Under the pieces are notes generated by a model. The model saw only the letters and a list, made by a program, of their open reading frames with translations. It was not told where the DNA came from and searched no databases. The position numbers and the translations under genes are program-made. A DNA stretch of 64,000 nucleotides from Flavipsychrobacter sp. (GTDB taxonomy: Bacteria > Bacteroidota > Bacteroidia > Chitinophagales > Chitinophagaceae), in contig JAJNBJ010000002.1 in NCBI GenBank assembly GCA_021155965.1, forward strand, positions 324,289 to 388,288, given 5' to 3'. The stretch's first letter is position 1. Each line of letters opens with the position of its first letter. Shown one piece after another: positions 1 through 64,000 of this stretch.

Positions 1-2
1 AG

Positions 3-314
3 ACAGGCAGGGAAGTGCTGCAACAGGAAATAGAAATGAACCTGGCACGGCTCAGCGAACTGCATAAAATGCAAACCATATTGGACCGTATAATGCCTGC
101 ACAAAAAGAACCCACTGCTTGTCATGGCTCGGTGGTGTATACTAATAACGGTAACTTTTACCTGGCTATTGGCGCAGGAAAACTGAAAGTTGGGGACACG
201 CCCTTTTATGCAGTTTCAGCCGAATCGCCGGTGGGATCGCAGCTTGTAGGGAAAACGGCTGGGCAGGAGTTTGCCCTGAATGATAAAAAATTTCTTATAG
301 AAAAGGTTGCCTGA
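3..314 (+). CDS. GreA/GreB-like C-terminal domain protein (5' partial)
   Basis: The frame is open from base 3, so the gene starts upstream of the window and only about 103 residues are visible. The N-terminal part (TGREVLQQEIEMNLARL...) looks like the end of a coiled-coil arm. It is followed by a C-terminal beta domain with GSVVYTNNGNFYLAIGAG and SPVGSQLVGKTAGQEF, which matches the FKBP-like C-terminal domain of GreA/GreB-type RNA polymerase secondary-channel factors. Short Bacteroidota proteins of this type are common, and database entries often mislabel them. The GTG at 15 is an internal Val codon rather than a convincing start. The family is recognised from the motif pattern; a true role in transcript cleavage is inference. 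Confidence 0.6.
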   Translation, partial: TGREVLQQEIEMNLARLSELHKMQTILDRIMPAQKEPTACHGSVVYTNNGNFYLAIGAGKLKVGDTPFYAVSAESPVGSQLVGKTAGQEFALNDKKFLIEKVA

Positions 315-377
315 GCCGGAAAAAATATTTTATTTTTCTTAAAATATTCCCAAAAAACAGTTCGGCATATAGCGAAA

Positions 378-385
378 TAGTTTTG
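378..385 (+). promoter_or_regulatory. Possible -7 element TAGTTTTG
   Basis: TAGTTTTG fits the Bacteroidota -7 consensus TAnnTTTG and lies 19 nt before the ATG at 405. No TTTG is found at the usual upstream distance, so this is a half-supported promoter. Confidence 0.35.
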
Positions 386-404
386 CAGAAGTAGCTTTAC
401 CGAT

Positions 405-1103
405 ATGCTTACGCATTTGAAGTATTGTATCTGCTTCTTACTACTCTGTCCTGTTACTGCAAATGCACAAACGATGATGGGACGAGTGCTTGACCTGCGT
501 ACGGGCAAGCCTTTAAGCCCCGTAACGGTTGTAAATATCTACACCCAGCAGGCAACTTCAACAGATGATAAGGGCATGTACTCCATACCCGCCAATGTGG
601 GCGATGTGATCGCATTCACCTATATCGGTTATAAGACCGTGAAGAAGACGAAGCCTGTTTCTACGATAATATCAACGGTAGATGTTGGTATGGAGCCTGC
701 AGATTACATGCTACCAGAGTTTAAACTATTGCCGGGACATCTTACACAATACCAGCGTGATTCACTGGAGCGAAGAAGTATATACAGGGTACCGCTGCAG
801 CGCACGCGCCCTACCGTGATGAGCCCTGCATCATTAATTGCGGAAAAATTCTCTCGTAAAGCAAAAATGGTTTACCTCTTCCAGAAGAATTTTGCCGCGG
901 GTGAAATGGAGAAATTCATAGATACAAGATATACCAAGCAACTGGTAACTGAACTTACAGGCGCAACAGGCGACAGCATTGGCAATTTCATGTATGCTTA
1001 CCCATTGCCGTATGATTTCGCCCGGGTGGCGTCGGACCTTGAAATAAAGCAATGGATACGTGATAATTTCAGGGAGTGGGTAAAAAAGGATACCAAACAT
1101 TAA
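405..1103 (+). CDS. Secreted carboxypeptidase-regulatory-like domain protein
   Basis: This 232-residue protein has an N-terminal signal peptide (hydrophobic CFLLLCPVTANA, cleavage probably at ANA-Q). Residues about 23-100 follow the CarboxypepD_reg-like pattern: GRVLDLRTGKPLSPVTVVN, a glycine/aspartate turn (STDDKGMYSIPANVGD) and FTYIGYKT. This beta-sandwich is found at the N-terminus of Bacteroidota outer-membrane receptors and on small stand-alone surface proteins. The remaining 130 residues match nothing I know; they are basic and end in WVKKDTKH. It is probably periplasmic or surface-exposed, with unknown function. It is convergent with the giant gene at 1152 and they share the hairpin between them. 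Confidence 0.7.
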   Translation: MLTHLKYCICFLLLCPVTANAQTMMGRVLDLRTGKPLSPVTVVNIYTQQATSTDDKGMYSIPANVGDVIAFTYIGYKTVKKTKPVSTIISTVDVGMEPADYMLPEFKLLPGHLTQYQRDSLERRSIYRVPLQRTRPTVMSPASLIAEKFSRKAKMVYLFQKNFAAGEMEKFIDTRYTKQLVTELTGATGDSIGNFMYAYPLPYDFARVASDLEIKQWIRDNFREWVKKDTKH

Positions 1104-1134
1104 AAAAGCCGGCACAAGTTGTACCGGCTTTTTT
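1102..1134. terminator. Bidirectional rho-independent terminator
   Basis: A-tract, AAGCCGG, an 11-nt loop region, CCGGCTT and then a T-tract form a hairpin flanked by A and T runs. It lies exactly between the stop at 1103 and the convergent stop at 1152, so it can serve both genes. Confidence 0.75.
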
Positions 1135-1151
1135 GATCGCATTCAATTTCG

Positions 1152-4100
1152 TTATTGCATCTTCACAAACTTATCTGTCTTTATCAGGCTGTTCTGCTCA
1201 TCATATATCTTCAGCAGGTACATGCCATTGGCTAGACCGCTGATATCTATAACTGAAGCATCTGCCTGTTCGATCAATACCTTACCATCAACACTCACTA
1301 TAGCGATATTCACCTTCACCGGCGATTCGATCTGCAGCACCGCACTTGCCGGGTTGGGGAATACCTTAATACTACCTGCCAAAGAAACGTTTGTTACTTG
1401 TGTATGCGGGCCACCACACGCAGCAGGCGTAAGCACTGTAACAATGCCGGTTGCAGACCTGCTGCCACAACTGTTGCTAACTGTATAAGTAATTGTTGCT
1501 GTGCCTGGTGTTACACCTGTAACCACACCTGTACCCGACACCGTTGCTTTTGCTGTATTGCTGCTGGTCCATGTGCCGCCGGGGGTGGCGCCTGTTGCAG
1601 ATAAAGTAATAGTGAAGCCCGGGCAAACGCTGGATGACCCACTGATAATACCCGCCACAGGTGGCTGCATTACTGTAATTGGCTTGATAGCCGTTGAACT
1701 GCCGCAGGCATTAGTAACCGTATAACGAACCGTATCGTTACCGGCAGTTATACCTGTCACCACACCTGTAGTACTCACAAGCACTTTTGAAGTGGTAGTA
1801 GTCCAGATACCGCCGGGTGTTGTATTGCTGAGCGTTATTGTTGCGCTTCTGCACACTACTGACGGACCTGTGATCACATCCACAAATGGCAGAGTGCCTA
1901 TTGTCACTATTGTTGTAGCAGTAGCAGAACCGCAGGCAGTTGTTACCGTGTACATAATTGTATCCATACCAGTTGCGACACCTGTTACAACCCCGGAGCT
2001 GCTGACAATTGCATTGCCATTGCTTGCGCTCCAAACACCGCCTGATGTAGCACTACTCAACGTAATGGCTGAGCCTACGCATAGGCTTGTTGCACCAGTA
2101 ATTGCGCTAACCGATGGTAGCGGCAGAATAGTTATCTCCTTAGTTACCGAAGTTGAACCACATGCGTTAGTAACTGTATAAACAGCAGTATCTGCACCTG
2201 GAGTAACACCTGTTACAACCCCACCTGAAGTTATTGTGGCATTACCCGTAGTCATACTCCATGTGCCACCTGCGGTTGCATCTGTGATTGTTATTGTTGC
2301 ACCCGGGCATACGCTTGCAGGGCCGGCTATTGTATCAACTCCCGGTACGGTGATAACGGTATCCGTAACACCGACAACTGTCGTACAGCCCGCACCATTG
2401 GTCACGCTGTAGTTGATAACCGTTGTGCCTGATGCAATGCCCATTACAATACCTGTTGTTGCACCCACCGTAGCCACAGAAGTTGTGGCGCTGCTCCAGG
2501 TACCACCCGGAGTTGCATTGCTTAACGTAATTGTTGTGCCCACGCAATGACTGGTTGGGCCTGTAATACCTGCCACCGTTGGAGAAGCCACTACAGTATC
2601 CTGCGTAAATATCACCGTTGTGCAACCGAATGCGCCAATGAAGATGTAATTTATTGTGGTAGTACCTACGGTGAGGCCGGTAACAATACCGCTTGATGAG
2701 CCTATTGTAGCCACAGATGGATTACTGCTCACCCACACACCGCCCGTTGTTGCGCTGGACAGTGTTGTACTTGTTCCGGTACATTGATGTGTAACCCCCG
2801 TAATGGGTGCCACTGTTGGCAATAGATTCACAGTCTGTACCCTGAAAACAGATGAAGTGCCGCAGCTATTTGTAACTGTATAGGTTATTACAGTAGTGCC
2901 GGCGGTCATACCCGTAACAATACCGGATGTTGCGCCGATAGTAGCTACCGATGGATTGGAGCTGCTCCATGTACCACCAGGAATGCTGTCGGTGAGTGTT
3001 GTAGCTGAACCAACACACACATTACCGCTGCCGGAAATAAGTGGCAATGACAACATGATATTTACCGTATCCTGCGCCGTTACGCTTGTGGGGCAACCAA
3101 AGCTATTGGTAACCGTATAGGTGATCGTGGTTACACCCGCAGAAACACCCAGCACCACACCTGAACTCAATCCTATAGTTGCTACAGATGGGTTGCTGCT
3201 TGTCCATACGCCACCGGCTGTTGCGCTGCTCAGTGTTATGGAAGTGCTCACACAATGATTGGTTGGCCCTGTTATGGGGCTTACAACCGGAACAGGGTTA
3301 ACAGTAATTATTTTAGATGAAATGCTTGTACCACATGCGTTTAACACCGTGTAGAAGATGGTGTCAACACCAACTGTTACCCCGTGTATGATACCCGGCC
3401 CTGCGATTATAGCGTTGCCGTTACTTGCTGACCATGTGCCACCCGGAGCAGAAGAAGTAAGTGTTATGCCTGATCCTGCGCAAACCATAGAGCTGCCGGT
3501 AATGGTACCTGATACAGGGAACGATACTATGGTTATTATCTTAACTGCTGAAGCTGTGCCGCAACCATTGGTTACAGAATACGAGATAGGCGTTGTGCCG
3601 CCGCTTATACCGGTAACTACACCTGCGCCACTTACTGTTGCATTTGAGTTGCCTGCCGTCCATACGCCACCGCCAACAGAATTGGCCAATGTTATCGCTG
3701 CACCAATGCATACGCTGTCAGGCCCGCTGAGGGTGCCCGCAACAGGTAACGGATTTACTGTTACGACTGCAGATACGCTCAAACTGCCGCAGCTTGTGGT
3801 TACGGTATAGATGATCGTATCAACTCCTGCCGTTACACCTGTTACTATACCTGTTAATGAGCCGACGTTAGCTGTAGCATTGGTCCTGCTCCACACGCCA
3901 CCGGAGGTACTATTAGAGAGTGTTATTGATGCGCTGACACATACACTTGACGGGCCACTTATAGCGCCAACAGTTGGCAAAAGGTTCACGGTTATCACCT
4001 TTGTGACTGCAGCAAGGCCGCAGGCACCGCTTATTGTATAGCTGATGGTATCAATACCGGGCATGATGCCAGTTACCAAGCCGCCCGTAGTGATGGTTGC

Positions 4101-7100
4101 ATTACCGTTGCTGGCGCTCCATGCGCCGCCGGGGCTGGCATTAGTAAGGAGTATCAATGAACCTACACATACTGAAAATGGGCCTGCGATAGGGCTGATG
4201 CCGGAAGCAGATACCACGGTCACTGCGTGCGTAGCTACCAATGTTCCGCAACTGCTGGTTACTGAATACATGATAGTATCCACACCTGCTGTTATACCCG
4301 TTACTATACCGGTACTACCCACCGTAGCTATTGAAGGGTTGCTGCTGCTCCATACACCGCCTGTTGCTGTGTTAGAGAGTGCGATAGTGCTACCCACACA
4401 TAGGCTTGATGGGCCGGTAATGGCTCCTGCACTTGCGCCGATGGCAACCGCAACCGAAGCTGTCGCTGTGATACTTCCGCAGGCATTGGCTATTGTATAG
4501 CTGATAGTTGCTATGCCGGCACCTACTGCATTTACGAGGCCCGCACCACTAATAGTAGCTATCGCTGTGTTAGAACTGCTCCATGTGCCACCGGCTACAG
4601 GATTGGTAAATAATGCTGAAGCAGTTACACACATTATTGATGGCCCGCTTATGGCGCCAACAACCGGCGCAGGACTAACATTCAGGGTATGCGTTGCAGT
4701 AGCTGTGCCGCAACTGCTGGTCACGGAGTAGCTGATAACAGCAGACCCTGTACCCACACCGCTTACCACCCCACCGGAAGTAATTGTTGCCACAGAAGGG
4801 TTACTGCTGCTCCATGTGCCGCCTGATGTGGCGTTCGTTAATGTTATGGTTGAGCCGGTGCATACAGCAGTCGGACCTGCAATAGGGGTAACAGATGCAG
4901 AGGAACCAATGGAGATATCCAAAGTGGTTACGGCCGTTCCGCAACTGTTGGTTACGGAATAACTCAACGTAACCATACCATCGCTTACAGCCGTAACAGA
5001 ACCGCCTGATGTTACAGTGGCATTGCTATTGCTTGTTGTCCATGTACCGCCGGAACCTGAAGTTGTGTATAAAGTTGTTGTACCTGTACATATACTTGTG
5101 GGGCCTGTGATGGAGCCCGCATCAGGAGACAGGTTAACGGTTACAGCCCTGGTTGTTGTTGCAGTGCCGCAACTGTTGGATACGGTATAAGTAATGGTGA
5201 CCGTACCTGTTGTTACACCTGTAACTATACCTGTACTGCCTATGGTAGCTACGGCTGTGTTGCTGCTGCTCCATACACCCCCAGTTACTGCATTTGCCAA
5301 TGTTATTGTTGCGCCCGTACAAACCGTAGAAGGACCGGTGATAGTTCCTGCACTAAGCGAAGCACCTATGTTCACAGTTTTGGTGGTAACTGATGTACCG
5401 CAACTGTTAGTAACCGTGTACCTGATAGTATCCAATCCGGGGCTGAAGGCTGATACCACGCCGCTGCCGCTGATAGCTGCTATGGTAGTGTTGGTAAGTC
5501 CCCAGACACCACCAGGGACTGTGTTGGTATAAATTACTATCATCCCTACGCAGATATCTGATGGGCCGCTTATGGTGCCTGCATCAGGCAGGGCAATAAC
5601 CGTAACAGTTTTTGATGCAACTGCACTGCCGCAACTTGCTGTAAGCGTGTACATAATGGTATCAACACCACCGCCTACACCTGTTACCACCCCTGAAGTT
5701 CCCACGGTAGCTATTGATGTATTGCTGCTGCTCCAGGTGCCACCCGGTACGGGGTCGGTGAGTGTTATTGTTGCACTCACACAAACGCTGTTGGGCCCGG
5801 AGATGGTACCTGCCGAAAGGAATGTGCCGATATTCACCGTCATTGTGGCAACCGATGTGCCGCATGCATTGGTTACCGTATATCTTATCGTATCAAGGCC
5901 GGGGGTTATGCCTGTAAGCAGGCCGGCGCTGTTTATCGTTGCATTGGCATTGGTCACACTCCATGTGCCGCCCACGGTAGCGTTTGTATAATTTGCAAAG
6001 GTTCCCGCACATACCGATGACGGCCCAACAACAGGCGCTACGCCCGGAGCAATTACATTAACAGTGTACAATGATGATACTGTGCCGCACAGCCCTGTTA
6101 CTGAATAACTGATAGTAACCGTACCTGCGCTGACACCACCCACAACGCCTGTGAACAGGCCAACGGTGCCTACCGCTGTATTGCTGCTGGTCCAGAAGCC
6201 GCCGGTGGCTGTAGTTGCCAATGTGATAGTACTGCCCGCACATACGCTTGTGGGGCCGCTTATCGTCCCTGCACTTGGCAATGGCGTAACAGTTACGGTT
6301 GATGTTACGATACAACTGCCTATTGCGTAGGTAATGTTCGTATTGCCGGATGCAACACCGGTAACAATACCGGTCGCTGAACCTATTGATGCTATCGACG
6401 GGTTACCACTTGTCCAGAAACCGCCGGGCACTGAATTGGTAAGGCCCATAGTATTGCCAACACAAACAGTTGCAGAAGACGGTGTTATAGTAGCCGGTGT
6501 AACACTTACCGTAATTGTTTTTACAGCAGCGCAGCCAAAGGAATTGGTATAAGAAATATCTGCAGTACCGGAAGCCACCGCTGTAACAACACCCGATGTG
6601 TTTATTGTAGCGACAGATGTATTACTGCTGCTCCATGTACCTCCGGGAGTTGCATCGCTCAGGGAAGCTGTGTTGCCCACACACAACACAACAGGTGTAG
6701 ATGGCGTAATGTCAGTTGGTGTTGGGTTAACGGTAACAGTTGCAGTTACGGAGCATGTGCCTATCGCATAGGTGATGGTCACACTGCCGGTTGCTACCCC
6801 GGTTACCGTACCTGTTGTAGCGCCTACAGTTGCAACAGATGGGTTACTACTTGTCCATGTGCCGCCGGTCACGGTGTTCATCAGTATCGCTGCCGAACCA
6901 ACACAAACTGTGGATGAAGCAGGAGAGATAGCTGCCGGGGTTATCAGCACGGTTACATCCCTTGTAGCCGAACAACCGGCAACAGTATAAGATATTGTAG
7001 CGGTTCCTGAAGCGGCGCCAGTAACTATGCCTGTGCTGCCAACTGTAGCGATGCCAGTATTGCTGCTGCTCCATGTGCCACCGGCTGTTGCATCAGACAG

Positions 7101-9545
7101 TGCAACTGTGCCGCCAACACATACGCTTGCCGTAGCCGGTGTAATTGCTGATGGATTTGGATTGACCGTTACCGTTGCTGTTACAAAACAAGTGCCTGTA
7201 GTATAAGTAATGGTTACGCTGCCGGTAGCCATGCCGGTAACTAAACCCGTTGTTGCACCTACAGTCGCTATAGAGCCATTGCTACTGGTCCAGGTGCCGC
7301 CGGGTGTGCTATTGGTTAGCGTGCTGGTTGCGCCAACACATACTGTTGATGATAGCGGGCTGATGGCAGGCGGTGCTGCAATTACTGTAACGGGCTTGGT
7401 TGCCGCGCAACCGGCAACTGTGTAAGATATGGTTGCGGTACCCATGCCAGTGCCGGTAACAACACCGGTACTGCCTACCGTTGCCACAAAAATACTGCTG
7501 CTGCTCCAGGTACCTCCCGGGGTTGCGTCGGATAATGATACGGTTGTGCCAATGCATATCAGGGACCCTCCGGGTGGAGAGATCGGCGCCGGGACAGCGT
7601 TAACTGTTACCACAGCAGTAACAAAACAGCCGCCGGCATTATAAGTTATGACAGATGTTCCTGCCGCAACGCCCGTAACAACACCCGATGCTGAGCCTAT
7701 GGTAGCCACACTTGTTGTGCCGCTGGTCCAGGTGCCGCCTGATGTAGCACTTGTCAATGTATTGGTATTACCCACACATACCGACAGCGAACCACTGATA
7801 GCCCCCGGTAATGCATTAACCGTCACTATCCTTGTTGCTGCACAGCCTGTTGAAGTGAGCCTGTAAGATATTGTTGAAGTTCCCGCAGACACACCTGCCA
7901 CGACACCGGTTGCAGAGCCAACAGTGGCTACAGATGTTGTTGTGCTGCTCCAGGTACCGCCACTTGTCGTACTCGCCAATGTTGTTGTATTGCCCACACA
8001 TACAGTTGCCGTGCCTGTTATTGCAGCGGGCAATGGATTGACCGAAACAGTGGTTGTGCCCGGCAAAGACGAAGGGCATCCGCTGAGGTACGCTGTCACC
8101 GAATAGGTACCGGCAGCAGCTAATGCAACTCCTGTTATGGACGGGTTTTGCAGGCCTGATATAAACCCGGCAGGCCCTGACCAGCTATAGGTCACCCCGG
8201 AGGTGCCGGAAGACGAGGTCAGGTTAAGCGTACTGCCCTCGCATACCGGGCTGCTGCTGCCTGCAGTTGGGTTAGCAGGCACGGGCTTTACCGGATTAAG
8301 ATTCAGATACAATGTATCCCTCATACCTGTACATGCATCCAGACCCACTGCCATTAGCTGTATGATCGTGGCGCTTGTCATGACTTGCGTGGAAGGGCCT
8401 GTAGTTGTCGAGAGGGTCTCACCGGTAAGTGCGGTCCATGACCAGGAAAATGTTCCGGGATTGGTAATAGATGCAGTGGTCAGCGTACTCATACATACAC
8501 TCGCAGTATCGCCAGCCGCATGTGCGGTAGCAGTATCACCGGTGGCTGTCCAATCGGGGAGCGTTGATTGAAACGCATTCAGAATGTCAGCAGTGTCGAG
8601 GATATAGGCATACGCAAACTTCACGCTATCTCCCGGATTTATGTTGCCAAGGCTGAATACAATTCCTACACCAGCATCAATTGTTGCAGTGCCGGAATAG
8701 CTTACCGTTGACGAACCGGCGTATAATGCAGCACAATTAACTGTAGGTACCAACCCTGAGTTGAGCCTGAAACATTTTGCACGACAGTCGAGCGTTCCAA
8801 GCCCAAGATACGCACCGGTATGGGTTGTGCCCGTTGCAGAAACAAGCGTAGCGTTCAATGGATTGGGCAGTTGGTACGTGATCTCATTTATTGTTTGGTA
8901 TAACCCTGTTATCGGTACTTCCTGATCAGGGTCAACCGTCCTCATGTAGTACACGCCTGTCTGCGTTGTGCCGGTAGTGTTCACCAATGTTACGGACATA
9001 GTGAAGAACAAATTGCCCGTATCTAATGTTGTTACCTGCCTTACAGCTATGGCACCATTTGTTCCCAGCCACGTACCGGTGCTCCTGCTCCCGTTGCTAG
9101 TATATGCCACATTGTTCCCTGATAATGTACCTGTAAAAAGAGTGCCTGTTGCGCAGCCTGCATTATCATTCCATGCATTGCTCTGCACACCGTTAGCCAT
9201 AAGGCTCCAACCCTCCTGCGGGGTACCCGGCAAAAAATAATCTCCGTAGTAGTTGGGTGTGCCCACTGTCCATCCGTCTTTTGCGGGGTCTGCAACCCAG
9301 CCAAGGCCCATTGTCCCGCTGCAGCCACCTGTACAGTTATTTTTCATGGAGACACCTCCGCGCGGATGATAACCGAAGGGGGCAGGTTCGCTCGAACCAA
9401 ATGCGCCATTGCTGTTCACGCCAACCTCAACGTAATTTCCTTTCAAAAACACGTTGCAGCTTATTAATTGCGCACGCAAAAAATTGGGTAAAAACACCAA
9501 TGTTATGAATGCCGGTAAGATCCTGATCAAATAAACCCTTTTCAT
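1152..9545 (-). CDS. Giant Ig-like (Big2-type) repeat surface protein with type A T9SS sorting domain
   Basis: This is a 2797-residue secreted protein. Residues 1-26 are a signal peptide ending at RAQ. A unique N-terminal region runs to about residue 345 and is rich in Gly, Thr and Trp. Two PKD/Ig-like segments follow to about residue 500 (the second with PVCEGSTLNLT and YSWSGPAGF). I then count about 29 modules of 72-78 residues between roughly 1430 and 8045. Each follows the pattern VCVGxTITL...GGTWSSSN.SVATVG..GVVTGV..GT..ITYTV...CG...VTV, a bacterial Ig-like domain 2 pattern. The last 70 residues (FPNPAS, DISGLANGMYLLKIYDE, TDKFVKMQ) are a type A T9SS C-terminal sorting signal, so export and cell-surface attachment or release by T9SS is expected. 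Adhesin or filamentous spacer is a likely role, by inference. Modules 1-8 alternate in type while 9-29 do not. A 147-residue secreted protein is encoded 16 nt upstream and probably cotranscribed. Confidence 0.93.
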   Translation of the reverse strand: MKRVYLIRILPAFITLVFLPNFLRAQLISCNVFLKGNYVEVGVNSNGAFGSSEPAPFGYHPRGGVSMKNNCTGGCSGTMGLGWVADPAKDGWTVGTPNYYGDYFLPGTPQEGWSLMANGVQSNAWNDNAGCATGTLFTGTLSGNNVAYTSNGSRSTGTWLGTNGAIAVRQVTTLDTGNLFFTMSVTLVNTTGTTQTGVYYMRTVDPDQEVPITGLYQTINEITYQLPNPLNATLVSATGTTHTGAYLGLGTLDCRAKCFRLNSGLVPTVNCAALYAGSSTVSYSGTATIDAGVGIVFSLGNINPGDSVKFAYAYILDTADILNAFQSTLPDWTATGDTATAHAAGDTASVCMSTLTTASITNPGTFSWSWTALTGETLSTTTGPSTQVMTSATIIQLMAVGLDACTGMRDTLYLNLNPVKPVPANPTAGSSSPVCEGSTLNLTSSSGTSGVTYSWSGPAGFISGLQNPSITGVALAAAGTYSVTAYLSGCPSSLPGTTTVSVNPLPAAITGTATVCVGNTTTLASTTSGGTWSSTTTSVATVGSATGVVAGVSAGTSTISYRLTSTGCAATRIVTVNALPGAISGSLSVCVGNTNTLTSATSGGTWTSGTTSVATIGSASGVVTGVAAGTSVITYNAGGCFVTAVVTVNAVPAPISPPGGSLICIGTTVSLSDATPGGTWSSSSIFVATVGSTGVVTGTGMGTATISYTVAGCAATKPVTVIAAPPAISPLSSTVCVGATSTLTNSTPGGTWTSSNGSIATVGATTGLVTGMATGSVTITYTTGTCFVTATVTVNPNPSAITPATASVCVGGTVALSDATAGGTWSSSNTGIATVGSTGIVTGAASGTATISYTVAGCSATRDVTVLITPAAISPASSTVCVGSAAILMNTVTGGTWTSSNPSVATVGATTGTVTGVATGSVTITYAIGTCSVTATVTVNPTPTDITPSTPVVLCVGNTASLSDATPGGTWSSSNTSVATINTSGVVTAVASGTADISYTNSFGCAAVKTITVSVTPATITPSSATVCVGNTMGLTNSVPGGFWTSGNPSIASIGSATGIVTGVASGNTNITYAIGSCIVTSTVTVTPLPSAGTISGPTSVCAGSTITLATTATGGFWTSSNTAVGTVGLFTGVVGGVSAGTVTISYSVTGLCGTVSSLYTVNVIAPGVAPVVGPSSVCAGTFANYTNATVGGTWSVTNANATINSAGLLTGITPGLDTIRYTVTNACGTSVATMTVNIGTFLSAGTISGPNSVCVSATITLTDPVPGGTWSSSNTSIATVGTSGVVTGVGGGVDTIMYTLTASCGSAVASKTVTVIALPDAGTISGPSDICVGMIVIYTNTVPGGVWGLTNTTIAAISGSGVVSAFSPGLDTIRYTVTNSCGTSVTTKTVNIGASLSAGTITGPSTVCTGATITLANAVTGGVWSSSNTAVATIGSTGIVTGVTTGTVTITYTVSNSCGTATTTRAVTVNLSPDAGSITGPTSICTGTTTLYTTSGSGGTWTTSNSNATVTSGGSVTAVSDGMVTLSYSVTNSCGTAVTTLDISIGSSASVTPIAGPTAVCTGSTITLTNATSGGTWSSSNPSVATITSGGVVSGVGTGSAVISYSVTSSCGTATATHTLNVSPAPVVGAISGPSIMCVTASALFTNPVAGGTWSSSNTAIATISGAGLVNAVGAGIATISYTIANACGSITATASVAVAIGASAGAITGPSSLCVGSTIALSNTATGGVWSSSNPSIATVGSTGIVTGITAGVDTIMYSVTSSCGTLVATHAVTVVSASGISPIAGPFSVCVGSLILLTNASPGGAWSASNGNATITTGGLVTGIMPGIDTISYTISGACGLAAVTKVITVNLLPTVGAISGPSSVCVSASITLSNSTSGGVWSRTNATANVGSLTGIVTGVTAGVDTIIYTVTTSCGSLSVSAVVTVNPLPVAGTLSGPDSVCIGAAITLANSVGGGVWTAGNSNATVSGAGVVTGISGGTTPISYSVTNGCGTASAVKIITIVSFPVSGTITGSSMVCAGSGITLTSSAPGGTWSASNGNAIIAGPGIIHGVTVGVDTIFYTVLNACGTSISSKIITVNPVPVVSPITGPTNHCVSTSITLSSATAGGVWTSSNPSVATIGLSSGVVLGVSAGVTTITYTVTNSFGCPTSVTAQDTVNIMLSLPLISGSGNVCVGSATTLTDSIPGGTWSSSNPSVATIGATSGIVTGMTAGTTVITYTVTNSCGTSSVFRVQTVNLLPTVAPITGVTHQCTGTSTTLSSATTGGVWVSSNPSVATIGSSSGIVTGLTVGTTTINYIFIGAFGCTTVIFTQDTVVASPTVAGITGPTSHCVGTTITLSNATPGGTWSSATTSVATVGATTGIVMGIASGTTVINYSVTNGAGCTTVVGVTDTVITVPGVDTIAGPASVCPGATITITDATAGGTWSMTTGNATITSGGVVTGVTPGADTAVYTVTNACGSTSVTKEITILPLPSVSAITGATSLCVGSAITLSSATSGGVWSASNGNAIVSSSGVVTGVATGMDTIMYTVTTACGSATATTIVTIGTLPFVDVITGPSVVCRSATITLSNTTPGGIWTTTTSKVLVSTTGVVTGITAGNDTVRYTVTNACGSSTAIKPITVMQPPVAGIISGSSSVCPGFTITLSATGATPGGTWTSSNTAKATVSGTGVVTGVTPGTATITYTVSNSCGSRSATGIVTVLTPAACGGPHTQVTNVSLAGSIKVFPNPASAVLQIESPVKVNIAIVSVDGKVLIEQADASVIDISGLANGMYLLKIYDEQNSLIKTDKFVKMQ

Positions 9546-9561
9546 GTTCTGGAATATGGAG

Positions 9562-10005
9562 TTATTGTTTGTTTTTTGTGAAAGGGATACTATAGTGATG
9601 AATGCCTGGGACCATTTGCCAATAAATGGTCAAAAGGTAATCTCCCGGCGGCAGGGGTGAAATGTTTATCGAGGTTTTGTAAAAATAATTTTCGTTGGCT
9701 GGTGCCCAGCGTGCAACTTCTTTATTCTTTGCGTCTGTAATCACAGCACTGAACAATATATTTTCAGCAGTGCTCAGATCAAGGTCTAATACTTTATCAA
9801 ACGGAGCGGGCGAAAGCGAATAATTGACGTTGATATGTTCAACTTGTCCGTTGCCTTTATTTGTCCTTTCCATTTCAAAATGCCCGGCTACAACAGACGG
9901 ATCCATTCCCGCAATATTCGGATTAGGACTCTTTATATTGTTTTGTTGCGCTAACGCAACAACAGCGGGGAATATGAAAAAAACAAGCGTAAAAATTTTT
10001 TTCAT
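9562..10005 (-). CDS. Small secreted protein upstream of the giant Ig-like gene
   Basis: This 147-residue protein has a clear signal peptide (KKIFTLVFFIFPAVVALA-Q). The mature part contains a DLDLSTAENILFSAVITDAKNKEVARW stretch and ends with SPLPPGDYLLTIYWQMVPGIHHYSIPFTKN. The PPGDYLLTIYW motif resembles the last strands of a T9SS-type or other beta-sandwich domain, but there is no full sorting signal. It lies 16 nt upstream of the giant surface protein in the same orientation and is probably cotranscribed. It could be an accessory or partner of that protein (inference from position only). I do not recognise the family. Confidence 0.65.
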   Translation of the reverse strand: MKKIFTLVFFIFPAVVALAQQNNIKSPNPNIAGMDPSVVAGHFEMERTNKGNGQVEHINVNYSLSPAPFDKVLDLDLSTAENILFSAVITDAKNKEVARWAPANENYFYKTSINISPLPPGDYLLTIYWQMVPGIHHYSIPFTKNKQ

Positions 10006-10106
10006 GAGCTCTTATTTAGATGCCTTTATCGCATGAATTATATTTAAAATAATTCGCATGAGATACAGTAAAAGTACCCTATTCCACTAAGAAAGATAAA
10101 TAAAAT

Positions 10107-10175
10107 ACCAGATATTTATTTATATCAATTCTGATTAAAAATATCCTTAACTGATAATTAAAATAAATATCTGGT
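10107..10175. repeat. Perfect 15-bp inverted repeat with 39-bp spacer
   Basis: Arm 1 ACCAGATATTTATTT (10107-10121) is perfectly complementary to arm 2 AAATAAATATCTGGT (10161-10175). The flanks do not extend the pairing. It lies in the 211-bp gap between uxs (which ends at 10217) and the small secreted-protein gene starting at 10005. It could be an operator pair, a long transcript stem or a remnant of a mobile element; there is no T-run beside it to make it a typical terminator. Confidence 0.6.
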
Positions 10176-10216
10176 TTTGCCGTAAATGCCAATGTAGCGT
10201 ATTAAGAATTATACGC

Positions 10217-11152
10217 TTAAATATGCTGTTTAAAATATTCTAAGGTTCTTTTCAGCCCCTCGTGCCTGTCAATTTTGGGCTCCCAGCCGAGTATATTTTT
10301 TGCCTTTGTAATGTTTGGCTGGCGTTGCTTGGGATCATCCTGCGGCAATGGCTCATACACTATTTTAGACTTAGAGCCTGTCAGTTTCAAAACTTCCTCA
10401 GCAAACTGCAGCAATGTTATCTCCGATGGGTTGCCAATATTTACCGGGCGGCTGTAATCAGAAAGTAACAGTCGGTATATACCATCAACAAGGTCATCCA
10501 CATAACAGAAAGAGCGGGTTTGGGAACCATCCCCATACACGGTGATGTTCTCGCCTCTTAAAGCCTGGCTCATAAATGTAGGCAGCGCACGGCCATCATC
10601 GAGCCGCATACGCGGGCCATAGGTATTGAATATCCTGATGATCCTTGTTTCTACATCATGAAAAGTATGGTAAGCCATAGTAATGCTTTCCATGAAACGC
10701 TTTGCTTCATCATACACACCGCGCGGGCCTACGGGGTTTACATTGCCCCAGTACTCTTCTGTTTGCGGGTGCTCCAATGGGTCGCCATAAACTTCTGATG
10801 TTGACGCCACCAATATCCGTGAGCCTTTAGACTTTGCCAGGCCTAACAAATTATGGGTGCCTAATGCGCCCACTTTCAGCGTTTGTATTGGCATCTTCAG
10901 ATAGTCTATGGGACTTGCAGGAGATGCAAAATGAAGGATGTAATCAATATTACCCGGTACATGCACGAACTTGGTAACATCGTGGTGGTAGAACTGGAAC
11001 TCCTTAACCGGGAACAAGTGTTCGATGTTCTTGATGTTACCTGTAAGCAGGTTATCCATGCCTATAACCTCGTAGCCTTCTTTCAAAAAGCGGTCGCACA
11101 GGTGCGAGCCCAGGAAACCTGCTGCACCGGTAATAAGAATGCGTTTAGCCAT
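10217..11152 (-). CDS. uxs: UDP-glucuronate decarboxylase (UDP-xylose synthase)
   Basis: This 311-residue extended short-chain dehydrogenase/reductase converts UDP-glucuronate to UDP-xylose with tightly bound NAD. Visible features are the Rossmann motif GAAGFLG (residues 9-15), [14 protein letters not shown], the [11 protein letters not shown] motif typical of UXS enzymes, the catalytic serine region [10 protein letters not shown], the YDEAK active-site pair (YxxxK), and [10 protein letters not shown]. The family match is strong, including length. UDP-glucose 6-dehydrogenase, which makes its substrate, lies immediately upstream in the same orientation, so the pair forms a UDP-xylose branch for cell-surface polysaccharide or glycoprotein. 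A repeat-filled 205-bp gap separates them. Confidence 0.92.
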
Positions 11153-11195
11153 TAAAGTAAAAAGTTAAAAGTTAAAACCTAAAAGTGGCAGCTCG

Positions 11196-11360
11196 TTTTC
11201 AAATTACCACATTTTCAAATTTTTCAAATTAGTCGCCTGAAAACTAGGCAGTAATTTTCAAATTACCACATTTTCAAATTTTCAAATAAGCCGCCTAAAA
11301 GTATGCACTGAAAACTGGGCAGTAATTTTCAAATTACCACATTTTCAAATTTTCAAATTA
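11196..11360. repeat. Three direct copies of a TTTTCAAATTACCACATTTT repeat
   Basis: Near-identical copies lie at about 11196-11231, 11254-11289 and 11325-11360. Each consists of TTTTCAAATTACCACATTTT followed by CAAATTTTCAAAT(T/A)A. Shared linkers (CGCCT.AAA, ACTGAAAACT.GGCAGTAA) show that a longer unit of 58-71 bp was duplicated. The last copy runs into the TAA stop codon of ugd. AT-rich TTTTCAAATT repeats of this type occur between genes in many Bacteroidota. Here they separate ugd from uxs. Confidence 0.8.
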
Positions 11361-12737
11361 ATCAAGCACACCGCGCTCCCTTATATCTGCATGCTGCTTT
11401 GCAACGATGGCATCACGCACCTGCGGGTGAATGATCTTCCTGCCAATGCTCTCATAATAAAAGTTCAGGCCCTGCATTTTTTCAAGCGAATACACATTCC
11501 TTCCGTCGAATATCGCCGGATGTTTGAGCTGTCCGTAAATACGCTCAAAATCAGGGTTGCGGAATTCGCTCCATTCTGTTACCACAATCAGGGCACTTAC
11601 ACCATTCGCACAATCGTACAGGTCTGTTGCATAATATACTTTGTCCCCAATTAGCTGTTTTACATTATTAATTGCCTCGGGGTCAAAAACACGCAGCTTT
11701 GCACCGGCATCCAGCAATTCGCTGATGAGTTGTAAAGCGGGGGCATCCCTTATATCATCTGTCTCAGGCTTGAATGCCAGTCCCCATATAGCAAATGTAT
11801 AGCCGGAGAGATCGCTGCCGAAATAGTTCTTCACTTTGCAGCCCAACACCTTTTTTTGCTCCTCGTTCACCCTCATCACCGTTTTCACAAGTTGGTAGTC
11901 ATAATCAGCTTCCTGTGCTGTATGTGCGAGCGCTTTCACATCCTTCGGAAAGCAACTGCCGCCGTAGCCTATGCCCGGGAACAGGAACCGCTTCCCTATC
12001 CTGCCATCGCTGCCCATGCCAATACGCACCCAGTCAACATTTGCGCCGGTTTTCTCGCACAGATTGGCCATTTCGTTCATGAACGAGATACGCATGGCAA
12101 GGTATGAGTTGGCAGCATACTTGGTCATTTCAGACGAGCGCTCATCCATAAAGTAAATAGGGTTACCCTGCCTCACATATGGCTGGTACAGTTCGTCCAT
12201 TACTTTTTTTGCCCTTTCAGAAGAGGTGCCTATAACTACCCTGTCCGGTTTCAGAAAATCATCAACCGCCACGCCTTCCCGCAAAAATTCAGGGTTTGAT
12301 ACTACGTCAAAAAGATCGGGAGAGAGGTTTTGCACAAGTACATTATGCACCTTTTCCGCAGTGCCTACAGGTACCGTGCTTTTATTAACGATAACGGTGT
12401 ACTGCGTAATGATCTTACTTAGGGATGCTGCTACATCCAGCACATACTGCAGGTCGGCAGAGCCATCTTTACCGGGAGGGGTAGGCAGCGCAAGGAATAT
12501 CACTTTGGCATTTTTAATGCCATCTGCCAGCGAAGTGGTAAAATGTATCCTTTTTTCCTTTATGTTACGTTCCAGCAACACATCCAGCCCCGGCTCATAA
12601 ATGGGCGATTTTCCTCCCTTAAGGTCACTTATTTTTTTTTCGTTTATATCAATGCAGGTTACGTTATTCCCTGTCTCTGCAAAACAAGTGCCCGTCACTA
12701 AACCAACATAGCCGGTACCAATAATTGCTATTTGCAT
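11358..12737 (-). CDS. ugd: UDP-glucose 6-dehydrogenase
   Basis: This 459-residue enzyme carries out the NAD-dependent two-step oxidation of UDP-glucose to UDP-glucuronate. Its GTGYVG nucleotide-binding motif is at residues 7-12. NKSTVPVGTAEKV lies near 118-130, FLREGVAVDDFLKPDRVVIG near 151-170, and the catalytic cysteine is C262 in GYGGSCFPKDVKAL. The C-terminal UDP-binding domain includes WGLAFKPETDDIRDAPAL and VTEWSEFRNPDF. All diagnostic residues are present and the length is normal. It stands upstream of uxs, which uses its product. A TACATTTG element on the minus strand sits 24 nt before the start codon. Confidence 0.95.
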   Translation of the reverse strand: MQIAIIGTGYVGLVTGTCFAETGNNVTCIDINEKKISDLKGGKSPIYEPGLDVLLERNIKEKRIHFTTSLADGIKNAKVIFLALPTPPGKDGSADLQYVLDVAASLSKIITQYTVIVNKSTVPVGTAEKVHNVLVQNLSPDLFDVVSNPEFLREGVAVDDFLKPDRVVIGTSSERAKKVMDELYQPYVRQGNPIYFMDERSSEMTKYAANSYLAMRISFMNEMANLCEKTGANVDWVRIGMGSDGRIGKRFLFPGIGYGGSCFPKDVKALAHTAQEADYDYQLVKTVMRVNEEQKKVLGCKVKNYFGSDLSGYTFAIWGLAFKPETDDIRDAPALQLISELLDAGAKLRVFDPEAINNVKQLIGDKVYYATDLYDCANGVSALIVVTEWSEFRNPDFERIYGQLKHPAIFDGRNVYSLEKMQGLNFYYESIGRKIIHPQVRDAIVAKQHADIRERGVLD

Positions 12738-12977
12738 TCTTTATATGTGTTGTCCGTTAGCAAATGTAAATGATTATTTGTGGAGATGGTAGTTAGTAGG
12801 AACATTTTTTTGCTAAGAAATGCGCGAGGGCGGGTTATCAATAACTGGCATAACTAAAGGGCGCGAGAGTTAGCGCAGCGCTCGCGTGCCTGCAGAAATC
12901 AGCCAGTCTGAGACAGGAATTCAAGGCACAAAAGCTACATTTCCCACACAAGCTGGCTTTACCAGGTGATTAATAAC
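12738..12977. other. Gene-free leader region between ugd and clpS (first part)
   Basis: No coding frame is convincing here. The stretch holds a -7-like element for ugd at 12761-12768 and a GC-rich palindromic patch around 12860-12895 (CGCGAG...AGCGCAGCGCT...CTCGCG). It also has TATCAATAACTGGCATAAC (about 12837-12855), which is echoed by TTAATAACTGGCACAG at 12970-12985 at the head of the following repeat element. The two TAACTGGCA copies suggest a duplicated binding site. Confidence 0.4.
12761..12768 (-). promoter_or_regulatory. Possible -7 element for ugd (TACATTTG on the minus strand)
   Basis: CAAATGTA on the plus strand reads TACATTTG on the minus strand, a match to TAnnTTTG, 24 nt before the ugd start. 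No matching TTTG lies 19-21 bp further upstream. Confidence 0.35.
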
Positions 12978-13112
12978 TGGCACAGATTTTGCTGCATTTA
13001 ACTGCCAGTTCTTTGAAATATTGTATTGTAGTTTACTTTAACCGCCGCCCACAGCGCGCTATTGATGATCAATCACAATGTGCGCAACCGGTGCGCAAAT
13101 AGTGCGCAAATA
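12978..13112 (+). repeat. Modular intergenic element C: TGGCAC head, palindrome and three 11-bp iterons
   Basis: TGGCACAGATTTTGCTG (12978-12994) has GG-N10-GC spacing, as in a sigma-54 promoter. GCCAGTTCTTTG (13004-13015) and GCCCACAGCGCG (13047-13058) also occur, as GGCAGTTCTTTG and GCCCACAGCGCG, in element A at 19276. They are followed by the palindrome ATTGATGATCAAT (13061-13073), six bases, and three head-to-tail 11-bp units GTGCGCAACCG, GTGCGCAAATA and GTGCGCAAATA (13080-13112). The palindrome-6 bp-iterons block recurs inverted at 52042-52093. The element lies 130 bp before clpS. Confidence 0.7.
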
Positions 13113-13206
13113 TAAATGCATATATCCACTGAATTATAGCGTCATATACATACAGGTGTTGTTACAAAAAAAATCACGAAAAAGACACGCTATAAAATGG
13201 AAAACA

Positions 13207-13238
13207 TTTTCCCAAATCCATCTTCTTTCTTATTTTTG
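13207..13238 (+). promoter_or_regulatory. Probable clpS promoter (TTTT-N20-TATTTTTG)
   Basis: TATTTTTG at 13231-13238 is an exact TAnnTTTG -7 element. TTTT at 13207-13210 is one base off TTTG, at 20-bp spacing. The -7 element ends only 4 nt before the ATG at 13243, so the transcript would be leaderless or nearly so. Confidence 0.5.
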
Positions 13239-13242
13239 CCAT

Positions 13243-13545
13243 ATGAGCAGTGAAAAAGAGTTCATTTTAAGCACAAAATGGAGGCCGCAGGAGCAGGGGG
13301 ATACAGCGGTTGTGGCGGAAGAGTTACACAACCTTATTGTCTGGAACGATGACGTAAATACCTTCGACTGGGTCATTGAATCGCTGGTAGATATTTGCGG
13401 GCATGAAGCTTTGCAGGCTGAGCAATGTGCGCTCATCATTCATCATAAAGGCAAGTGCGGGGTGAAAAGGGGAAGCTTTGAAGACCTGCGACCGCAGGCC
13501 GAAGCACTTATAGACAGGGGCATACAAGCCACTATCGATTATTAG
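13243..13545 (+). CDS. clpS: ATP-dependent Clp protease adaptor ClpS
   Basis: ClpS delivers N-end-rule substrates to the ClpAP or ClpCP protease in the cytoplasm. The 100-residue protein starting at ATG 13243 has the ClpS core: LIVWNDDVNTFDWVIESLVDICGH (the NDD.NT segment contributes to the N-degron pocket), then ALIIHHKGKCGVKRGSFEDLRPQAEALIDRGIQATI. The frame stays open for 55 more codons upstream, but that stretch is not ClpS-like and crosses the iteron element and promoter, so I chose the internal ATG. The stop codon overlaps the stop of the convergent gene at 13542 by four bases. Confidence 0.88.
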   Translation: MSSEKEFILSTKWRPQEQGDTAVVAEELHNLIVWNDDVNTFDWVIESLVDICGHEALQAEQCALIIHHKGKCGVKRGSFEDLRPQAEALIDRGIQATIDY

Positions 13546-14021
13546 TACAAACAGAAATCAACCAGCATACGGTTACGGAAGAACAGGCGCAGCATCTTAC
13601 CCTCGTAGGAGTAGTGCATCTCTTGCTTCGATTCCCTGATGGTCATATCGTGCGGGGGGCCTAGTATTTTCAGGGCCTGGCTTATATCCGTCTGGCCGGA
13701 TTTTAATTTCCGGGCAAGGCCGTTATCAAAAGTGGGCTTCACTACCGGCGTGGATGTGAAGGAAAACTTCTCCGGTAACTCTGACTTTTTATTCCAGCTG
13801 ATAATAAGGTTCGTATTGCCGTGGGTGTAATACCACATTACACGTTTTTTGCTTTCTTCTATTTTAGCGGGAGTGCCTAAAAGATTGGTTATCTTCTGCT
13901 GGGTAACCGATGGAGGCGTTAGATTGATGAATGAGAGTAATTCATCGCTATTCTTATCTGTGGCCATGCAAAAATTGCTCATGGCTAACAAAAGGGCAGA
14001 TATCAACAACACTTTTCGCAT
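13542..14021 (-). CDS. Secreted protein of unknown function
   Basis: The protein has 159 residues if started at ATG 14021 (an in-frame GTG sits two codons upstream). The signal peptide is MRKVLLISALLLAMSNFCMA. The mature part has SVTQQKITNLLGTPAKIEESKKRVMWYYTHGNTNLIISWNKKS and a second, similar-looking segment SQALKILGPPHDMTIRESKQEMHYSYEGKMLRLFFRN. Both have the shape of a SmpA/OmlA-like fold (helix, LG.P, then strands), suggesting two repeats of a BLIP-type domain. That assignment is tentative. The gene is convergent with clpS, with a 4-nt shared stop region. Confidence 0.6.
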   Translation of the reverse strand: MRKVLLISALLLAMSNFCMATDKNSDELLSFINLTPPSVTQQKITNLLGTPAKIEESKKRVMWYYTHGNTNLIISWNKKSELPEKFSFTSTPVVKPTFDNGLARKLKSGQTDISQALKILGPPHDMTIRESKQEMHYSYEGKMLRLFFRNRMLVDFCLY

Positions 14022-14173
14022 ATGCACAACGTTTATCCGGTTTACGTTTTTATTAACGCAGGGAGGGCTAAATTAGTATTTTTTCTATAAAAATGCCGCT
14101 CCATATGGTAAAGTACAAATACTATGCCATTTAGCGGTAAATTGCATGACAAACAGTTAATGAATTTAATACT

Positions 14174-14641
14174 ATGACAGGACAGCATAATTATTCGCTT
14201 ACAATAACCTGGACTGGCAACCGCGGCCAAGGCACTACCGGCTATAAGGATTACGACCGTAACCACACCTTATCCGTGCAGGGCAAACCGGATATTTTAT
14301 GCTCATCGGATACGGCTTTCAGGGGCGATGCAACAAGGCACAATCCCGAGGATATGCTGGTGGCTTCCCTTTCGTCGTGCCATATGCTGTGGTACCTGCA
14401 CCTGTGCGCCGATGCAGGCATTGTAGTGACCGGCTATACAGATAACGCAACGGGTGTATTGCAGGAATCGCCGAATGGCGGGCATTTTACCAATGTTACG
14501 CTTCATCCGGTTGTTACGGTAACGGATGCTTCTATGATAGAAAAAGCGAATGAGTTGCATGATATTGCCCATAAAAAGTGCTTTATTGCCAACTCTGTGA
14601 ATTTCCCGGTATTGCATGAACCGCAGTGCAGGACAAAATAA
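14174..14641 (+). CDS. OsmC family protein
   Basis: This 155-residue protein belongs to the OsmC/Ohr superfamily of thiol peroxidases, which reduce organic hydroperoxides. The two conserved cysteines are C69 in SLSSCHM and C136 in HKKCFIANSV. The surrounding sequence NPEDMLVASLSSCHMLWYLHLC follows the family pattern. It resembles the OsmC/YhfA branch more than classical Ohr. It stands alone, between a divergent secreted-protein gene and a peptidase gene. A cytoplasmic antioxidant role is inferred from family and intact cysteines. Confidence 0.85.
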   Translation: MTGQHNYSLTITWTGNRGQGTTGYKDYDRNHTLSVQGKPDILCSSDTAFRGDATRHNPEDMLVASLSSCHMLWYLHLCADAGIVVTGYTDNATGVLQESPNGGHFTNVTLHPVVTVTDASMIEKANELHDIAHKKCFIANSVNFPVLHEPQCRTK

Positions 14642-14725
14642 CCCGAAACTTCACCCTGCTACACCAGGCTATATACGGTTAATGTGCCTTTTACACATTA
14701 TTTTTACCACTTTCAAAGATCAGAT

Positions 14726-16906
14726 ATGCGTAAAATTTACTGGCTTTTAGCAGCCATACTTTGTGTACACAGTGCTTATGGACAAGGAACAAAACAGATA
14801 ACCCTTGAGGACATCTGGAAGAACGGCACTTTCAAAGTGAAGGATGTACCCGGCTTTAAAGCTATGAAGGATGGCAAACACTATACACAACTGGATAAAG
14901 ACGGAGATAGTGCATGGATAAACGTTTATAACCTGGAAACAGGCGCAAAAGAGAAAACGATCTTCAGCGTAAACAGCATGGGAGCGATCGTAAAAAAGAA
15001 AAATATTACCATTGAGGATTACACCTTTAGCGAGGATGAAAAGAACATACTATTATTCACTAATGGCGAACATGTATACCGCCACTCCGTTAACTACCAT
15101 GTTTTCTCCTATAATATTGAAACAAAGAAAGCAGAAATAGTGGATTTTACACCTATCATGCATGCGACCTATTCTCCTGATGCAAAAAGTGTGGCTTTCG
15201 TAATGAACAATAACCTTTATTATAAGGAGCTTGCAAAGGGTAATCTTGTGAATGTGACGACAGATGGTGAGAAAAACAAGATCATTAACGGCAATTGTGA
15301 TTGGGTATATGAGGAAGAGTTCTCGTTCACAAAAGCATTTCAATGGTCGCCGGACGGGAAATATATCGCCTATTACCGTTTTGATGAAAGAAAGGTGCCT
15401 GAATATGCCATGGCGAAATATACCGGCCTGTACCCCGAACAATACACTTATAAATACCCGAAGGCAGGGGAAGTGAATTCTGAAGTCAGTATCAACATTT
15501 ACAGCCTGGAGAAGAAGGAAAGCGAAACTGCAGAGCTGGGCAGCAACAAAGACCAATATGTGCCGCGGATAAAATGGACGAACGACCCGTCGAAATTGTG
15601 CATTTACCGGCTGAACAGGCTGCAGAATAAACTGGAACTGCTTCGCGCAGATGCTGCGAGCGGCACAACCGAAGTGATCTATACAGACTCAAACAAATAC
15701 TTCATAGACATTAACGATGAGATCACCTTTCTGCCTGACGGGCACTCGGTTATTTTGAGCAGTGAGCGGAACGGCTATGCACACTTATATAACTGGAACT
15801 GGCAAACGAAACAAATGAACGACCTTACGCCCGGCAATTATGATATTGATGGCCTTACTGGTATCGACATCCCCAGGAAACTGGTGTACTATACATCAAC
15901 CGAATCATCACCCCTGGAGCGGAGATTGTATGCAGTGGAATGGAGCGGCCAAAACAAAAAATGCCTTACCCCCGAAAAAGGTGTACACGCCATTACCCCA
16001 TGCGCAGGCTATAACTTCTTTATAGATAAGAGCTCAACCATCAGTTCAGTGCCGGTATATACACTGCGCGATGCAGGCGGCAAAGTGATCCGCACACTTG
16101 AAGACAACAAAGCCCTTGCCGGCAAAATGAAGGAGTATGCCATGGGTGAAATACAGATGGTTAAATTTCGTGGGGTTAATGAAGACCTGAATGCATGGAT
16201 GATCACACCTCCGGGTTTTGACAAGAACAAAAAATACCCGGTGCTGATGTACCAGTACAGCGGCCCCGGTTCGCAGGAAGTTGCAGACAGGTTCCCGCTG
16301 GGTAATTACTGGTGGCACCAGATGCTGGCGCAGAAGGGATATATTGTAGTTTGCGTGGATGGCACAGGCACGGGACACAGGGGCGAAGAATTCCGTAAAA
16401 AAACTTACCTGCAACTGGGCAAACTGGAAAGCGATGACCAGATAGCAGTTGCCAAAAACCTTGGCAACCTGCCCTATGTAGACAAAAACCGCATAGGCAT
16501 ATGGGGATGGAGCTATGGCGGTTTTATGAGTGCCACCTGCCTGATGAAGGGTAATGATGTGTTCAAAGCTGCCATATCTGTAGCGCCTGTTACCAACTGG
16601 CGCTATTACGACAATATTTATACAGAGCGCTACATGCGCACACCACAGGAAAACCCTAAAGGTTATGATGACAATGCCCCCGAAAAAATGGCTGCGAACC
16701 TGAAAGGAAAATTATTGCTGGTGCATGGCACTGCTGATGACAACGTCCATTTCCAGAACTCTGTAATGCTTGCCAATGCGCTTATTGCTGCAGGAAAGGA
16801 ATACGATAGCGAATACTACCCGGATAAAGCGCATAGCATATCAGGCGGCGCTACGCGCCTGCATTTGTATAACCGCATGACCGAATTTATCCTGAAGAAC
16901 CTGTAG
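14726..16906 (+). CDS. Dipeptidyl peptidase IV-like serine peptidase (S9B)
   Basis: This exported exopeptidase removes N-terminal dipeptides, typically Xaa-Pro. I use ATG 14726 (726 residues) because it gives a proper signal peptide (MRKIYWLLAAILCVHSAYG-Q); the earlier ATG at 14684 would put 14 polar residues in front. The N-terminal beta-propeller contains DWVYEEEF, the double-glutamate loop that holds the substrate amino terminus in DPP-IV. The C-terminal alpha/beta hydrolase domain has S606 in GWSYGG, D681 or D682 in HGTADDNVHF and H713 in DKAHSISGG, completing the triad. Length and motifs fit periplasmic DPP-IV of Bacteroidota. It probably acts in peptide nutrition; no adjacent peptide transporter is visible. 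Confidence 0.93.
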   Translation: MRKIYWLLAAILCVHSAYGQGTKQITLEDIWKNGTFKVKDVPGFKAMKDGKHYTQLDKDGDSAWINVYNLETGAKEKTIFSVNSMGAIVKKKNITIEDYTFSEDEKNILLFTNGEHVYRHSVNYHVFSYNIETKKAEIVDFTPIMHATYSPDAKSVAFVMNNNLYYKELAKGNLVNVTTDGEKNKIINGNCDWVYEEEFSFTKAFQWSPDGKYIAYYRFDERKVPEYAMAKYTGLYPEQYTYKYPKAGEVNSEVSINIYSLEKKESETAELGSNKDQYVPRIKWTNDPSKLCIYRLNRLQNKLELLRADAASGTTEVIYTDSNKYFIDINDEITFLPDGHSVILSSERNGYAHLYNWNWQTKQMNDLTPGNYDIDGLTGIDIPRKLVYYTSTESSPLERRLYAVEWSGQNKKCLTPEKGVHAITPCAGYNFFIDKSSTISSVPVYTLRDAGGKVIRTLEDNKALAGKMKEYAMGEIQMVKFRGVNEDLNAWMITPPGFDKNKKYPVLMYQYSGPGSQEVADRFPLGNYWWHQMLAQKGYIVVCVDGTGTGHRGEEFRKKTYLQLGKLESDDQIAVAKNLGNLPYVDKNRIGIWGWSYGGFMSATCLMKGNDVFKAAISVAPVTNWRYYDNIYTERYMRTPQENPKGYDDNAPEKMAANLKGKLLLVHGTADDNVHFQNSVMLANALIAAGKEYDSEYYPDKAHSISGGATRLHLYNRMTEFILKNL

Positions 16907-16926
16907 CATATTTTAACAAGGCAAAT

Positions 16927-16957
16927 TTTGACTGCCGCTGTTAAGACTTTACTTTTG
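16927..16957 (+). promoter_or_regulatory. Bacteroidota promoter TTTG-N19-TACTTTTG
   Basis: TTTG at 16927-16930 and TACTTTTG at 16950-16957 match both consensus boxes with 19-bp spacing. The -7 box ends 7 nt before ATG 16965 and 34 nt before ATG 16992, so the first start would be leaderless and the second would have a short leader. Confidence 0.65.
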
Positions 16958-16964
16958 GGTATTA

Positions 16965-17882
16965 ATGTACAATAACGGCAAATTATTACCCATGCGTAAT
17001 GCCTATAAGCTTGCACACCGAATAGTATTACCAGGCTTTAATGGTGCTACCCTGTTTTCTACCTGGAAGGTATTTACACAAAAAATAAAACCGCTGCGCC
17101 TTCAGGAACGGGCGGCGGCTGTTACCTATAACTTCCTGATGGCAATGCCACCTACTTTCCTGTTCCTGTTCTCGCTGATACCTTACCTGCCATTGAAGAA
17201 TGTGGAGCAAACCATACTCAACACCATAAAGCTGCTCTCCCCTAACAACAGCTTTTATTACAATGTGCGCAGCGTGGTGAACGACCTGATGCATAAGCAA
17301 CACCGGGATGCGCTGTCTTTTGGTATCTTACTGGTATTATTCTTCTCCTCTAATGGTATTATAGGACTTATCCGCAGCTTTGAGAACAATGCATCGCTTT
17401 ATGTAAAAAGGTCGGCATTGCGCCGCCGCTGGACAGCTATAAAGCTTACTGTAATGCTCATTTGCCTGATTATAGCAGGTATCTCAGTACTTGTTTTCCA
17501 GAGCAGGGGTCTCAACCCATTGCTGCGGAGAACATTCCATAGTGTATGGGCAGTGAAGACCGTGAGCTTTATTATACTGGCGATCATTGTTTTTATAGCC
17601 ATTTCCCTCATTTATACTTATGGGCCATCGCTGAAGCACAGGTTCAGGTTTGTATCCACAGGGTCAGTGTTTGCCACGCTGTCATCAATTATTGCAACGG
17701 CAGTTTTTTTCTTTTTGGTGAACCACTTCCTGCACTATAATAAAGTATATGGCTCTATAGGCACGCTTATAGCCTTTATGGTGTGGGTATGGCTGAACAC
17801 CGTTATCATATTACTGGGCTACGAACTGAATGTAAGTATATTGCAGGGAAAATTATCGAAAGAGACGGATGAACCAGAATAA
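16965..17882 (+). CDS. YihY/BrkB family inner-membrane protein
   Basis: This polytopic membrane protein belongs to the family once called RNase BN. About six transmembrane segments are visible: AAVTYNFLMAMPPTFLFLFSLIPYL, SFGILLVLFFSSNGIIGLI, LTVMLICLIIAGISVLVF, VSFIILAIIVFIAISLIYTY, TLSSIIATAVFFFLVNHFL and GTLIAFMVWVWLNTVIILLGYELN. The final YELN motif and the LRLQERAAAVTYNFLMAMPP entry are family hallmarks. The function is unknown; RNase activity has been discredited for the family. The start is either 16965 (305 residues) or 16992 (296 residues), and the promoter position slightly favours the second. The 3' end overlaps the next gene by 14 nt, suggesting translational coupling. Confidence 0.85.
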   Translation: MYNNGKLLPMRNAYKLAHRIVLPGFNGATLFSTWKVFTQKIKPLRLQERAAAVTYNFLMAMPPTFLFLFSLIPYLPLKNVEQTILNTIKLLSPNNSFYYNVRSVVNDLMHKQHRDALSFGILLVLFFSSNGIIGLIRSFENNASLYVKRSALRRRWTAIKLTVMLICLIIAGISVLVFQSRGLNPLLRRTFHSVWAVKTVSFIILAIIVFIAISLIYTYGPSLKHRFRFVSTGSVFATLSSIIATAVFFFLVNHFLHYNKVYGSIGTLIAFMVWVWLNTVIILLGYELNVSILQGKLSKETDEPE

Positions 17883-19245
17883 ATTGGCGGGACTGTTATG
17901 TATGCTGCTGTTGCATCTTTCAGCCTGCAACAACAGCGATAATGTTCCCGAAAATGTAACCTTTACTGAACACGTAGCCGCTATACTGTATAACAATTGC
18001 ACCATTTGCCACCGGCACGGGGGCAGCGCACATTTTTCATTGGTCAGTTACCAGGAAGCAAAAAAATATGCCGGGCCATCAGCATTTGCAGTAAGGGAAC
18101 GGCTAATGCCACCATGGCCCGCAGACCCGCATTATACCGAATTTATTGGCCAGCGCATACTGTCTGAACGGGATATACAAATACTGGAAAAATGGGCAAA
18201 AGAAGGTGCTCCCGAAGGGCCGAAAGATAAATTACCTGCATTGCCACAATATCCCATTGGCTCCACTATCGGTACGCCAGATCTCCGGCTGCCCGTAAAA
18301 CCTTTTTTCATAAAGGCATATACAGGCGACCAGTTCCTGCTGGTGAAAGTGCCATTTGAATTGCCGGCAGATACTTTTGTGAGCCTTATAGAATTCATTC
18401 CCGGCAATTCGAATATTGTACACCATGTGAACGGCGATATGGTGATCTATGACTTTGAAAAAAAGAAAGACGTGCATGCCGGTGAGCAAATAGTGGATAT
18501 GGCAGCCGATACAGCTACACTATTGCAGGCATACCAAAAACTGGGACTGCCGAATGATGATGGAAGCTATCCTGCTTTGCAAAAATCGATAGTCAATTAC
18601 CTGCCTGGTGTTGTGGGGCAAAAATACCCTGAAAGCATAGGCGGCTATATGCTGCCACGCAAAGGGGCATTTTTGCTGAACGACCTGCACTATGGTTTTG
18701 CCAGGAAGGATGATATATGGGACAGCTCTTACATCAACATCTTCTTTTCAAAAACACCTCCTAAGCGGCCTGTACAAGAGTTTCAGTTAGGCACGTTAGG
18801 CGTTGCACCTGTTGAACCAAACCTGGTTATCCTGCCTGATACCACAAAGCAAGTGTACAGCAGGTTCAGGGTGCCGTTCGATATATCTGTCCTTACTGTT
18901 AACCCCCATATGCACCTGTTGGGCAAGAGTTTTAAAGCCTATGCATTGCAGCCAAACGGGGACACGATCAGGCTCATCTCCATACCCCGATGGGATTTTA
19001 ACTGGCAGTATTTCTATACTTTTAAAAAGATGGTGAAAATACCTAAGGGCAGCACCATAGTTGCTGAAGGCTTGTATGATAATACCCGCAAGAACCTTAA
19101 CAACCCATTCAGCCCGCCGCAGTTGGTGACCGACAAGAACGGCAGTATGAAGGCGACCGATGAGATGTTCCAGTTCATTATCAGTTATTTGCCTTACCAG
19201 GATGGTGATGAGAACATTAGTCTGGAAACAAAACCCCGCTCTTAA
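17869..19245 (+). CDS. Lipoprotein with cytochrome c haem motif and copper monooxygenase-like domain
   Basis: This 458-residue protein has a lipobox (LHLSAC, C20) and is therefore probably anchored in the periplasm or outer membrane. A single haem c motif C44-T-I-C-H48 is followed by the MPPWPAD motif, as in small cytochrome c domains. The rest matches the copper type II, ascorbate-dependent monooxygenase fold (peptidylglycine or dopamine hydroxylase relatives). Candidate copper ligands are H185-H186 and H274 for one site, and H347-x-H349 with M433 for the other. That is the full set by motif. I infer that the haem domain could feed electrons to copper in place of ascorbate. The substrate is unknown. 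The gene overlaps the YihY-type gene by 14 nt. Confidence 0.75.
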   Translation: MNQNKLAGLLCMLLLHLSACNNSDNVPENVTFTEHVAAILYNNCTICHRHGGSAHFSLVSYQEAKKYAGPSAFAVRERLMPPWPADPHYTEFIGQRILSERDIQILEKWAKEGAPEGPKDKLPALPQYPIGSTIGTPDLRLPVKPFFIKAYTGDQFLLVKVPFELPADTFVSLIEFIPGNSNIVHHVNGDMVIYDFEKKKDVHAGEQIVDMAADTATLLQAYQKLGLPNDDGSYPALQKSIVNYLPGVVGQKYPESIGGYMLPRKGAFLLNDLHYGFARKDDIWDSSYINIFFSKTPPKRPVQEFQLGTLGVAPVEPNLVILPDTTKQVYSRFRVPFDISVLTVNPHMHLLGKSFKAYALQPNGDTIRLISIPRWDFNWQYFYTFKKMVKIPKGSTIVAEGLYDNTRKNLNNPFSPPQLVTDKNGSMKATDEMFQFIISYLPYQDGDENISLETKPRS

Positions 19246-19648
19246 CGTTCGCTCTCTTCACCGATCTCACCTTTTCTGGCACACTTTTTGCAGCATAATA
19301 ATATTGCGCTGCAAACGGCTAAAACCTGCTGCCAGTGCGCATTTTGGCAGTTCTTTGTTTATTGGAAAATCTACCTTTTTTATACCTTTTTTCAGGTATA
19401 ATTATACCTGAACAGGGTATAAATATACCTTTGGGGGGTATAATTATACCCTTTTATACCCCTTTATACCTTAAATTAAAACACATAAAATAAGCCCACA
19501 GCGCGTTTCCGCCACATATAAAAAACTAAATGTTCAAAAACAGGCACTTGCTCAAAATTATACCCTCCGCTCGCAACTACACTTGTGCAGGGTAGCTTTT
19601 AAGCGAGGCTGATTACTTAGAGTATCATATTTTTACAAAAAACTACAA
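19246..19648. other. Gene-free region occupied by repeat element A
   Basis: No credible coding frame is present in 403 bp. Almost all of it is the modular element at 19276-19586. The last 60 bp lead to the redoxin gene and contain no clear TAnnTTTG box (closest: TATTTTTA about 20 nt before the ATG). Confidence 0.6.
19276..19586 (+). repeat. Modular intergenic element A: TGGCAC head and 21-bp-phased TATAATTATA palindromes
   Basis: The element aligns over about 300 bp with the reverse complement of 45174-45502. In order: CTGGCACACTTTTTGC (from 19276, GG-N10-GC spacing), CAAACGGCT.AAACC, GCGCATTTTGGCAGTTCTTTG (the last 12 bases at 19346-19357), then the palindromes GGTATAATTATACC (19395-19408), GGTATAAATATACC (19416-19429) and GGTATAATTATACC (19437-19450). 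Unit starts are exactly 21 bp apart. They are followed by TATACC half-sites, AAAACACATAA, GCCCACAGCGCG (19494-19505), AAAATTATACC and CTACACTTG. The first palindrome extends to 18 perfect bases. The redoxin gene starts 62 bp after the element. Confidence 0.85.
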
Positions 19649-20245
19649 ATGAAAATAACCATATTGGCAATTGCTGTCTTATTCGCTACCACCATTGCAT
19701 TTGCACAAGGCATTAACCCCGGCGATGATCTGCCGTCCGGAGAAATTGTACTGAAAAATACAAACGGCAAAGCAACCTCTTTGAAAGGTGCTGCCGGGAA
19801 GAATGGTTTGCTGGTGATATTCTCCTGCAACACCTGCCCGTATGTGATCAAGAATGAGCCCGTGATCAAAAAAACACTGGAATATGCAGCCGCTAATAAT
19901 ATAGGCGTAGTTATCATCAACTCGAATGAAGCACGGAGGGACGGAGATGATTCGTATGATGCTATGGCAAAATATGCTAAGTCGCAAAACTTTAAAGTGC
20001 CTTACCTTGCAGATGACAACTCCAGGTTGGCCGACCTGTTTGGCGCTATGCACACCCCCCAGCTATTCCTGTTCAATAACAAAATGAAACTGGCCTATAA
20101 AGGCGCTATGAACGACAACCCCGGCAACCCCGGCGGGGCCACAAAAACGTTTATAGAAGATGCCATCAATGCTGTGGTGGCGGGCAAAGACCCGGACCCG
20201 AACACAACAAGATCGGTAGGTTGCAGCATTAAGCGCAAGGCATAA
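19649..20245 (+). CDS. Secreted thioredoxin-like (redoxin) protein
   Basis: This 198-residue protein has a signal peptide (MKITILAIAVLFATTIAFA-Q) and an AhpC/TSA-redoxin fold. GLLVIFSCNTCPYVIKNEPVI contains a CxxCP redox pair, followed by VVIINSNEARRDGDDSYDAM and the cis-proline segment GAMHTPQLFLFNNKMKLAYKGAMND. This is the periplasmic thioredoxin-like family common in Bacteroidota and Planctomycetes. The distal CSIKRK tail adds one cysteine of unknown role. A role in thiol-disulfide exchange or peroxide reduction outside the cytoplasm is inferred. It lies directly downstream of repeat element A, which may hold its promoter, and is followed by a strong terminator. Confidence 0.85.
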   Translation: MKITILAIAVLFATTIAFAQGINPGDDLPSGEIVLKNTNGKATSLKGAAGKNGLLVIFSCNTCPYVIKNEPVIKKTLEYAAANNIGVVIINSNEARRDGDDSYDAMAKYAKSQNFKVPYLADDNSRLADLFGAMHTPQLFLFNNKMKLAYKGAMNDNPGNPGGATKTFIEDAINAVVAGKDPDPNTTRSVGCSIKRKA

Positions 20246-20362
20246 CACTATATAAGTGTTTATATATCAATAAGATATTAACATCGGCTTAAAACAATTT
20301 ATTAACGTATACAAGTAATCCTATTTCTATAACTTGTATCTTTCAGCCCCGTTTTTTCCGGA

Positions 20363-20388
20363 GCCTGCGAGGCAGGCAGTTTTTTTTA
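20363..20388 (+). terminator. Rho-independent terminator after the redoxin gene
   Basis: GCCTGC (20363-20368), loop GAG and GCAGGC (20372-20377) are followed by AG and a run of eight T. It lies 118 bp after the stop at 20245. Confidence 0.8.
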
Positions 20389-20467
20389 CTCAACATTACC
20401 AGGTATTTGGGGATAAGACAGAATGCTACCTTTATTGTAGCCAGGCAAAACTTTTAAACTATTGTGT

Positions 20468-21136
20468 ATGAGCAGTGTGCGTAAATTTTCATTGGTAGTA
20501 TTATCGTCTTTTATTTTTGGCAATGTGATTGCGCAAAAACCCGCAGCCACTACTCCTGCACCGGCTGCAGATATGCCAGCTTTGGTATGGAAAAAACAGA
20601 TTGCCCGCGTAATAGACATGGGGCCAAACAGCGATGCCAACACGCAAAACATCAGCGATGTAAGCTCGGAAAATACGCTGATAGATATGTTCGTGAACCT
20701 GATACGCGGGAATAAGGTATTGGCTTATACGGCAACAGATAAGATATTTACTGTTAAACTCACAATAGCAGAATTAAACAGGATACTGGCAGGGAAAAAG
20801 GACACAGTACTGCTAACAGACCCTGTAACCAACAAGACCTCAACGAAGATAACACAACGTGAACTGATCCTGGATTCTGTGCATAAATTCAAGATACTGG
20901 AAGAATGGTCGTGCTACCCTGCTACGGGTAAAACAGAGATACAAATAATAGGCATTGCACCGCTCATGAATGTATATAACGAAGATGGTACAATACGCAC
21001 CACAACACCTATGTTCTGGATGCGGTTCAACGACATAAGCGCTATTCTTGCACGCTACCAGCAATACCACCCCAACAATACGCTTGCGGGGCATATCTGG
21101 GAAGACTACTTTACCAACAGCTTACGGGCTAAATAA
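20468..21136 (+). CDS. GldN-like protein (single domain)
   Basis: The protein has 222 residues from ATG 20468; the TTG two codons earlier is unlikely. Residues 1-23 (MSSVRKFSLVVLSSFIFGNVIA-Q) are a signal peptide, followed by a short Pro/Ala linker. The body follows GldN/PorN: WKKQIARVIDMG, NTLIDMFVNLIRGNKVLAYTATD..F, a KKDTVLLTDPVTNK segment, FKILEEWSCY, IQIIGIAPLMNVYNEDG, PMFWMRFNDISAILARYQ and HIWEDYF. GldN is a periplasmic protein of the T9SS and gliding-motility machinery that works with GldK, GldL and GldM. Here none of those genes is adjacent, and the next gene carries two more copies of the domain. This is probably a paralogue or a separated core component; sequence alone does not decide. 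Confidence 0.82.
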   Translation: MSSVRKFSLVVLSSFIFGNVIAQKPAATTPAPAADMPALVWKKQIARVIDMGPNSDANTQNISDVSSENTLIDMFVNLIRGNKVLAYTATDKIFTVKLTIAELNRILAGKKDTVLLTDPVTNKTSTKITQRELILDSVHKFKILEEWSCYPATGKTEIQIIGIAPLMNVYNEDGTIRTTTPMFWMRFNDISAILARYQQYHPNNTLAGHIWEDYFTNSLRAK

Positions 21137-21222
21137 ACGTTTACCCCATACTTTAATTAATTCATCCCTATTTACTTGACTCAGGGAAGGCAGGCTATTA
21201 TATTTATTGTAAACCAGTGCCT

Positions 21223-22356
21223 ATGTGTATTTTCCGTATTATTTGCACAGTGTTACTAATGCAACTGTTTTCTGTTGCCAACGCCCAGAATATAGTTTGG
21301 AAGAGACGTGTAGCGAGAGAGATAGAGGTTGGGAAAGTGTCTGAGAAAGTCCGTGCCAAGGATTCTGCGCTTGTGGATATGCTCCTGGTGGCAATACGAG
21401 CCGGAAAACTGCCTGTCTACTCCGGCATCAACAATGATTTCAGCAGGCAGTTGACCATGGAGGACATCAATACAACGTTCAATGAAGCTGACACAGTAGT
21501 GATCGTAGATCCGGTGACGGGCAAGGAAACTATTAAAATTGTCAAACACGATATAGAAGTATATAAATACCGGGTATTGGAAGAATGGTCATTCGACAGA
21601 GTGGGCGGTACAACGGCTATTAATATAATTGGAATTGCCCCACTTGTAAAAGTATATGGCTCAGACTTTGAAGCGGTGAAAGTTTTGTTTTGGGTGAAAT
21701 ACACTGACATAGCCACCATTGTTGTGCGCGAAAAAAACATACACTCACAAACTGCCTTTATAGCTACCCTTTTAAAAGACCATTTTGGCCCGGATACTAA
21801 AAATCCGGCAATAGCAAATAAGCGGATAGGAAAAAATTTAAGGTACATAATGCTTGACCCAGTGGACAGTATTCGACGCCATTTAAAAGATATGGGATCT
21901 GATAGTTCGTTGTATGACCTGATCGTTTATGCTACTGAAACTAAAAAAGTACCTATATATGATAGCTCTGGCAAGAAATTGTCGCACATGGATATATTAC
22001 CTCCACCAGACACCACTACACTTATTGACCCGGTAACCAACAATGAAGTTATAAAGATCATAAAACATGAACTTTATGGATTCAAACCCAAGTACAAGTT
22101 CGTTGAAGAGTGGTCATTTGATGAGCTAAAAGGTAACATCCAGATAAAAATAGAAAAAGCAGGGCTATTTTTGGAACACCCAGATTATCAAATGTATAAT
22201 AATCTGCAAGAAACTGAAGACTTGTTTTGGGTAAAATTTGAAGATTTTTCAGCCATATTGTCAAAGTATGAACATAGCCACTACAACACTTCTCTCTCTC
22301 ATTTGCTGTGGAAAGAGTATTTTATGAAAGAAGAAGTGAAGCCAAAGAGAAAGTAG
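21223..22356 (+). CDS. Tandem two-domain GldN-like protein
   Basis: The protein has 377 residues from ATG 21223 (a GTG lies two codons upstream). It has a signal peptide (MCIFRIICTVLLMQLFSVANA-Q) and then two consecutive GldN-like domains. The first (about residues 21-190) shows WKRRVAREIEVG, LVDMLLVAIRAGKLPVYSG, DTVVIVDPVTGKE, YRVLEEWSFD, INIIGIAPLVKVY and VLFWVKYTDI. The second (about 205-365) shows SLYDLIVYATETKKVPIYD, DTTTLIDPVTNNE, YKFVEEWSFDELKGNIQIKIEKAGLF, DLFWVKFEDFSAILSKYE and LLWKEYF. The internal duplication is easy to see. The canonical family has one such domain of about 200-300 residues. It probably shares a promoter region and a job with the neighbouring single-domain gene. 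Confidence 0.8.
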   Translation: MCIFRIICTVLLMQLFSVANAQNIVWKRRVAREIEVGKVSEKVRAKDSALVDMLLVAIRAGKLPVYSGINNDFSRQLTMEDINTTFNEADTVVIVDPVTGKETIKIVKHDIEVYKYRVLEEWSFDRVGGTTAINIIGIAPLVKVYGSDFEAVKVLFWVKYTDIATIVVREKNIHSQTAFIATLLKDHFGPDTKNPAIANKRIGKNLRYIMLDPVDSIRRHLKDMGSDSSLYDLIVYATETKKVPIYDSSGKKLSHMDILPPPDTTTLIDPVTNNEVIKIIKHELYGFKPKYKFVEEWSFDELKGNIQIKIEKAGLFLEHPDYQMYNNLQETEDLFWVKFEDFSAILSKYEHSHYNTSLSHLLWKEYFMKEEVKPKRK

Positions 22357-22406
22357 CCCGGCCCACCATTTCACTAATCAACTTATCGCCGTACCTTGCA
22401 TGCCTG

Positions 22407-23240
22407 ATGGTAAAAGTAGGCGAATACAATACACTGAAGGTTGTAAAAGAGGTTGATTTCGGGATGTACCTGGATGGCGGCGAAGATGAGATATTGCTTC
22501 CGAAACGTTATGTGCCCGCAGGTTTGAAACCAGACGACGAAGTTACAGTGTTTGTTTACCATGACAACGAAGGCCGATTGATAGCGACCACAGATAAGCC
22601 ATATGCAACTGTAGGAGAAATAGCTATGCTGGAAGTTGTAGACGCAAACCCAAGCGGCGCTTTCCTGAAATGGGGTATTATGAAGGATGTATTTACCCCC
22701 ATAGCTAACCAGGAACAACGTATGCGCCCCGGCGATAAGCGATTAGTACGGTTGTATATTGACGAGCGGACAGGCAGAGTAACTGCTACTGAGAAAATAG
22801 ATAAATTTCTCAGTAATTACGAGCTAACCGTTAAAGAGCATGATCCGGTAGATATTGTTGTGTACCAGCGTACGGATATTGGCTATAAGGTGATCATTAA
22901 CAGTAAACACCTTGGCGTACTGCACTTCAATGAAGTTTTCCGCGACCTGGAGATCGGTGAAAAAGCCAAGGGCTTTGTAAAGCAAGTGCGCGAGCACAAC
23001 AAAATAGATGTGGCACTTGGCACAAAGGGATATGCAAAGGTAGAAGGCGAAGAAGGTAAGATACTGGCGATGTTACAGAACAACAATGGTTATCTCCCTT
23101 ACAACGACAAATCTGATCCAGAGGCTATTTATGCAACGTTTGGAATGAGCAAAAAAACCTTCAAGATGACTTTGGGTGCATTATACAAAAAGCGGCTGGT
23201 TATCTTCACACAAACAGGTACCAAACTGGCGGAAAACTAA
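22407..23240 (+). CDS. CvfB-like S1 RNA-binding protein
   Basis: The protein has 277 residues from ATG 22407. The open frame extends 33 codons further upstream, into the end of the GldN-like gene, but MVKVGEYNTLKVVKEVDFGMYLDGG is the conserved family start. CvfB proteins carry three S1-type domains and a C-terminal winged helix. Visible are VDFGMYLDGGEDEILLPKRYVP (S1a), GEIAMLEVVDANPSGAFLKWGIMKDVFTP (S1b), VDIVVYQRTDIGYKVIINSKHLGVLHFNEVF (S1c) and a winged-helix-like end LPYNDKSDPEAIYATFGMSKKTFKMTLGALYKKRLV. The role in RNA binding and virulence-gene control is known from Staphylococcus; here it is presumed. Its stop is 3 nt from the convergent gene's stop. Confidence 0.88.
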   Translation: MVKVGEYNTLKVVKEVDFGMYLDGGEDEILLPKRYVPAGLKPDDEVTVFVYHDNEGRLIATTDKPYATVGEIAMLEVVDANPSGAFLKWGIMKDVFTPIANQEQRMRPGDKRLVRLYIDERTGRVTATEKIDKFLSNYELTVKEHDPVDIVVYQRTDIGYKVIINSKHLGVLHFNEVFRDLEIGEKAKGFVKQVREHNKIDVALGTKGYAKVEGEEGKILAMLQNNNGYLPYNDKSDPEAIYATFGMSKKTFKMTLGALYKKRLVIFTQTGTKLAEN

Positions 23241-23243
23241 GGC

Positions 23244-23558
23244 TTACCTTCTGCCCCTGCGCCAGTGCCCGGGTATCCACACCCAACCATTCCTCTTATG
23301 ACGCCAATGACCGGGCACCCATCTTGACCTGCCGGAAGGTGGTTCCACCCAACGGCTGCCTATGTAATCATACCTGCCATCGCGAGGAGCCCAGTCATCC
23401 TCGATCCATACATGGCGGGGGCTTGGTGCATTTACACGCACATCAACCTGCGGGGGCCTGTCGGGCCTTACCTGGATATACACCTGTGCATGACTATTAT
23501 ATATACCTGCCGAAACAACTATAACTAATGCACATAAAAACTTCACGATACTTTTCAT
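23244..23558 (-). CDS. Secreted WxxGxW/YxWxxW repeat protein
   Basis: This 104-residue protein has a signal peptide (residues 1-24, ending SHA-Q). The mature part is short, basic and rich in Trp, Arg and Pro. It has aromatic repeat units VWIEDDWAPRDGRYDYIGSRW, RSRWVPGHWRHKRNGW and VWIPGHWRRGRR, as in the WxxGxW repeat family found in periplasmic or outer-membrane proteins of many Proteobacteria and Bacteroidota. The function is unknown. Confidence 0.75.
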   Translation of the reverse strand: MKSIVKFLCALVIVVSAGIYNSHAQVYIQVRPDRPPQVDVRVNAPSPRHVWIEDDWAPRDGRYDYIGSRWVEPPSGRSRWVPGHWRHKRNGWVWIPGHWRRGRR

Positions 23559-23670
23559 GGTTCGTTTTTTGCATATTGGCCCTAAAATTTCATGCCTTCC
23601 TCACGGAATTCAAATTGTATTTTACAAAACTCACCCTACTATTTAGCGGCATATCATTTATATTAGCAGC

Positions 23671-24693
23671 ATGGCAAACAATAAAAAAGGGGGAAGCATT
23701 TTCACACTAGTTGTGCTTGCGCTGCTTTTATTTGGTGCATATAGAGTATGGGGGCCTAATACTGGTTCGTTTGTCGAAAGCGAATATTTGTATATCCGTA
23801 CCGGTTCTGATTATGAAGCAGTAAAGCGAGCGTTGGAAGATGGTGATTTTATCAGTGATATGTTCAGCTTTCACCTGCTGGCAAAAGCGAGGAAATTACC
23901 GGCGCGTATCCGACCCGGCAAGTACAAGATAGAGAAAGGGATGAGCAACTTCGACATCATCCGCCTGTTGAGAAACGGCAAACAAACCCCGGTTAAGCTG
24001 GTGATCAATAAGTTGCGCACTAAGAAGGACCTTATCAGAATACTGGATACAAACCTGGAACCAGATTCAATCACTTTTAGCCAATTATTGCAAGACCCAT
24101 CGTTTACGTCAGAATACGGACTGGATACCAATACAGTAATGGCGCTTATCCTGCCCGATACTTACGAATTCTTCTGGAATACATCTGCAAGCAATGCACT
24201 CAAAACCATTGGGAAAAACTATAAAAGATTTTGGGACACTGCCAGAGTAAGACAGGCAACAGCCCTGGGACTTACTCCTGCAAAAGTCACTATAATAGCA
24301 TCGATAGTAGATGAAGAAACCAATAAAACAGAAGATAAACCTAAAATAGCCAGTGTATACCTTAACCGTATAAAAATAGGCATGGCGCTACAGGCCGATC
24401 CAACGGTGAAGTTTGCAATAGGCGATTTTACTATCAGGCGGATTACTGGGAAAATGCTGGAAGTCAATTCTCCGTATAACACTTATATGCATGCAGGCAT
24501 CCCGCCGGGGCCAATTTGCACACCGTCATTCAGTTCTATTGATGCTGTGTTGAATGCGCCTAAAACAAATTACCTGTACTTCTGTGCAAAAGAAGATTTT
24601 AGCGGCTATTCTAATTTTGCTTCTACGTTTGAGCAGCAGATACGCAATGCACGTGCCTACCAGCGTGCGCTTAATGCAAGGGGAATACACTAA
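23671..24693 (+). CDS. mltG: Endolytic transglycosylase MltG
   Basis: This 340-residue inner-membrane lytic transglycosylase cuts nascent peptidoglycan strands and sets glycan length. Residues about 9-25 are a transmembrane anchor after a short basic N-terminus (MANNKKGG). A LysM-like segment (about 35-105) precedes the YceG domain. The active-site stretch is IASIVDEETNKTEDKPKIASVYLNRI (near 209-234); the first acidic position is Asp where many homologues have Glu, with Glu at the next two positions. Also visible are LQADPTVKFAIG, NSPYNTYMHAGIPPGPICTPS and LYFCAKEDFSGYSNFA. Length and motifs fit well. A VOC-family gene follows after 12 nt in the same direction. Confidence 0.93.
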   Translation: MANNKKGGSIFTLVVLALLLFGAYRVWGPNTGSFVESEYLYIRTGSDYEAVKRALEDGDFISDMFSFHLLAKARKLPARIRPGKYKIEKGMSNFDIIRLLRNGKQTPVKLVINKLRTKKDLIRILDTNLEPDSITFSQLLQDPSFTSEYGLDTNTVMALILPDTYEFFWNTSASNALKTIGKNYKRFWDTARVRQATALGLTPAKVTIIASIVDEETNKTEDKPKIASVYLNRIKIGMALQADPTVKFAIGDFTIRRITGKMLEVNSPYNTYMHAGIPPGPICTPSFSSIDAVLNAPKTNYLYFCAKEDFSGYSNFASTFEQQIRNARAYQRALNARGIH

Positions 24694-24705
24694 TTTTATC
24701 TCCTG

Positions 24706-25344
24706 ATGCACATACAGGAAGTGACGTTATATACTTCATCCCTCAGCCGGACGAAACAGTTCTACACCAAAACGCTGGAGTTACCTGTTTACAACGAAAC
24801 GGATGACCTTATTACCTTTAAAACGGGCAGTACCCTACTGTCGTTCCGTTTTATAGAAGGACAAAAACCATTTTACCATCTTGCATTTAATATCACCAAC
24901 AACAAATTCTCTGACAGCTTTGAATGGATAAATGCCAAGCTGGATATATTGCCAATGGACAATGGCCTGCCCATTGCCCCCTATCCCGACTGGAACGCTG
25001 AGTCATTTTATTTCCACGATAACAATGGTAATATACTTGAATTCATTTCCAGGTTCGACCTGCCTTATTATTCATCCGACCAATTTTCAGTAAATGATAT
25101 AAAAGAGATCAGTGAAGTTGGAATAGTAACTAATGATGTATCTGCAACAGCGACCAGGTTACAAAGCGAATTCGGGTTTCACAATTTCACCAAAAGCAAA
25201 CCAACTGAAAATTTCAATGTCCTGGGCGATGACAATGGGCTGCTCATCATAACACGCAACGGCCGGGGATGGGTACCTACGCATAAGCCTGCACAGATAT
25301 TCCCCATGACAATTGTTGCGGACAGCAAGAAGATCGAGCTATAA
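24706..25344 (+). CDS. VOC family (glyoxalase-fold) protein
   Basis: This 212-residue protein has two beta-alpha-beta-beta-beta halves. The first (HIQEVTLYTSSLSRTKQFYTKTLELPVY...FHDNNGNILEFI) is typical of vicinal-oxygen-chelate proteins and has the metal-ligand pattern H2...E (HIQEV, YHLAF, NILEFI). The second half (SEVGIVTNDVSATATRLQSEFGF...VLGDDNGLLIITRNGRGW) is more degenerate. It may be a dioxygenase, a glyoxalase-like enzyme or a resistance protein; the substrate cannot be told. It lies 12 nt after mltG and probably in its operon. Its end overlaps the convergent gene by 6 nt. Confidence 0.8.
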   Translation: MHIQEVTLYTSSLSRTKQFYTKTLELPVYNETDDLITFKTGSTLLSFRFIEGQKPFYHLAFNITNNKFSDSFEWINAKLDILPMDNGLPIAPYPDWNAESFYFHDNNGNILEFISRFDLPYYSSDQFSVNDIKEISEVGIVTNDVSATATRLQSEFGFHNFTKSKPTENFNVLGDDNGLLIITRNGRGWVPTHKPAQIFPMTIVADSKKIEL

Positions 25345-25752
25345 AACTTTGTTTAACCGTATCTCTTGTTCTCTTTCAATTTGCCTGTCTTTCTTAAAAA
25401 AGAAGATATAATACGATACGAGCATTACGATACCTATAACAAATAATACGATAGAGTATTGTTTGCATTCTGCATCTTTTTCCAGGAATTCGCCGACCAT
25501 CCAAATGGAGTTGGCGCTTATCCATAGGCAAATTGCTGTGTTGTGAAACAACTCCACCCGGTGGCCCCTGGATCTCCATAATATATATAATGCCACACTT
25601 ATGGTTGGTAGTATCATAAATGTGCCTGCAATTTTCCAGCCTAACGCCCAACAAGTATCTTTAATGAGCCATAAAAATATATGGCCATTCTCTATCCACC
25701 GGGGCATATGGGATATATATACACCCTCATTCTTTTCTATTTTTTGCTCCAT
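25339..25752 (-). CDS. Small integral membrane protein of unknown function
   Basis: This 137-residue protein has three likely transmembrane segments: around 41-58 (AGTFMILPTISVALYILW), 70-87 (NTAICLWISANSIWMVGE) and 101-118 (IVLFVIGIVMLVSYYIFFF). The tail is charged (KKDRQIEREQEIRLNK). I do not recognise the family. The region KDTCWALGWK precedes the first membrane segment. It is a single gene, convergent with the VOC gene and divergent from gapA. Confidence 0.6.
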   Translation of the reverse strand: MEQKIEKNEGVYISHMPRWIENGHIFLWLIKDTCWALGWKIAGTFMILPTISVALYILWRSRGHRVELFHNTAICLWISANSIWMVGEFLEKDAECKQYSIVLFVIGIVMLVSYYIFFFKKDRQIEREQEIRLNKVL

Positions 25753-25828
25753 GGGTTGAAATTACTTTATTTCTATTTCTTCTTTATTACAGCAGTTATG
25801 GTCATTTTATTTTTTAGCCAAATATGAC

Positions 25829-25860
25829 TTTGGATATTATCCGTCAGACGCGTACCTTTG
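25829..25860 (+). promoter_or_regulatory. gapA promoter TTTG-N20-TACCTTTG
   Basis: TTTG at 25829-25832 and TACCTTTG at 25853-25860 match both Bacteroidota sigma-A boxes with 20-bp spacing. The leader to the ATG at 25901 is about 35 nt. This is the best promoter in the window. Confidence 0.78.
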
Positions 25861-25900
25861 CGCCACATTTTAAAGAACATTCTATAATTAATCTATAAAA

Positions 25901-26914
25901 ATGAGTACAGTAAAAGTCGCCATCAATGGCTTTGGCCGCATCGGCCGTCTCGCTTTCCGCCAGATATATAATATGGAGGGCATAGAAGTAGTAGCGATCA
26001 ATGACCTTACCAAGCCAAACGTATTGGCGCACCTGCTGAAGTATGACACTGCACAGGGCCGTTTTAGCCAGGATGTAAAACATACAGACAACTCAATCGT
26101 TGTAAATGGTAAATCAATTACCATATATGCACAAAAAGACCCGGCTCAAATTCCATGGGGCACTCACAATGTAGATGTTGTACTGGAGTGTACCGGTTTC
26201 TTCACAGATAAAGAAAAAGCAGAAGCTCATATTAAAGCAGGCGCAAAGCGCGTAGTAATCTCCGCACCGGCAACCGGCGAAATGAAAACAGTAGTTTTCA
26301 ACGTAAACCACAGCATATTGGACGGCAGCGAAACCGTTATCAGTTGTGCATCGTGCACTACCAACTGCCTGGCACCTATGGCGAAAGTTCTTGACGACAG
26401 CTTTGGCATTGTTACCGGCCTGATGCTTACCGTACACGCATACACCAACGACCAGAATACACTTGACGCACCACACCCGAAAGGCGATCTTCGCCGCTCA
26501 CGCGCAGCTGCTGAGAACATTGTTCCCAACTCTACAGGAGCAGCAAAGGCTATTGGCCTGGTATTGCCCAGCCTGAAAGGCAAATTGGATGGTTCTGCAC
26601 AACGTGTACCTACAGTTACCGGTTCACTTACCGAATTAACTGTTATCCTAAATAAGAAAACAACAATTGAAGAGATCAATGCAGCGATGAAAGCCGCCTC
26701 TAACGAAAGCTATGGCTATACTGAAGATGAAATAGTGAGCAGCGATGTAATCGGCACTTCTTACGGTTCGTTGTTCGATGCTACACAAACAAGGGTAATG
26801 ACACAGGGTGACACACAAATGGTAAAAACCGTTAGCTGGTATGATAACGAAATGAGCTATGTTAGCCAACTCGTGCGTACTGTGAAGTATTTCGCAGGGC
26901 TTATCAGTAAATAA
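25901..26914 (+). CDS. gapA: Glyceraldehyde-3-phosphate dehydrogenase
   Basis: This 337-residue glycolytic enzyme oxidises glyceraldehyde 3-phosphate to 1,3-bisphosphoglycerate with NAD. The N-terminal NAD motif is NGFGRIGR (residues 9-16). The catalytic cysteine is C152 in [12 protein letters not shown], with [14 protein letters not shown] containing the catalytic His. [21 protein letters not shown] and [15 protein letters not shown] are also intact. It is preceded by a strong promoter and followed by a hairpin terminator, so it may be made as its own transcript even though pgk follows after 81 bp. Confidence 0.97.
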
Positions 26915-26937
26915 TAATTAAATACGTACTATTTGAT

Positions 26938-26970
26938 AAAGCCCGCATTAATACGATGCGGGCTTTTATT
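26938..26970 (+). terminator. Rho-independent terminator between gapA and pgk
   Basis: GCCCGCAT (26941-26948), loop TAATACG and ATGCGGGC (26956-26963) are preceded by AAA and followed by TTTTATTATTTTT. The 8-bp GC-rich stem lies 26 nt after the gapA stop. Confidence 0.85.
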
Positions 26971-26995
26971 ATTTTTACATCCCGAACTTTAGCTT

Positions 26996-28216
26996 ATGTC
27001 CACATTTTCCAACCATAATTTTGCAAACGAAAGAGCGCTGATACGCGTAGATTTTAACGTGCCCATTAAAAACGGCACTATCACTGATGATACCCGCATA
27101 CGTGCTGCATTACCAACTATAAAAAAAGTGCTTGCTGATGGCGGCAGTGTAGTATTGATGAGCCACTGGGGCCGGCCGTTAAAGGATATTGAAAAGAAAC
27201 CACACCTTACGCTGGCTGATTTTTCATTAAAGCCGATCGTTGCCCATCTTTCAAACGTATTGGGTACTGAAGTACAATTTGCGGACGACTGCAATAGCGA
27301 TGATGCCGCACAAAAGGCGGCCGCACTCAAACCCGGGCAGGTATTGCTGCTGGAGAACCTGCGCTACTACAAGCAGGAGGAAAAAGGAGATAAAGACTTT
27401 GCGGAAAAACTGTCGAAACTTGGTGATGTATATGTAAACGATGCATTCGGCACAGCACACAGGGCACATGCTTCTACTGCTGTGATTGCGCAATTCTTCC
27501 CTTCTGACAAAAGAATGTTCGGCCTGCTGATGGAAGGAGAAGTGAATGCTGCTGAAAATGTGCTGAATAACAACCAGCAACCATTTACAGCTATTATCGG
27601 CGGCGCAAAAGTATCGGACAAGATACTGATCATAGAAAACCTGCTGGAAAAAGCAACTGATATCATTATTGGTGGCGGTATGGCTTATACTTTCTTTAAA
27701 GCAGAGGGCGGACAAATAGGTAATTCACTTTGCGAGGAAGACCGCCTGGATATGGCATTGCAACTGTTGGAAAAGGCAAAAGCAAAAGGTGTTTGCATCC
27801 ACTTGCCTGCAGATAGCATTATTGCAGATAAATTTGCCGCAGATGCGAATACTTCATCTGCATTGAGTGTAGAAGTACCTAATGGCTGGATGGCGCTGGA
27901 TATAGGCACAATGGCTATAGACCAGTTCAGGAAGGTTATCAGCGACTCAAAAACTATTCTCTGGAATGGCCCTATGGGTGTTTTTGAAATGGATAAATTC
28001 CAGCATGGCACTAAGGCTATAGCAGAGGCTGTTGTAGCTGCAACAAAAAAGGGAGCCTACTCACTTGTGGGCGGCGGCGACAGTGTTGCTGCTGTAAATA
28101 AATTCGGCTTTGCTGATAAAGTGAGCTATGTATCAACCGGAGGAGGTGCAATGCTTGAATATTTTGAAGGGAAAGAGTTGCCAGGTATTGCAGCGATAAA
28201 AACCCCAAACCCCTAA
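26996..28216 (+). CDS. pgk: Phosphoglycerate kinase
   Basis: This 406-residue enzyme forms ATP and 3-phosphoglycerate from 1,3-bisphosphoglycerate. [19 protein letters not shown] (substrate loop), [59 protein letters not shown] and the hinge GGGDSVAAV are all present. It follows gapA as the next step of glycolysis. The last residues (IKTPNP) are encoded by CCCC/GGGG repeat DNA that continues past the stop, so the natural C-terminus appears to have been extended or replaced by repeat sequence. Confidence 0.97.
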
Positions 28217-28222
28217 AGGGGC
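28210..28222. repeat. CCCCT-AA-AGGGG palindromic repeat at the end of pgk
   Basis: CCCCTAAAGGGGC overlaps the pgk stop codon. Its mirror, GCCCCGTTTAGGGGC, recurs 30 bp later in the large palindrome. AACCCCTAAAGGGGCTT-type repeats are widespread at gene ends in Bacteroidota (general knowledge). Confidence 0.6.
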
Positions 28223-28235
28223 TTCTCCTCATTTT

Positions 28236-28284
28236 GGAATATTATTACGAAAGCCCCGTTTAGGGGCTTTCGTAATAATATTCC
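28236..28284. terminator. 22-bp perfect palindrome, bidirectional terminator
   Basis: The arm at 28236-28257 (starting GGAATATTATTACG, ending AAGCCCC) is the exact complement of the arm at 28263-28284, with a 5-nt loop GTTTA. It lies between the convergent stops of pgk (28216) and the second giant gene (28295). The stem has a GC-rich tip and an AT-rich base, so each strand presents a hairpin followed by an AT-rich tail. Confidence 0.85.
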
Positions 28285-28294
28285 TATCTGTTTT

Positions 28295-31200
28295 TTACCT
28301 GATCAGCGCTACCGTACCTTTAAGCTGCTTCAGCTCTCCATTGGGCTGACTTAGGATAATGAGATAGTTATATACGCCTATATCCTGCGGCACACCATTG
28401 AAGGTTCCATCCCATCCCTCATTAATGTTATAGGTGTTGAGGTATATTAACTGTCCCCAGCGATTGAATACGCGGAAATCAACAAGTTGGTGATACTTTG
28501 TATTTTCTACTCTGAAGACGTCGTTCTTTCCGTCGCCATTAGGCGTAAAGGCATTGGGCACATCAGTCAGGATGTTATCATCAACGTGAATGATTATGCG
28601 TGCTGTGTCCTCACAACCCCATACGTTCATGGCGCGCAGAGTATAGACTGTTGTTTGTTGAGGTGTTGCCAAGGGGCTATCAATATTGTTATTGTTCAGA
28701 GTTCCATCATTAGGGGCCCAATAATAAACTGCAGCACCTTCCGCTTTCAAAATAACACTCGAACCAAGCGGTATTACTTTGTCTTCCGTAATATTGGTCA
28801 GCTTGAGGGGCGGATAAACGATCACGTTCATTGACTTGGTCGTGGGGCAGTTGAGGTGCCTGATAGTCAACGTATACAATCCAGAATCAGCCATTGAAAC
28901 ACCCTGGATCTTTGGATCTTTCTGGTTGGATGTGAACCCATTAGGCCCTACCCACTCGTAAGTGAGGTCGGTGATAGCATTGGTGGCATCCAGCGATAAT
29001 GTTTTACCACTGCATACAGGGCTATTACTAAACATTGCTGGTGGCAAGGGCGGGCTTGGATCAACTAATGTTACTGGCCCTACTGAATTAGATAAACAGG
29101 TAAATGAGCTTACGTTAAAGTCGGCATACAAGCCCTTGGACAATCCAGTAATTATAACTTTCCCTAATCCATCAGCTACGATTGTCGCAGTAACAGGGTT
29201 ACCATTAAAAGTATAGCTCACAGAATAAGATACCCCGGCAAGCAATCCAGAGAGTGTTACGGTACCATTTATCCCTTCACATGTAGAAGGATGAGTTACG
29301 GTAAAGCCGGATATCTGTGGGATTGGATGTACAATAACGCTTACTGTTGCCGGTGAAGATACACAGCCCAGCTTAGTTGCAGTAACGGCATAAGTACCGA
29401 TATGACTTAATGTGCCCGGATTAAATATGGGGTTCTGTGCAGTAGAGGTAAAGCCTCCCGGGCCGGTCCATGAATAGGTAACGCCCGGAACAGAATTTGT
29501 TGCAGTGAGGTATAGCATGACCCCATCGCATACAGGACTATTTGTACCAACAATGGGAGCAGGTGGCGCCGGTGGCAGCGTTAGTGCTATTGGCCCGGTA
29601 AAGGTGTTCGATGTACAACCTAAAGTAGTGGTTACACTAAAATTCATATAACTGCCAGCAGATAACCCTGTGATGACAATATTACCAGAGGTATTGGCAG
29701 TCAATACTAAAGTGACTGGTGCAACACCGGCAGAATAGTTAACAGTATACGATTGCCCGGATACCAGGCCGTTCAAAGTTATTGTTCCGTCACTATTCAC
29801 ACATGTTGTTGGATTGGTAAATGACGTGCCTGTTATGCGTGGGGTTGGATTAACCGTAACATCTGCAGTAACATAGCAACCAGCAGATGTTATATAAGTG
29901 ATCGTCGTGGCTCCTGCAGTTACACCTGTAACAACTCCTGTTGTGAAGCCAACCGTGGCTATTGCGGTGTTATTACTGCTCCATGTTCCACCGGCTAAGG
30001 TATTGTACAGTGTTGTTGTAGCTCCTTCACAAACAACCATTACACCAGTTATGGTTGCAGGAACAGCATTAACGATAAATGGAATAGTTGAAGCACAACC
30101 TTCGGGTGTAGTGTACCTGATGATAGCTGCACCAGGCAACAGGCCGCTTACCACACCAGTAGCAGCTACTGTCGCAACAGAAGGGACTGTAGAACTCCAA
30201 GTCCCCCCCGGAGTAGCATCACTCAATGTTGCTATTTGCCCCTGGCAGATAGATGTTACACCAGTTATGGACAATGGAAGCGGGTTAACCGTTACGACGA
30301 TCGTTGCGGTACAACCTGCGGGCGACGTATACGTGATATTTGTTGTACCCGCAGTAATGCCGCTCACAATGCCACTGCCAGCCGACGCAGTTGCTACTGC
30401 CACGGCACTGCTGGTCCAGGCACCGCCGGGAAGTGAATTGGTGAGCACGGTAGTGCTGCCCACGCAAACCTTAGGAATGCCGCCAATTGTTGACGGCAGA
30501 GGATTTACTGTTACATTAAAGTTAGCTATACAGCCCAAACTTGTAGAGAACCTTATGGTTGTAACCCCTGCAGTAATACCTGCAACAACACCTGTGCCTA
30601 AACCAACTGTGGCAACAGCGGGCATTGTACTGCTCCATGTGCCGCCACCGGGTGTAGTATTATTTAATGTAGTTGAACTGCTTGCGCAAACCATATGGCT
30701 ACCTGTAGTAGGCGAAAGTGGTTTTACAGTAATATCTGCTGTACTTGCGCAGCCGGCAGATGTAGTATAGGTCATGGTAGCAAGGCCGGCAGTAACACCT
30801 GTGGCTACACCGGTGCCAGCACCAATTGAAGCAATAGATGAACTGCTGCTGCTCCACGTGCCGCCTGCTACAGCATTGCTTAGTGTGATGGTATTGCCCT
30901 GGCATACAGTTGTTGCACCTGTAACAGGTTGCTGGGCATGAACCGTAACATTAACTGATGCTGCACAGCCCGTTGTAGTTGTGTACCTGACTACTGCTGT
31001 GCCCGGGACAATACCTGTTACAAGCCCACTTGCATCAACAGTTGCAACGGAAGGATTAAGGCTTGTCCATGTACCACCGGGTTGCGGATAACTTAGAGCC
31101 GTAGTATTGCCCTGACAAACAACAGGTGTACCTGATATACCTGTTAGCGGATCAACGGTTACGAGTACAGTTGAAAAACAACCTCCGGGCAAAGTATAAG

Positions 31201-34200
31201 TTATGGTTACTGTGCCGGGTAAAATGCCTGTAACTAGCCCAGAAGGGTTTACCACTGCTATAGTTGGATTACTGCTGCTCCATGTGCCGCCACTCACAGC
31301 ATTGCTGAGTGTAGTTGTTGTACACACAAGTGTTCCGCCACTGATCGGGGAAGGCGAAGAATTAACCGTTACAATGCCTGCAGATACACAACCAGCGCCT
31401 GTAGTGTATTCAATGCTTGCCGTACCGCCCATCATACCGGTAACCACACCTGTTGATGCAACCACTATAGCCACTGATGGGCTAAGGCTGCTCCAACTGC
31501 CGCCGGGGACCGTATTGTTTAATACCAATGTAGTGCCTACACAAATAGTGCTCATACCTGTAACCGGCGCAACCGGATCAACTGTAAATAAAATTGTAGC
31601 GTTACAGCCTCCGGATGTTGCATAATTGATGGTTATAGCACCACCTGCGAGGCCAGTAACTATGCCTGACGAAGCGCCTATTGTTGCAACTGAAGGATTA
31701 CTGCTGCTCCATGTACCACCCGGGGCTGCATTGCTCAATGTTGTTGTGCTACCCTGGCAAACACTGGTTGCTCCTGATATTGGAGTTGGTATGGTCACGG
31801 TTAAAGTACCCGAATTAACACACCCGGCCGGGGTTGTATATGCGATAGTTGAAGTACCTGTTGATACAGCGGTTACCAATCCGCTAGAGACACCAATAGT
31901 GGCTACTCCGGTAGAAGCCGAGTTCCATGAGCCACCACTAACAGCGCTGTTCAGTGTAGTTGTACCTCCAACACACAACAGGAATACTCCAGTTATTGCA
32001 GGATTTGCATTTACGGTAATTGTTGTTGTAACAGAACAGCCTGATGGGTTTGTGTACGAGATAACAACCGTGCCTCCGGACATCCCCATAAGTATACCAG
32101 ACGATGCGCTTATGGTAGCGACAGCAGTATTTGTGCTTATCCAAGTGCCACCTATAGTACTGTTGCTGAGCGTTACTGTGCTTCCTTCGCATACACTGCC
32201 GGGGCCTGTGATAGGCGTGGGCAGCCCTACACTGACCAGAGTATTGGCAGTACAGCCGGCAGATGAAGTATATGTTACACTTGTGTTACCCACAGCCATA
32301 CCTGTAACAATTCCCGATGTACCTCCAATTGTTGCTATCGAAGGATTACTGCTGATCCAAGTACCGGGGCCGGCAGCGTCACTCAATGTTGTTGTACCGC
32401 CTACACATACCGAAGGGACGCCCGATATAGGCGAGATCGGATTTACTGTCACGTTAGTGGTAGTAAAGCATCCCGCAGGTATGGTATACGTTATAGTTGC
32501 AGTGCCGCCCCCAATTCCCGTAACTATTCCTGTCGAAGAACCAATGGTTGCAACAGACGGGTTTGCACTTGACCATGTGCCTCCGCTTGCTGCATCATAT
32601 AACGTTGTTGTGGTGCCCTGGCATACGTTAGTAGTGCCGGTTATCGGGCTTAACAAGTTAACCACTAACGAAGTGGTTGCCTTACAACCCGCCGGAGTTG
32701 TATAGGTGATCATTGCCATTCCGGCTGATACACCTGAAGCAAATCCAGTTGTAGCACCTATAGTAGCAACAGCAGTATTACCACTGATCCAGGTACCGCC
32801 GGCGACAGTGTTCGCCAGCGTAGTTGTTCCACCCACACAAATATTGGTTGTGCCGGTTACAGGCGCAAGCGGATTTACCGTTAATATAGCCGCCGTATAA
32901 CAACCGGCTCCCGATGTTGTATAAGAAACAGTTGTTGTACCCGCTGCCAGCCCTGTAGCTATACCCGATGAAGAACCAACCGTACCTACAGATGTATTCG
33001 AACTGCTCCAGACACCACCGGAAGTAGCATTGCTCAAGGACGACGTACTGCCCATACACACAGACATATTTCCAATAATGGGCGCTACAGGAACAAGAAT
33101 GTTTACCATTGTTACAGAAGTGCAGCCTGCGGTAGAGGTATAAGTAATATTGGCTGTCCCTAATGCATTGCCTGTTACAATACCGCTGGATGCACCTACA
33201 CTGGCAACAGTTGGGTTGCTGCTGCTCCATGTGCCGCCGGCAGGTATGCACAACAATGAAGAAGAACCTCCCGCACAAATAGTTGTGGTGCCATTTATAG
33301 GAGAAACAGGATTAACGTTAATTGTCTTTGTTGTTGTCGATGAGTTGCCACAGGCATCGGTAGCCGTTACTGTATAAGTGGTGGTTGTTAACGGAGAAAC
33401 CGAAAGCGTAGAACTTGAACTTGCGACAGGCGACCAGCTATAAGTGTATGGTGGCACCCCATATGATGATGTAGCCGTTAAAGTAGTTGATTGCCCCTGG
33501 CATACACTTGACGGCATTGCCGTAATTGTGTTTGCTTCAACAGTATGCCCGAATACTGTAATTGTCAAAGGTGTACCTGCCGAGATGTATGAGGGGCTAC
33601 AGCTACCTGCGGATGAATAGTTCTGATAAAAATCCATAGACAGGCCCATGTTGTAAGAAGTACAACTCGGGCCCGGGAGACAGGGAGCTATTTGTCCTGC
33701 AAATATGGTTGCACCTATAGCATCACAAGTGCCGGGCAGGCCGCTGCTGCAATTCCAGTAAAGGGAGGCCGGTGCAGGGCTCCTGCATGTGCTGAGCCTG
33801 AAGTCATATGCACCATTATTGGTCAATGCACCACCGCTGGCAATGTACTGGAAGGTGAATTGTATATCTGTTACGGTAACCTTGGCAGGTACTGTAGCTG
33901 CATTAGTGTATACACAACCGGTAGACCATGACGGGCTGTAAGTTGAACCACTAACTGCTGATGTAGTTGCAAAAGATACAAGTGGGTCTATGATAACCGG
34001 ATAGGCTGATGCCGCCCTGTTCAGGAAATTGCCTGGCACCACAATATCTACATTGTTACCGTTCACTTTGTATGCAAGCATTTGCAACGTACTCCTGCCT
34101 GCGGTTTTTTCAAAAGCAACGGCGGTTGATATAGTATACAATCGCTCGCCTGCTTTCCTGATCTCCATATCGCCGGTGTGCAATTGTTTGCTTTCACCGG

Positions 34201-34963
34201 GAATGAATATAGACAGCCCATCTGAGAAATGCATATGGTCCCTTACGTGCAGGCTGCCGCCTGCATACGCAGGCATTGAGTGATTGATGATAAAGTTTGT
34301 TTTTATAGCACCGCGCACTACATGCATCTCAATATCTATACCGTCCCATGCATTGGTGATGTACACACCATCGTTACCAGCGGTGTAGTGGCTGTAATCT
34401 GCCATGCCTAATACCTGTTCAGCTCCGCCAGGCTTTGAGAATACTAATTCCAGGTTGCGGTTGAATTGAATGGACTGTCCGGCTTTACCTAACGAAGCAA
34501 ACTTGTCGACAGTATTTACCTCAACAGGAGCTTCTTGTTCGGCAGCAGCAAATATTCCCTTTTGCGTACCAGGTTGCAATCTTGATTTGATAGTCAGCCA
34601 TACACCATTAGGACCTTTGTAGTGCATTGGGCCAGATGAGGTTTGCTGCATTATATCAGCACCATTTGTACCGGCTTTGATAAATGTTTTTGAGATCTCA
34701 GTGCGTTTGCTTATCAGTTCATAACAATTTCTGCAGGGAGCTTCAGCAAACAGCATACCTATTTCAGGGTGCTGTTCATAACCAATATTATTGGTTGTTG
34801 CTTCTTCTGATACTTGCTTAACAGGGGTAGTGAAGGTTGTATAATTCGGGGTTGTACTTAAAGCACTATTCACATTAGCCGATTGCTGAGCATGCAGCTG
34901 AATGCTATTAAGAGAACAGAGAAAAAGTAAAATAAATATTACGCGCGTAAACAAATACTTCAT
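28295..34963 (-). CDS. Giant Ig-like repeat protein with type B (CHU_C) T9SS sorting domain
   Basis: The protein has 2222 residues from ATG 34963; eight more in-frame codons upstream are not signal-like. The signal peptide (MKYLFTRVIFILLFLCSLNSIQLHA-Q) is followed by a unique N-terminal region of about 300 residues (PCRNCYELISKR, GPNGVWLTI, NAWDGIDIEMHVVRGAIKTNFII) that resembles the opening domain of other gliding-associated surface proteins. A PKD-like domain precedes about 16 Big2-type modules of 72 residues at roughly 29850-33318. Next come two pairs of an Ig-like domain (LSGLLAGVSYSVSY type) and a PKD-like domain (SPVCDGVMLYLTATN...YSWTGPGGF). The C-terminus (VPNAFTPNGDGKNDVFRV...VFNRWGQLIY...WDGTFNGV...GVYNYLI) is a classical CHU_C type B sorting domain. 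T9SS export to the surface is expected; an adhesive or structural role is inference. A TAGATTTG box lies 87 nt upstream. Confidence 0.93.
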   Translation of the reverse strand: MKYLFTRVIFILLFLCSLNSIQLHAQQSANVNSALSTTPNYTTFTTPVKQVSEEATTNNIGYEQHPEIGMLFAEAPCRNCYELISKRTEISKTFIKAGTNGADIMQQTSSGPMHYKGPNGVWLTIKSRLQPGTQKGIFAAAEQEAPVEVNTVDKFASLGKAGQSIQFNRNLELVFSKPGGAEQVLGMADYSHYTAGNDGVYITNAWDGIDIEMHVVRGAIKTNFIINHSMPAYAGGSLHVRDHMHFSDGLSIFIPGESKQLHTGDMEIRKAGERLYTISTAVAFEKTAGRSTLQMLAYKVNGNNVDIVVPGNFLNRAASAYPVIIDPLVSFATTSAVSGSTYSPSWSTGCVYTNAATVPAKVTVTDIQFTFQYIASGGALTNNGAYDFRLSTCRSPAPASLYWNCSSGLPGTCDAIGATIFAGQIAPCLPGPSCTSYNMGLSMDFYQNYSSAGSCSPSYISAGTPLTITVFGHTVEANTITAMPSSVCQGQSTTLTATSSYGVPPYTYSWSPVASSSSTLSVSPLTTTTYTVTATDACGNSSTTTKTINVNPVSPINGTTTICAGGSSSLLCIPAGGTWSSSNPTVASVGASSGIVTGNALGTANITYTSTAGCTSVTMVNILVPVAPIIGNMSVCMGSTSSLSNATSGGVWSSSNTSVGTVGSSSGIATGLAAGTTTVSYTTSGAGCYTAAILTVNPLAPVTGTTNICVGGTTTLANTVAGGTWISGNTAVATIGATTGFASGVSAGMAMITYTTPAGCKATTSLVVNLLSPITGTTNVCQGTTTTLYDAASGGTWSSANPSVATIGSSTGIVTGIGGGTATITYTIPAGCFTTTNVTVNPISPISGVPSVCVGGTTTLSDAAGPGTWISSNPSIATIGGTSGIVTGMAVGNTSVTYTSSAGCTANTLVSVGLPTPITGPGSVCEGSTVTLSNSTIGGTWISTNTAVATISASSGILMGMSGGTVVISYTNPSGCSVTTTITVNANPAITGVFLLCVGGTTTLNSAVSGGSWNSASTGVATIGVSSGLVTAVSTGTSTIAYTTPAGCVNSGTLTVTIPTPISGATSVCQGSTTTLSNAAPGGTWSSSNPSVATIGASSGIVTGLAGGAITINYATSGGCNATILFTVDPVAPVTGMSTICVGTTLVLNNTVPGGSWSSLSPSVAIVVASTGVVTGMMGGTASIEYTTGAGCVSAGIVTVNSSPSPISGGTLVCTTTTLSNAVSGGTWSSSNPTIAVVNPSGLVTGILPGTVTITYTLPGGCFSTVLVTVDPLTGISGTPVVCQGNTTALSYPQPGGTWTSLNPSVATVDASGLVTGIVPGTAVVRYTTTTGCAASVNVTVHAQQPVTGATTVCQGNTITLSNAVAGGTWSSSSSSIASIGAGTGVATGVTAGLATMTYTTSAGCASTADITVKPLSPTTGSHMVCASSSTTLNNTTPGGGTWSSTMPAVATVGLGTGVVAGITAGVTTIRFSTSLGCIANFNVTVNPLPSTIGGIPKVCVGSTTVLTNSLPGGAWTSSAVAVATASAGSGIVSGITAGTTNITYTSPAGCTATIVVTVNPLPLSITGVTSICQGQIATLSDATPGGTWSSTVPSVATVAATGVVSGLLPGAAIIRYTTPEGCASTIPFIVNAVPATITGVMVVCEGATTTLYNTLAGGTWSSNNTAIATVGFTTGVVTGVTAGATTITYITSAGCYVTADVTVNPTPRITGTSFTNPTTCVNSDGTITLNGLVSGQSYTVNYSAGVAPVTLVLTANTSGNIVITGLSAGSYMNFSVTTTLGCTSNTFTGPIALTLPPAPPAPIVGTNSPVCDGVMLYLTATNSVPGVTYSWTGPGGFTSTAQNPIFNPGTLSHIGTYAVTATKLGCVSSPATVSVIVHPIPQISGFTVTHPSTCEGINGTVTLSGLLAGVSYSVSYTFNGNPVTATIVADGLGKVIITGLSKGLYADFNVSSFTCLSNSVGPVTLVDPSPPLPPAMFSNSPVCSGKTLSLDATNAITDLTYEWVGPNGFTSNQKDPKIQGVSMADSGLYTLTIRHLNCPTTKSMNVIVYPPLKLTNITEDKVIPLGSSVILKAEGAAVYYWAPNDGTLNNNNIDSPLATPQQTTVYTLRAMNVWGCEDTARIIIHVDDNILTDVPNAFTPNGDGKNDVFRVENTKYHQLVDFRVFNRWGQLIYLNTYNINEGWDGTFNGVPQDIGVYNYLIILSQPNGELKQLKGTVALIR

Positions 34964-35049
34964 AATTAAATGCCAATCAATACACACTTAAGACCAGTGT
35001 TTTAACACAATGGTTGGCTAAGCATATATACAGTGATATCCTTAAGCTA

Positions 35050-35057
35050 CAAATCTA
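35050..35057 (-). promoter_or_regulatory. Possible -7 element for the second giant gene (TAGATTTG)
   Basis: CAAATCTA on the plus strand reads TAGATTTG on the minus strand, a TAnnTTTG match 87 nt upstream of the start at 34963. No TTTG partner is seen at 19-21 bp. Confidence 0.3.
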
Positions 35058-35151
35058 ATAAAAATGAAGTATATTTTAATGCACTGTGGAAAATAAATTA
35101 ATTGAAAATCAATCAATTACAATTATATTAAAACCAGACTTTGACTGATGT

Positions 35152-37002
35152 TTATTTATTCACCAACTTCATAGTAGTTACGTTGCTTCTTTTACCAGAT
35201 AGCGTTATTACGATGGTTTTGAATTCTATCTCCTTTTTAGCAGGAACTGTAACTTTCACAGGACCTGTAACGTGAAGGTCGGTCTCGCGGGGAGCATAGC
35301 CATCTATAGTGTAATGAACTTTAGCGCCCTCTACCGAAGGCTGCAGTTCGAAAGTGAAATTAGCCCCTGTGAGTGTAGTATCGCTCGCGCCTATCGCAAC
35401 AGGCACACGGTAGTTGTAACCTCTCGCATCCAATAGAGCAAGGTGATGTGGCAGGCGCTCAGTAGAAAAATTATCAAAGTTCTTGTTAGCGAGCGGCGTC
35501 CATGCCACTTCAGCCAACGCAAGCATACGTGGCAATAGCATATAATCAGCCTTAGCCGGGGTGGCTATATACTCTGTCCATAAGTTTGCCTGCACACCAA
35601 GGATGTACTTTTGTTGGTCTTTTGCTAACTCTGCAGGTATAGGGTTATACGCATACGTTTTCGATAGTGGCGCATTACCGCCTATAGCTAACGGCTCCTG
35701 CGGGTTCTTTGCCTGCACATGATCGAAATACATACCACCGCTGCCGGGAGTCATGATCACATCATGTCCCATTTGCGCTGCTTTTATGCCTCCTGTTTCT
35801 CCACGCCAGCTCATCACTGTAGCATTTGGCGCAAGGCCACCTTCCAGTATCTCGTCCCAGCCTATTATGCTGTGCCTGTTGGAGTTGATGTATTTCTCCA
35901 TCCTGCTGATGAAATAGCTTTGAATACCTTCCTCATCCTTCAGGTTCCTGTCTGAAATCAACTGCTTGCAAAATACTGATGCCTTCCAAGCATCTTTAGG
36001 CACTTCATCACCACCTATGTGTATATACTTACCAGGGAAAAGGTCCATTACCTCTGTAAGAATGTTGTTCAGCATAGTGAACGTCTCTTCTGTAGGGCAA
36101 TACACATCTTTATACTCGCCCCATTTCTCGCCCACTTTATATGGTTTTGAAGGGTCGCAGCTCAACTCAGGATACGCAGCAATAGCAGCCATTGAGTGTC
36201 CCGGCATTTCTATTTCGGGTACAACGGTAACAAAACGCGCTTCAGCATAAGCAACTATTTCCTTTATTTGCTCCTGCGTATAAAAACCTTCATAAGGTGT
36301 ATTGTCGTACAATTCAGGATCTCCTTTCGATTGGCTACCTATCTTGGTCTGCGCGCGCTTGCTGCCTTTCTCCGTTAGCTTCGGGTACTTCTTTATCTCT
36401 ATGCGCCAACCCTGGTCATCTGTAAGATGCCAATGAAAATGATTGAGCTTGTAGTATGCCATTACATCAATATAGCGTTTCACATACTCCACATCAAAAA
36501 AGTGGCGCGCTACATCAAGGTGCATTCCCCTATAACCGAAACGGGGATGATCTTTAACAGACGTACACGGTATTGTAAAACCGTTCTTGTTGAACTGCAT
36601 CAATTGTATCAATGTCTGCACTCCATAGAACAGGCCGGCATTACGACCAACTATGGTTACCTTACCATCATCCACATTCAATTCATAGCCTTCTAATGGT
36701 ATTTCCCCTTTATGGTTGACAGAAAGGGTGATCACATTCTTCACCTTTCTATGCTTTTCATCCAGGAAACTCATGTCAGTAACGCTATTCGTCATACCTG
36801 ACTTGCGGAGATAATCTGAAAAATACTTTACCGCCCTATGATTTGGAGAGTCGGTTAATATGATAGTCTCAGAGTTCAGCTTGAACTCTCCTTTGAACTT
36901 CTTTACCGATACCGGTGCAGGTATGATACCCATATTAGCGTCACGTTGTGCAAATGCATTCACACCCAAAAACATCATCCACACTAAAAAAAACTTCTTC
37001 AT
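35152..37002 (-). CDS. Beta-N-acetylhexosaminidase (GH20)
   Basis: This 616-residue exported enzyme removes terminal beta-linked GlcNAc or GalNAc. The signal peptide is MKKFFLVWMMFLGVNAFA-Q. An N-terminal GH20b domain (about 25-150) precedes the catalytic barrel: RGMHLDVARHFFDVEYVKRYIDVMAYYKLNHFHWHLTDDQGWRIEI, EIEMPGHSMAAIAAYPELSC, the catalytic D332-E333 pair in HIGGDEVPK, and GWDEILEGG. A C-terminal chitobiase-type beta domain (FELQPSVEGAKVHYTIDGYAPRETD) follows. It lies 4 nt after the GH2 gene in the same orientation, so they are probably cotranscribed. With GH92 and GH125 nearby, N-glycan or glycoprotein breakdown is the likely role; chitin oligomers are an alternative substrate. Confidence 0.93.
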   Translation of the reverse strand: MKKFFLVWMMFLGVNAFAQRDANMGIIPAPVSVKKFKGEFKLNSETIILTDSPNHRAVKYFSDYLRKSGMTNSVTDMSFLDEKHRKVKNVITLSVNHKGEIPLEGYELNVDDGKVTIVGRNAGLFYGVQTLIQLMQFNKNGFTIPCTSVKDHPRFGYRGMHLDVARHFFDVEYVKRYIDVMAYYKLNHFHWHLTDDQGWRIEIKKYPKLTEKGSKRAQTKIGSQSKGDPELYDNTPYEGFYTQEQIKEIVAYAEARFVTVVPEIEMPGHSMAAIAAYPELSCDPSKPYKVGEKWGEYKDVYCPTEETFTMLNNILTEVMDLFPGKYIHIGGDEVPKDAWKASVFCKQLISDRNLKDEEGIQSYFISRMEKYINSNRHSIIGWDEILEGGLAPNATVMSWRGETGGIKAAQMGHDVIMTPGSGGMYFDHVQAKNPQEPLAIGGNAPLSKTYAYNPIPAELAKDQQKYILGVQANLWTEYIATPAKADYMLLPRMLALAEVAWTPLANKNFDNFSTERLPHHLALLDARGYNYRVPVAIGASDTTLTGANFTFELQPSVEGAKVHYTIDGYAPRETDLHVTGPVKVTVPAKKEIEFKTIVITLSGKRSNVTTMKLVNK

Positions 37003-37006
37003 AATA

Positions 37007-39670
37007 TCATTGTTTTATTTCAATAAACTGTTCCTCTACATTCCACCCTTCAATCGTCACCATAGGCTCCTGTTCCTTTTTTGCGTCATAGTCGATATGG
37101 ACAGTTTTACGTTGGCCGGGGAGGAGTGTAATATAGTTATTATCGCAGAAAACAGGTAATATCCTGTCGTAGGTATTTGTATCTATCAGGGAAACGCGCA
37201 TAAAAAAAGCTACTGGCCCGTTCTTCGGATTTGAAATAGTTATTTCTGCTTTTCCCTTATTGATGTATTTGGCAGTAGCTGCCACATCAGCATCCTTCAT
37301 TTTTGCTAACCCTGAATAGCTGCCCTTTACATCGGGCAGCCAATAGATATTTTCATCTAAAACCTTATTCGATAGAGAATCATAGAGATACAAAGAAAGA
37401 AAACCGCCCGATGCTTTACTCAACGAGTCAAGCGTATTCCCGAAATTGTGGTAAGAGGAGACTTTACTTACAGCCACATTCACATTCAATGCCGTTATAG
37501 GAACAGAATTACCTGAAACATCATTGAACGCAGCTAACACTCTCAATTTTCCTGTCGCCTTAAAACCATTGTTCACCACCATTACAGACTTTGCAACCGG
37601 GTTATACATTACATGTAGCGGCTTGCTTCCTTCCTGTAGTCCAAACAATGCCGCATTAGGATCCAAGTACACATCATACATCTGCCCTACCATAGCCGTC
37701 CAGGGGTTTTGCGTTTTCCAGATAATGATACCTGTGTACCAATCCCACATATGAGCGCTCGCACCCTCTATCAATGCCCGGTACTGGTTGTAATTGACGA
37801 CTTGCGCTTTCCTCACAAAGTCTTTCACATCAGTTGGGTGCCCATATGCCTCGATGGAAGAATCATAACTGCTATACTTATGGTATTGCCAGACAGAATC
37901 AATTTTCCATTTGCGAGATGCCAGATCGTACTTCGGAACAACCATGTTGGTTTTGGGGATAAATCGCTCCAGCGATTCATAATCGCCGATCCCAACAGAA
38001 CCAATCTCGGAATTAAATGCGAATGAACGATGCTCCCAGAAATATTTATCGTGTTGTATCGTGTATGGGCCATCATGTGCATGCAAAGACATACTGTCAT
38101 GGTTGGAGTATTCGAAGAAGTAGCGTGTGCCATCCAGCGAGGGCAGCAACGAATCGCGTAGCACAGTAAGAATATCAGCGGGCGGCCTTATTTCGTTGCC
38201 GCCACACCAAATAGCCAGGGATGGATGATTGCGCAGCATTCTTATCTGGTCTTCAGCAGCTTCAAGAAACAGCTGGTGGTCATCAGGATACTTTCTCCGT
38301 TCCAGTGTGTCATCTTTTTTATAAGGGTCATGCCATCGCCCGTTACAATCTGCAGTTATCCAAAAATCCTGAAACACCAGCAGGCCATATTTATCGCAGG
38401 CATCGTAAAATTCTGGCCGCTCTGTTAATCCCCCACCCCAAACACGAATAAGGTTCAGATTCATATCGCGATGATAGCGCACTTCAGCATCATACCTTTC
38501 TTTTGAGAACCGCAGCATAGCATCTGATGTTATCCAATTGCCCCCTTTAATAAAAATCTTTTGGCCATTCACTCTTATTTCCCGGCTGTTAGTGTGAGTG
38601 TTCCATACAGTTTTTAACTCACGCACACCAAAAGTCACCTCTTCCTCATCCGACACCTGTCTACCGTTAATGAGGAATTTTACTTTCAGCTTATATAGGT
38701 TCTGAGACCCATAGCCATTGGGCCACCATAGCTTTGGATCCTCCAAAGACACTGATGGGAATTCAACCAACTCCATTCTTTGTGGCGCTATCTTCAGTTT
38801 TACAGATGTAACCTTGCCTTCAAGCTCGAACAGAACTGTACCACTCACAGAATCAGTTCCATCCGGGTTTTCCACTTCGGTCGTAACCTTAACTGTAGCA
38901 GGTTTCTGCGCGCCATCCGGAAAACGCTTGCCAGAAACCAGTGTTACCACATGCGTATGCTCTACATGTACTTGCTTTGTTTTTTTGATGAATACTTTAT
39001 CCCATATGCCCGTATTACGATCATGAATGGGTTGTATCCAGTCCCAGCCTGCAGTGTATTGATTAGTGATACTATGAGCTATTGTGCCATCACCACCCTG
39101 CCCACCATTTGGATTGCCAACAGGATCAGGAGGATATACAACTACTGCCAACCGGTTATGCCCATCTTTTGAAAGGAACGATGTTATATCATAACTCTGC
39201 CGCAGGTACATGCCTTTATCAGGATTGTCGTTCACTTTCGTGCCATTGATAAAAATATCTGCGCTATAATTTATCCCGCGAAATTCCAGCCATATCTTCT
39301 CGCTTTTCGCAGGAAAAGGTTCATCAAAATCCTTTGCGAACCAATAGGTATAATACTCCCTGCCTACATCATAAATATCAGGTATCTTCTTGTTATTCAT
39401 CCCGTAAAAAGGATCAGGAATGAGCTTATTGTGCAACTGTGATGTAAGAACCGTGCCGGGTACTACTGCAGGCATCCATCCTGTAAGCGGATACGATGTT
39501 TTCGAAATTGCCACCCCACTTAAAGATGACAATTTACTTACGGGGTAACACTTCCAGCCAGAATTTACTTCGTATTGCTGTTGTGCAACTACCGACAGGT
39601 TGCTTAATATAAATACAATAACGATCCCTAAAATTTGTTGATCGAGCAGCCTGGTACGTGTACTAAACAA
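37007..39670 (-). CDS. GH2 beta-mannosidase / exo-beta-D-glucosaminidase-like glycosidase
   Basis: This 887-residue exported GH2 enzyme has a hydrophobic signal segment (ILGIVIVFILSNLSVVA-Q, ending near residue 30). A sugar-binding domain (about 60-230) has PGTVLTSQLHNKLIPDPFYGMNN and WLEFRGINYSADIFINGTKV. An Ig-like domain and the catalytic barrel follow: VRVNGQKIFIKGGNWITSDAM, LNLIRVWGGGLTERPEFYDACDKYGLLVFQDFW, acid/base E493 in WCGGNEIRPP and nucleophile E555 in FNSEIGSVG. The layout recalls exo-beta-D-glucosaminidases (CsxA) and beta-mannosidases. The alpha-mannosidase neighbours favour the Man-beta-GlcNAc link of the N-glycan core, by inference. It is first in a two-gene operon with GH20, with a candidate promoter right before the start. 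Confidence 0.87.
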   Translation of the reverse strand: MFSTRTRLLDQQILGIVIVFILSNLSVVAQQQYEVNSGWKCYPVSKLSSLSGVAISKTSYPLTGWMPAVVPGTVLTSQLHNKLIPDPFYGMNNKKIPDIYDVGREYYTYWFAKDFDEPFPAKSEKIWLEFRGINYSADIFINGTKVNDNPDKGMYLRQSYDITSFLSKDGHNRLAVVVYPPDPVGNPNGGQGGDGTIAHSITNQYTAGWDWIQPIHDRNTGIWDKVFIKKTKQVHVEHTHVVTLVSGKRFPDGAQKPATVKVTTEVENPDGTDSVSGTVLFELEGKVTSVKLKIAPQRMELVEFPSVSLEDPKLWWPNGYGSQNLYKLKVKFLINGRQVSDEEEVTFGVRELKTVWNTHTNSREIRVNGQKIFIKGGNWITSDAMLRFSKERYDAEVRYHRDMNLNLIRVWGGGLTERPEFYDACDKYGLLVFQDFWITADCNGRWHDPYKKDDTLERRKYPDDHQLFLEAAEDQIRMLRNHPSLAIWCGGNEIRPPADILTVLRDSLLPSLDGTRYFFEYSNHDSMSLHAHDGPYTIQHDKYFWEHRSFAFNSEIGSVGIGDYESLERFIPKTNMVVPKYDLASRKWKIDSVWQYHKYSSYDSSIEAYGHPTDVKDFVRKAQVVNYNQYRALIEGASAHMWDWYTGIIIWKTQNPWTAMVGQMYDVYLDPNAALFGLQEGSKPLHVMYNPVAKSVMVVNNGFKATGKLRVLAAFNDVSGNSVPITALNVNVAVSKVSSYHNFGNTLDSLSKASGGFLSLYLYDSLSNKVLDENIYWLPDVKGSYSGLAKMKDADVAATAKYINKGKAEITISNPKNGPVAFFMRVSLIDTNTYDRILPVFCDNNYITLLPGQRKTVHIDYDAKKEQEPMVTIEGWNVEEQFIEIKQ

Positions 39671-39675
39671 TGTTG

Positions 39676-39706
39676 CAGAATTATAACGTGAAAATACGTG
39701 TACAAA
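39676..39706 (-). promoter_or_regulatory. Candidate promoter TTTG-N19-TAATTCTG for the GH2-GH20 operon
   Basis: On the minus strand TTTG (39706-39703) is followed after 19 bp by TAATTCTG (39683-39676), one base from TAnnTTTG. It ends 5 nt before the predicted start at 39670, so this would also be a leaderless transcript. Confidence 0.4.
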
Positions 39707-39739
39707 TCGTATTTTAGATACCTAAAAATAGTTTTTTAG

Positions 39740-40345
39740 ATGATCAAAAAAATGAGTAGAAAAAAAGCGTTGGAAGATTTTCCAAAATTCCCTACGTCCA
39801 ACTTTGTGACAAACGAATATTATTATCCTAAATCATTTAAAGATCATACGCTAACCCTGGAGGCAAAATCTGTTAAAAGCCACATCCGTCAGTTGTCGAA
39901 TGAAATAATTAAATTCGCCGAAAAATGCGATGTGAAAGACCTCATATTTATTGGAGACAGTTCTATTCCATGGCGGAAATTTGTGAATGACTATAAACCT
40001 GCAAAAGAAGCCGATGTTTTCTTAGAAAGCAACAGTATTGGCAGAAGATTTAATGGAGCGATTTTGGTTGAAGAAAAAGATTTGAACGCTTTTATTAAAA
40101 ATCTATTCTGGCTTACACGTTGCAACTCAGCATTCCCTACAATTTACTTTAGCGACAAAGAGCAAAATTTTTTAGGTAATATCTGTAAGTATGGCAATCT
40201 GCACCTTTCTATTCTGAATAAAAAAACGGATAGTGCATTTAAAGTTTTTTTAAAGACCTCTTCATTCACCATACTGGCGGGCACAATGTGTTTTGAACAA
40301 TTTTCAGAAACTGGGGCGATCAAAGGCAGAAAACTCAACATCTAA
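39740..40345 (+). CDS. Unrecognised 201-residue protein within the glycosidase locus
   Basis: This 201-residue soluble protein has no signal peptide or membrane segment; a second ATG at 39752 (MSRKKALEDF) is an equally good start. Visible segments are VKSHIRQLSNEIIKFAEKCDVKDLIFIGDSSIPWRK, ADVFLESNSIGRRFNGAILVEEKDLNAFIKNLFWLTRCNSAFPTIYFSDKEQNFLGNICKYGNLHLSIL and FTILAGTMCFEQFSETG. DLIFIGDSS could be a Rossmann-type strand-loop, but that is weak. The DNA is clearly more AT-rich than the neighbouring GH genes and is read against them, overlapping the GH92 stop by 4 nt. It looks like an insertion unrelated to glycan degradation. Confidence 0.6.
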   Translation: MIKKMSRKKALEDFPKFPTSNFVTNEYYYPKSFKDHTLTLEAKSVKSHIRQLSNEIIKFAEKCDVKDLIFIGDSSIPWRKFVNDYKPAKEADVFLESNSIGRRFNGAILVEEKDLNAFIKNLFWLTRCNSAFPTIYFSDKEQNFLGNICKYGNLHLSILNKKTDSAFKVFLKTSSFTILAGTMCFEQFSETGAIKGRKLNI

Positions 40346-42546
40346 TTATTCACAGATGATGGCCAATCCTGCGGATTAGCCCCCCATGATTTGTTTGGCT
40401 GAGGCCCCATGACAAATTCCAATGCACCACCTTTCATTAGCGTTACATGGTCAATATAGGTCTTTGTGTAGGGCCGGCCATTCAGCCTTACGCTTTGAAT
40501 GTAGGGGTTATCCGGGCCGTTATTGACTGTAAATATCCCAAATTGCCGCTGGTAAGGCAGATCAATGACCACCTCATCAAACATGGGACTACCAAAAATA
40601 TACTCACCACTTGCGGGGTTTGCAGGATACATGCCCATCATGCTCCATATAGCCCAGGCGCTCATCTGGCCGCAATCTTCATTACCCGCATAACCATCAG
40701 GCTGAGCATGATACATTGAATCCATAATCATCCTCACCATCTTCTGTGTTTTCCATGCCTGCCCAAGATAGGTGTACATGTATGCAATATGGTGGCTTGG
40801 CTCATTGCCATGCGCATACTGCCCTATAAGGCCGCTAACATCAGGTGGCGCGCTCTCCCCCTTCACCGAAGATGACACGGTAAATAACGAATCGAGTTTC
40901 GTGAGAAACTTATTGTATGTACCAAATTGTTCAGCCAATCCTCGTACATCATGCGGTACAAAGAATGTGTATTGCCATGCATTACCTTCTTCATACATAG
41001 ACGTTCCTTTTGTGGATGTGAGGTAAGGATCAAAAGGTTCTACCCAACTACCATCTGAATTTTTCCCACGTATAAACCCTGTCTGTTTATCGAACAGCAG
41101 TTTATAAGCCTGGCTTCTTTTCATGAACAGGTTATAATCATCGAATTTGCCAAGTTTTTTGGCCACCTGCGCTATGCACCAATCATCGTAGGCATACTCA
41201 AGAGTTACCGTTACACTATATCCTTGCTTATCCTGTGGCAGGTAGCCATATTTAATGTAATCCTGCGTACCTCTTACATTTTGAAAAGCGCTGGCGCGCA
41301 TGGCTTTATATGCATGTTCAGCATCAACGTCCGGGGTGTTCTTCAGCACAGCATCCGCCACTACTGGTACCGCGTGATAACCGCTCATGCAGCCCGTTTC
41401 CCATGTGCTTAGGTCCCATACAGGTAACAATCCGTTCTCATCATAGAATGCCAGCATGCTATTTATGAAATCAGGATTCCGCTCCGGTTGCAGGAGCGTG
41501 AAGAGTGGGTTCAATCCTCTAAACGTATCCCACAACGAGAATACCGTGTATCGCTGCCCCTTCTTCAGCTTTGTTGTTTGTCCCTTTGCGTTTTTATAGT
41601 ATCCGTCTTTGTCAGAATACAGCACAGGTGCCATACAAGTATGGTACAAAGCAGTGTAAAATATCTGTTTCAGCTTTTCATTATCGGTTCTCACTTTTAC
41701 TTTGTTCATTTCATTCTGCCATTTCCATTCTGCTTCATTCACAACACGCTGAAAATCCCAATCCCATATTTCACCCAAAGCTTGCATAGCCTTATCAGAA
41801 TTCACACTTGATAAGGCTACCTTCATCATCAATGACTGCCCTTCCAGGTCTTTAAAAACCAATTGTGCATTTTGCACGTTCCTATCTTTAAACCTGCCCA
41901 CTTTATAAATATGCAACTGGTCGATCGGTCTATTCAGCCGTGCAGCAAAATATACCCGCTGCACATTCGCCCAGCCTTTGGAATATCTATAGCCTGCAAT
42001 CGTATAATCATCTACCTTAAAAATGTGTGTTTCCGTAGGGCTATCATAATTCATCATGTATGCCAGGTTGAAGAATACCACGGGCTTGCTCCCTTTTGGG
42101 TAAACATAGGTGTGGAAACCACATCGCTCTGTTGCGGTCAACAGCACTTTTATGCCATTGCCCAGCTTTACTCCATAATATCCGGGGCGTGCGGTTTCGC
42201 TGTCGTGGTTGAATTTTACCCTGAAGTCCTTCATGGTGTCCGGTATCATGCCTGTATGTGGCATTACAGATATATCCACCCAGTCGCCGCAGCCGGTACC
42301 GCTGAGGTGTGTATGGCTAAAACCGGTTATAGTGCTATCAGCATAGTTATAACCGCTGCACCAGTCCCAGCCCTGCGTACCATTATCCGGGCTTAGCTGC
42401 ACCATGCCAAACGGCACCGTGGCACCCGGATATGTATGCCCATGCCCACCTGTGCCTATCATGGGATCTACGTATTTCAGCAGGCGCTGCCCATGGGCGT
42501 GTCCTGCACCAAAGCAAGCAAGGAGAATAACAAGCCACTTCCTCAT
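40342..42546 (-). CDS. GH92 alpha-1,2-mannosidase
   Basis: The protein has 734 residues from ATG 42546, which opens a signal peptide (MRKWLVILLACFGAGHAHG-Q); the longer frame from 42591 adds 15 residues of untypical sequence. GH92 enzymes are calcium-dependent exo-alpha-mannosidases. Motifs include the N-terminal YVDPMIGTGGHGHTYPGATVPFGMVQLSPD, YADSTITGFSHTHLSGTGC, the catalytic-domain WDTFRGLNPLFTLLQP, HGNEPSHHIAYMY and GYAGNEDCGQMSAWAIWSMMGMYP. All are intact and the length is normal. The expected substrate is alpha-1,2-linked mannose of high-mannose N-glycans or mannan. It is divergent from the GH125 gene; the two probably share the 97-bp regulatory region between them. Confidence 0.94.
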   Translation of the reverse strand: MRKWLVILLACFGAGHAHGQRLLKYVDPMIGTGGHGHTYPGATVPFGMVQLSPDNGTQGWDWCSGYNYADSTITGFSHTHLSGTGCGDWVDISVMPHTGMIPDTMKDFRVKFNHDSETARPGYYGVKLGNGIKVLLTATERCGFHTYVYPKGSKPVVFFNLAYMMNYDSPTETHIFKVDDYTIAGYRYSKGWANVQRVYFAARLNRPIDQLHIYKVGRFKDRNVQNAQLVFKDLEGQSLMMKVALSSVNSDKAMQALGEIWDWDFQRVVNEAEWKWQNEMNKVKVRTDNEKLKQIFYTALYHTCMAPVLYSDKDGYYKNAKGQTTKLKKGQRYTVFSLWDTFRGLNPLFTLLQPERNPDFINSMLAFYDENGLLPVWDLSTWETGCMSGYHAVPVVADAVLKNTPDVDAEHAYKAMRASAFQNVRGTQDYIKYGYLPQDKQGYSVTVTLEYAYDDWCIAQVAKKLGKFDDYNLFMKRSQAYKLLFDKQTGFIRGKNSDGSWVEPFDPYLTSTKGTSMYEEGNAWQYTFFVPHDVRGLAEQFGTYNKFLTKLDSLFTVSSSVKGESAPPDVSGLIGQYAHGNEPSHHIAYMYTYLGQAWKTQKMVRMIMDSMYHAQPDGYAGNEDCGQMSAWAIWSMMGMYPANPASGEYIFGSPMFDEVVIDLPYQRQFGIFTVNNGPDNPYIQSVRLNGRPYTKTYIDHVTLMKGGALEFVMGPQPNKSWGANPQDWPSSVNN

Positions 42547-42643
42547 AAAAGAACAATATAGAACGAAGATACTACCGCAAACGAAAACCAATAAAGTAAA
42601 ATAATTAAATATAAATGAATAGATTTACGTACAAACGCACATT

Positions 42644-44062
42644 ATGGACAGGAGAAAATTCGTTCAGCAAACTTCACTCGCTACTACGGCAATATTGTTG
42701 GCGCCATACATTAAAGCATGGGGTGCCAACGAACAATTTCCTGTTGTGCGCACACCTGAGGGCAAACGTAAATTCAAAAGCCATGCTGTGGACCGAGTCA
42801 TTGCAGAGATCAAAGAAAAGATAGGTAATAAAGAATTGGCGTGGATGTTTGAGAACTGCTTTCCTAATACACTGGACACAACGGTTGACTTTGAAATGAA
42901 AGATGGCAAGCCGGACACTTATGTGATAACCGGCGACATAGATGCCATGTGGCTGCGTGATTCATCGGCACAGGTATGGCCGTACCTGCCGTTGTGCAGG
43001 GAAGATGAAAACCTGAAGAACCTGATAAAAGGCGTTATCAACCGGCAGACCCGCTGCATACTTAAAGACCCATATGCAAATGCTTTCTACAAGAGTGATA
43101 AAAAACGCGGGCCGTGGAAAAAAGATAATACGGCAATGCTGCGTGGCATACATGAGCGTAAATGGGAAGTTGATAGTCTTTGTTACCCTATTCGCTTAGC
43201 GCATGGCTATTGGAAAGAAACCGGCGACACCTCACCATTTGATGCACAATGGGCTGAGGCGATGAAGCTGGTGCTGAAAACCTTTAAAGAGCAGCAACAT
43301 TTTGAAGGCAAGGGACCATATAGCTTCATGCGTAAAACAGAGTATGCCACGGACAGTGTGCCGCTGGGCGGCTATGGCTATCCGGTGGCACCTAACGGCA
43401 TGATATGCTCCATGTTCCGGCCGAGCGATGACGCTACTATTTTTCCGTTTCTTGTTGCCAGCAACCTTTTTGCATTTGCTGCTTTAGGCCAACTGGAAAC
43501 TCTTGCTACCGCTACAAAAGTGGACATAGATCAGCAAGCCATTACCGATATGATGTCGCAGATAGTGACAGGGATCAATAACGATGCTAAAGTGGAAACG
43601 AAAAAATATGGGAAGATATTTGCTTATGAGGTTAATGGATATGGCAGCCAAAACCTGATGGATGATGCCAATGTGCCATCGCTACTATCCATTGGTTACC
43701 TGGCGCCCGAAATGGCGAAAGACCCGATTTATAAGAACACACGCAAGTATGTGCTCTCTAACGATAACCCCTTCTACTTTAAAGGCAGCGCAGGCGAAGG
43801 CATAGGCGGCCCTCATGCAGGCATGGACAAGATATGGCCGCTCAGCATCATTATGCGCGGCATCACCAGCACCGATGATAAAGAGATAAAGATGTGCCTG
43901 GATATGCTGCAACGCTCCCATGCTAACACCGGTTTCATGCACGAATCCTTCCACAAAGACGATGCTGCAAAATATACCCGCCCGTGGTTTGCATGGGCCA
44001 ATACTTTGTTTGGGGAGTTTGTGTGGAAGGTGTATAGGGAGAGGCCGGGGTTGTTGAGTTAG
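42644..44062 (+). CDS. GH125 exo-alpha-1,6-mannosidase
   Basis: This 472-residue metal-independent inverting alpha-1,6-mannosidase has a leader MDRRKFVQQTSLATTAILLAP whose RRKF pair resembles a Tat signal. The (alpha/alpha)6 domain shows FPNTLDTTVDF, TYVITGDIDAMWLRDSSAQVWPYLPL (aspartate-rich active-site segment), RGIHERKWEVDSLCYPIRLAHGYW, YGYPVAPNGMICSMFRPSDDATIFPF, ANVPSLLSIGYL, GEGIGGPHAGMDKIWPLSIIMRG, and the end FMHESFHKDDAAKYTRPWFAWANTLFGEFV. It matches GH125 along its whole length. It would follow GH92 in trimming the alpha-1,6 branch of N-glycans. Confidence 0.93.
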   Translation: MDRRKFVQQTSLATTAILLAPYIKAWGANEQFPVVRTPEGKRKFKSHAVDRVIAEIKEKIGNKELAWMFENCFPNTLDTTVDFEMKDGKPDTYVITGDIDAMWLRDSSAQVWPYLPLCREDENLKNLIKGVINRQTRCILKDPYANAFYKSDKKRGPWKKDNTAMLRGIHERKWEVDSLCYPIRLAHGYWKETGDTSPFDAQWAEAMKLVLKTFKEQQHFEGKGPYSFMRKTEYATDSVPLGGYGYPVAPNGMICSMFRPSDDATIFPFLVASNLFAFAALGQLETLATATKVDIDQQAITDMMSQIVTGINNDAKVETKKYGKIFAYEVNGYGSQNLMDDANVPSLLSIGYLAPEMAKDPIYKNTRKYVLSNDNPFYFKGSAGEGIGGPHAGMDKIWPLSIIMRGITSTDDKEIKMCLDMLQRSHANTGFMHESFHKDDAAKYTRPWFAWANTLFGEFVWKVYRERPGLLS

Positions 44063-44093
44063 AAGAGAGTTTGTTTTTACATCCTGCTTTCAG

Positions 44094-45083
44094 TTACTGC
44101 TTGTTATACCCACTTGGCACACTAAACAACTCTGCCGGTATGGTTATATTCTCCTGTATTGATGTTGCCTCTTTTGTATAGCCCATATTGCCGCCCATGG
44201 AATAGTTAATCAATTTCACATCTACATTCTTCCACAACCAGTAGGTTACTTTCATTTTTTCGTGCTCATATACATCGCAGTTCATGCCGACTACGGTCTC
44301 GTTTCCTTTTTTGTTGTAGCCGCCTTGCTTGCGCTGTGTTTCTGTGGAGTAAGATATTACAGGCGGCTCTGTGCTCTTAGGGCGTACGGGCGTAGTGTAG
44401 TAGTTTTTCTTCACGTGGTTGTATACTGTCGTTTTGTTGTCTTTCCATATTGTGGTGCTGTTTTCCCGCTGGTTCATCATACCAGGCTTGTCAACGATCG
44501 AAATCACTGTTTTGCCGTAGTCGTCTATATACAGGGTCTCTTTGCCGGCAAACATTTTATGCCCGGTATAAGTGAACTCTATTTTTGCTGATTTGCACAG
44601 GAAGGGTTTATCCATAGTGATATTTACGGCGGAGGCTATGTCTTTCTGTGTTTGCGCTACCACTTCTTTTTGTGTGGACATTTTCTCTGCCGAAGGGTTG
44701 TCATTATTATATTTCCACGCGGCCCTCCGGTTCTCTTTGGTCATTTCTGCTTTCACGGTTTGTGTTTTGCCGTCTTTTATCAGCAGCATTTCAACCGTCG
44801 TTGGCAATGGTTTGCCCATTTTCTGCATCACTTCCACTATATCTTCCGAAAACCATTTCTGCCACCTATCGCCTTTTTCCTGTTTGCAGAAAGCAACTAT
44901 TTTGTTCGCTTCTGTGCCATGCAGTTTCACCAACAGGTACCAGCCATCATTCACCATTACATATGGATTAGCCTGCAGCCATTTTACGGCACTGTAGGGC
45001 GCCGTACGCTCGGGTGCATTTTGTGCAATAGTGCTTCCATTTAAAATGAGCATCGTAACGAACAGAAAAATGATATGCCGCAT
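44094..45083 (-). CDS. Secreted protein with DUF4412-like C-terminal half
   Basis: This 329-residue protein has a signal peptide (MRHIIFLFVTMLILNGSTIA-Q). The first half (AVKWLQANPYVMVNDGWYLLVKLHGTEANKIVAFCKQEKGDRWQKWF) is unfamiliar. The second half (KIEFTYTGHKMFAGKETLYIDDYGK..., ENSTTIWKDNKTTVYNHVKK, ETVVGMNCDVYEHEKMKVTYWLWKNVDVKLINYSMGGN, ITIPAELFSVPSGYNKQ) has the periplasmic lipoprotein-carrier-like pattern of DUF4412 proteins; this is tentative. It is convergent with GH125. The repeat element B lies directly upstream and in the same orientation, as element A does for the redoxin gene. Confidence 0.7.
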   Translation of the reverse strand: MRHIIFLFVTMLILNGSTIAQNAPERTAPYSAVKWLQANPYVMVNDGWYLLVKLHGTEANKIVAFCKQEKGDRWQKWFSEDIVEVMQKMGKPLPTTVEMLLIKDGKTQTVKAEMTKENRRAAWKYNNDNPSAEKMSTQKEVVAQTQKDIASAVNITMDKPFLCKSAKIEFTYTGHKMFAGKETLYIDDYGKTVISIVDKPGMMNQRENSTTIWKDNKTTVYNHVKKNYYTTPVRPKSTEPPVISYSTETQRKQGGYNKKGNETVVGMNCDVYEHEKMKVTYWLWKNVDVKLINYSMGGNMGYTKEATSIQENITIPAELFSVPSGYNKQ

Positions 45084-45173
45084 AAAAGAAGGTTTATATC
45101 AAAAATATCATTAATTCTGATTTTTTTAACAAAATAAAGAGCGCGCCTGGTTTAAGAGATGTCATGTAAAATC

Positions 45174-45502
45174 GCAAGTGTAGTGCAGGTGCCCTCCTTT
45201 GACGAAAGCTACGGCGGCTGAAAAAGGTATAATTTTCGGAATGTGCCGTTTTTGGTACATAGTTATTTTTAGATGTGGGCGAAAAGCGCTGTGGGCGTAT
45301 CTTATGTGTTTTATTTTCAGGTATAAAGGGGCATAAAAGGGTATAATTATACCCCTAAAAGGTATATTTATACCCTGAAAAAGTATAATTATACCCTCAA
45401 AAATGTATAATTCCAGTAAGTCAAAGAACTGCCAAAATGCGCTCCGGTGGCTGGTTTCAGCCGTTTGTTGCGTAGTATATAATGCAGCAAAAAGTGTGCC
45501 AG
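45174..45502 (-). repeat. Modular intergenic element B: inverted copy of element A
   Basis: On the minus strand it reads CTGGCACACTTTTTGC (45502-45487), CAAACGGCT.AAACC, GCGCATTTTGGCAGTTCTTTG (last 12 bases 45433-45422), then AGTATAATTATACC, GGTATAAATATACC and GGTATAATTATACC. Their plus-strand spans are 45382-45395, 45361-45374 and 45340-45353, exactly 21 bp apart, and a degenerate fourth unit at 45403-45416 keeps the phase. ATAAAACACATAA, GCCCACAGCGC, AAAATTATACC and CTACACTTG follow in the same order as in element A. The main length difference is an insertion near the 3' end. The element ends about 90 bp before the gene starting at 45083. Confidence 0.85.
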
Positions 45503-45558
45503 ACCGAGAGCGGAGGAATTAGAAGCAGACACCTAATTACAGTACGAAAGAAGTTCTC

Positions 45559-45573
45559 GCAAAGGCGCAAAGC
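45559..45573. repeat. CGCAAAGGCGCAAAG dispersed repeat
   Basis: A short repeat of the CGCAAAG type, also present as ACCGCAAAGACGCGGAGGCGCAAAG near 52116-52139. Repeats of this kind are scattered between genes of many Bacteroidota (general knowledge). Confidence 0.5.
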
Positions 45574-45641
45574 CCGCTATTCCCAAATTGTGTTTTAAAG
45601 GCCGCAAGGGAGTATGGTATGTGATCTTTAGAATGGGGATG

Positions 45642-46586
45642 TTACCACACCAGTGCACTTGCGCCCAATATGGCTGCGTCGGCATCAGGCAACGCAGATC
45701 GCAGGAAAGCTACTTTGTTACGGTACAGGTGCAGCAGGTTTTCTTCCATATGCCGCTGAACGTGGCCCAATAGCAGATCGCCCGATTTTGCCAGCCCACC
45801 AAAAAAGATAATTGCAGCGGGTGAGGTGATTGCTACGGCATCTGCCAAAGTCTGTCCCAATATTTTTCCTGTATAGGCAAAAATGTCGAGCGCCATCTTA
45901 TCTCCCTGTAATGCAGCTTCGTGTATTTGTTTAGACGTTATTTCGCCTTTATGTGTTCGCAGCAGCGAACCGTCTGTATGCGTGTCCAGCCATTCTTCAG
46001 CAGTTGCAACTATCCCTGTGGCCGAAGCGTACGTTTCCAGGCAACCTTTGCGGCCACAATTGCACATGCGCCCTTCACGCACAGCTATCACATGGCCCAA
46101 TTCTCCTGCAAATCCATCGTGCCCGTATATCAACTGACCGTTGGCAACAAAGCCGCTACCCACACCTGTTCCTAATGTCACCAGTATAAAATCTTTCAGC
46201 CCCTTTGCAGTGCCATACATCATCTCGCCTATGGCCGCTGCATTGGCATCGTTGGTAAGGGTTGCTTTTAATCCCAGCCCCTCGCTCACCAACCGTGCCA
46301 TGGGTATTACCCCCGGCCAGGGCATATTGGGGGCATCCACTATTTCGCCTGTATAAAAATTGCCGCTGGGTGCGCCTATGCCCACGCCTATCACATTTCC
46401 CTTACCTCCATTATCATCAATTACAGGCAATATAGCAGCCTTCATTGCCACTATATAGTCTTCCACAGTTGCATGTCCTTTGGTAGGAAAGCTACTCTTC
46501 ACAATTATCTCACCGCGCCTGTTCACCAGCCCAAACGCGCTGTTGGTGCCGCCAATATCTATGCCTAAAGCAAAAGGTTCGTTCAT
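45642..46586 (-). CDS. ROK family sugar kinase (glucokinase-like)
   Basis: This 314-residue cytoplasmic kinase phosphorylates a hexose. The ATP-binding motif is GIDIGGTNSAFGLV (residues 8-21). Others are GVGIGAPSGNF, TNDANAAAIGEMMYG (with the catalytic Asp), TLGTGVGSGFVANG, GELGHVIAVREGRMCNCGRKGCLETYAS (the ROK zinc site, CxCGxxGCxE with its His) and AIIFFGGLAKSGD. There is no HTH domain, so it is an enzyme rather than a repressor. Beside the glycosidase genes it would phosphorylate glucose, mannose or N-acetyl sugars released from glycans; specificity cannot be told from sequence. Confidence 0.9.
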   Translation of the reverse strand: MNEPFALGIDIGGTNSAFGLVNRRGEIIVKSSFPTKGHATVEDYIVAMKAAILPVIDDNGGKGNVIGVGIGAPSGNFYTGEIVDAPNMPWPGVIPMARLVSEGLGLKATLTNDANAAAIGEMMYGTAKGLKDFILVTLGTGVGSGFVANGQLIYGHDGFAGELGHVIAVREGRMCNCGRKGCLETYASATGIVATAEEWLDTHTDGSLLRTHKGEITSKQIHEAALQGDKMALDIFAYTGKILGQTLADAVAITSPAAIIFFGGLAKSGDLLLGHVQRHMEENLLHLYRNKVAFLRSALPDADAAILGASALVW

Positions 46587-46608
46587 ATCTAACCTTAGAA
46601 TTTAATAG

Positions 46609-46771
46609 CCCCGACGTTTAGGTCGGGGAACAAGAGTCAAAAATAAAAAGCTTCAGCCGAAAGAACTTATGTAATATGTTTTGGCTAAAGCCAATCAGTA
46701 TTATTTTCATTCCCCGACCTAAAGGCCGTGAGTATTTACCTCACCCCGGCCCTCTCCACAGGTGGAGAGGG
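46609..46771. repeat. Mosaic of palindromic intergenic repeats
   Basis: The 249-bp gap between panC and the ROK gene is packed with small palindromes. CCCCGAC-GTTTAG-GTCGGGG is at 46609-46628. A 14-bp inverted repeat pairs TTTAGGTCGGGGAA (46617-46630) with TTCCCCGACCTAAA (46710-46723). GGCTAAAGCC is at 46683-46692, and CCCTCTCCAC-AG-GTGGAGAGGG (10-bp stem) at 46750-46771. They can form alternative structures in the RNA. Similar 'CCCCGACCTAAAGGTCGGGG' units are common in Bacteroidota genomes. Confidence 0.75.
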
Positions 46772-46835
46772 AGAGGTGGAGAGAGTGTGTAAAAAGGCAA
46801 TGCGAGGTAAAGGCCGGGGCAACTATCTATCAAAC

Positions 46836-47696
46836 TTACGACTCACGACTTCCGACCAGCAAATTATCTATCAGCCTTATCTCCCCTATCTTAGCTGCTA
46901 TCAAGGCTACCATAGGTGTGTCCTTTTTATAATTGTCCAGCAACTTTAAATTGGTTGCATCTGCAAGTGTCACGTACTCTACCACAAATCCCTTCGCTGT
47001 CATCAGGTCTTCACACTCTTTCCTTACCACGTTGAATGGCGTATTCCCCTGTTTCGATTCTATGGACACCAGGCACTGGTAGATTATGGCGGCAATTGCA
47101 CGCTGTGGATCGGTAAGACGTCTGTTGCGAGAACTCATGGCTAACCCATCAGCTTCACGCATTGTGGGGCAAATAACCACTTTCAGATCTCTCAATCCCG
47201 TCAGCTCCGCCAACCTAGTTATTACCATACACTGCTGAAAATCTTTTTGGCCCAGGTACAGGTATTCCGGTTCCACTATTTCCAGCAGCCTGCCAACCAC
47301 CTGCCCCACACCACGGAAATGCCCCGGTCTTTGCGCACCTTCCAAAACAGTTTCCAGGTAGCCGAAATCATATTCTTTTATCTTATCCGTTCCGCCCGGG
47401 TACATCTCAGCTACCGATGGAAGGAACAAAACATCACAACCAGCATTTACCAGCATTTCAATATCCTGCTCGGTTGAAACCGGGTACTTTTCAAAGTCTT
47501 CTTTATCGTTAAATTGTGTTGGGTTTACAAAAATACTACATATGACAAGGCTACTTTCTGCCTTTGCAGTATCTATTAGAGAGATGTGTCCTTCGTGCAG
47601 TGCGCCCATAGTGGGTACGAAACCCACTGTTCGCGCGGCTTTTTTCTGCATAGCTATATATTCCTTTACATCCTTTACATGCTTAAAGATAACCAT
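46836..47696 (-). CDS. panC: Pantothenate synthetase
   Basis: This 286-residue enzyme joins pantoate and beta-alanine with ATP to make pantothenate, the coenzyme A precursor. The nucleotidyl-transferase signature is VGFVPTMGALHEGHISLI (HxGH near residues 34-37). Others are SIFVNPTQFNDKEDFEKYP, VGQVVGRLLEIVEPEYLYLGQKDFQQCMVI, and the second ATP loop MSSRNRRL. Full length and intact. It is divergent from the glycogen-synthase-like gene with a 95-bp gap. Confidence 0.95.
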   Translation of the reverse strand: MVIFKHVKDVKEYIAMQKKAARTVGFVPTMGALHEGHISLIDTAKAESSLVICSIFVNPTQFNDKEDFEKYPVSTEQDIEMLVNAGCDVLFLPSVAEMYPGGTDKIKEYDFGYLETVLEGAQRPGHFRGVGQVVGRLLEIVEPEYLYLGQKDFQQCMVITRLAELTGLRDLKVVICPTMREADGLAMSSRNRRLTDPQRAIAAIIYQCLVSIESKQGNTPFNVVRKECEDLMTAKGFVVEYVTLADATNLKLLDNYKKDTPMVALIAAKIGEIRLIDNLLVGSRES

Positions 47697-47749
47697 ATGA
47701 CATATTTACCCTTCAGCCTGCAAAGTACGGATGGTCTGCAATATTTTCG

Positions 47750-47757
47750 TAATTTTG
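47750..47757 (+). promoter_or_regulatory. Possible -7 element TAATTTTG
   Basis: TAATTTTG fits TAnnTTTG and lies 34 nt upstream of the ATG at 47792. No TTTG partner is visible at 19-21 bp. Confidence 0.4.
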
Positions 47758-47791
47758 CAGACTATTTCAACATAATACAAATTCTTACCTA

Positions 47792-48616
47792 ATGTCTGCA
47801 GACAAGAAGCGTGTGTTAATTATTGCCAACGAATTGTCACCATATACTGAGTTCACGGATTTTGCCCAGATACTCAATAAGTTGGCTATCAAGACTTTCG
47901 ACTCTGGTTTGGAAGTAAGGGTAATTATGCCCCGTTTCGGTGTAATTAACGAACGCCGACACAGATTGCACGAGGTAGTGCGCCTATCCGGTATCAATGT
48001 TATTATTGATAAAGACGATTACCCGCTTATAATAAAAGTTGCTTCGTTGCCTAATGCCCGTTTACAGGTTTACTTTATGGATAATGAAGATTACTTCAAA
48101 CGTAAGACCGTATTCCGCGACGACCAGGACAATTTCCATGATGACAATGCAGAGCGCATGATATTCTTCTGTAAGAGCGCCCTGGAAACGGTTAAGAAAT
48201 TCGGCTGGCCACCGCACGTTATCCATTGCCACGGCTGGATGACATCCCTTGTGCCACTCTTCCTGAAAACAACATATAAGAAAGAACCAGTGTTCGGCTA
48301 TTCCAAGGTTATCTATACTGCACAGGCAAACCAGTTCAAGGAAAAGCTGAACTCTAACTTCATGAAGAAGGCCATCATCAGTAACGAGATCAAGGAAAAG
48401 GACCTTGAATCATTCAAAGACGGTACTAACATTGCATTAACCATTGGTGGTGGCAAAAGTGCCGACGTAGTGGTAATGGGTTCTGAGAAAGTAGATAAGA
48501 AAGTATCGGACGAGCTGAAACCAAGCCGCTATAAAAAAGTGATCAAGTACGAGACAAGTTGGAAAGACGATGTTACCCCACTCCTTGAGCTTTATAAAAG
48601 CTTAACAGAGTCTTAG
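47792..48616 (+). CDS. Short glycogen/starch-synthase-like protein (GT5 N-terminal domain only)
   Basis: This 274-residue protein corresponds to the N-terminal Rossmann domain of glycogen synthase (GlgA). KKRVLIIANELSPYTEFTDFAQILNKLAIKTFDSGLEVRVIMPRFG recalls the ADP-glucose-binding opening, though the usual KTGGLADV is replaced by FTDFAQIL. VYFMDNEDYF, RMIFFCKSALETVKKFGWPPHVIHCHGWMTSLVPLFL and VIYTAQANQF follow. The second domain of a normal 470-residue GlgA is absent. The stop is followed at once by another gene, so this is a stable short form, as found in other Bacteroidota, rather than a fresh truncation. With the nucleotide loop altered and half the enzyme missing, synthase activity is doubtful. 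Confidence 0.82.
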   Translation: MSADKKRVLIIANELSPYTEFTDFAQILNKLAIKTFDSGLEVRVIMPRFGVINERRHRLHEVVRLSGINVIIDKDDYPLIIKVASLPNARLQVYFMDNEDYFKRKTVFRDDQDNFHDDNAERMIFFCKSALETVKKFGWPPHVIHCHGWMTSLVPLFLKTTYKKEPVFGYSKVIYTAQANQFKEKLNSNFMKKAIISNEIKEKDLESFKDGTNIALTIGGGKSADVVVMGSEKVDKKVSDELKPSRYKKVIKYETSWKDDVTPLLELYKSLTES

Positions 48617-48656
48617 TATTTATTTTGCCAACTTAGCCACTAAATTATTACACCTG

Positions 48657-50084
48657 GTGAAGCATTTTCATAGCCGCATAGCGTTTTTCTTAGTTTTTCT
48701 TTACATAGCCCTTTCGCAAACCGGGTGCAGGGAAAATACCCTTATCAATTCCAAGGTATCGCCGGCTATAAATGCCATAAATGTATATTCTGTTTCGCTG
48801 CCTTGCCTGGCCAGGACATTTTATGACGACACATCGGTTACCAGCACTACGCTGCCCGGCATTCCTATTTACCAGGGAGTAGGCAATCTTAAAGATGACT
48901 TCTTTGGCACTATGACCGGCACAACATTTTTCCAGGTTGTACCGTTAGATAAGAGCTTCGGAGCATATGAGAACATGACCATAGATTCAGCTATCCTTGT
49001 ATTACCATATGGCGGTTTCGCGTTCGGAGACGTTACAGGGGCAACTCAAACGTACCAGGCTTTTTACATGACCGAATCCCTGTCGTATGACTCGATCTAT
49101 TACTCATACAGCAATAAGACCTTTGACCCCACCTATCCCTTAAGTGAGCCTACAACTGTAGACATATCATGGATGGAAACTGCCTACGATACTGCTACAC
49201 AGATCAAGAATTTTCCCGGCCTGCGCCTGAAATTAAAGTTGCCTGTGCTGAAGAACTACCTGCTTCATGCTGATTCGGCGATGATCAACAGTACCAGCTC
49301 TGATGTTGATTTTGTTAAGGCATTCAACGGTATTTGCATACGCGTATCAGATGCGAACCAATATTCGAAAGCCTATCCTTTCTTCCGGCTCGATGGAGGC
49401 ACCATCTATTCCCAGGCAGGCATTCTTGTTTACACACATACAACAGCAAACCCTGCAGACACCGCGCACCTGGTCACTTATTACTTCAATAACAACAATT
49501 GCGCCCATTTCAATAATATCCGTAAATCATACAGCCATTACCCGGTCAATAATTTGTACAGTTCAGCATCGTATAACAGCCCGATAATAGCCTTACAAAA
49601 CCAGCCAGGGGCATCAATTGACATAGTAATTCCCGGCCTTAAAAACCTGCCGGCTGGTGTGCTTAATAAAGCTGAGTTACAACTTACCGTACTGCCGGAT
49701 AATCCATACGGCAATTACCTGACCTCAGGCACATTCCTTGGGCCGGAGAAGGTGTACCCCACCGGGATAGGCAACGGCGTTTATCCTGCAGGTATTGGCT
49801 ACGGACTGTCTTACATCCTTTCAGACTATTTCCCTGTAACAAGCCTGTCACCACTGTCCATATTAGATGGTTATTACCACAACATGAACGGCAGGCGGGT
49901 GTATACCGTGAATATTCCACGCGAAGTAATGACTTCGATCAAAGCGAAGAACGATACTATTCACCTCCATATAAACGGCACGCAGGATTATTATGGCTCA
50001 GCACATCTTGTACTGGGCGGCAGCGGCCATCCCGATACCCAGTACAGACCTAAATTATTTGTTGTATATTCGAAGTTGAACTAA
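48657..50084 (+). CDS. DUF4270 family lipoprotein
   Basis: This 475-residue protein has a GTG start and a lipoprotein signal (FFLVFLYIALSQTGC, lipid cysteine at residue 23). The mature part follows DUF4270: SVSLPCLARTFYDDTSVTSTTLPGIPIYQGVGNLKDDFFGTMTGTTFFQV, TIDSAILVLPY, IVIPGLKNLPAGVLNKAELQLTVLPD, and the end STDTQYRPKLFVVYSKL-like segment (HPDTQYRPKLFVVYSKLN). The function is unknown; it is surface-exposed or periplasmic, and is found beside glmS in many Bacteroidota. It lies 40 nt after the synthase-like gene and 9 nt before glmS, so all three are probably cotranscribed. Confidence 0.85.
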   Translation: MKHFHSRIAFFLVFLYIALSQTGCRENTLINSKVSPAINAINVYSVSLPCLARTFYDDTSVTSTTLPGIPIYQGVGNLKDDFFGTMTGTTFFQVVPLDKSFGAYENMTIDSAILVLPYGGFAFGDVTGATQTYQAFYMTESLSYDSIYYSYSNKTFDPTYPLSEPTTVDISWMETAYDTATQIKNFPGLRLKLKLPVLKNYLLHADSAMINSTSSDVDFVKAFNGICIRVSDANQYSKAYPFFRLDGGTIYSQAGILVYTHTTANPADTAHLVTYYFNNNNCAHFNNIRKSYSHYPVNNLYSSASYNSPIIALQNQPGASIDIVIPGLKNLPAGVLNKAELQLTVLPDNPYGNYLTSGTFLGPEKVYPTGIGNGVYPAGIGYGLSYILSDYFPVTSLSPLSILDGYYHNMNGRRVYTVNIPREVMTSIKAKNDTIHLHINGTQDYYGSAHLVLGGSGHPDTQYRPKLFVVYSKLN

Positions 50085-50093
50085 GAATCATCT

Positions 50094-51932
50094 ATGTGTG
50101 GTATTGTAGGCTATATAGGTAACAAGGAAGCTTACCAGGTAATCATCAAGGGGCTGAAAAGGCTGGAGTACCGGGGTTATGACAGTGCAGGTATCGCCCT
50201 GCTGAACGGCTCCATGAACGTGTATAAGAAAGCGGGCAAGGTAACCGACCTTGAAAAAATAGTGGCCGGTAAAAACCTGGATGCCAACATTGGCATAGGC
50301 CATACACGCTGGGCAACCCATGGTGAGCCTAACGATACCAATGCACACCCCCACGTTTCACAGTCTGGCAGCATAGCTATCATCCACAATGGTATTATTG
50401 AGAACTATGCCTCCATCAAGGAGGAGCTTACCAAGCGCGGATACACCTTCCAGACGGATACTGATACCGAAGTGCTGGTGAACCTGATAGAGGAAGTACA
50501 GAAAAAAGAAAATACATCGCTCGATAATGCAGTGCGCATAGCCCTTAACGAAGTTGTGGGCGCCTATGCTATTGTTGTGCTGAATAAAAATAACCCTAAC
50601 CAGCTTATTGCAGCCCGTAAAGGCAGTCCGCTGGTGGTGGGCATTGGCGATGGTGAATTTTATATAGCATCGGATGCGTCCCCTATCATTGAATATACCC
50701 CCAATGTAGTGTACCTGGAAGAACAGGAGTATGTGGTTATCAACCGGGACGGGCAATACACCATAAAGACATTGGGGAATGTTGAGAAATCGCATGAGAT
50801 CCAGAAGCTGGAAATGTCAATAGAAGCCATTGAGAAAGGTGGTTTTGAGCATTTTATGCTAAAGGAAATATATGAGCAGCCCAAGGCCATTGAAGACTCC
50901 CTACGCGGGCGCATGAACGCACAGCAGGGGTGGATAAAGCTGGGCGGCCTTACCGAGTACATTAACCGCATCAACAAAGCCGACCGTTTCCTTATTACAG
51001 CCTGCGGCACATCGTGGCACTCGGGCCTGATAGGTGAATATCTTATAGAGGACCTGGCTCGTGTGCCGGTGGAAGTAGAGTATGCTTCAGAATTCAGGTA
51101 CCGCAACCCCATTATCAATGAGAATGATGTGGTCATTGCTATTTCGCAATCGGGAGAAACTGCCGATACACTTGCAGCCATATCGCTGGCCAAAGAAAGG
51201 CAGGCGCTGATATATGGTATCTGCAATGTTATTGGTTCGTCTATTCCGCGCATGGCCCATGCAGGTTCCTATACGCATGCCGGCCCCGAGATAGGTGTTG
51301 CATCCACCAAAGCATTCTCAACACAGATATCACTCATTACGCTTATAGCATTGCGGCTGGCAATGGTGAAGGGGACCATACCAACATCCAAACTGCGCGA
51401 GATACTGTACGAACTGGAGAACATACCCAAGAAGATAGAAGAGACCCTGCTGCTTGATGCACAGATAAAAGAGATAGCGTCTATATACAAGAACGCTACC
51501 AACTTCCTGTACCTGGGCAGGGGCTACAACTTCCCTGTGGCACTTGAAGGCGCGCTGAAGCTGAAGGAAATATCTTACATACATGCCGAAGGCTACCCCG
51601 CTGCCGAAATGAAGCATGGCCCCATAGCACTGATAGATGAGAACATGCCGGTGGTTTTCCTGGCTACTAACCAGAGTGCCTACGAAAAGATCGTTTCCAA
51701 CGTGCAGGAAGTAAAAGCCCGTAAAGGAAAGATAATAGCCGTAGTACACAAAGGCGATACACAGATACGCGCACTTGCGGATCACATCATTGAAGTACCG
51801 GAGACCGAGGAAATACTCTCTCCGCTTATTACCATAGTGCCATTGCAACTACTTGCTTACCATATAGCCATTATGCGCGGTTGTAATGTGGACCAGCCGA
51901 GGAATTTGGCTAAGTCTGTGACGGTGGAATAG
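50094..51932 (+). CDS. glmS: Glutamine-fructose-6-phosphate aminotransferase (isomerizing)
   Basis: This 612-residue enzyme makes glucosamine 6-phosphate, the first committed step to UDP-GlcNAc for peptidoglycan and lipopolysaccharide. The N-terminal glutaminase starts with the nucleophile C2 (MCGIVGYIGNKEAYQVIIKGLKRLEYRGYDSAGIAL), with GIGHTRWATHGEPNDTNAHPH. Two SIS sugar-isomerase domains follow (FLITACGTSWHSGLIGEYLIEDLARVPVEVEYASEFRYR, SQSGETADTLAA, NFLYLGRGYNFPVALEGALKLKEISYIHAEGYPAAEMKHGPIALI). The C-terminus LAKSVTVE is normal. No glmS-ribozyme-like leader is possible here because the gene begins 9 nt after the DUF4270 gene. Confidence 0.97.
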   Translation: MCGIVGYIGNKEAYQVIIKGLKRLEYRGYDSAGIALLNGSMNVYKKAGKVTDLEKIVAGKNLDANIGIGHTRWATHGEPNDTNAHPHVSQSGSIAIIHNGIIENYASIKEELTKRGYTFQTDTDTEVLVNLIEEVQKKENTSLDNAVRIALNEVVGAYAIVVLNKNNPNQLIAARKGSPLVVGIGDGEFYIASDASPIIEYTPNVVYLEEQEYVVINRDGQYTIKTLGNVEKSHEIQKLEMSIEAIEKGGFEHFMLKEIYEQPKAIEDSLRGRMNAQQGWIKLGGLTEYINRINKADRFLITACGTSWHSGLIGEYLIEDLARVPVEVEYASEFRYRNPIINENDVVIAISQSGETADTLAAISLAKERQALIYGICNVIGSSIPRMAHAGSYTHAGPEIGVASTKAFSTQISLITLIALRLAMVKGTIPTSKLREILYELENIPKKIEETLLLDAQIKEIASIYKNATNFLYLGRGYNFPVALEGALKLKEISYIHAEGYPAAEMKHGPIALIDENMPVVFLATNQSAYEKIVSNVQEVKARKGKIIAVVHKGDTQIRALADHIIEVPETEEILSPLITIVPLQLLAYHIAIMRGCNVDQPRNLAKSVTVE

Positions 51933-52016
51933 TATCTCCAGCACAACTTTTAGCCGGCTGCAAACAAGGATTTGTACAGGATTTTTTTTGGTACAACACT
52001 GAGATGTGTAAATGAT

Positions 52017-52093
52017 TGGCACACTGCAATATCTACATTTATTTTTGCGCACTATTTGCGCAGTTTTTGCACAGTTTAGTATTGATTATCAAT
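52017..52093 (+). repeat. Modular intergenic element D: TGGCACAC, three 11-bp iterons and palindrome
   Basis: TGGCACACTGCA (52017-52028) resembles a shortened head of elements A and B, without sigma-54 spacing. Three adjacent 11-bp units follow: TTTTTGCGCAC (52042-52052), TATTTGCGCAG (52053-52063) and TTTTTGCACAG (52064-52074). After six bases comes the palindrome ATTGATTATCAAT (52081-52093). The reverse complement has the same order and 6-bp spacing as 13061-13112 and shares GCGCAAATAGTGCGCAA exactly. Confidence 0.7.
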
Positions 52094-52296
52094 AGGTGTG
52101 CAAAGAGCAGTTTAACCGCAAAGACGCGGAGGCGCAAAGATTTCTCTCTCCCCAAAAGGGTGTTTATTTTCCAAATTTTCAAAGAGCTTTTGCCAGCAGC
52201 ACGCATGGAGCTTCAGCGTATTTCTGTTGCACTGTGCGGGTTGCGAACATGTAAAGTTCTGCAAGGTTTTTGGGGTGAAGAAATTTATTTTCCTTG

Positions 52297-52317
52297 ACGG
52301 TACTGAAACTGTACCGT
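52297..52317. repeat. 7-bp inverted repeat ACGGTAC-N7-GTACCGT
   Basis: The two arms are perfectly complementary, followed by TGACGG and five T. It could be a weak terminator of the glmS transcript or an operator for the AraC gene 200 bp on. Confidence 0.4.
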
Positions 52318-52515
52318 GACGGTTTTTGGGTGTAGTGTGGGCGCGGGTTTGAGCGGGATTTTTGATTTTTGGATTTGCAGGATGCGTGAATACCTTATTG
52401 TACTAAGGAAGGATGGCAGGTTTACAATGCTTAGCACTCCTTGCAGCGTGGTACGGCTTGTCTGAAATCCGGCTTTTTGCTAAATTTAAGGCGCTGCATA
52501 CTGCAGCAACCTGAA

Positions 52516-53373
52516 ATGAACAATATTCCGGTCAGACAACTCAGAGCAGTTTCAAATGAACTGGAGCGCACAGCGAGCTTTAGTATCCGGGACGTTCGCG
52601 AATTGCTTGGCGGTAAAGAACTGGTTCAGCCGCTTCACAGGCATGAGTTCTTTTACATTCTTGTGCTGAAAAAAGGCGGCGGAACGCACGAAATAGACTT
52701 TACACCATATAATATCCCCAATAATTCGGTCTTCTTCATGCGACCCGGACAGGTACACCAGATAAGGTTGTCATCTTCGAGTACCGGGTATTTAATGCAG
52801 TTCAGAAGCGATTTCTATTATGCTCATGAGCAAGCACTGAATGAGTTGTTACGTAAAGCCGGCAAATTGAATTTCTACCAGCTTAAAGCGGGTGATATGC
52901 AGCGACAACTTGCCCTGCTTGCCAACATTTTTGAAGAGTTTGCCAAAAAACAGGAAGGATATTGGGAAGTGATAAAAGCCAATATGGTCCTTTTCTTTGC
53001 CGAGCTTGTAAGACAGTCAAGGAAGATCACTCCGGACAAAACAAATTCATACACCCGGGAGCGGCTAGACCAATTTCTATCACTTTTAGAAACTAATATC
53101 TCAGAGAATAAAGAAGTATCTTATTATGCAGGTTTGCTGAACCTCTCCCCATACCAGCTCAACGCAATAACCCGGGAGACACTTGGTAAAACCAGTTCGG
53201 AAGTTATTAATGAACACATTGTACTGGAAGCCCGGAGACATGTTCTCGGAACATCCGCGCAGGTAAAGGAAATTGCTTACCACCTAGGCTTCGAAGATCC
53301 CTCCTATTTTATACGGTTCTTTAAACGGCATACCGGTTACTCACCAGAAGCATTGAGGCTTAACTCCAGATAA
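52516..53373 (+). CDS. AraC family transcriptional regulator
   Basis: The protein has 285 residues from ATG 52516; the open frame begins 25 codons earlier, but MNNIPVRQLRAV gives a typical N-terminus. The N-terminal cupin-like sensor domain has LHRHEFFYILVLKKGGGTHEIDFTPYNIPNNSVFFMRPGQVHQI, and the C-terminal double HTH has KEVSYYAGLLNLSPYQLNAITRETLGKTSSEVINEHIVLEARRHVLGTSAQVKEIAYHLGFEDPSYFIRFFKRHTGYSPEALR. It probably controls the redox/membrane cluster that follows 90 bp downstream in the same direction. The inducer is unknown. Confidence 0.92.
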   Translation: MNNIPVRQLRAVSNELERTASFSIRDVRELLGGKELVQPLHRHEFFYILVLKKGGGTHEIDFTPYNIPNNSVFFMRPGQVHQIRLSSSSTGYLMQFRSDFYYAHEQALNELLRKAGKLNFYQLKAGDMQRQLALLANIFEEFAKKQEGYWEVIKANMVLFFAELVRQSRKITPDKTNSYTRERLDQFLSLLETNISENKEVSYYAGLLNLSPYQLNAITRETLGKTSSEVINEHIVLEARRHVLGTSAQVKEIAYHLGFEDPSYFIRFFKRHTGYSPEALRLNSR

Positions 53374-53421
53374 GTACCATCGAACTACATTTTTGTCCTA
53401 CTACAGGGATCGCAGGCGAGA

Positions 53422-53429
53422 TACTTTTG
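53422..53429 (+). promoter_or_regulatory. Possible -7 element TACTTTTG
   Basis: TACTTTTG fits TAnnTTTG and lies 34 nt before the ATG at 53464. The nearest TTTG upstream (53392-53395) is 26 bp away, longer than usual, as could happen at an activator-dependent promoter under the AraC-type regulator. Confidence 0.4.
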
Positions 53430-53463
53430 CAGAAAATTATCTGATAACTCAAAAGTAATCTGT

Positions 53464-53691
53464 ATGAACACAAAAGCAAAGCTGATCGCATCGCTGAAAA
53501 TATGGGTAGTCATCTATCCATCCATTACATTATTCCTTTTTTTGTTTGGAGAACAATTATCCGTTCTTCCTCTCTACCAAAGGACTTTACTGTTAACACT
53601 GTCTTTAGTGCCCTGGATAGTGTTTGTAGGGCTGCCATTTGTAAACTCGATCGTTAACCTGGTCGCTCCCAAAAAAAACAAGGGCAATTAA
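53464..53691 (+). CDS. Small membrane protein (DUF2798-like)
   Basis: This 75-residue protein has two transmembrane segments (VVIYPSITLFLFLFGEQLSVLPL and TLLLTLSLVPWIVFVGLPFVNSIVNLV) and a basic tail KKNKGN. Size and the two-helix pattern resemble DUF2798-type small membrane proteins; the function is unknown. It lies between the AraC regulator and the flavoprotein gene, 11 nt before the latter, so probably cotranscribed with it. Confidence 0.65.
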   Translation: MNTKAKLIASLKIWVVIYPSITLFLFLFGEQLSVLPLYQRTLLLTLSLVPWIVFVGLPFVNSIVNLVAPKKNKGN

Positions 53692-53702
53692 TCCGGGAGG
53701 TC

Positions 53703-54713
53703 ATGGACACTTTGACATCCAGACGCAGATTCATCAAGCAAAGCGGGATCGTATTAGCCGGTCTTGCTTTGCCACTCCCTCTCACAAAATATCCAATATC
53801 TAAAATGGAAGATAACAAGCAATATGACGTAATAATTGTTGGAGGCAGTTACTCAGGGCTGGCTGCCGGTATGGCATTGGGCAGAGCCATGAGACATGTG
53901 CTGATCATAGATAGCGGCATGCCATGCAACAGGCAAACGCCCAGGTCGCACAATTTCCTTACACAAGACGGGAAAACCCCTCATGAGATCGCTACAATTG
54001 CAAAACAGCAGGTAGCACAATATAGTACCGTAGAATTTACGAGAGGATCGGCAGTAAGCGGAGAAAAAACAGAAAATGGTTTCATTATAAAGACTGCATC
54101 AGGAGCAACACATAATACCAAAAAACTGATCTTCGCTACCGGTGTTAAAGACATTATGCAGAACATACCGGGATATGCAGCGTGCTGGGGCATATCGGTG
54201 CTGCACTGCCCGTACTGCCATGGTTACGAAGTGCGAAATGATGTAACCGGTATTCTTGGCAATGGTGACTATGGTTTTGAATTTTCCAGTCTCATTTCGA
54301 ACTGGACCAAAGACCTTACAGTATTTACAAATGGTATAGCAACACTAACACCCATCCAAACAGAAAAGCTCAACAAACACAATATTAAAATAGTTGAAAA
54401 AGAGGTCGAAAGGTTTGAACACACGGACGGGCATTTGCACAACATCATTTTTAAGGATGGTTCCGATTTTCCTATAAGGGTCATATATGCCCGTAGTGCT
54501 TTTGAACAGCATTGCCCAATTCCACAAACAATGGGATGCGAATTAACAGAAGAGGGATACATTAAGGTCAATGGCCTTCAAAAAACCAGCATTCATGGGG
54601 TTTATGCCTGTGGTGATAATACAACCCGCATGCGCACAGTTGCCAACGCTGCAGCAATGGGTACAACAGCCGGTATGATGGCAAATAAAGAGTTGGTGGA
54701 GGAAGAATTTTGA
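53703..54713 (+). CDS. Thioredoxin-reductase-like FAD oxidoreductase with Tat-like leader
   Basis: This 336-residue protein's first 30 residues (TLTSRRRFIKQSGIVLAGLALPLPL) look like a twin-arginine signal (RRRFIK plus hydrophobic stretch). An internal ATG at 53805 (MEDNKQYDVIIVGG) would give the usual cytoplasmic form of about 302 residues. The core has FAD motif VIIVGGSYSGLAAGMALGRA, the redox pair CPYC in VLHCPYCHGYEVR, an NADP-type loop ILGNGDYGFEF and the C-terminal FAD motif GVYACGDNTTRMRTVANAAAMG. Export of a flavoprotein by Tat is plausible because Tat carries folded, cofactor-loaded proteins. GGAGG lies only 2 nt before ATG 53703, too close for a normal ribosome site. The partner substrate is unknown. 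Confidence 0.8.
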   Translation: MDTLTSRRRFIKQSGIVLAGLALPLPLTKYPISKMEDNKQYDVIIVGGSYSGLAAGMALGRAMRHVLIIDSGMPCNRQTPRSHNFLTQDGKTPHEIATIAKQQVAQYSTVEFTRGSAVSGEKTENGFIIKTASGATHNTKKLIFATGVKDIMQNIPGYAACWGISVLHCPYCHGYEVRNDVTGILGNGDYGFEFSSLISNWTKDLTVFTNGIATLTPIQTEKLNKHNIKIVEKEVERFEHTDGHLHNIIFKDGSDFPIRVIYARSAFEQHCPIPQTMGCELTEEGYIKVNGLQKTSIHGVYACGDNTTRMRTVANAAAMGTTAGMMANKELVEEEF

Positions 54714-54761
54714 CCTACAAACAGAAAATCAAATTTATACACTCACTTAAACAAAAACAAA

Positions 54762-55487
54762 ATGAAAGAAATAAATGCAAGCATGCATAAAACAAATGCT
54801 ACCGTAACGGGCCTCTTTTTTATTACTGCAACTGTTACTGCGATCATTGGGCTAAAGCTGTACGACCCTATTTTAAACAGTCCTAACTATTTGACCGATG
54901 GGGCCAAGTACTCCAACCAGATAGTTCTTGGTGCTGTATTTGAGCTGATCCTAGCCGTTGCTAATATTGGCACCGCTATTAAGCTGTTCCCTTATCTAAG
55001 TAATACAAACAGAAGCTGGGGATTGGCATACCTGGTATTCAGGGCGCTTGAAGTGGTTTTCATACTGGTTGGCATTGTAAGTGTACTTTCCTTATTAACA
55101 CTAAGTGAGCTCTATATCTCTACCAATGGACATAATGCAGCCTATTTTGAGGTTAATGCTGCAGTACTAAAAGCTATACACAGCCGGACATTTGTTTTAG
55201 GGCCAAACATTATGCTTGGAGTGAACACATTCTCCTACAGTTATATTTTTTACCGCTCTGGGCTGGTTCCACGAAAACTTGCCATTATGGGTATCAGCGG
55301 TGCCATTTTAGTATTAATCAATGGCATTGTGGTGAGTTTTGACATATTTGACCAGCTATCAGTTTGGGGCATACTCCTTGTCCTTCCCATTGCGTCTTAC
55401 GAAATGATATTAGCCGGGTGGTTGATCGTCAAAGGGTTCCGTGTTACTTCGCCAGTAAAAGAAATTCTTCCAAGGCAGGTTTCATAA
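54762..55487 (+). CDS. DUF4386 family membrane protein
   Basis: This 241-residue protein has six likely transmembrane segments, starting ATVTGLFFITATVTAIIGLKLYDPIL and ending ILLVLPIASYEMILAGWLIVKGF. The pattern ANIGTAIKLFPYL, AYLVFRALEVVFILVGIVS, HSRTFVLGPNIMLGVNTFSYSYIFYRSGLVPRKLAIMGI follows DUF4386. The function is unknown. It lies 48 nt after the flavoprotein gene and forms the end of the AraC-controlled cluster (inference). Confidence 0.85.
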   Translation: MKEINASMHKTNATVTGLFFITATVTAIIGLKLYDPILNSPNYLTDGAKYSNQIVLGAVFELILAVANIGTAIKLFPYLSNTNRSWGLAYLVFRALEVVFILVGIVSVLSLLTLSELYISTNGHNAAYFEVNAAVLKAIHSRTFVLGPNIMLGVNTFSYSYIFYRSGLVPRKLAIMGISGAILVLINGIVVSFDIFDQLSVWGILLVLPIASYEMILAGWLIVKGFRVTSPVKEILPRQVS

Positions 55488-55616
55488 GATCATATCGAAA
55501 CAAAAAAATCCGCTAAAATTTTGTTAAGGTCATTTACTAATGGAGTACAATAATTTATCACTATAATAAAGTATAATACTTTCGCACCACTTTTGGCGCA
55601 AACGCCAGTATATAAT

Positions 55617-57947
55617 ATGAGGCCGTTCTTATTTTCACTATTCATCATGCTTGGAATATCCGCTGTTGCGCATGCACAGGGCGGGAAAAAATACACCATC
55701 AGCGGCTATGTGCGCGACTCACTTACGGGTGAGGAATTGATAGGGGTGACCATAAAGGTAGGCGAGATGCCTGCCGTGGGCACTGTGACCAATGCTTACG
55801 GCTTTTATTCACTGACGATACAGGAAGGCAAGTACACTATTGTGAGCCAGTATGTAGGTTATGTGAGCAAAGTGGAGAAGGTGGACCTGGTGGGGAATGT
55901 AAAACTGGATTTTAAACTGGCCGAGCAAGCACACCAATTGCAGGAAGTGGTGGTGACAACAGAAAAGAAAGATGAAAATATTACCAAGACGCAGATGGGA
56001 GTTGAGAAATTGTCTATTAAAGAGATAGAGACCATACCTGTGCTGATGGGCGAAAAAGATGTACTGAAAACACTGCAGTTACGGCCTGGCGTGAAATCGG
56101 CCGGCGAAGGCAACAGCGGCTTTTATGTTCGTGGAGGTGCAGCTGACCAGAACCTGATATTACTGGACGAGGCAACGGTGTATAATGCATCGCACCTGCT
56201 GGGTTTTTTCTCAGTGTTTAACTCGGATGCACTTAAGGATGTGACCCTCTACAAAGGAAGCCAACCGGCACAGTATGGCGGAAGGCTGGCAAGTGTGCTG
56301 GATATACGCATGCAAGACGGCAATGATAAACAGTATGGCGCAGAGGGCGGCATAGGCCTGATAGCATCGCGGCTGAAGATAGAAGGGCCTATTGTGAAAA
56401 ACAAGGGTGCATTCACGGTATCGGGGCGGAGGACATATGCTGATGTATTTTTGAAGCTATCGCAGGACAGCAACATAAACAGGGCAAGGCTATATTTTTA
56501 TGACCTGAATGCAAAAGCAAATTACCGGCTTGACGACAAGAACCGCATATACCTTTCGGGTTACTTTGGGAAGGATGTACTGGGCTTCGGCGATAACTTC
56601 GGCATAGACTGGGGTAACTATACCGGCACACTGAGGTGGAACCACCTGTTCAGCAGCAAGTTGTTCTCAAATACATCACTCATCGCCAGCAACTATAATT
56701 ACAATATCAATATCAACTTTGGCGGCACGAGTGGCAACATCACATCGAGGATACAGGACTACAACCTGAAGGAGGACCTGCAGTATTATGCCAACAGCAC
56801 AAATACAGTACGATTCGGCTTCAACTCTATACACCACACTATTGTACCGGGTACTATCAGCTTCATATCTGCAACGTCATCCAGCAGCCTTGACCTTGAT
56901 AAAAAATATTCGTGGGAAAATGCAGTGTACCTATCGCACGAATACAAACCCAACAGCCGGATGAGCGTGGAATACGGCGCGAGGCTGACATCGTTCAGCG
57001 TGATAGGACCCGGAACCTTCTATACCTATGACAGTGCAGGTGATGCTGTAGATTCTGCAATATACAAGAGTGGCACTTTTGTGAAAACGTACGTGAACGT
57101 AGAACCAAGATTGTCGGCAAACTTTATCATCAACGAAAAAAGTTCGGTAAAGGCATCGTATGGACGTAATACCCAAAACCTGCACATGTTGTCGAACTCA
57201 ACATCGGGCAACCCAACCGACCTGTGGATACCAAACAGCAACAATGTGAAACCGGAAATAGCCGACCAGGTGGCGGTAGGATACTTCAGGAATTTTAAGG
57301 ACAATGCTTATGAATTCTCGGCAGAAGTATATTACAAAGACATGCAGAACCAGATAGACTATAAAGACGGCGCAGAGCTTAACTTTAATGAGAATGTGGA
57401 AGCAGAACTGCTTATGGGCAAAGGCAGGGCATATGGCATGGAACTGTTTTTGAAGAAAAAATATGGCAAGCTGACCGGCTGGGTAGGCTATACCTTATCG
57501 CGCACGGAGCGGAAGATAGCCGGTATCAACAATGGAAAATACTATGCAGCAAAACAGGACAGGACACATGACATTGCGATAGTAGGCATCTATGAGCTGA
57601 ACAAGAAGTGGACCATATCGTCATCGTGGGTGTACTATACCGGCAATGCTGTTACCTTCCCCAGCGGAAAATACAGCTCTGGCGGTTATGTTGTGAATTA
57701 TTATACCGAAAGAAATGGATACAGGATGCCAGCCTATCACAGGCTGGACATAGGGGCCACATGGTACATCAAGAAAACAGCGAAACGGGAATCGAGCCTG
57801 AACATTTCGCTCTATAATGCCTATGGACGGATGAATGCCTACTCTATCACCTTCCAGGAAGACCCGAATGACCCGACAAGAACACAGGCAGTGCAAACGA
57901 CGTTGTTCCGCTGGGTACCATCTATCACGTACAACTTTAAATTTTGA
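55617..57947 (+). CDS. TonB-dependent outer-membrane receptor with carboxypeptidase-regulatory-like domain
   Basis: The protein has 776 residues from ATG 55617; eight earlier codons in frame are not signal-like. The signal peptide is MRPFLFSLFIMLGISAVAHA-Q. A CarboxypepD_reg-like domain (about 25-108: ISGYVRDSLTGEELIGVTIKV...YVGYVSKVEKVDL) precedes the plug domain (VEKLSIKEIETIPVLMGEKDVLKTLQLRPGVKSAGEGNSGFYVRGGAADQNLILLDEATVYNASHLLG) and a beta-barrel ending in the aromatic residue of WVPSITYNFKF. It lacks SusC features and resembles the small receptors paired with DUF4249 lipoproteins. The substrate is unknown. The lipoprotein gene begins 2 nt after its stop. Confidence 0.92.
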   Translation: MRPFLFSLFIMLGISAVAHAQGGKKYTISGYVRDSLTGEELIGVTIKVGEMPAVGTVTNAYGFYSLTIQEGKYTIVSQYVGYVSKVEKVDLVGNVKLDFKLAEQAHQLQEVVVTTEKKDENITKTQMGVEKLSIKEIETIPVLMGEKDVLKTLQLRPGVKSAGEGNSGFYVRGGAADQNLILLDEATVYNASHLLGFFSVFNSDALKDVTLYKGSQPAQYGGRLASVLDIRMQDGNDKQYGAEGGIGLIASRLKIEGPIVKNKGAFTVSGRRTYADVFLKLSQDSNINRARLYFYDLNAKANYRLDDKNRIYLSGYFGKDVLGFGDNFGIDWGNYTGTLRWNHLFSSKLFSNTSLIASNYNYNININFGGTSGNITSRIQDYNLKEDLQYYANSTNTVRFGFNSIHHTIVPGTISFISATSSSSLDLDKKYSWENAVYLSHEYKPNSRMSVEYGARLTSFSVIGPGTFYTYDSAGDAVDSAIYKSGTFVKTYVNVEPRLSANFIINEKSSVKASYGRNTQNLHMLSNSTSGNPTDLWIPNSNNVKPEIADQVAVGYFRNFKDNAYEFSAEVYYKDMQNQIDYKDGAELNFNENVEAELLMGKGRAYGMELFLKKKYGKLTGWVGYTLSRTERKIAGINNGKYYAAKQDRTHDIAIVGIYELNKKWTISSSWVYYTGNAVTFPSGKYSSGGYVVNYYTERNGYRMPAYHRLDIGATWYIKKTAKRESSLNISLYNAYGRMNAYSITFQEDPNDPTRTQAVQTTLFRWVPSITYNFKF

Positions 57948-57949
57948 TC

Positions 57950-58744
57950 ATGAAACGGCTATATAACATTATATCGGTATTGAGCACCACACTGGTACTT
58001 TTCTCCTGCCAGAAAGTGGTGAAAGTGGACCTGAACTCAGCAGCACCAAAAGTGGTGATAGAAGCGAACATCAGTGATGAACCCGGACCTTACACGGTGA
58101 ACGTGAGCAGATCAGTGAACTTTGACCAAACAAATATATTCCCGGGTGTTGCAGGAGCGACCGTTATGCTAAGTGATGACGCAGGGAATACAGAAACACT
58201 GACTGAATTGAGCCCCGGAGTGTACAAGACCACAGTGCTGACCGGAACACCGGGACGCACATATACTCTTTCCGTGACTACTGGCGGAGTGACCTATACA
58301 GCAATATCTAAAATGAATGGACCTGTAGTTATCGACAGCATCAATGCACAAAAGGGGTTCTTCAGTAACAGGAGGCTTATGCATGTTTACTTTACGGATC
58401 CCGATACTGTAAAAAACTGGTATAAAATAATAGAAACTGTAAACGACAGCGTGCAAAGGGATATATTCATTACCAGCGACATACTGCGCGAAGGACAGCA
58501 ACTGGAAGAAATACTTTTTACAGAAGCTGAGCCAGAAGACTCGCTGACAAAGGGAGATTCTGTGACCATAGCACTGCAGAGTATTGATGAAGGTGTGTAT
58601 GAGTACTTCAGGATGTTAGTACCTATAACAGAAGGCAGCGACCCGGGATCCACACCTGCAAACCCAAAATCCAATTTCAACAATGGCGCGCTGGGCTATT
58701 TTAACGCTTATTCGGTAAAAAGAAAAGGGTTGATATTAAAGTAG
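57950..58744 (+). CDS. DUF4249 family lipoprotein
   Basis: The protein has 264 residues from ATG 57950. The lipoprotein signal is MKRLYNIISVLSTTLVLFSC (lipid cysteine at 20). The mature sequence KVVKVDLNSAAPKVVIEANISDEPGPYTVNVSRSVNFDQTNIFPGVAGATVMLSDDAGNTETLTELSPGVYKT follows DUF4249, with a beta-rich N-terminal half and a C-terminal half ending FNNGALGYFNAYSVKRKGL. DUF4249 proteins are regularly encoded next to TonB-dependent receptors and are thought to sit on the outer membrane as their partner. Only 2 nt separate the genes, so they are cotranscribed. Confidence 0.88.
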   Translation: MKRLYNIISVLSTTLVLFSCQKVVKVDLNSAAPKVVIEANISDEPGPYTVNVSRSVNFDQTNIFPGVAGATVMLSDDAGNTETLTELSPGVYKTTVLTGTPGRTYTLSVTTGGVTYTAISKMNGPVVIDSINAQKGFFSNRRLMHVYFTDPDTVKNWYKIIETVNDSVQRDIFITSDILREGQQLEEILFTEAEPEDSLTKGDSVTIALQSIDEGVYEYFRMLVPITEGSDPGSTPANPKSNFNNGALGYFNAYSVKRKGLILK

Positions 58745-58807
58745 CGCTGCCCCGGTATGATATTGTGTGTAATTTTTAGTTATTTTTACTCACAAGAGAT
58801 AAATGAA

Positions 58808-58996
58808 ATGATAAAAAATCTGCTCCTTTTACTGGTGTGTGTGTTATTGCTGTTATCCTCATGCGCACCAACAGTACCATACCGCCGCCACGATATACGT
58901 GGTTACCATTACGGCAAGGGCCATCCTTATAACGGAAAATACCATGGCAAAAAGTACAGGTATAATTGGGAAGGCACGCGCATAGGGCCTTATTAG
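58808..58996 (+). CDS. Small His/Tyr/Gly-rich lipoprotein
   Basis: The protein has 62 residues from ATG 58808. The lipoprotein signal is MIKNLLLLLVCVLLLLSSC. The mature peptide of about 43 residues is rich in His, Tyr, Gly, Lys and Arg (RRHDIRGYHYGKGHPYNGKYHGKKYRYNWEGTRIGPY), with no known domain. Similar tiny quinoprotein-like or metal-binding lipoproteins occur in Bacteroidota; a metal-binding role is a guess from composition. Its stop overlaps the stop of the convergent adenylate cyclase gene by 4 nt. Confidence 0.6.
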   Translation: MIKNLLLLLVCVLLLLSSCAPTVPYRRHDIRGYHYGKGHPYNGKYHGKKYRYNWEGTRIGPY

Positions 58997-61137
58997 AGCA
59001 TTGGCTGCACTTTAGCCTGCACTACAGGCGCCTCGACATAGTACATCATCAGTTTGCCTTTGTTTTTAGCCTCTATCTCTCCACGGTAGCTGCAAATGAA
59101 TTTGTCCTTTACCAGCTCATAGGTACTAGCGGAAATATTTATTTTACCCTCGCTGCCATTCTGCTCCATCCGGGCGGCAGTATTTACCGTATCGCCCCAG
59201 ATATCGTAGGCAAATTTCTTAACGCCCACAATGCCGGCCACCACCTTGCCTGAATTGATACCGATACGGATGCCAAAGGAACCGGAGCCGTAAACTTTTT
59301 TGCGTTCGTTCATGAAATCCCTGATCTCTATTGCCGCTTTAACGATATCGCCTGCATGGTTACTGTTGGGGTTTGGCAAACCAGACACTGCAACATAACC
59401 ATCGCCTACGGTCTTTATTTTTTCAATTCTGTACTTGCTGATAATATGGTCGAATGCCTCGAAGCAGGTGTGCAACTCAGCAACCAGCTCCTCCGGGGTA
59501 TAACGTTCCCCGGCAAGCGTGAAACCCACAAAATCGGTTATCAGTACGGTAACGCTATCAAACGATTTGGCTTTTACCCTGCCTTTTGCTTTTAGCTCAA
59601 TAGCTACATCAGGGGGGAGAATGTTGAGCAGCAACTGTTCTGAGACCTGCTTTTCCCTGTTCAATGCTTCGTTGGCACGGGTGATGGAGACATTGGCCTT
59701 TTTTTGCCCTCTGTAACCCCGGTAAATAAAAAATGCAACAACCAGCACCATGACCACCATTACAAGGCCACCATAACTCATTATCTTCTGCTGTTGCATT
59801 TCCAGTTTTGCGGCAGCATCTTTCTTAGCCTGCACCAGTTTGTCATCTGCCAACTTCCTGTTGAACTCACCCTGCATTTGTATGCTGGTTATCTGCCTTG
59901 CTTTATCTGCGCTGTATACACTGTCCCGCAATACTATATAATGTTTATAGGCATCGAATGCAGCGGCGGTATTCCTTCCCTTTTCATAGGCTGAACTCAA
60001 TGCGGCCCATGCGGTAGCCTCCTCATCGACATTGCCTGCTGCATTGCAGAGTGTAATGGCTTTTTTTAAATTGTCTATCGCTTTCCCGGTATTGTTCTGA
60101 ACAATATATATTTTGCCAAGCAGCAAGTAGGTACCGGGTAATACACCATTATTTGCGCTGCTATTTGCTGCCTGCCCTGCATAGTTCATTGCCTTCCCTG
60201 CATCCCCGGTTTCAAGATAAATATTGCCGATCCTGTTCAGTATATCGGCTTCGCTGGCTGCATCTTTTACGGTCCTGCTCAGGCGCAGGGCTTCCTCATA
60301 ATTTTCAATTGCCTGCGAATATTCCTTCTTTAGCTGAAAAGCTTTGCCTATACCCAGGAATATCCAAAGGTCAATGTCCGTGTTTTTGATATTGTTATTA
60401 TGTAAATGCGCCAGGTGGTAGTGGTCGAGTGCTTTATCAAACTGGGACATTTGTACATCCACATAAGCTATGCTGATGAGCAGGCCCATAAGCGTGAGGC
60501 TATCGTTAACTGTAGCTTCCTGTTTCTTTTTCAGCTCCTTGTCCTGGATATTATATGCTTCTTCAAAACAGGCTGCTGCATTTGGATAGTCGCCAATATC
60601 CAGGTATAGTGTTCCCATATTTCCCAAATTGCCTTGCAGCTTTTCGGGCCTTTTATCCAGTTGCATGGCCATCCGATAATGTTCAAGGGCCTTATCATGT
60701 TCCAGGTTACTTTTATAAGATTTTGCAATAAGCGAATGAACAAACCCTTTTTCCTGCCTGTCACCCATTGCACTTGCTTCAGCAATTGCTTTATTAAACC
60801 AATAAATCGCTTTGGTATGGTCATGTGCACGGTGGAAATAATGCAGGCCCAGCCATTTATATGCGGCCTCTATGTTTTTTACCTTGCTGTTTTTTTGTGC
60901 AATAGCCAGGTAGCTGTTTATATATTTCAGGCTGCGTGCAGTGTCTACCCTATCGGTAAGCAGGTATAATGCTTCAAGAAAGCCAAGCCTGTCAGTGTCA
61001 TGCCTGGCTTTCCTCATAGTACGCTCCAAAGAATCGATCTTACTTTGGCTTACATCTTGTGCAAATATATTTCCTACATTTCCAAATGTGAGCAACAGCA
61101 ACAGAATAACATTAAAAATGGCATGCGTATATTTCAT
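58993..61137 (-). CDS. TPR-containing class III adenylate cyclase
   Basis: This 714-residue receptor-type cyclase has a signal peptide (residues 1-27), about eight TPR-like repeats (about 50-400; for example AIYWFNKAIAEASAMGDRQEKGFVHSLIAKSY), a coiled region and a transmembrane helix at about 455-473 (YGGLVMVVMVLVVAFFIYR). The TPR part is therefore periplasmic and the catalytic domain (about 520-700) cytoplasmic. Metal-binding aspartates are D535 (LITDFVGFT) and D579 (KTVGDGY). The base-selecting pair K575 and D645 (YDIWGD) indicates ATP rather than GTP. N652 and R656 (NTAAR) stabilise the transition state. All catalytic residues are present, so active cAMP synthesis is likely. The signal sensed by the TPR domain is unknown. 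Confidence 0.9.
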   Translation of the reverse strand: MKYTHAIFNVILLLLLTFGNVGNIFAQDVSQSKIDSLERTMRKARHDTDRLGFLEALYLLTDRVDTARSLKYINSYLAIAQKNSKVKNIEAAYKWLGLHYFHRAHDHTKAIYWFNKAIAEASAMGDRQEKGFVHSLIAKSYKSNLEHDKALEHYRMAMQLDKRPEKLQGNLGNMGTLYLDIGDYPNAAACFEEAYNIQDKELKKKQEATVNDSLTLMGLLISIAYVDVQMSQFDKALDHYHLAHLHNNNIKNTDIDLWIFLGIGKAFQLKKEYSQAIENYEEALRLSRTVKDAASEADILNRIGNIYLETGDAGKAMNYAGQAANSSANNGVLPGTYLLLGKIYIVQNNTGKAIDNLKKAITLCNAAGNVDEEATAWAALSSAYEKGRNTAAAFDAYKHYIVLRDSVYSADKARQITSIQMQGEFNRKLADDKLVQAKKDAAAKLEMQQQKIMSYGGLVMVVMVLVVAFFIYRGYRGQKKANVSITRANEALNREKQVSEQLLLNILPPDVAIELKAKGRVKAKSFDSVTVLITDFVGFTLAGERYTPEELVAELHTCFEAFDHIISKYRIEKIKTVGDGYVAVSGLPNPNSNHAGDIVKAAIEIRDFMNERKKVYGSGSFGIRIGINSGKVVAGIVGVKKFAYDIWGDTVNTAARMEQNGSEGKINISASTYELVKDKFICSYRGEIEAKNKGKLMMYYVEAPVVQAKVQPML

Positions 61138-61270
61138 GTTATTAATATGTTATCTGCAACAAAATATCAATGCGGTGTTTTTGAAGTTTGTACATTAGCT
61201 CCGTTCAAATGTATTAATTATCTCACCGAAATCATAAAAAAGCTTTACTAATAACTTTAAAAAAACAAAT

Positions 61271-61720
61271 ATGAGGTTCCCATCTATTATAAACTGCATA
61301 GCAATAACGTGCTCATTGTTTATCATTAGCACAGCATTTGCAGGTACCGGCAAGGTAAATTTTGGCGCATATGCAGCCGGACAAGGCTGCTCGGGCACCG
61401 GCATTTGCAATGCCGGATCTGTAACGGGCGCGGCGGTTACATTTAATTATTATCAAAACCTGGATACAGCAGGTGGCACTTTCAAGAAGCTCGTCATGGT
61501 GGTAAATTATGAGCAGGCTGCCGAATACGGCTTTACTGGCAGTCCGAATGGCGGCACTTATGTGTTTCACGGCGGTTATCCGTTCAACCATCCCGGAGAC
61601 CAGAACCTCGGGGTACCATCTACCTTTTCTATTCCGGCCGACTATGCATGCATTTATGGGCCCAAAGATCCCCAAGGTAAGATCAGGTTGGTAATTACCG
61701 AGTTTACTTTGCACAAATAG
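61271..61720 (+). CDS. Secreted protein of unknown function
   Basis: This 149-residue protein has a signal peptide (MRFPSIINCIAITCSLFIISTAFA-G). The mature part opens with a Gly-rich Cys pair (FGAYAAGQGCSGTGICNAGS), then VTFNYYQNLDTAGGTFKKLVMVVNYEQAAEYGF, FHGGYPFNHPGDQNLGVPSTFSIPADYACIYGP and RLVITEFTLHK. No family is recognised. The CSGTGIC pair could form a disulfide or bind metal. It is convergent with the ABC transporter gene with a 9-nt gap. Confidence 0.6.
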   Translation: MRFPSIINCIAITCSLFIISTAFAGTGKVNFGAYAAGQGCSGTGICNAGSVTGAAVTFNYYQNLDTAGGTFKKLVMVVNYEQAAEYGFTGSPNGGTYVFHGGYPFNHPGDQNLGVPSTFSIPADYACIYGPKDPQGKIRLVITEFTLHK

Positions 61721-61729
61721 AAAAGCAGG

Positions 61730-63493
61730 TCAGAGCACCTCTTTTTCCTTCATTTGCTCAACGGCGGTGTAGAGGTTGTAATATGCGCCCTGTGCAGCAA
61801 TAAGCGAATTGTGGTTGCCCCGCTCCACGATATTGCCTTTATCCATAACTATGATCTCGTTAGCTTTGCGAATGGTGGAGAGGCGATGTGCAATGACAAT
61901 AGATGTTCGTCCTTTTATCAGCGTATCTATTGCATGCTGGATCAGCAGCTCGCTTTCGCTGTCAACTGATGAGGTGGCTTCGTCAAGGATAAGTATAGAA
62001 GGTCCGTACAATAATGCACGAGCAAATGAGATTAACTGGCGCTGCCCTTGGGAGAGGGTATTTCCACGTTCCATCACATCAAAGTCGTAGCCACCGGGCA
62101 ACCGCATGATAAAATCGTGGATACCGAGCATTTTTGCCACTTCCTCTACTTTACTGCGTGGTATATCGGGGTTGCGTAAAGTGATGTTATCTGCGATAGT
62201 ACCCGAGAACAGGAAAACATCCTGCAGCACAATACCAATGTGGGAACGCAGGTTGCTGACATCATACTCACGTAACTCGCGACCATCTATATAAATATGC
62301 CCGTTCTCAATCTCGTACATCCTATTGAGTATGCTTACCAGAGATGTTTTGCCTGCGCCGGTATGGCCTACCACCGCCAGCGTTTTACCTGCATCGACGG
62401 AAAAGGAGATACCTTTTAGTACGGGTACACCCGGCTTGTAGCTAAAGTCTACATTACGGAACTCCACATCTCCTTTTATGTGCCCTGCTATATACGCGCC
62501 GTTATCATGCAGGTGCTCGTTACTGTCCAGCACAGTGAATACACGCTCCCCTGCTATCACGCCCATCTGTAAGACATTGAACTTATCCGCCATCATACGA
62601 AGCGGGCGGAACAACAAGTTGAGGTACATAACAAAGGCTATAATAACACCGGGGGTAGTTTTATAATCCATGATGCGTACGGCACCATACCATACGAGCA
62701 GGCCAAGCGATGCCGCAAGAATAATTTCGACTATAGGGAAGAAAACAGAATAAGCGAAAATGCCCTTAATATTAGCATCGCGGTGCTCTTTATTGGTCTC
62801 TTTGAATTTATTCATCTCGCGCTGCTCTGCAGCAAACACCTGCACAATGTACATTCCCGTAAGATGCTCCTGTACAAAAGCATTGAGCGCAGCAACTGCA
62901 TTGCGGACACGCTGAAAAGACTTATTCACAGCCTCTTTGAACCACCAGGTGGCAACAATAAGTATGGGGAAAGTTGAAAGACATACCAAGGTTAGCCGCC
63001 AATCAGTTACGAGCATCACAATAATGATAGCAATGATCGTAAGTATATCGGCAACAATGGAAATGATACCTTCAGAAAAAATGTCGTTGATAGCCTCTAT
63101 ATCATTGATAGTACGTGTGGTGAGCGTGCCGATGGGGGTACGGTCGTAGTAGGAGATGTTCTGAAAGAGAATCTTCTTGAAAACATTATTACGCAAGTCG
63201 TTAACCACCACCTGCCCAAGCCAGTTGGCGCGGTAACTGAACCAGAAACGCAACAGGCTTTCCACCAGCAGGATGCCGAACTGGAATACGCTGATCCAGA
63301 TAAGGCCCATCAGCAGGTTCTCCTGTATATATTTATCAACGGATACTTTTATCAGGTATGGCCGGAGGGGGGAAATGACTGCCAGGATAATTGCAAGTAC
63401 CATGGCAAGATACAAGGTCTTCCGGTACGGCCGGGTAAAAGAAAAGATGCGCCGTAACAGTTTGAAGTCAAATATCTTTTTTGCCGTATCCAT
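61730..63493 (-). CDS. ABC exporter, MsbA-like permease-ATPase fusion
   Basis: This 587-residue half-transporter is made of a six-helix membrane domain (about 20-315) fused to an ATPase domain (about 340-580). The ATPase has Walker A GHTGAGKTS, the Q-loop in IGIVLQDVFLFSGTI, signature LSQGQ and Walker B LILDEATSSVD, with the H-loop IVIAHRLSTI. It belongs to the lipid/multidrug exporter branch (MsbA/LmrA/BmrA type) and is expected to act as a dimer in the inner membrane. It lies 2 nt downstream of prfB in the same orientation and so is probably coexpressed. Confidence 0.92.
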   Translation of the reverse strand: MDTAKKIFDFKLLRRIFSFTRPYRKTLYLAMVLAIILAVISPLRPYLIKVSVDKYIQENLLMGLIWISVFQFGILLVESLLRFWFSYRANWLGQVVVNDLRNNVFKKILFQNISYYDRTPIGTLTTRTINDIEAINDIFSEGIISIVADILTIIAIIIVMLVTDWRLTLVCLSTFPILIVATWWFKEAVNKSFQRVRNAVAALNAFVQEHLTGMYIVQVFAAEQREMNKFKETNKEHRDANIKGIFAYSVFFPIVEIILAASLGLLVWYGAVRIMDYKTTPGVIIAFVMYLNLLFRPLRMMADKFNVLQMGVIAGERVFTVLDSNEHLHDNGAYIAGHIKGDVEFRNVDFSYKPGVPVLKGISFSVDAGKTLAVVGHTGAGKTSLVSILNRMYEIENGHIYIDGRELREYDVSNLRSHIGIVLQDVFLFSGTIADNITLRNPDIPRSKVEEVAKMLGIHDFIMRLPGGYDFDVMERGNTLSQGQRQLISFARALLYGPSILILDEATSSVDSESELLIQHAIDTLIKGRTSIVIAHRLSTIRKANEIIVMDKGNIVERGNHNSLIAAQGAYYNLYTAVEQMKEKEVL

Positions 63494-63495
63494 AC

Positions 63496-64000
63496 TTATT
63501 CAGCAGTGGTATTCGCGCTCATCAGGTATGCTTTAATAAAACCATCCAGTTCTCCATCCATTACCGGCTGCACATTGCCTACTTCGTAATCTGTGCGGTG
63601 GTCTTTGATCATCTTGTAGGGATGAAAAACATAGGAACGTATTTGCGAACCCCACTCAATTTTTTTCTTGCCTGCATTGGTAGCATTCAATACTTCCTGG
63701 CGCTTGCGCAGTTCTTCCTCATACAAACGGCTTTTCAGCATGGTCATGGCTTTCTCCCTGTTCTCGCCCTGCGTGCGTGCCTGCTGGCATTCCACAATAA
63801 TACCAGTAGGTATGTGTTTCAGCCGCACCGCCGTCTCCACCTTGTTCACATTCTGGCCACCGGAACCGCCTGAACGGAAGAATGCCCACTCCACTTCTGC
63901 CGGGCTTACCTGTATATCGATAGTGTCATCAATAAGCGGATAAACAAATACAGATGCAAACGAGGTATGCCTGCGGGCATTAGAATCGAAAGGGGAGATA
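63496..64000 (-). CDS. prfB: Peptide chain release factor 2 (N-terminal part outside the window)
   Basis: The frame is open to the window edge, so the first two-thirds of the gene are missing. About 167 C-terminal residues are seen: [59 protein letters not shown] with the GGQ peptidyl-hydrolysis motif, [34 protein letters not shown] and [22 protein letters not shown]. The [16 protein letters not shown] pattern and [10 protein letters not shown] are RF2 rather than RF1. The 3' end is 2 nt from the ABC exporter gene. The possible programmed frameshift site lies outside. Confidence 0.92.

What the first reader, a model, noticed from the sequence alone, without database searches (positions are those of the whole stretch)
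19276..45502. Duplicated ~310-bp intergenic element with 14-bp palindromes phased at exactly 21 bp
19276-19586 (plus) and 45174-45502 (minus) align from end to end. Both hold GGTATAATTATACC-type palindromes whose starts are 21 bp apart (19395/19416/19437 and 45340/45361/45382, with a degenerate unit at 45403). A 21-bp phase is about two helical turns, which would place every site on the same face of the DNA, as expected of a cooperative protein-binding array. The blocks around the array are conserved in order as well. Both copies lie between two co-oriented genes, and both point toward a secreted-protein gene. I know of no described element with this structure.
Basis: seen in the sequence. Interest (0 to 1): 0.8.

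Follow-up and report, generated by a model that had tools for sequence, protein, structure and literature searches.

The report
Terminase-like gene with dispersed binding arrays
The two repeats belong to a large family of elements in this bacterium, each carrying evenly phased DNA sites, and a few of them also carry a gene for a phage-packaging-like DNA-binding protein that probably reads those sites, so this looks like an undescribed kind of selfish or regulatory genome element.

Summary
The genome (4.25 Mb; named relatives include Flavipsychrobacter and Taibaiella) holds at least 65 copies. GGTATANNTATACC occurs 120 times (reversed control 2), and TATACC sites lie mostly 10, 11 or 21 bp apart. 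It is not a recent duplication, and a regulon is unlikely: relatives lack copy 1, and the downstream genes tested are unrelated.

The element is modular: a promoter head (often with a boxA-like AGTTCTTTGA) plus an array tail. The same heads carry a second tail of TGCGCAA half-sites, mostly 11 bp apart (72 pattern sites); two such elements are also in this window.

The key result is ten gene-bearing copies in six genomes of two genera. They encode a helix-turn-helix protein in front of the array, homologous over most of its length to phage terminase small subunits (hhalign 99.7%, E 8e-27); in three phages that gene directly precedes the large terminase. The recognition helix follows the array: SQKT with TATACC (7 of 7), SRR with TGCGCAA (3 of 3).

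Best reading: a dispersed element with gene-bearing and gene-less copies whose terminase-small-subunit-like protein binds the cognate array. Binding, spread and benefit (packaging, decoy, self-control) are inferred. No matching description was found in the searches listed.

The parts
19276..19586 (+). Copy 1, T1 (TATACC) element, gene-less, sigma54-type head
   Evidence: homology between copies mostly ends just after AAATTATACC (19555-19564 here): 1022 of 1717 pairwise alignments end in the 120-124 bin past the anchor
19277..19291 (+). TGGCACACTTTTTGC, sigma54-like -24/-12 (consensus recalled)
   Evidence: TGG, A5 and TTTTTGC invariant in 14 of 14 aligned heads
19349..19366 (+). boxA-like AGTTCTTTGTTTATTGGA
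   Evidence: AGTTCTTTG found in all 14 sigma54-type heads tried; RYTCTTTG in 37 of 51 assessable T1 copies against 0.028 expected per copy
19381..19470 (+). Array: half-site 19381-19386, palindromes 19395-19408, 19416-19429, 19437-19450, half-sites 19455-19460, 19465-19470
45174..45502 (-). Copy 2, T1 element, gene-less, sigma54-type head
45487..45501 (-). sigma54-like TGGCACACTTTTTGC of copy 2
45340..45395 (-). Three palindromes of copy 2 (45340, 45361, 45382)
12978..13175 (+). T5 (TGCGCAA) element with sigma54-like head: TGGCACAGATTTTGC 12978-12992, boxA-like 13007-13023, TTGATGATCAA 13062-13072, TGCGCAA at 13081, 13092, 13103 (11-bp phase); right end approximate
51930..52321 (-). T5 element with CCGTCACGGTAC-type head: boxA-like AGCTCTTTGAAAATTTGG 52188-52171, TTGATAATCAA 52093-52083, TGTGCAA/TGCGCAA at 52073, 52062, 52051; ends approximate
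   Evidence: upstream region 82.8% identical over 192 columns to the head of T1 copy L055

Best explanation
An interspersed element family with gene-bearing and gene-less copies. A gene-bearing copy has a promoter head, a gene for a helix-turn-helix protein of the phage terminase-small-subunit (TerS) family (166-218 aa in 8 of 10), then an array of half-sites phased on one face of the helix, then a tail. Most copies, including the two in the finding, lack the gene and keep head plus array. The protein made by gene-bearing copies binds the array of its own class; a change of recognition helix goes with a change of half-site (SQKT with TATACC, SRR with TGCGCAA), so several specificity classes share one build and exchange heads. 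Shown: copies, phasing, modularity, gain of copy 1 in a short ancestral gap, gene in front of array, homology to TerS, helix/half-site match. Inferred: binding and co-operative loading; that transcription through the array matters (translated gene, or boxA in gene-less copies). Most likely use, about 1 in 3: the loaded array acts like a pac site and recruits phage DNA-handling machinery in trans. How new loci are reached is unknown.
For: Gene in front of array on the same strand: 10 loci in 6 genomes of 2 genera (own T1 L023, L038, L066; own T5 L495, L506; T1 L176, L224, L127, L104; T5 L350). Pfam Terminase_5 HTH above cut-off in 6 of 6 proteins scanned; phrog_4151 over most of its 154 positions at E 7e-14 to 7e-24 in 5 of 5; tblastn finds 37 phage records (Bacteroides 21, Porphyromonas 10, unnamed 5, Elizabethkingia 1; about 30% identity). 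In phage p00, a Porphyromonas phage and viral contig L508 the homologue directly precedes terminase large subunit; hhalign 99.7%, E 8e-27, 143 columns. Helix/array match 7 of 7 and 3 of 3; a phage primase-helicase whose C-terminus reads SRRTSQNW (HTH matches below Pfam cut-off) lies beside a TGCGCAA array. Modularity: 8 of 9 independent T5 upstream regions match T1 heads, 0 of 60 control chunks. Gain: 48 of 99 relative loci assessable, median gap 63 bp against 403, none with an array. Constraint on half-sites and phase.
Against: No binding experiment. Ascertainment: the gene was sought by tblastn only in loci already held, nearly all fetched because they contain arrays, so its absence elsewhere in the genomes was not tested. 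Gene-bearing copies are few (3 of 59 T1 copies read; 2 of 20 T5 stretches) and fall in two sequence clusters, so the helix/array match rests on few independent events. In L350 the ORF as read runs through the array; L104 is partial. No terminal inverted repeat or target duplication was found. No array was seen around terS in the stretches of two phages read by eye or by repeat search in L508, which weakens the pac reading. Foldseek: no PDB match at E<=0.001 (a small terminase, 4xvn, at 0.96); one viral match at that level, named DDE transposase, then a terminase small subunit at 0.015; model pLDDT 72. 14 of 51 assessable T1 copies have no boxA-like site (3 of these bear the gene); 10 of 24 T5 copies match the loose pattern.
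Confidence: 0.65

Rival explanations
1. The arrays are cis-regulatory sites of a host regulon (for example sigma54-dependent) and the copies are operators of the downstream genes.
For: Conserved sigma54-like promoter in 14 heads; 12 of 14 sigma54-head copies have a co-oriented downstream ORF (two-sided p 0.013).
Against: Other copies 25 of 45, p 0.55; difference between classes p 0.058. Downstream genes unrelated. Copy 1 lies upstream of a TTTTTACA-type motif shared with relatives that lack the element (by eye). The pattern is abundant in only 3 of 35 congeners. Presence of rpoN was not tested.
Confidence: 0.1
2. MITE-like non-autonomous transposons moved by an unseen transposase, the array being its end-binding sites; the TerS-like gene is an accessory DNA-binding subunit.
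For: Sporadic distribution, near-random orientation of most copies, gene-bearing and gene-less forms, absence at the orthologous site; the HTH also resembles phage transposition proteins (phrog_296) and the best viral fold match is named DDE transposase.
Against: No inverted ends or target duplication seen; no catalytic domain matched in the encoded protein; among the 45 longest of 1717 pairwise alignments only one, a 91% segmental duplication, exceeds 73% identity, so recent copying is not evident.
Confidence: 0.25
3. Anti-phage decoys: dispersed arrays titrate phage replication or packaging proteins that read the same half-site.
For: TGCGCAA arrays at 11 bp occur in phage replication modules: L417/L420 (99.8% identical, one phage; beside a primase-helicase gene, with ATTGATAATC as in T5) and L418 (near clamp-loader and primase genes). 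Specificities turn over between species.
Against: Only two phages, hosts unknown; the fourth hit, L419, lies inside an ORF and looks coincidental; no pair of T1 palindromes in viral contigs (0); the genes are on the elements themselves.
Confidence: 0.15
4. Replication-origin-like or chromosome-organising arrays.
For: Iteron-like direct half-sites beside palindromes; spacing of 84 elements more even than random (CV 0.68 against 0.915 +/- 0.095, P 0.0014).
Against: Absent or rare in most congeners; evenness may reflect gene layout or assembly breaks, and positions were merged by hand.
Confidence: 0.1

Closest known systems
REP/BIME and REPIN elements with TnpA-REP (RAYT); search listings only: PMC2817692, PMC3116915, PMC8266576
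   Same: High-copy intergenic palindromes tied to a gene present in few copies; targets of insertion sequences
   Different: Unrelated protein family (TerS-like HTH; no Y1 domain among its matches); helically phased arrays, promoter heads, boxA-like signal
BrickBuilt MITE of Porphyromonas gingivalis (PMC4596501, passages read)
   Same: Bacteroidota, 19 intergenic copies in one strain, leader + tandem repeat + tail, promoter activity reported
   Different: 23-bp repeats, IS5-like terminal inverted repeats, no gene; here 10/11/21-bp phasing, no inverted ends seen, gene-bearing copies
Phage TerS with its pac/cos site; phage-inducible chromosomal islands that encode TerS (recalled; listing)
   Same: TerS-family protein next to a candidate recognition array
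   Different: One gene or none per element, about 118 T1 and T5 elements per genome; packaging not shown
IS elements that target REP palindromes (PMC1525189, abstract)
   Same: A near-identical IS sits in many of these arrays
   Different: Another palindrome and host; IS family not determined

Membership tests
REP/RAYT | Y1 (HuH) transposase gene associated with the repeats | tested here: not met
   The gene in the element is Terminase_5/phrog_4151; no Y1 domain among its listed matches. The rest of the genome was not searched for a RAYT
REP/RAYT | High-copy intergenic palindromes | tested here: met
   120 palindromes; by a crude ORF of 59 copies overlap no ORF of 70 aa or more, 15 overlap ORFs of 73-264 aa
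MITE | Terminal inverted repeats and target duplications | tested here: inconclusive
   None seen by eye at element edges; left edge varies; no close empty site available
BrickBuilt | 23-bp tandem repeats with IS5-like ends | tested here: not met
   Spacing 10/11/21 bp; such ends not seen by eye
Phage terminase small subunit | Homology over most of the protein to TerS encoded next to terL | tested here: met
Phage terminase small subunit | Binds DNA at a packaging site and recruits TerL | not testable with these tools
   needs binding and packaging assays
PICI / phage satellite | Integrase, replication and phage-interference genes | tested here: not met
   Only one gene seen between promoter region and array in the copies read
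Known RNA family | Rfam match | tested here: not met
   0 matches in window; 6 sub-threshold matches in 8 loci

The most novel reading that the evidence does not exclude
A chromosome seeded with more than 100 pac-like loading sites of at least two specificities, served in trans by a few domesticated or selfish terminase-small-subunit genes, so that phage or phage-like particles can start packaging at regular points around the host genome; gene-less sites ride along and the specificities diversify like those of competing mobile elements.
Probability: 0.2. Interest if true: 0.95.

Novelty: categorically new. Interest (0 to 1): 0.78.

Why it matters
A protein class known from DNA packaging appears here as the likely specificity factor of a dispersed genome element, with natural swaps of recognition helix and half-site. 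If binding is confirmed, that gives a ready code for how small terminases choose DNA, and a possible route by which chromosomal DNA becomes addressable by phage machinery. It also shows how duplicated intergenic DNA can be the gene-less form of a two-part system.

Tried and rejected
RNA structure of the array: 14 pairs, 0 covarying on 44 copies, rejected. Known RNA families: none at threshold. CRISPR or integron origin of the contig-edge repeat: rejected; it is an IS with ends TGTCTAGTCCTGAAA / TTTCAGGACGAGGCA. SINE-like 5'-truncation idea: dropped when heads proved to be shared with a second tail. sigma54 regulon: disfavoured on downstream genes. Plasmids: no match. Viral scans: pair of T1 palindromes 0; TTTATACCCNNTTATACC 50 stretches without a control; two other tail types 0 and 0; 3xTATACC at 10 bp 54 stretches against 17 for the reversed pattern, the densest of which look unrelated by eye. 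Exact 26-mer in genome contigs: 0. PDB sequence search: 10 matches, all in the HTH part. Not tested: rpoN, the IS interior, and whether L217/L218 are rRNA leaders (presumed; no 16S in hand).

Papers: PMC4596501 passages; PMC1525189 abstract; all others search listings only. That no description was found rests (open-licence library only).
Full report
OBSERVATION. Both copies and their 21-bp-phased palindromes are as described. The own genome (G000, 4,252,795 bp, 50 contigs, 99.8% complete) has 40 blastn copies at E<=1.6e-35 (112 candidates, only 40 scored), 62 sites of a 24-mer from the array's end at up to 3 mismatches, control 0, and 120 GGTATANNTATACC, control 2. Merging the lists by hand gives at least 65 T1 copies. 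59 distinct copies were cut out and 44 of them aligned.

ANATOMY. The array is built from TATACC half-sites. Consecutive half-sites are 10 (107), 11 (18), 21 (92), 20/22 (4), 31/32 (5), 42 (1), 12 (1) or 75 (1) bp apart, nearly always whole turns of DNA. A copy that lost the palindromes keeps the phase (L033, by eye). Half-site columns average 99.3% identity, spacers within the array 89%, the following tail 77%; no pair covaries. I read this as selection on DNA binding. After the array comes a tail of about 90 bp ending in AAATTATACC, where homology between copies mostly stops: 1022 of 1717 pairwise alignments end in the 120-124 bin past the anchor.

HEADS. Upstream there is a promoter-like head. 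In 14 copies it is TGGCAC-N5-TTGC, the sigma54 -24/-12 pattern (consensus recalled), followed by AGTTCTTTG. In many others it is an array of CCTTGACGGTAC repeats, then GAACTTTACAT, then AGYTCTTTGA (by eye). RYTCTTTG lies within 330 bp upstream in 37 of 51 assessable copies against 0.028 expected per copy from the window background; 16 copies were excluded because a contig end or the IS lay there, and one had no anchor. Two contig-end leaders with tandem promoters carry GTTCTTTGAAAGATTGG; I presume these are rRNA leaders, so I call the motif boxA-like. This part is inference.

MODULARITY. A second array family (T5) uses TGCGCAA half-sites, 11 bp apart in 42 of 49 spacings counted (10 in 3, 21 in 3, 34 in 1), with TTGATNATCAA at the array in 16 of 23 arrays. 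Its pattern has 72 sites in the own genome, 78 in G405 and 0 to 3 in each of the other 33 of 35 congeners, control 0. Two T5 elements lie in this window (12978-13175 and 52321-51930). Of 10 T5 upstream regions tested, one overlaps a T1 copy and is dropped; 8 of the remaining 9 match T1 heads and 0 of 60 random window chunks do. In G413, G407 and G412 one head type precedes TATACC arrays and at least three other repeat tails (by eye).

DISTRIBUTION. TTTATACCYNNTTATACC is abundant in 3 of 35 congeners (61, 44 and 34 sites) and found once in 2 more. In a family sample the stricter form is found in 4 of 394 genomes, one of them (G033, another genus) with 11 sites and the same order of promoter, boxA-like site, array and tail. 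At the copy-1 site 48 of 99 relative loci could be assessed (some genomes may occur twice): median gap between the two genes 63 bp (range 34-2775) against 403 here, none with an array. Copy 1 is therefore most simply a lineage-specific gain. Downstream ORFs are co-oriented in 12 of 14 sigma54-head copies and 25 of 45 others.

THE GENE. A phage primase-helicase (L420; Prim-Pol and DUF3987) whose C-terminal helix-turn-helix lies beside a TGCGCAA array led to a weak hit in L495 (E 0.053), which lies in an ORF between a head and a T5 array. The same build was then found ten times: own T1 L023, L038, L066; own T5 L495, L506; G413 L176; G407 L224; G171 L127; G033 L104 (partial, cut at the end of the stretch); G405 L350 (T5; here the ORF as read runs through the array). 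The search covered loci already held, nearly all of them fetched for their arrays, so genes without arrays were not sought. The proteins match phrog_4151 over most of its length (5 of 5) and Pfam Terminase_5 above its cut-off (6 of 6). Relatives in Bacteroides phage p00 and a Porphyromonas phage are annotated terminase small subunit and directly precede terminase large subunit; the same order holds in viral contig L508. Profile comparison gives 99.7%, E 8e-27, 143 columns. The fold model (pLDDT 72) is an HTH followed by helices; fold searches were weak: no PDB match at E<=0.001, one viral match at that level named DDE transposase, then a terminase small subunit at 0.015.

SPECIFICITY. All 7 T1 proteins read SQKT at the recognition helix and all 3 T5 proteins SRR; the phage HTH beside a TGCGCAA array also reads SRR. 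Fisher p is 0.008, but the proteins form two clusters and are not independent, so this is suggestive. The 5 own gene-bearing copies show no RYTCTTTG near them, whereas gene-less T1 copies mostly do: 37 of 48 after setting aside the three gene-bearing ones. This fits a need for transcription through the array, protected by translation in one form and by antitermination in the other. T5 copies are less clear: 10 of 24 match the loose pattern, 6 of them continuing TTCTTTGA or CTCTTTGA.

INSERTION SEQUENCE. A near-identical IS breaks the assembly at these elements. 16 of 17 right ends read have TATACC in the next 120 bp (one of them, in L034, is an inner end), and 3 of 5 left ends lie inside the palindrome. 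Genome-wide, 30 of 30 candidates were scored and 19 matches listed; the one long match away from a T1 array (C40) lies in the head of T5 copy L506. The palindrome is thus a preferred target, as known for REP sequences (PMC1525189, abstract).

VERDICT. Shown: a modular, high-copy element family with phased arrays, gene-bearing and gene-less forms, and a TerS-family gene matched in helix type to the array. Inferred: binding, loading, use. Evenness of spacing (CV 0.68 against 0.915 +/- 0.095, P 0.0014 for 84 elements away from contig ends) and the TerS kinship make a packaging role attractive, but no array was found around the phage terS genes read, which counts against it. It works like REP/RAYT in outline; it is not a member, since the gene in the element is not the defining transposase. 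I rate it categorically new because it meets the defining features of none of the repeat families tested; that gene-bearing and gene-less repeat copies coexist is itself a known pattern.

Noticed in passing
L106, L109, L110, L114, L188 (left ends); L020, L024, L035, L063, L064 and others (right ends): An IS with ends TGTCTAGTCCTGAAA / TTTCAGGACGAGGCA and an ORF starting MERQKGFKGQKGRRSKYDI inserts preferentially at T1 arrays, often inside GGTATAATTATACC, with an apparent 3-4 bp duplication.
   Followed up: partly
L237-L256 (G413, G412, G407): The same promoter head precedes other repeat tails: AAACATTCYCGATGATTTNGGCGATTGAAAATCG units about 41 bp apart, CTTCCGGAAG palindromes with CCAGAAGT half-sites, and GATAAGATGAGATAATCG; possibly further specificity classes.
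   Followed up: no
L420 5681-5925; L418 4973-5023: TGCGCAA arrays in phage replication modules, with TGCGCAATTTGCGCA palindromes and ATTGATAATC in L420: origin-like.
   Followed up: partly
21 G000 contigs over 78 kb: T1 and T5 elements together are spaced more evenly than random.
   Followed up: partly
L126/L130/L133 (G051:C27:28978-29079): A tandem run of TTTATACCCC-type repeats at a single locus in another genus, without a recognisable head or gene.
   Followed up: no
window 1152-9545(-) and 28295-34987(-): Two very long ORFs (2797 and 2230 aa), not examined.
   Followed up: no
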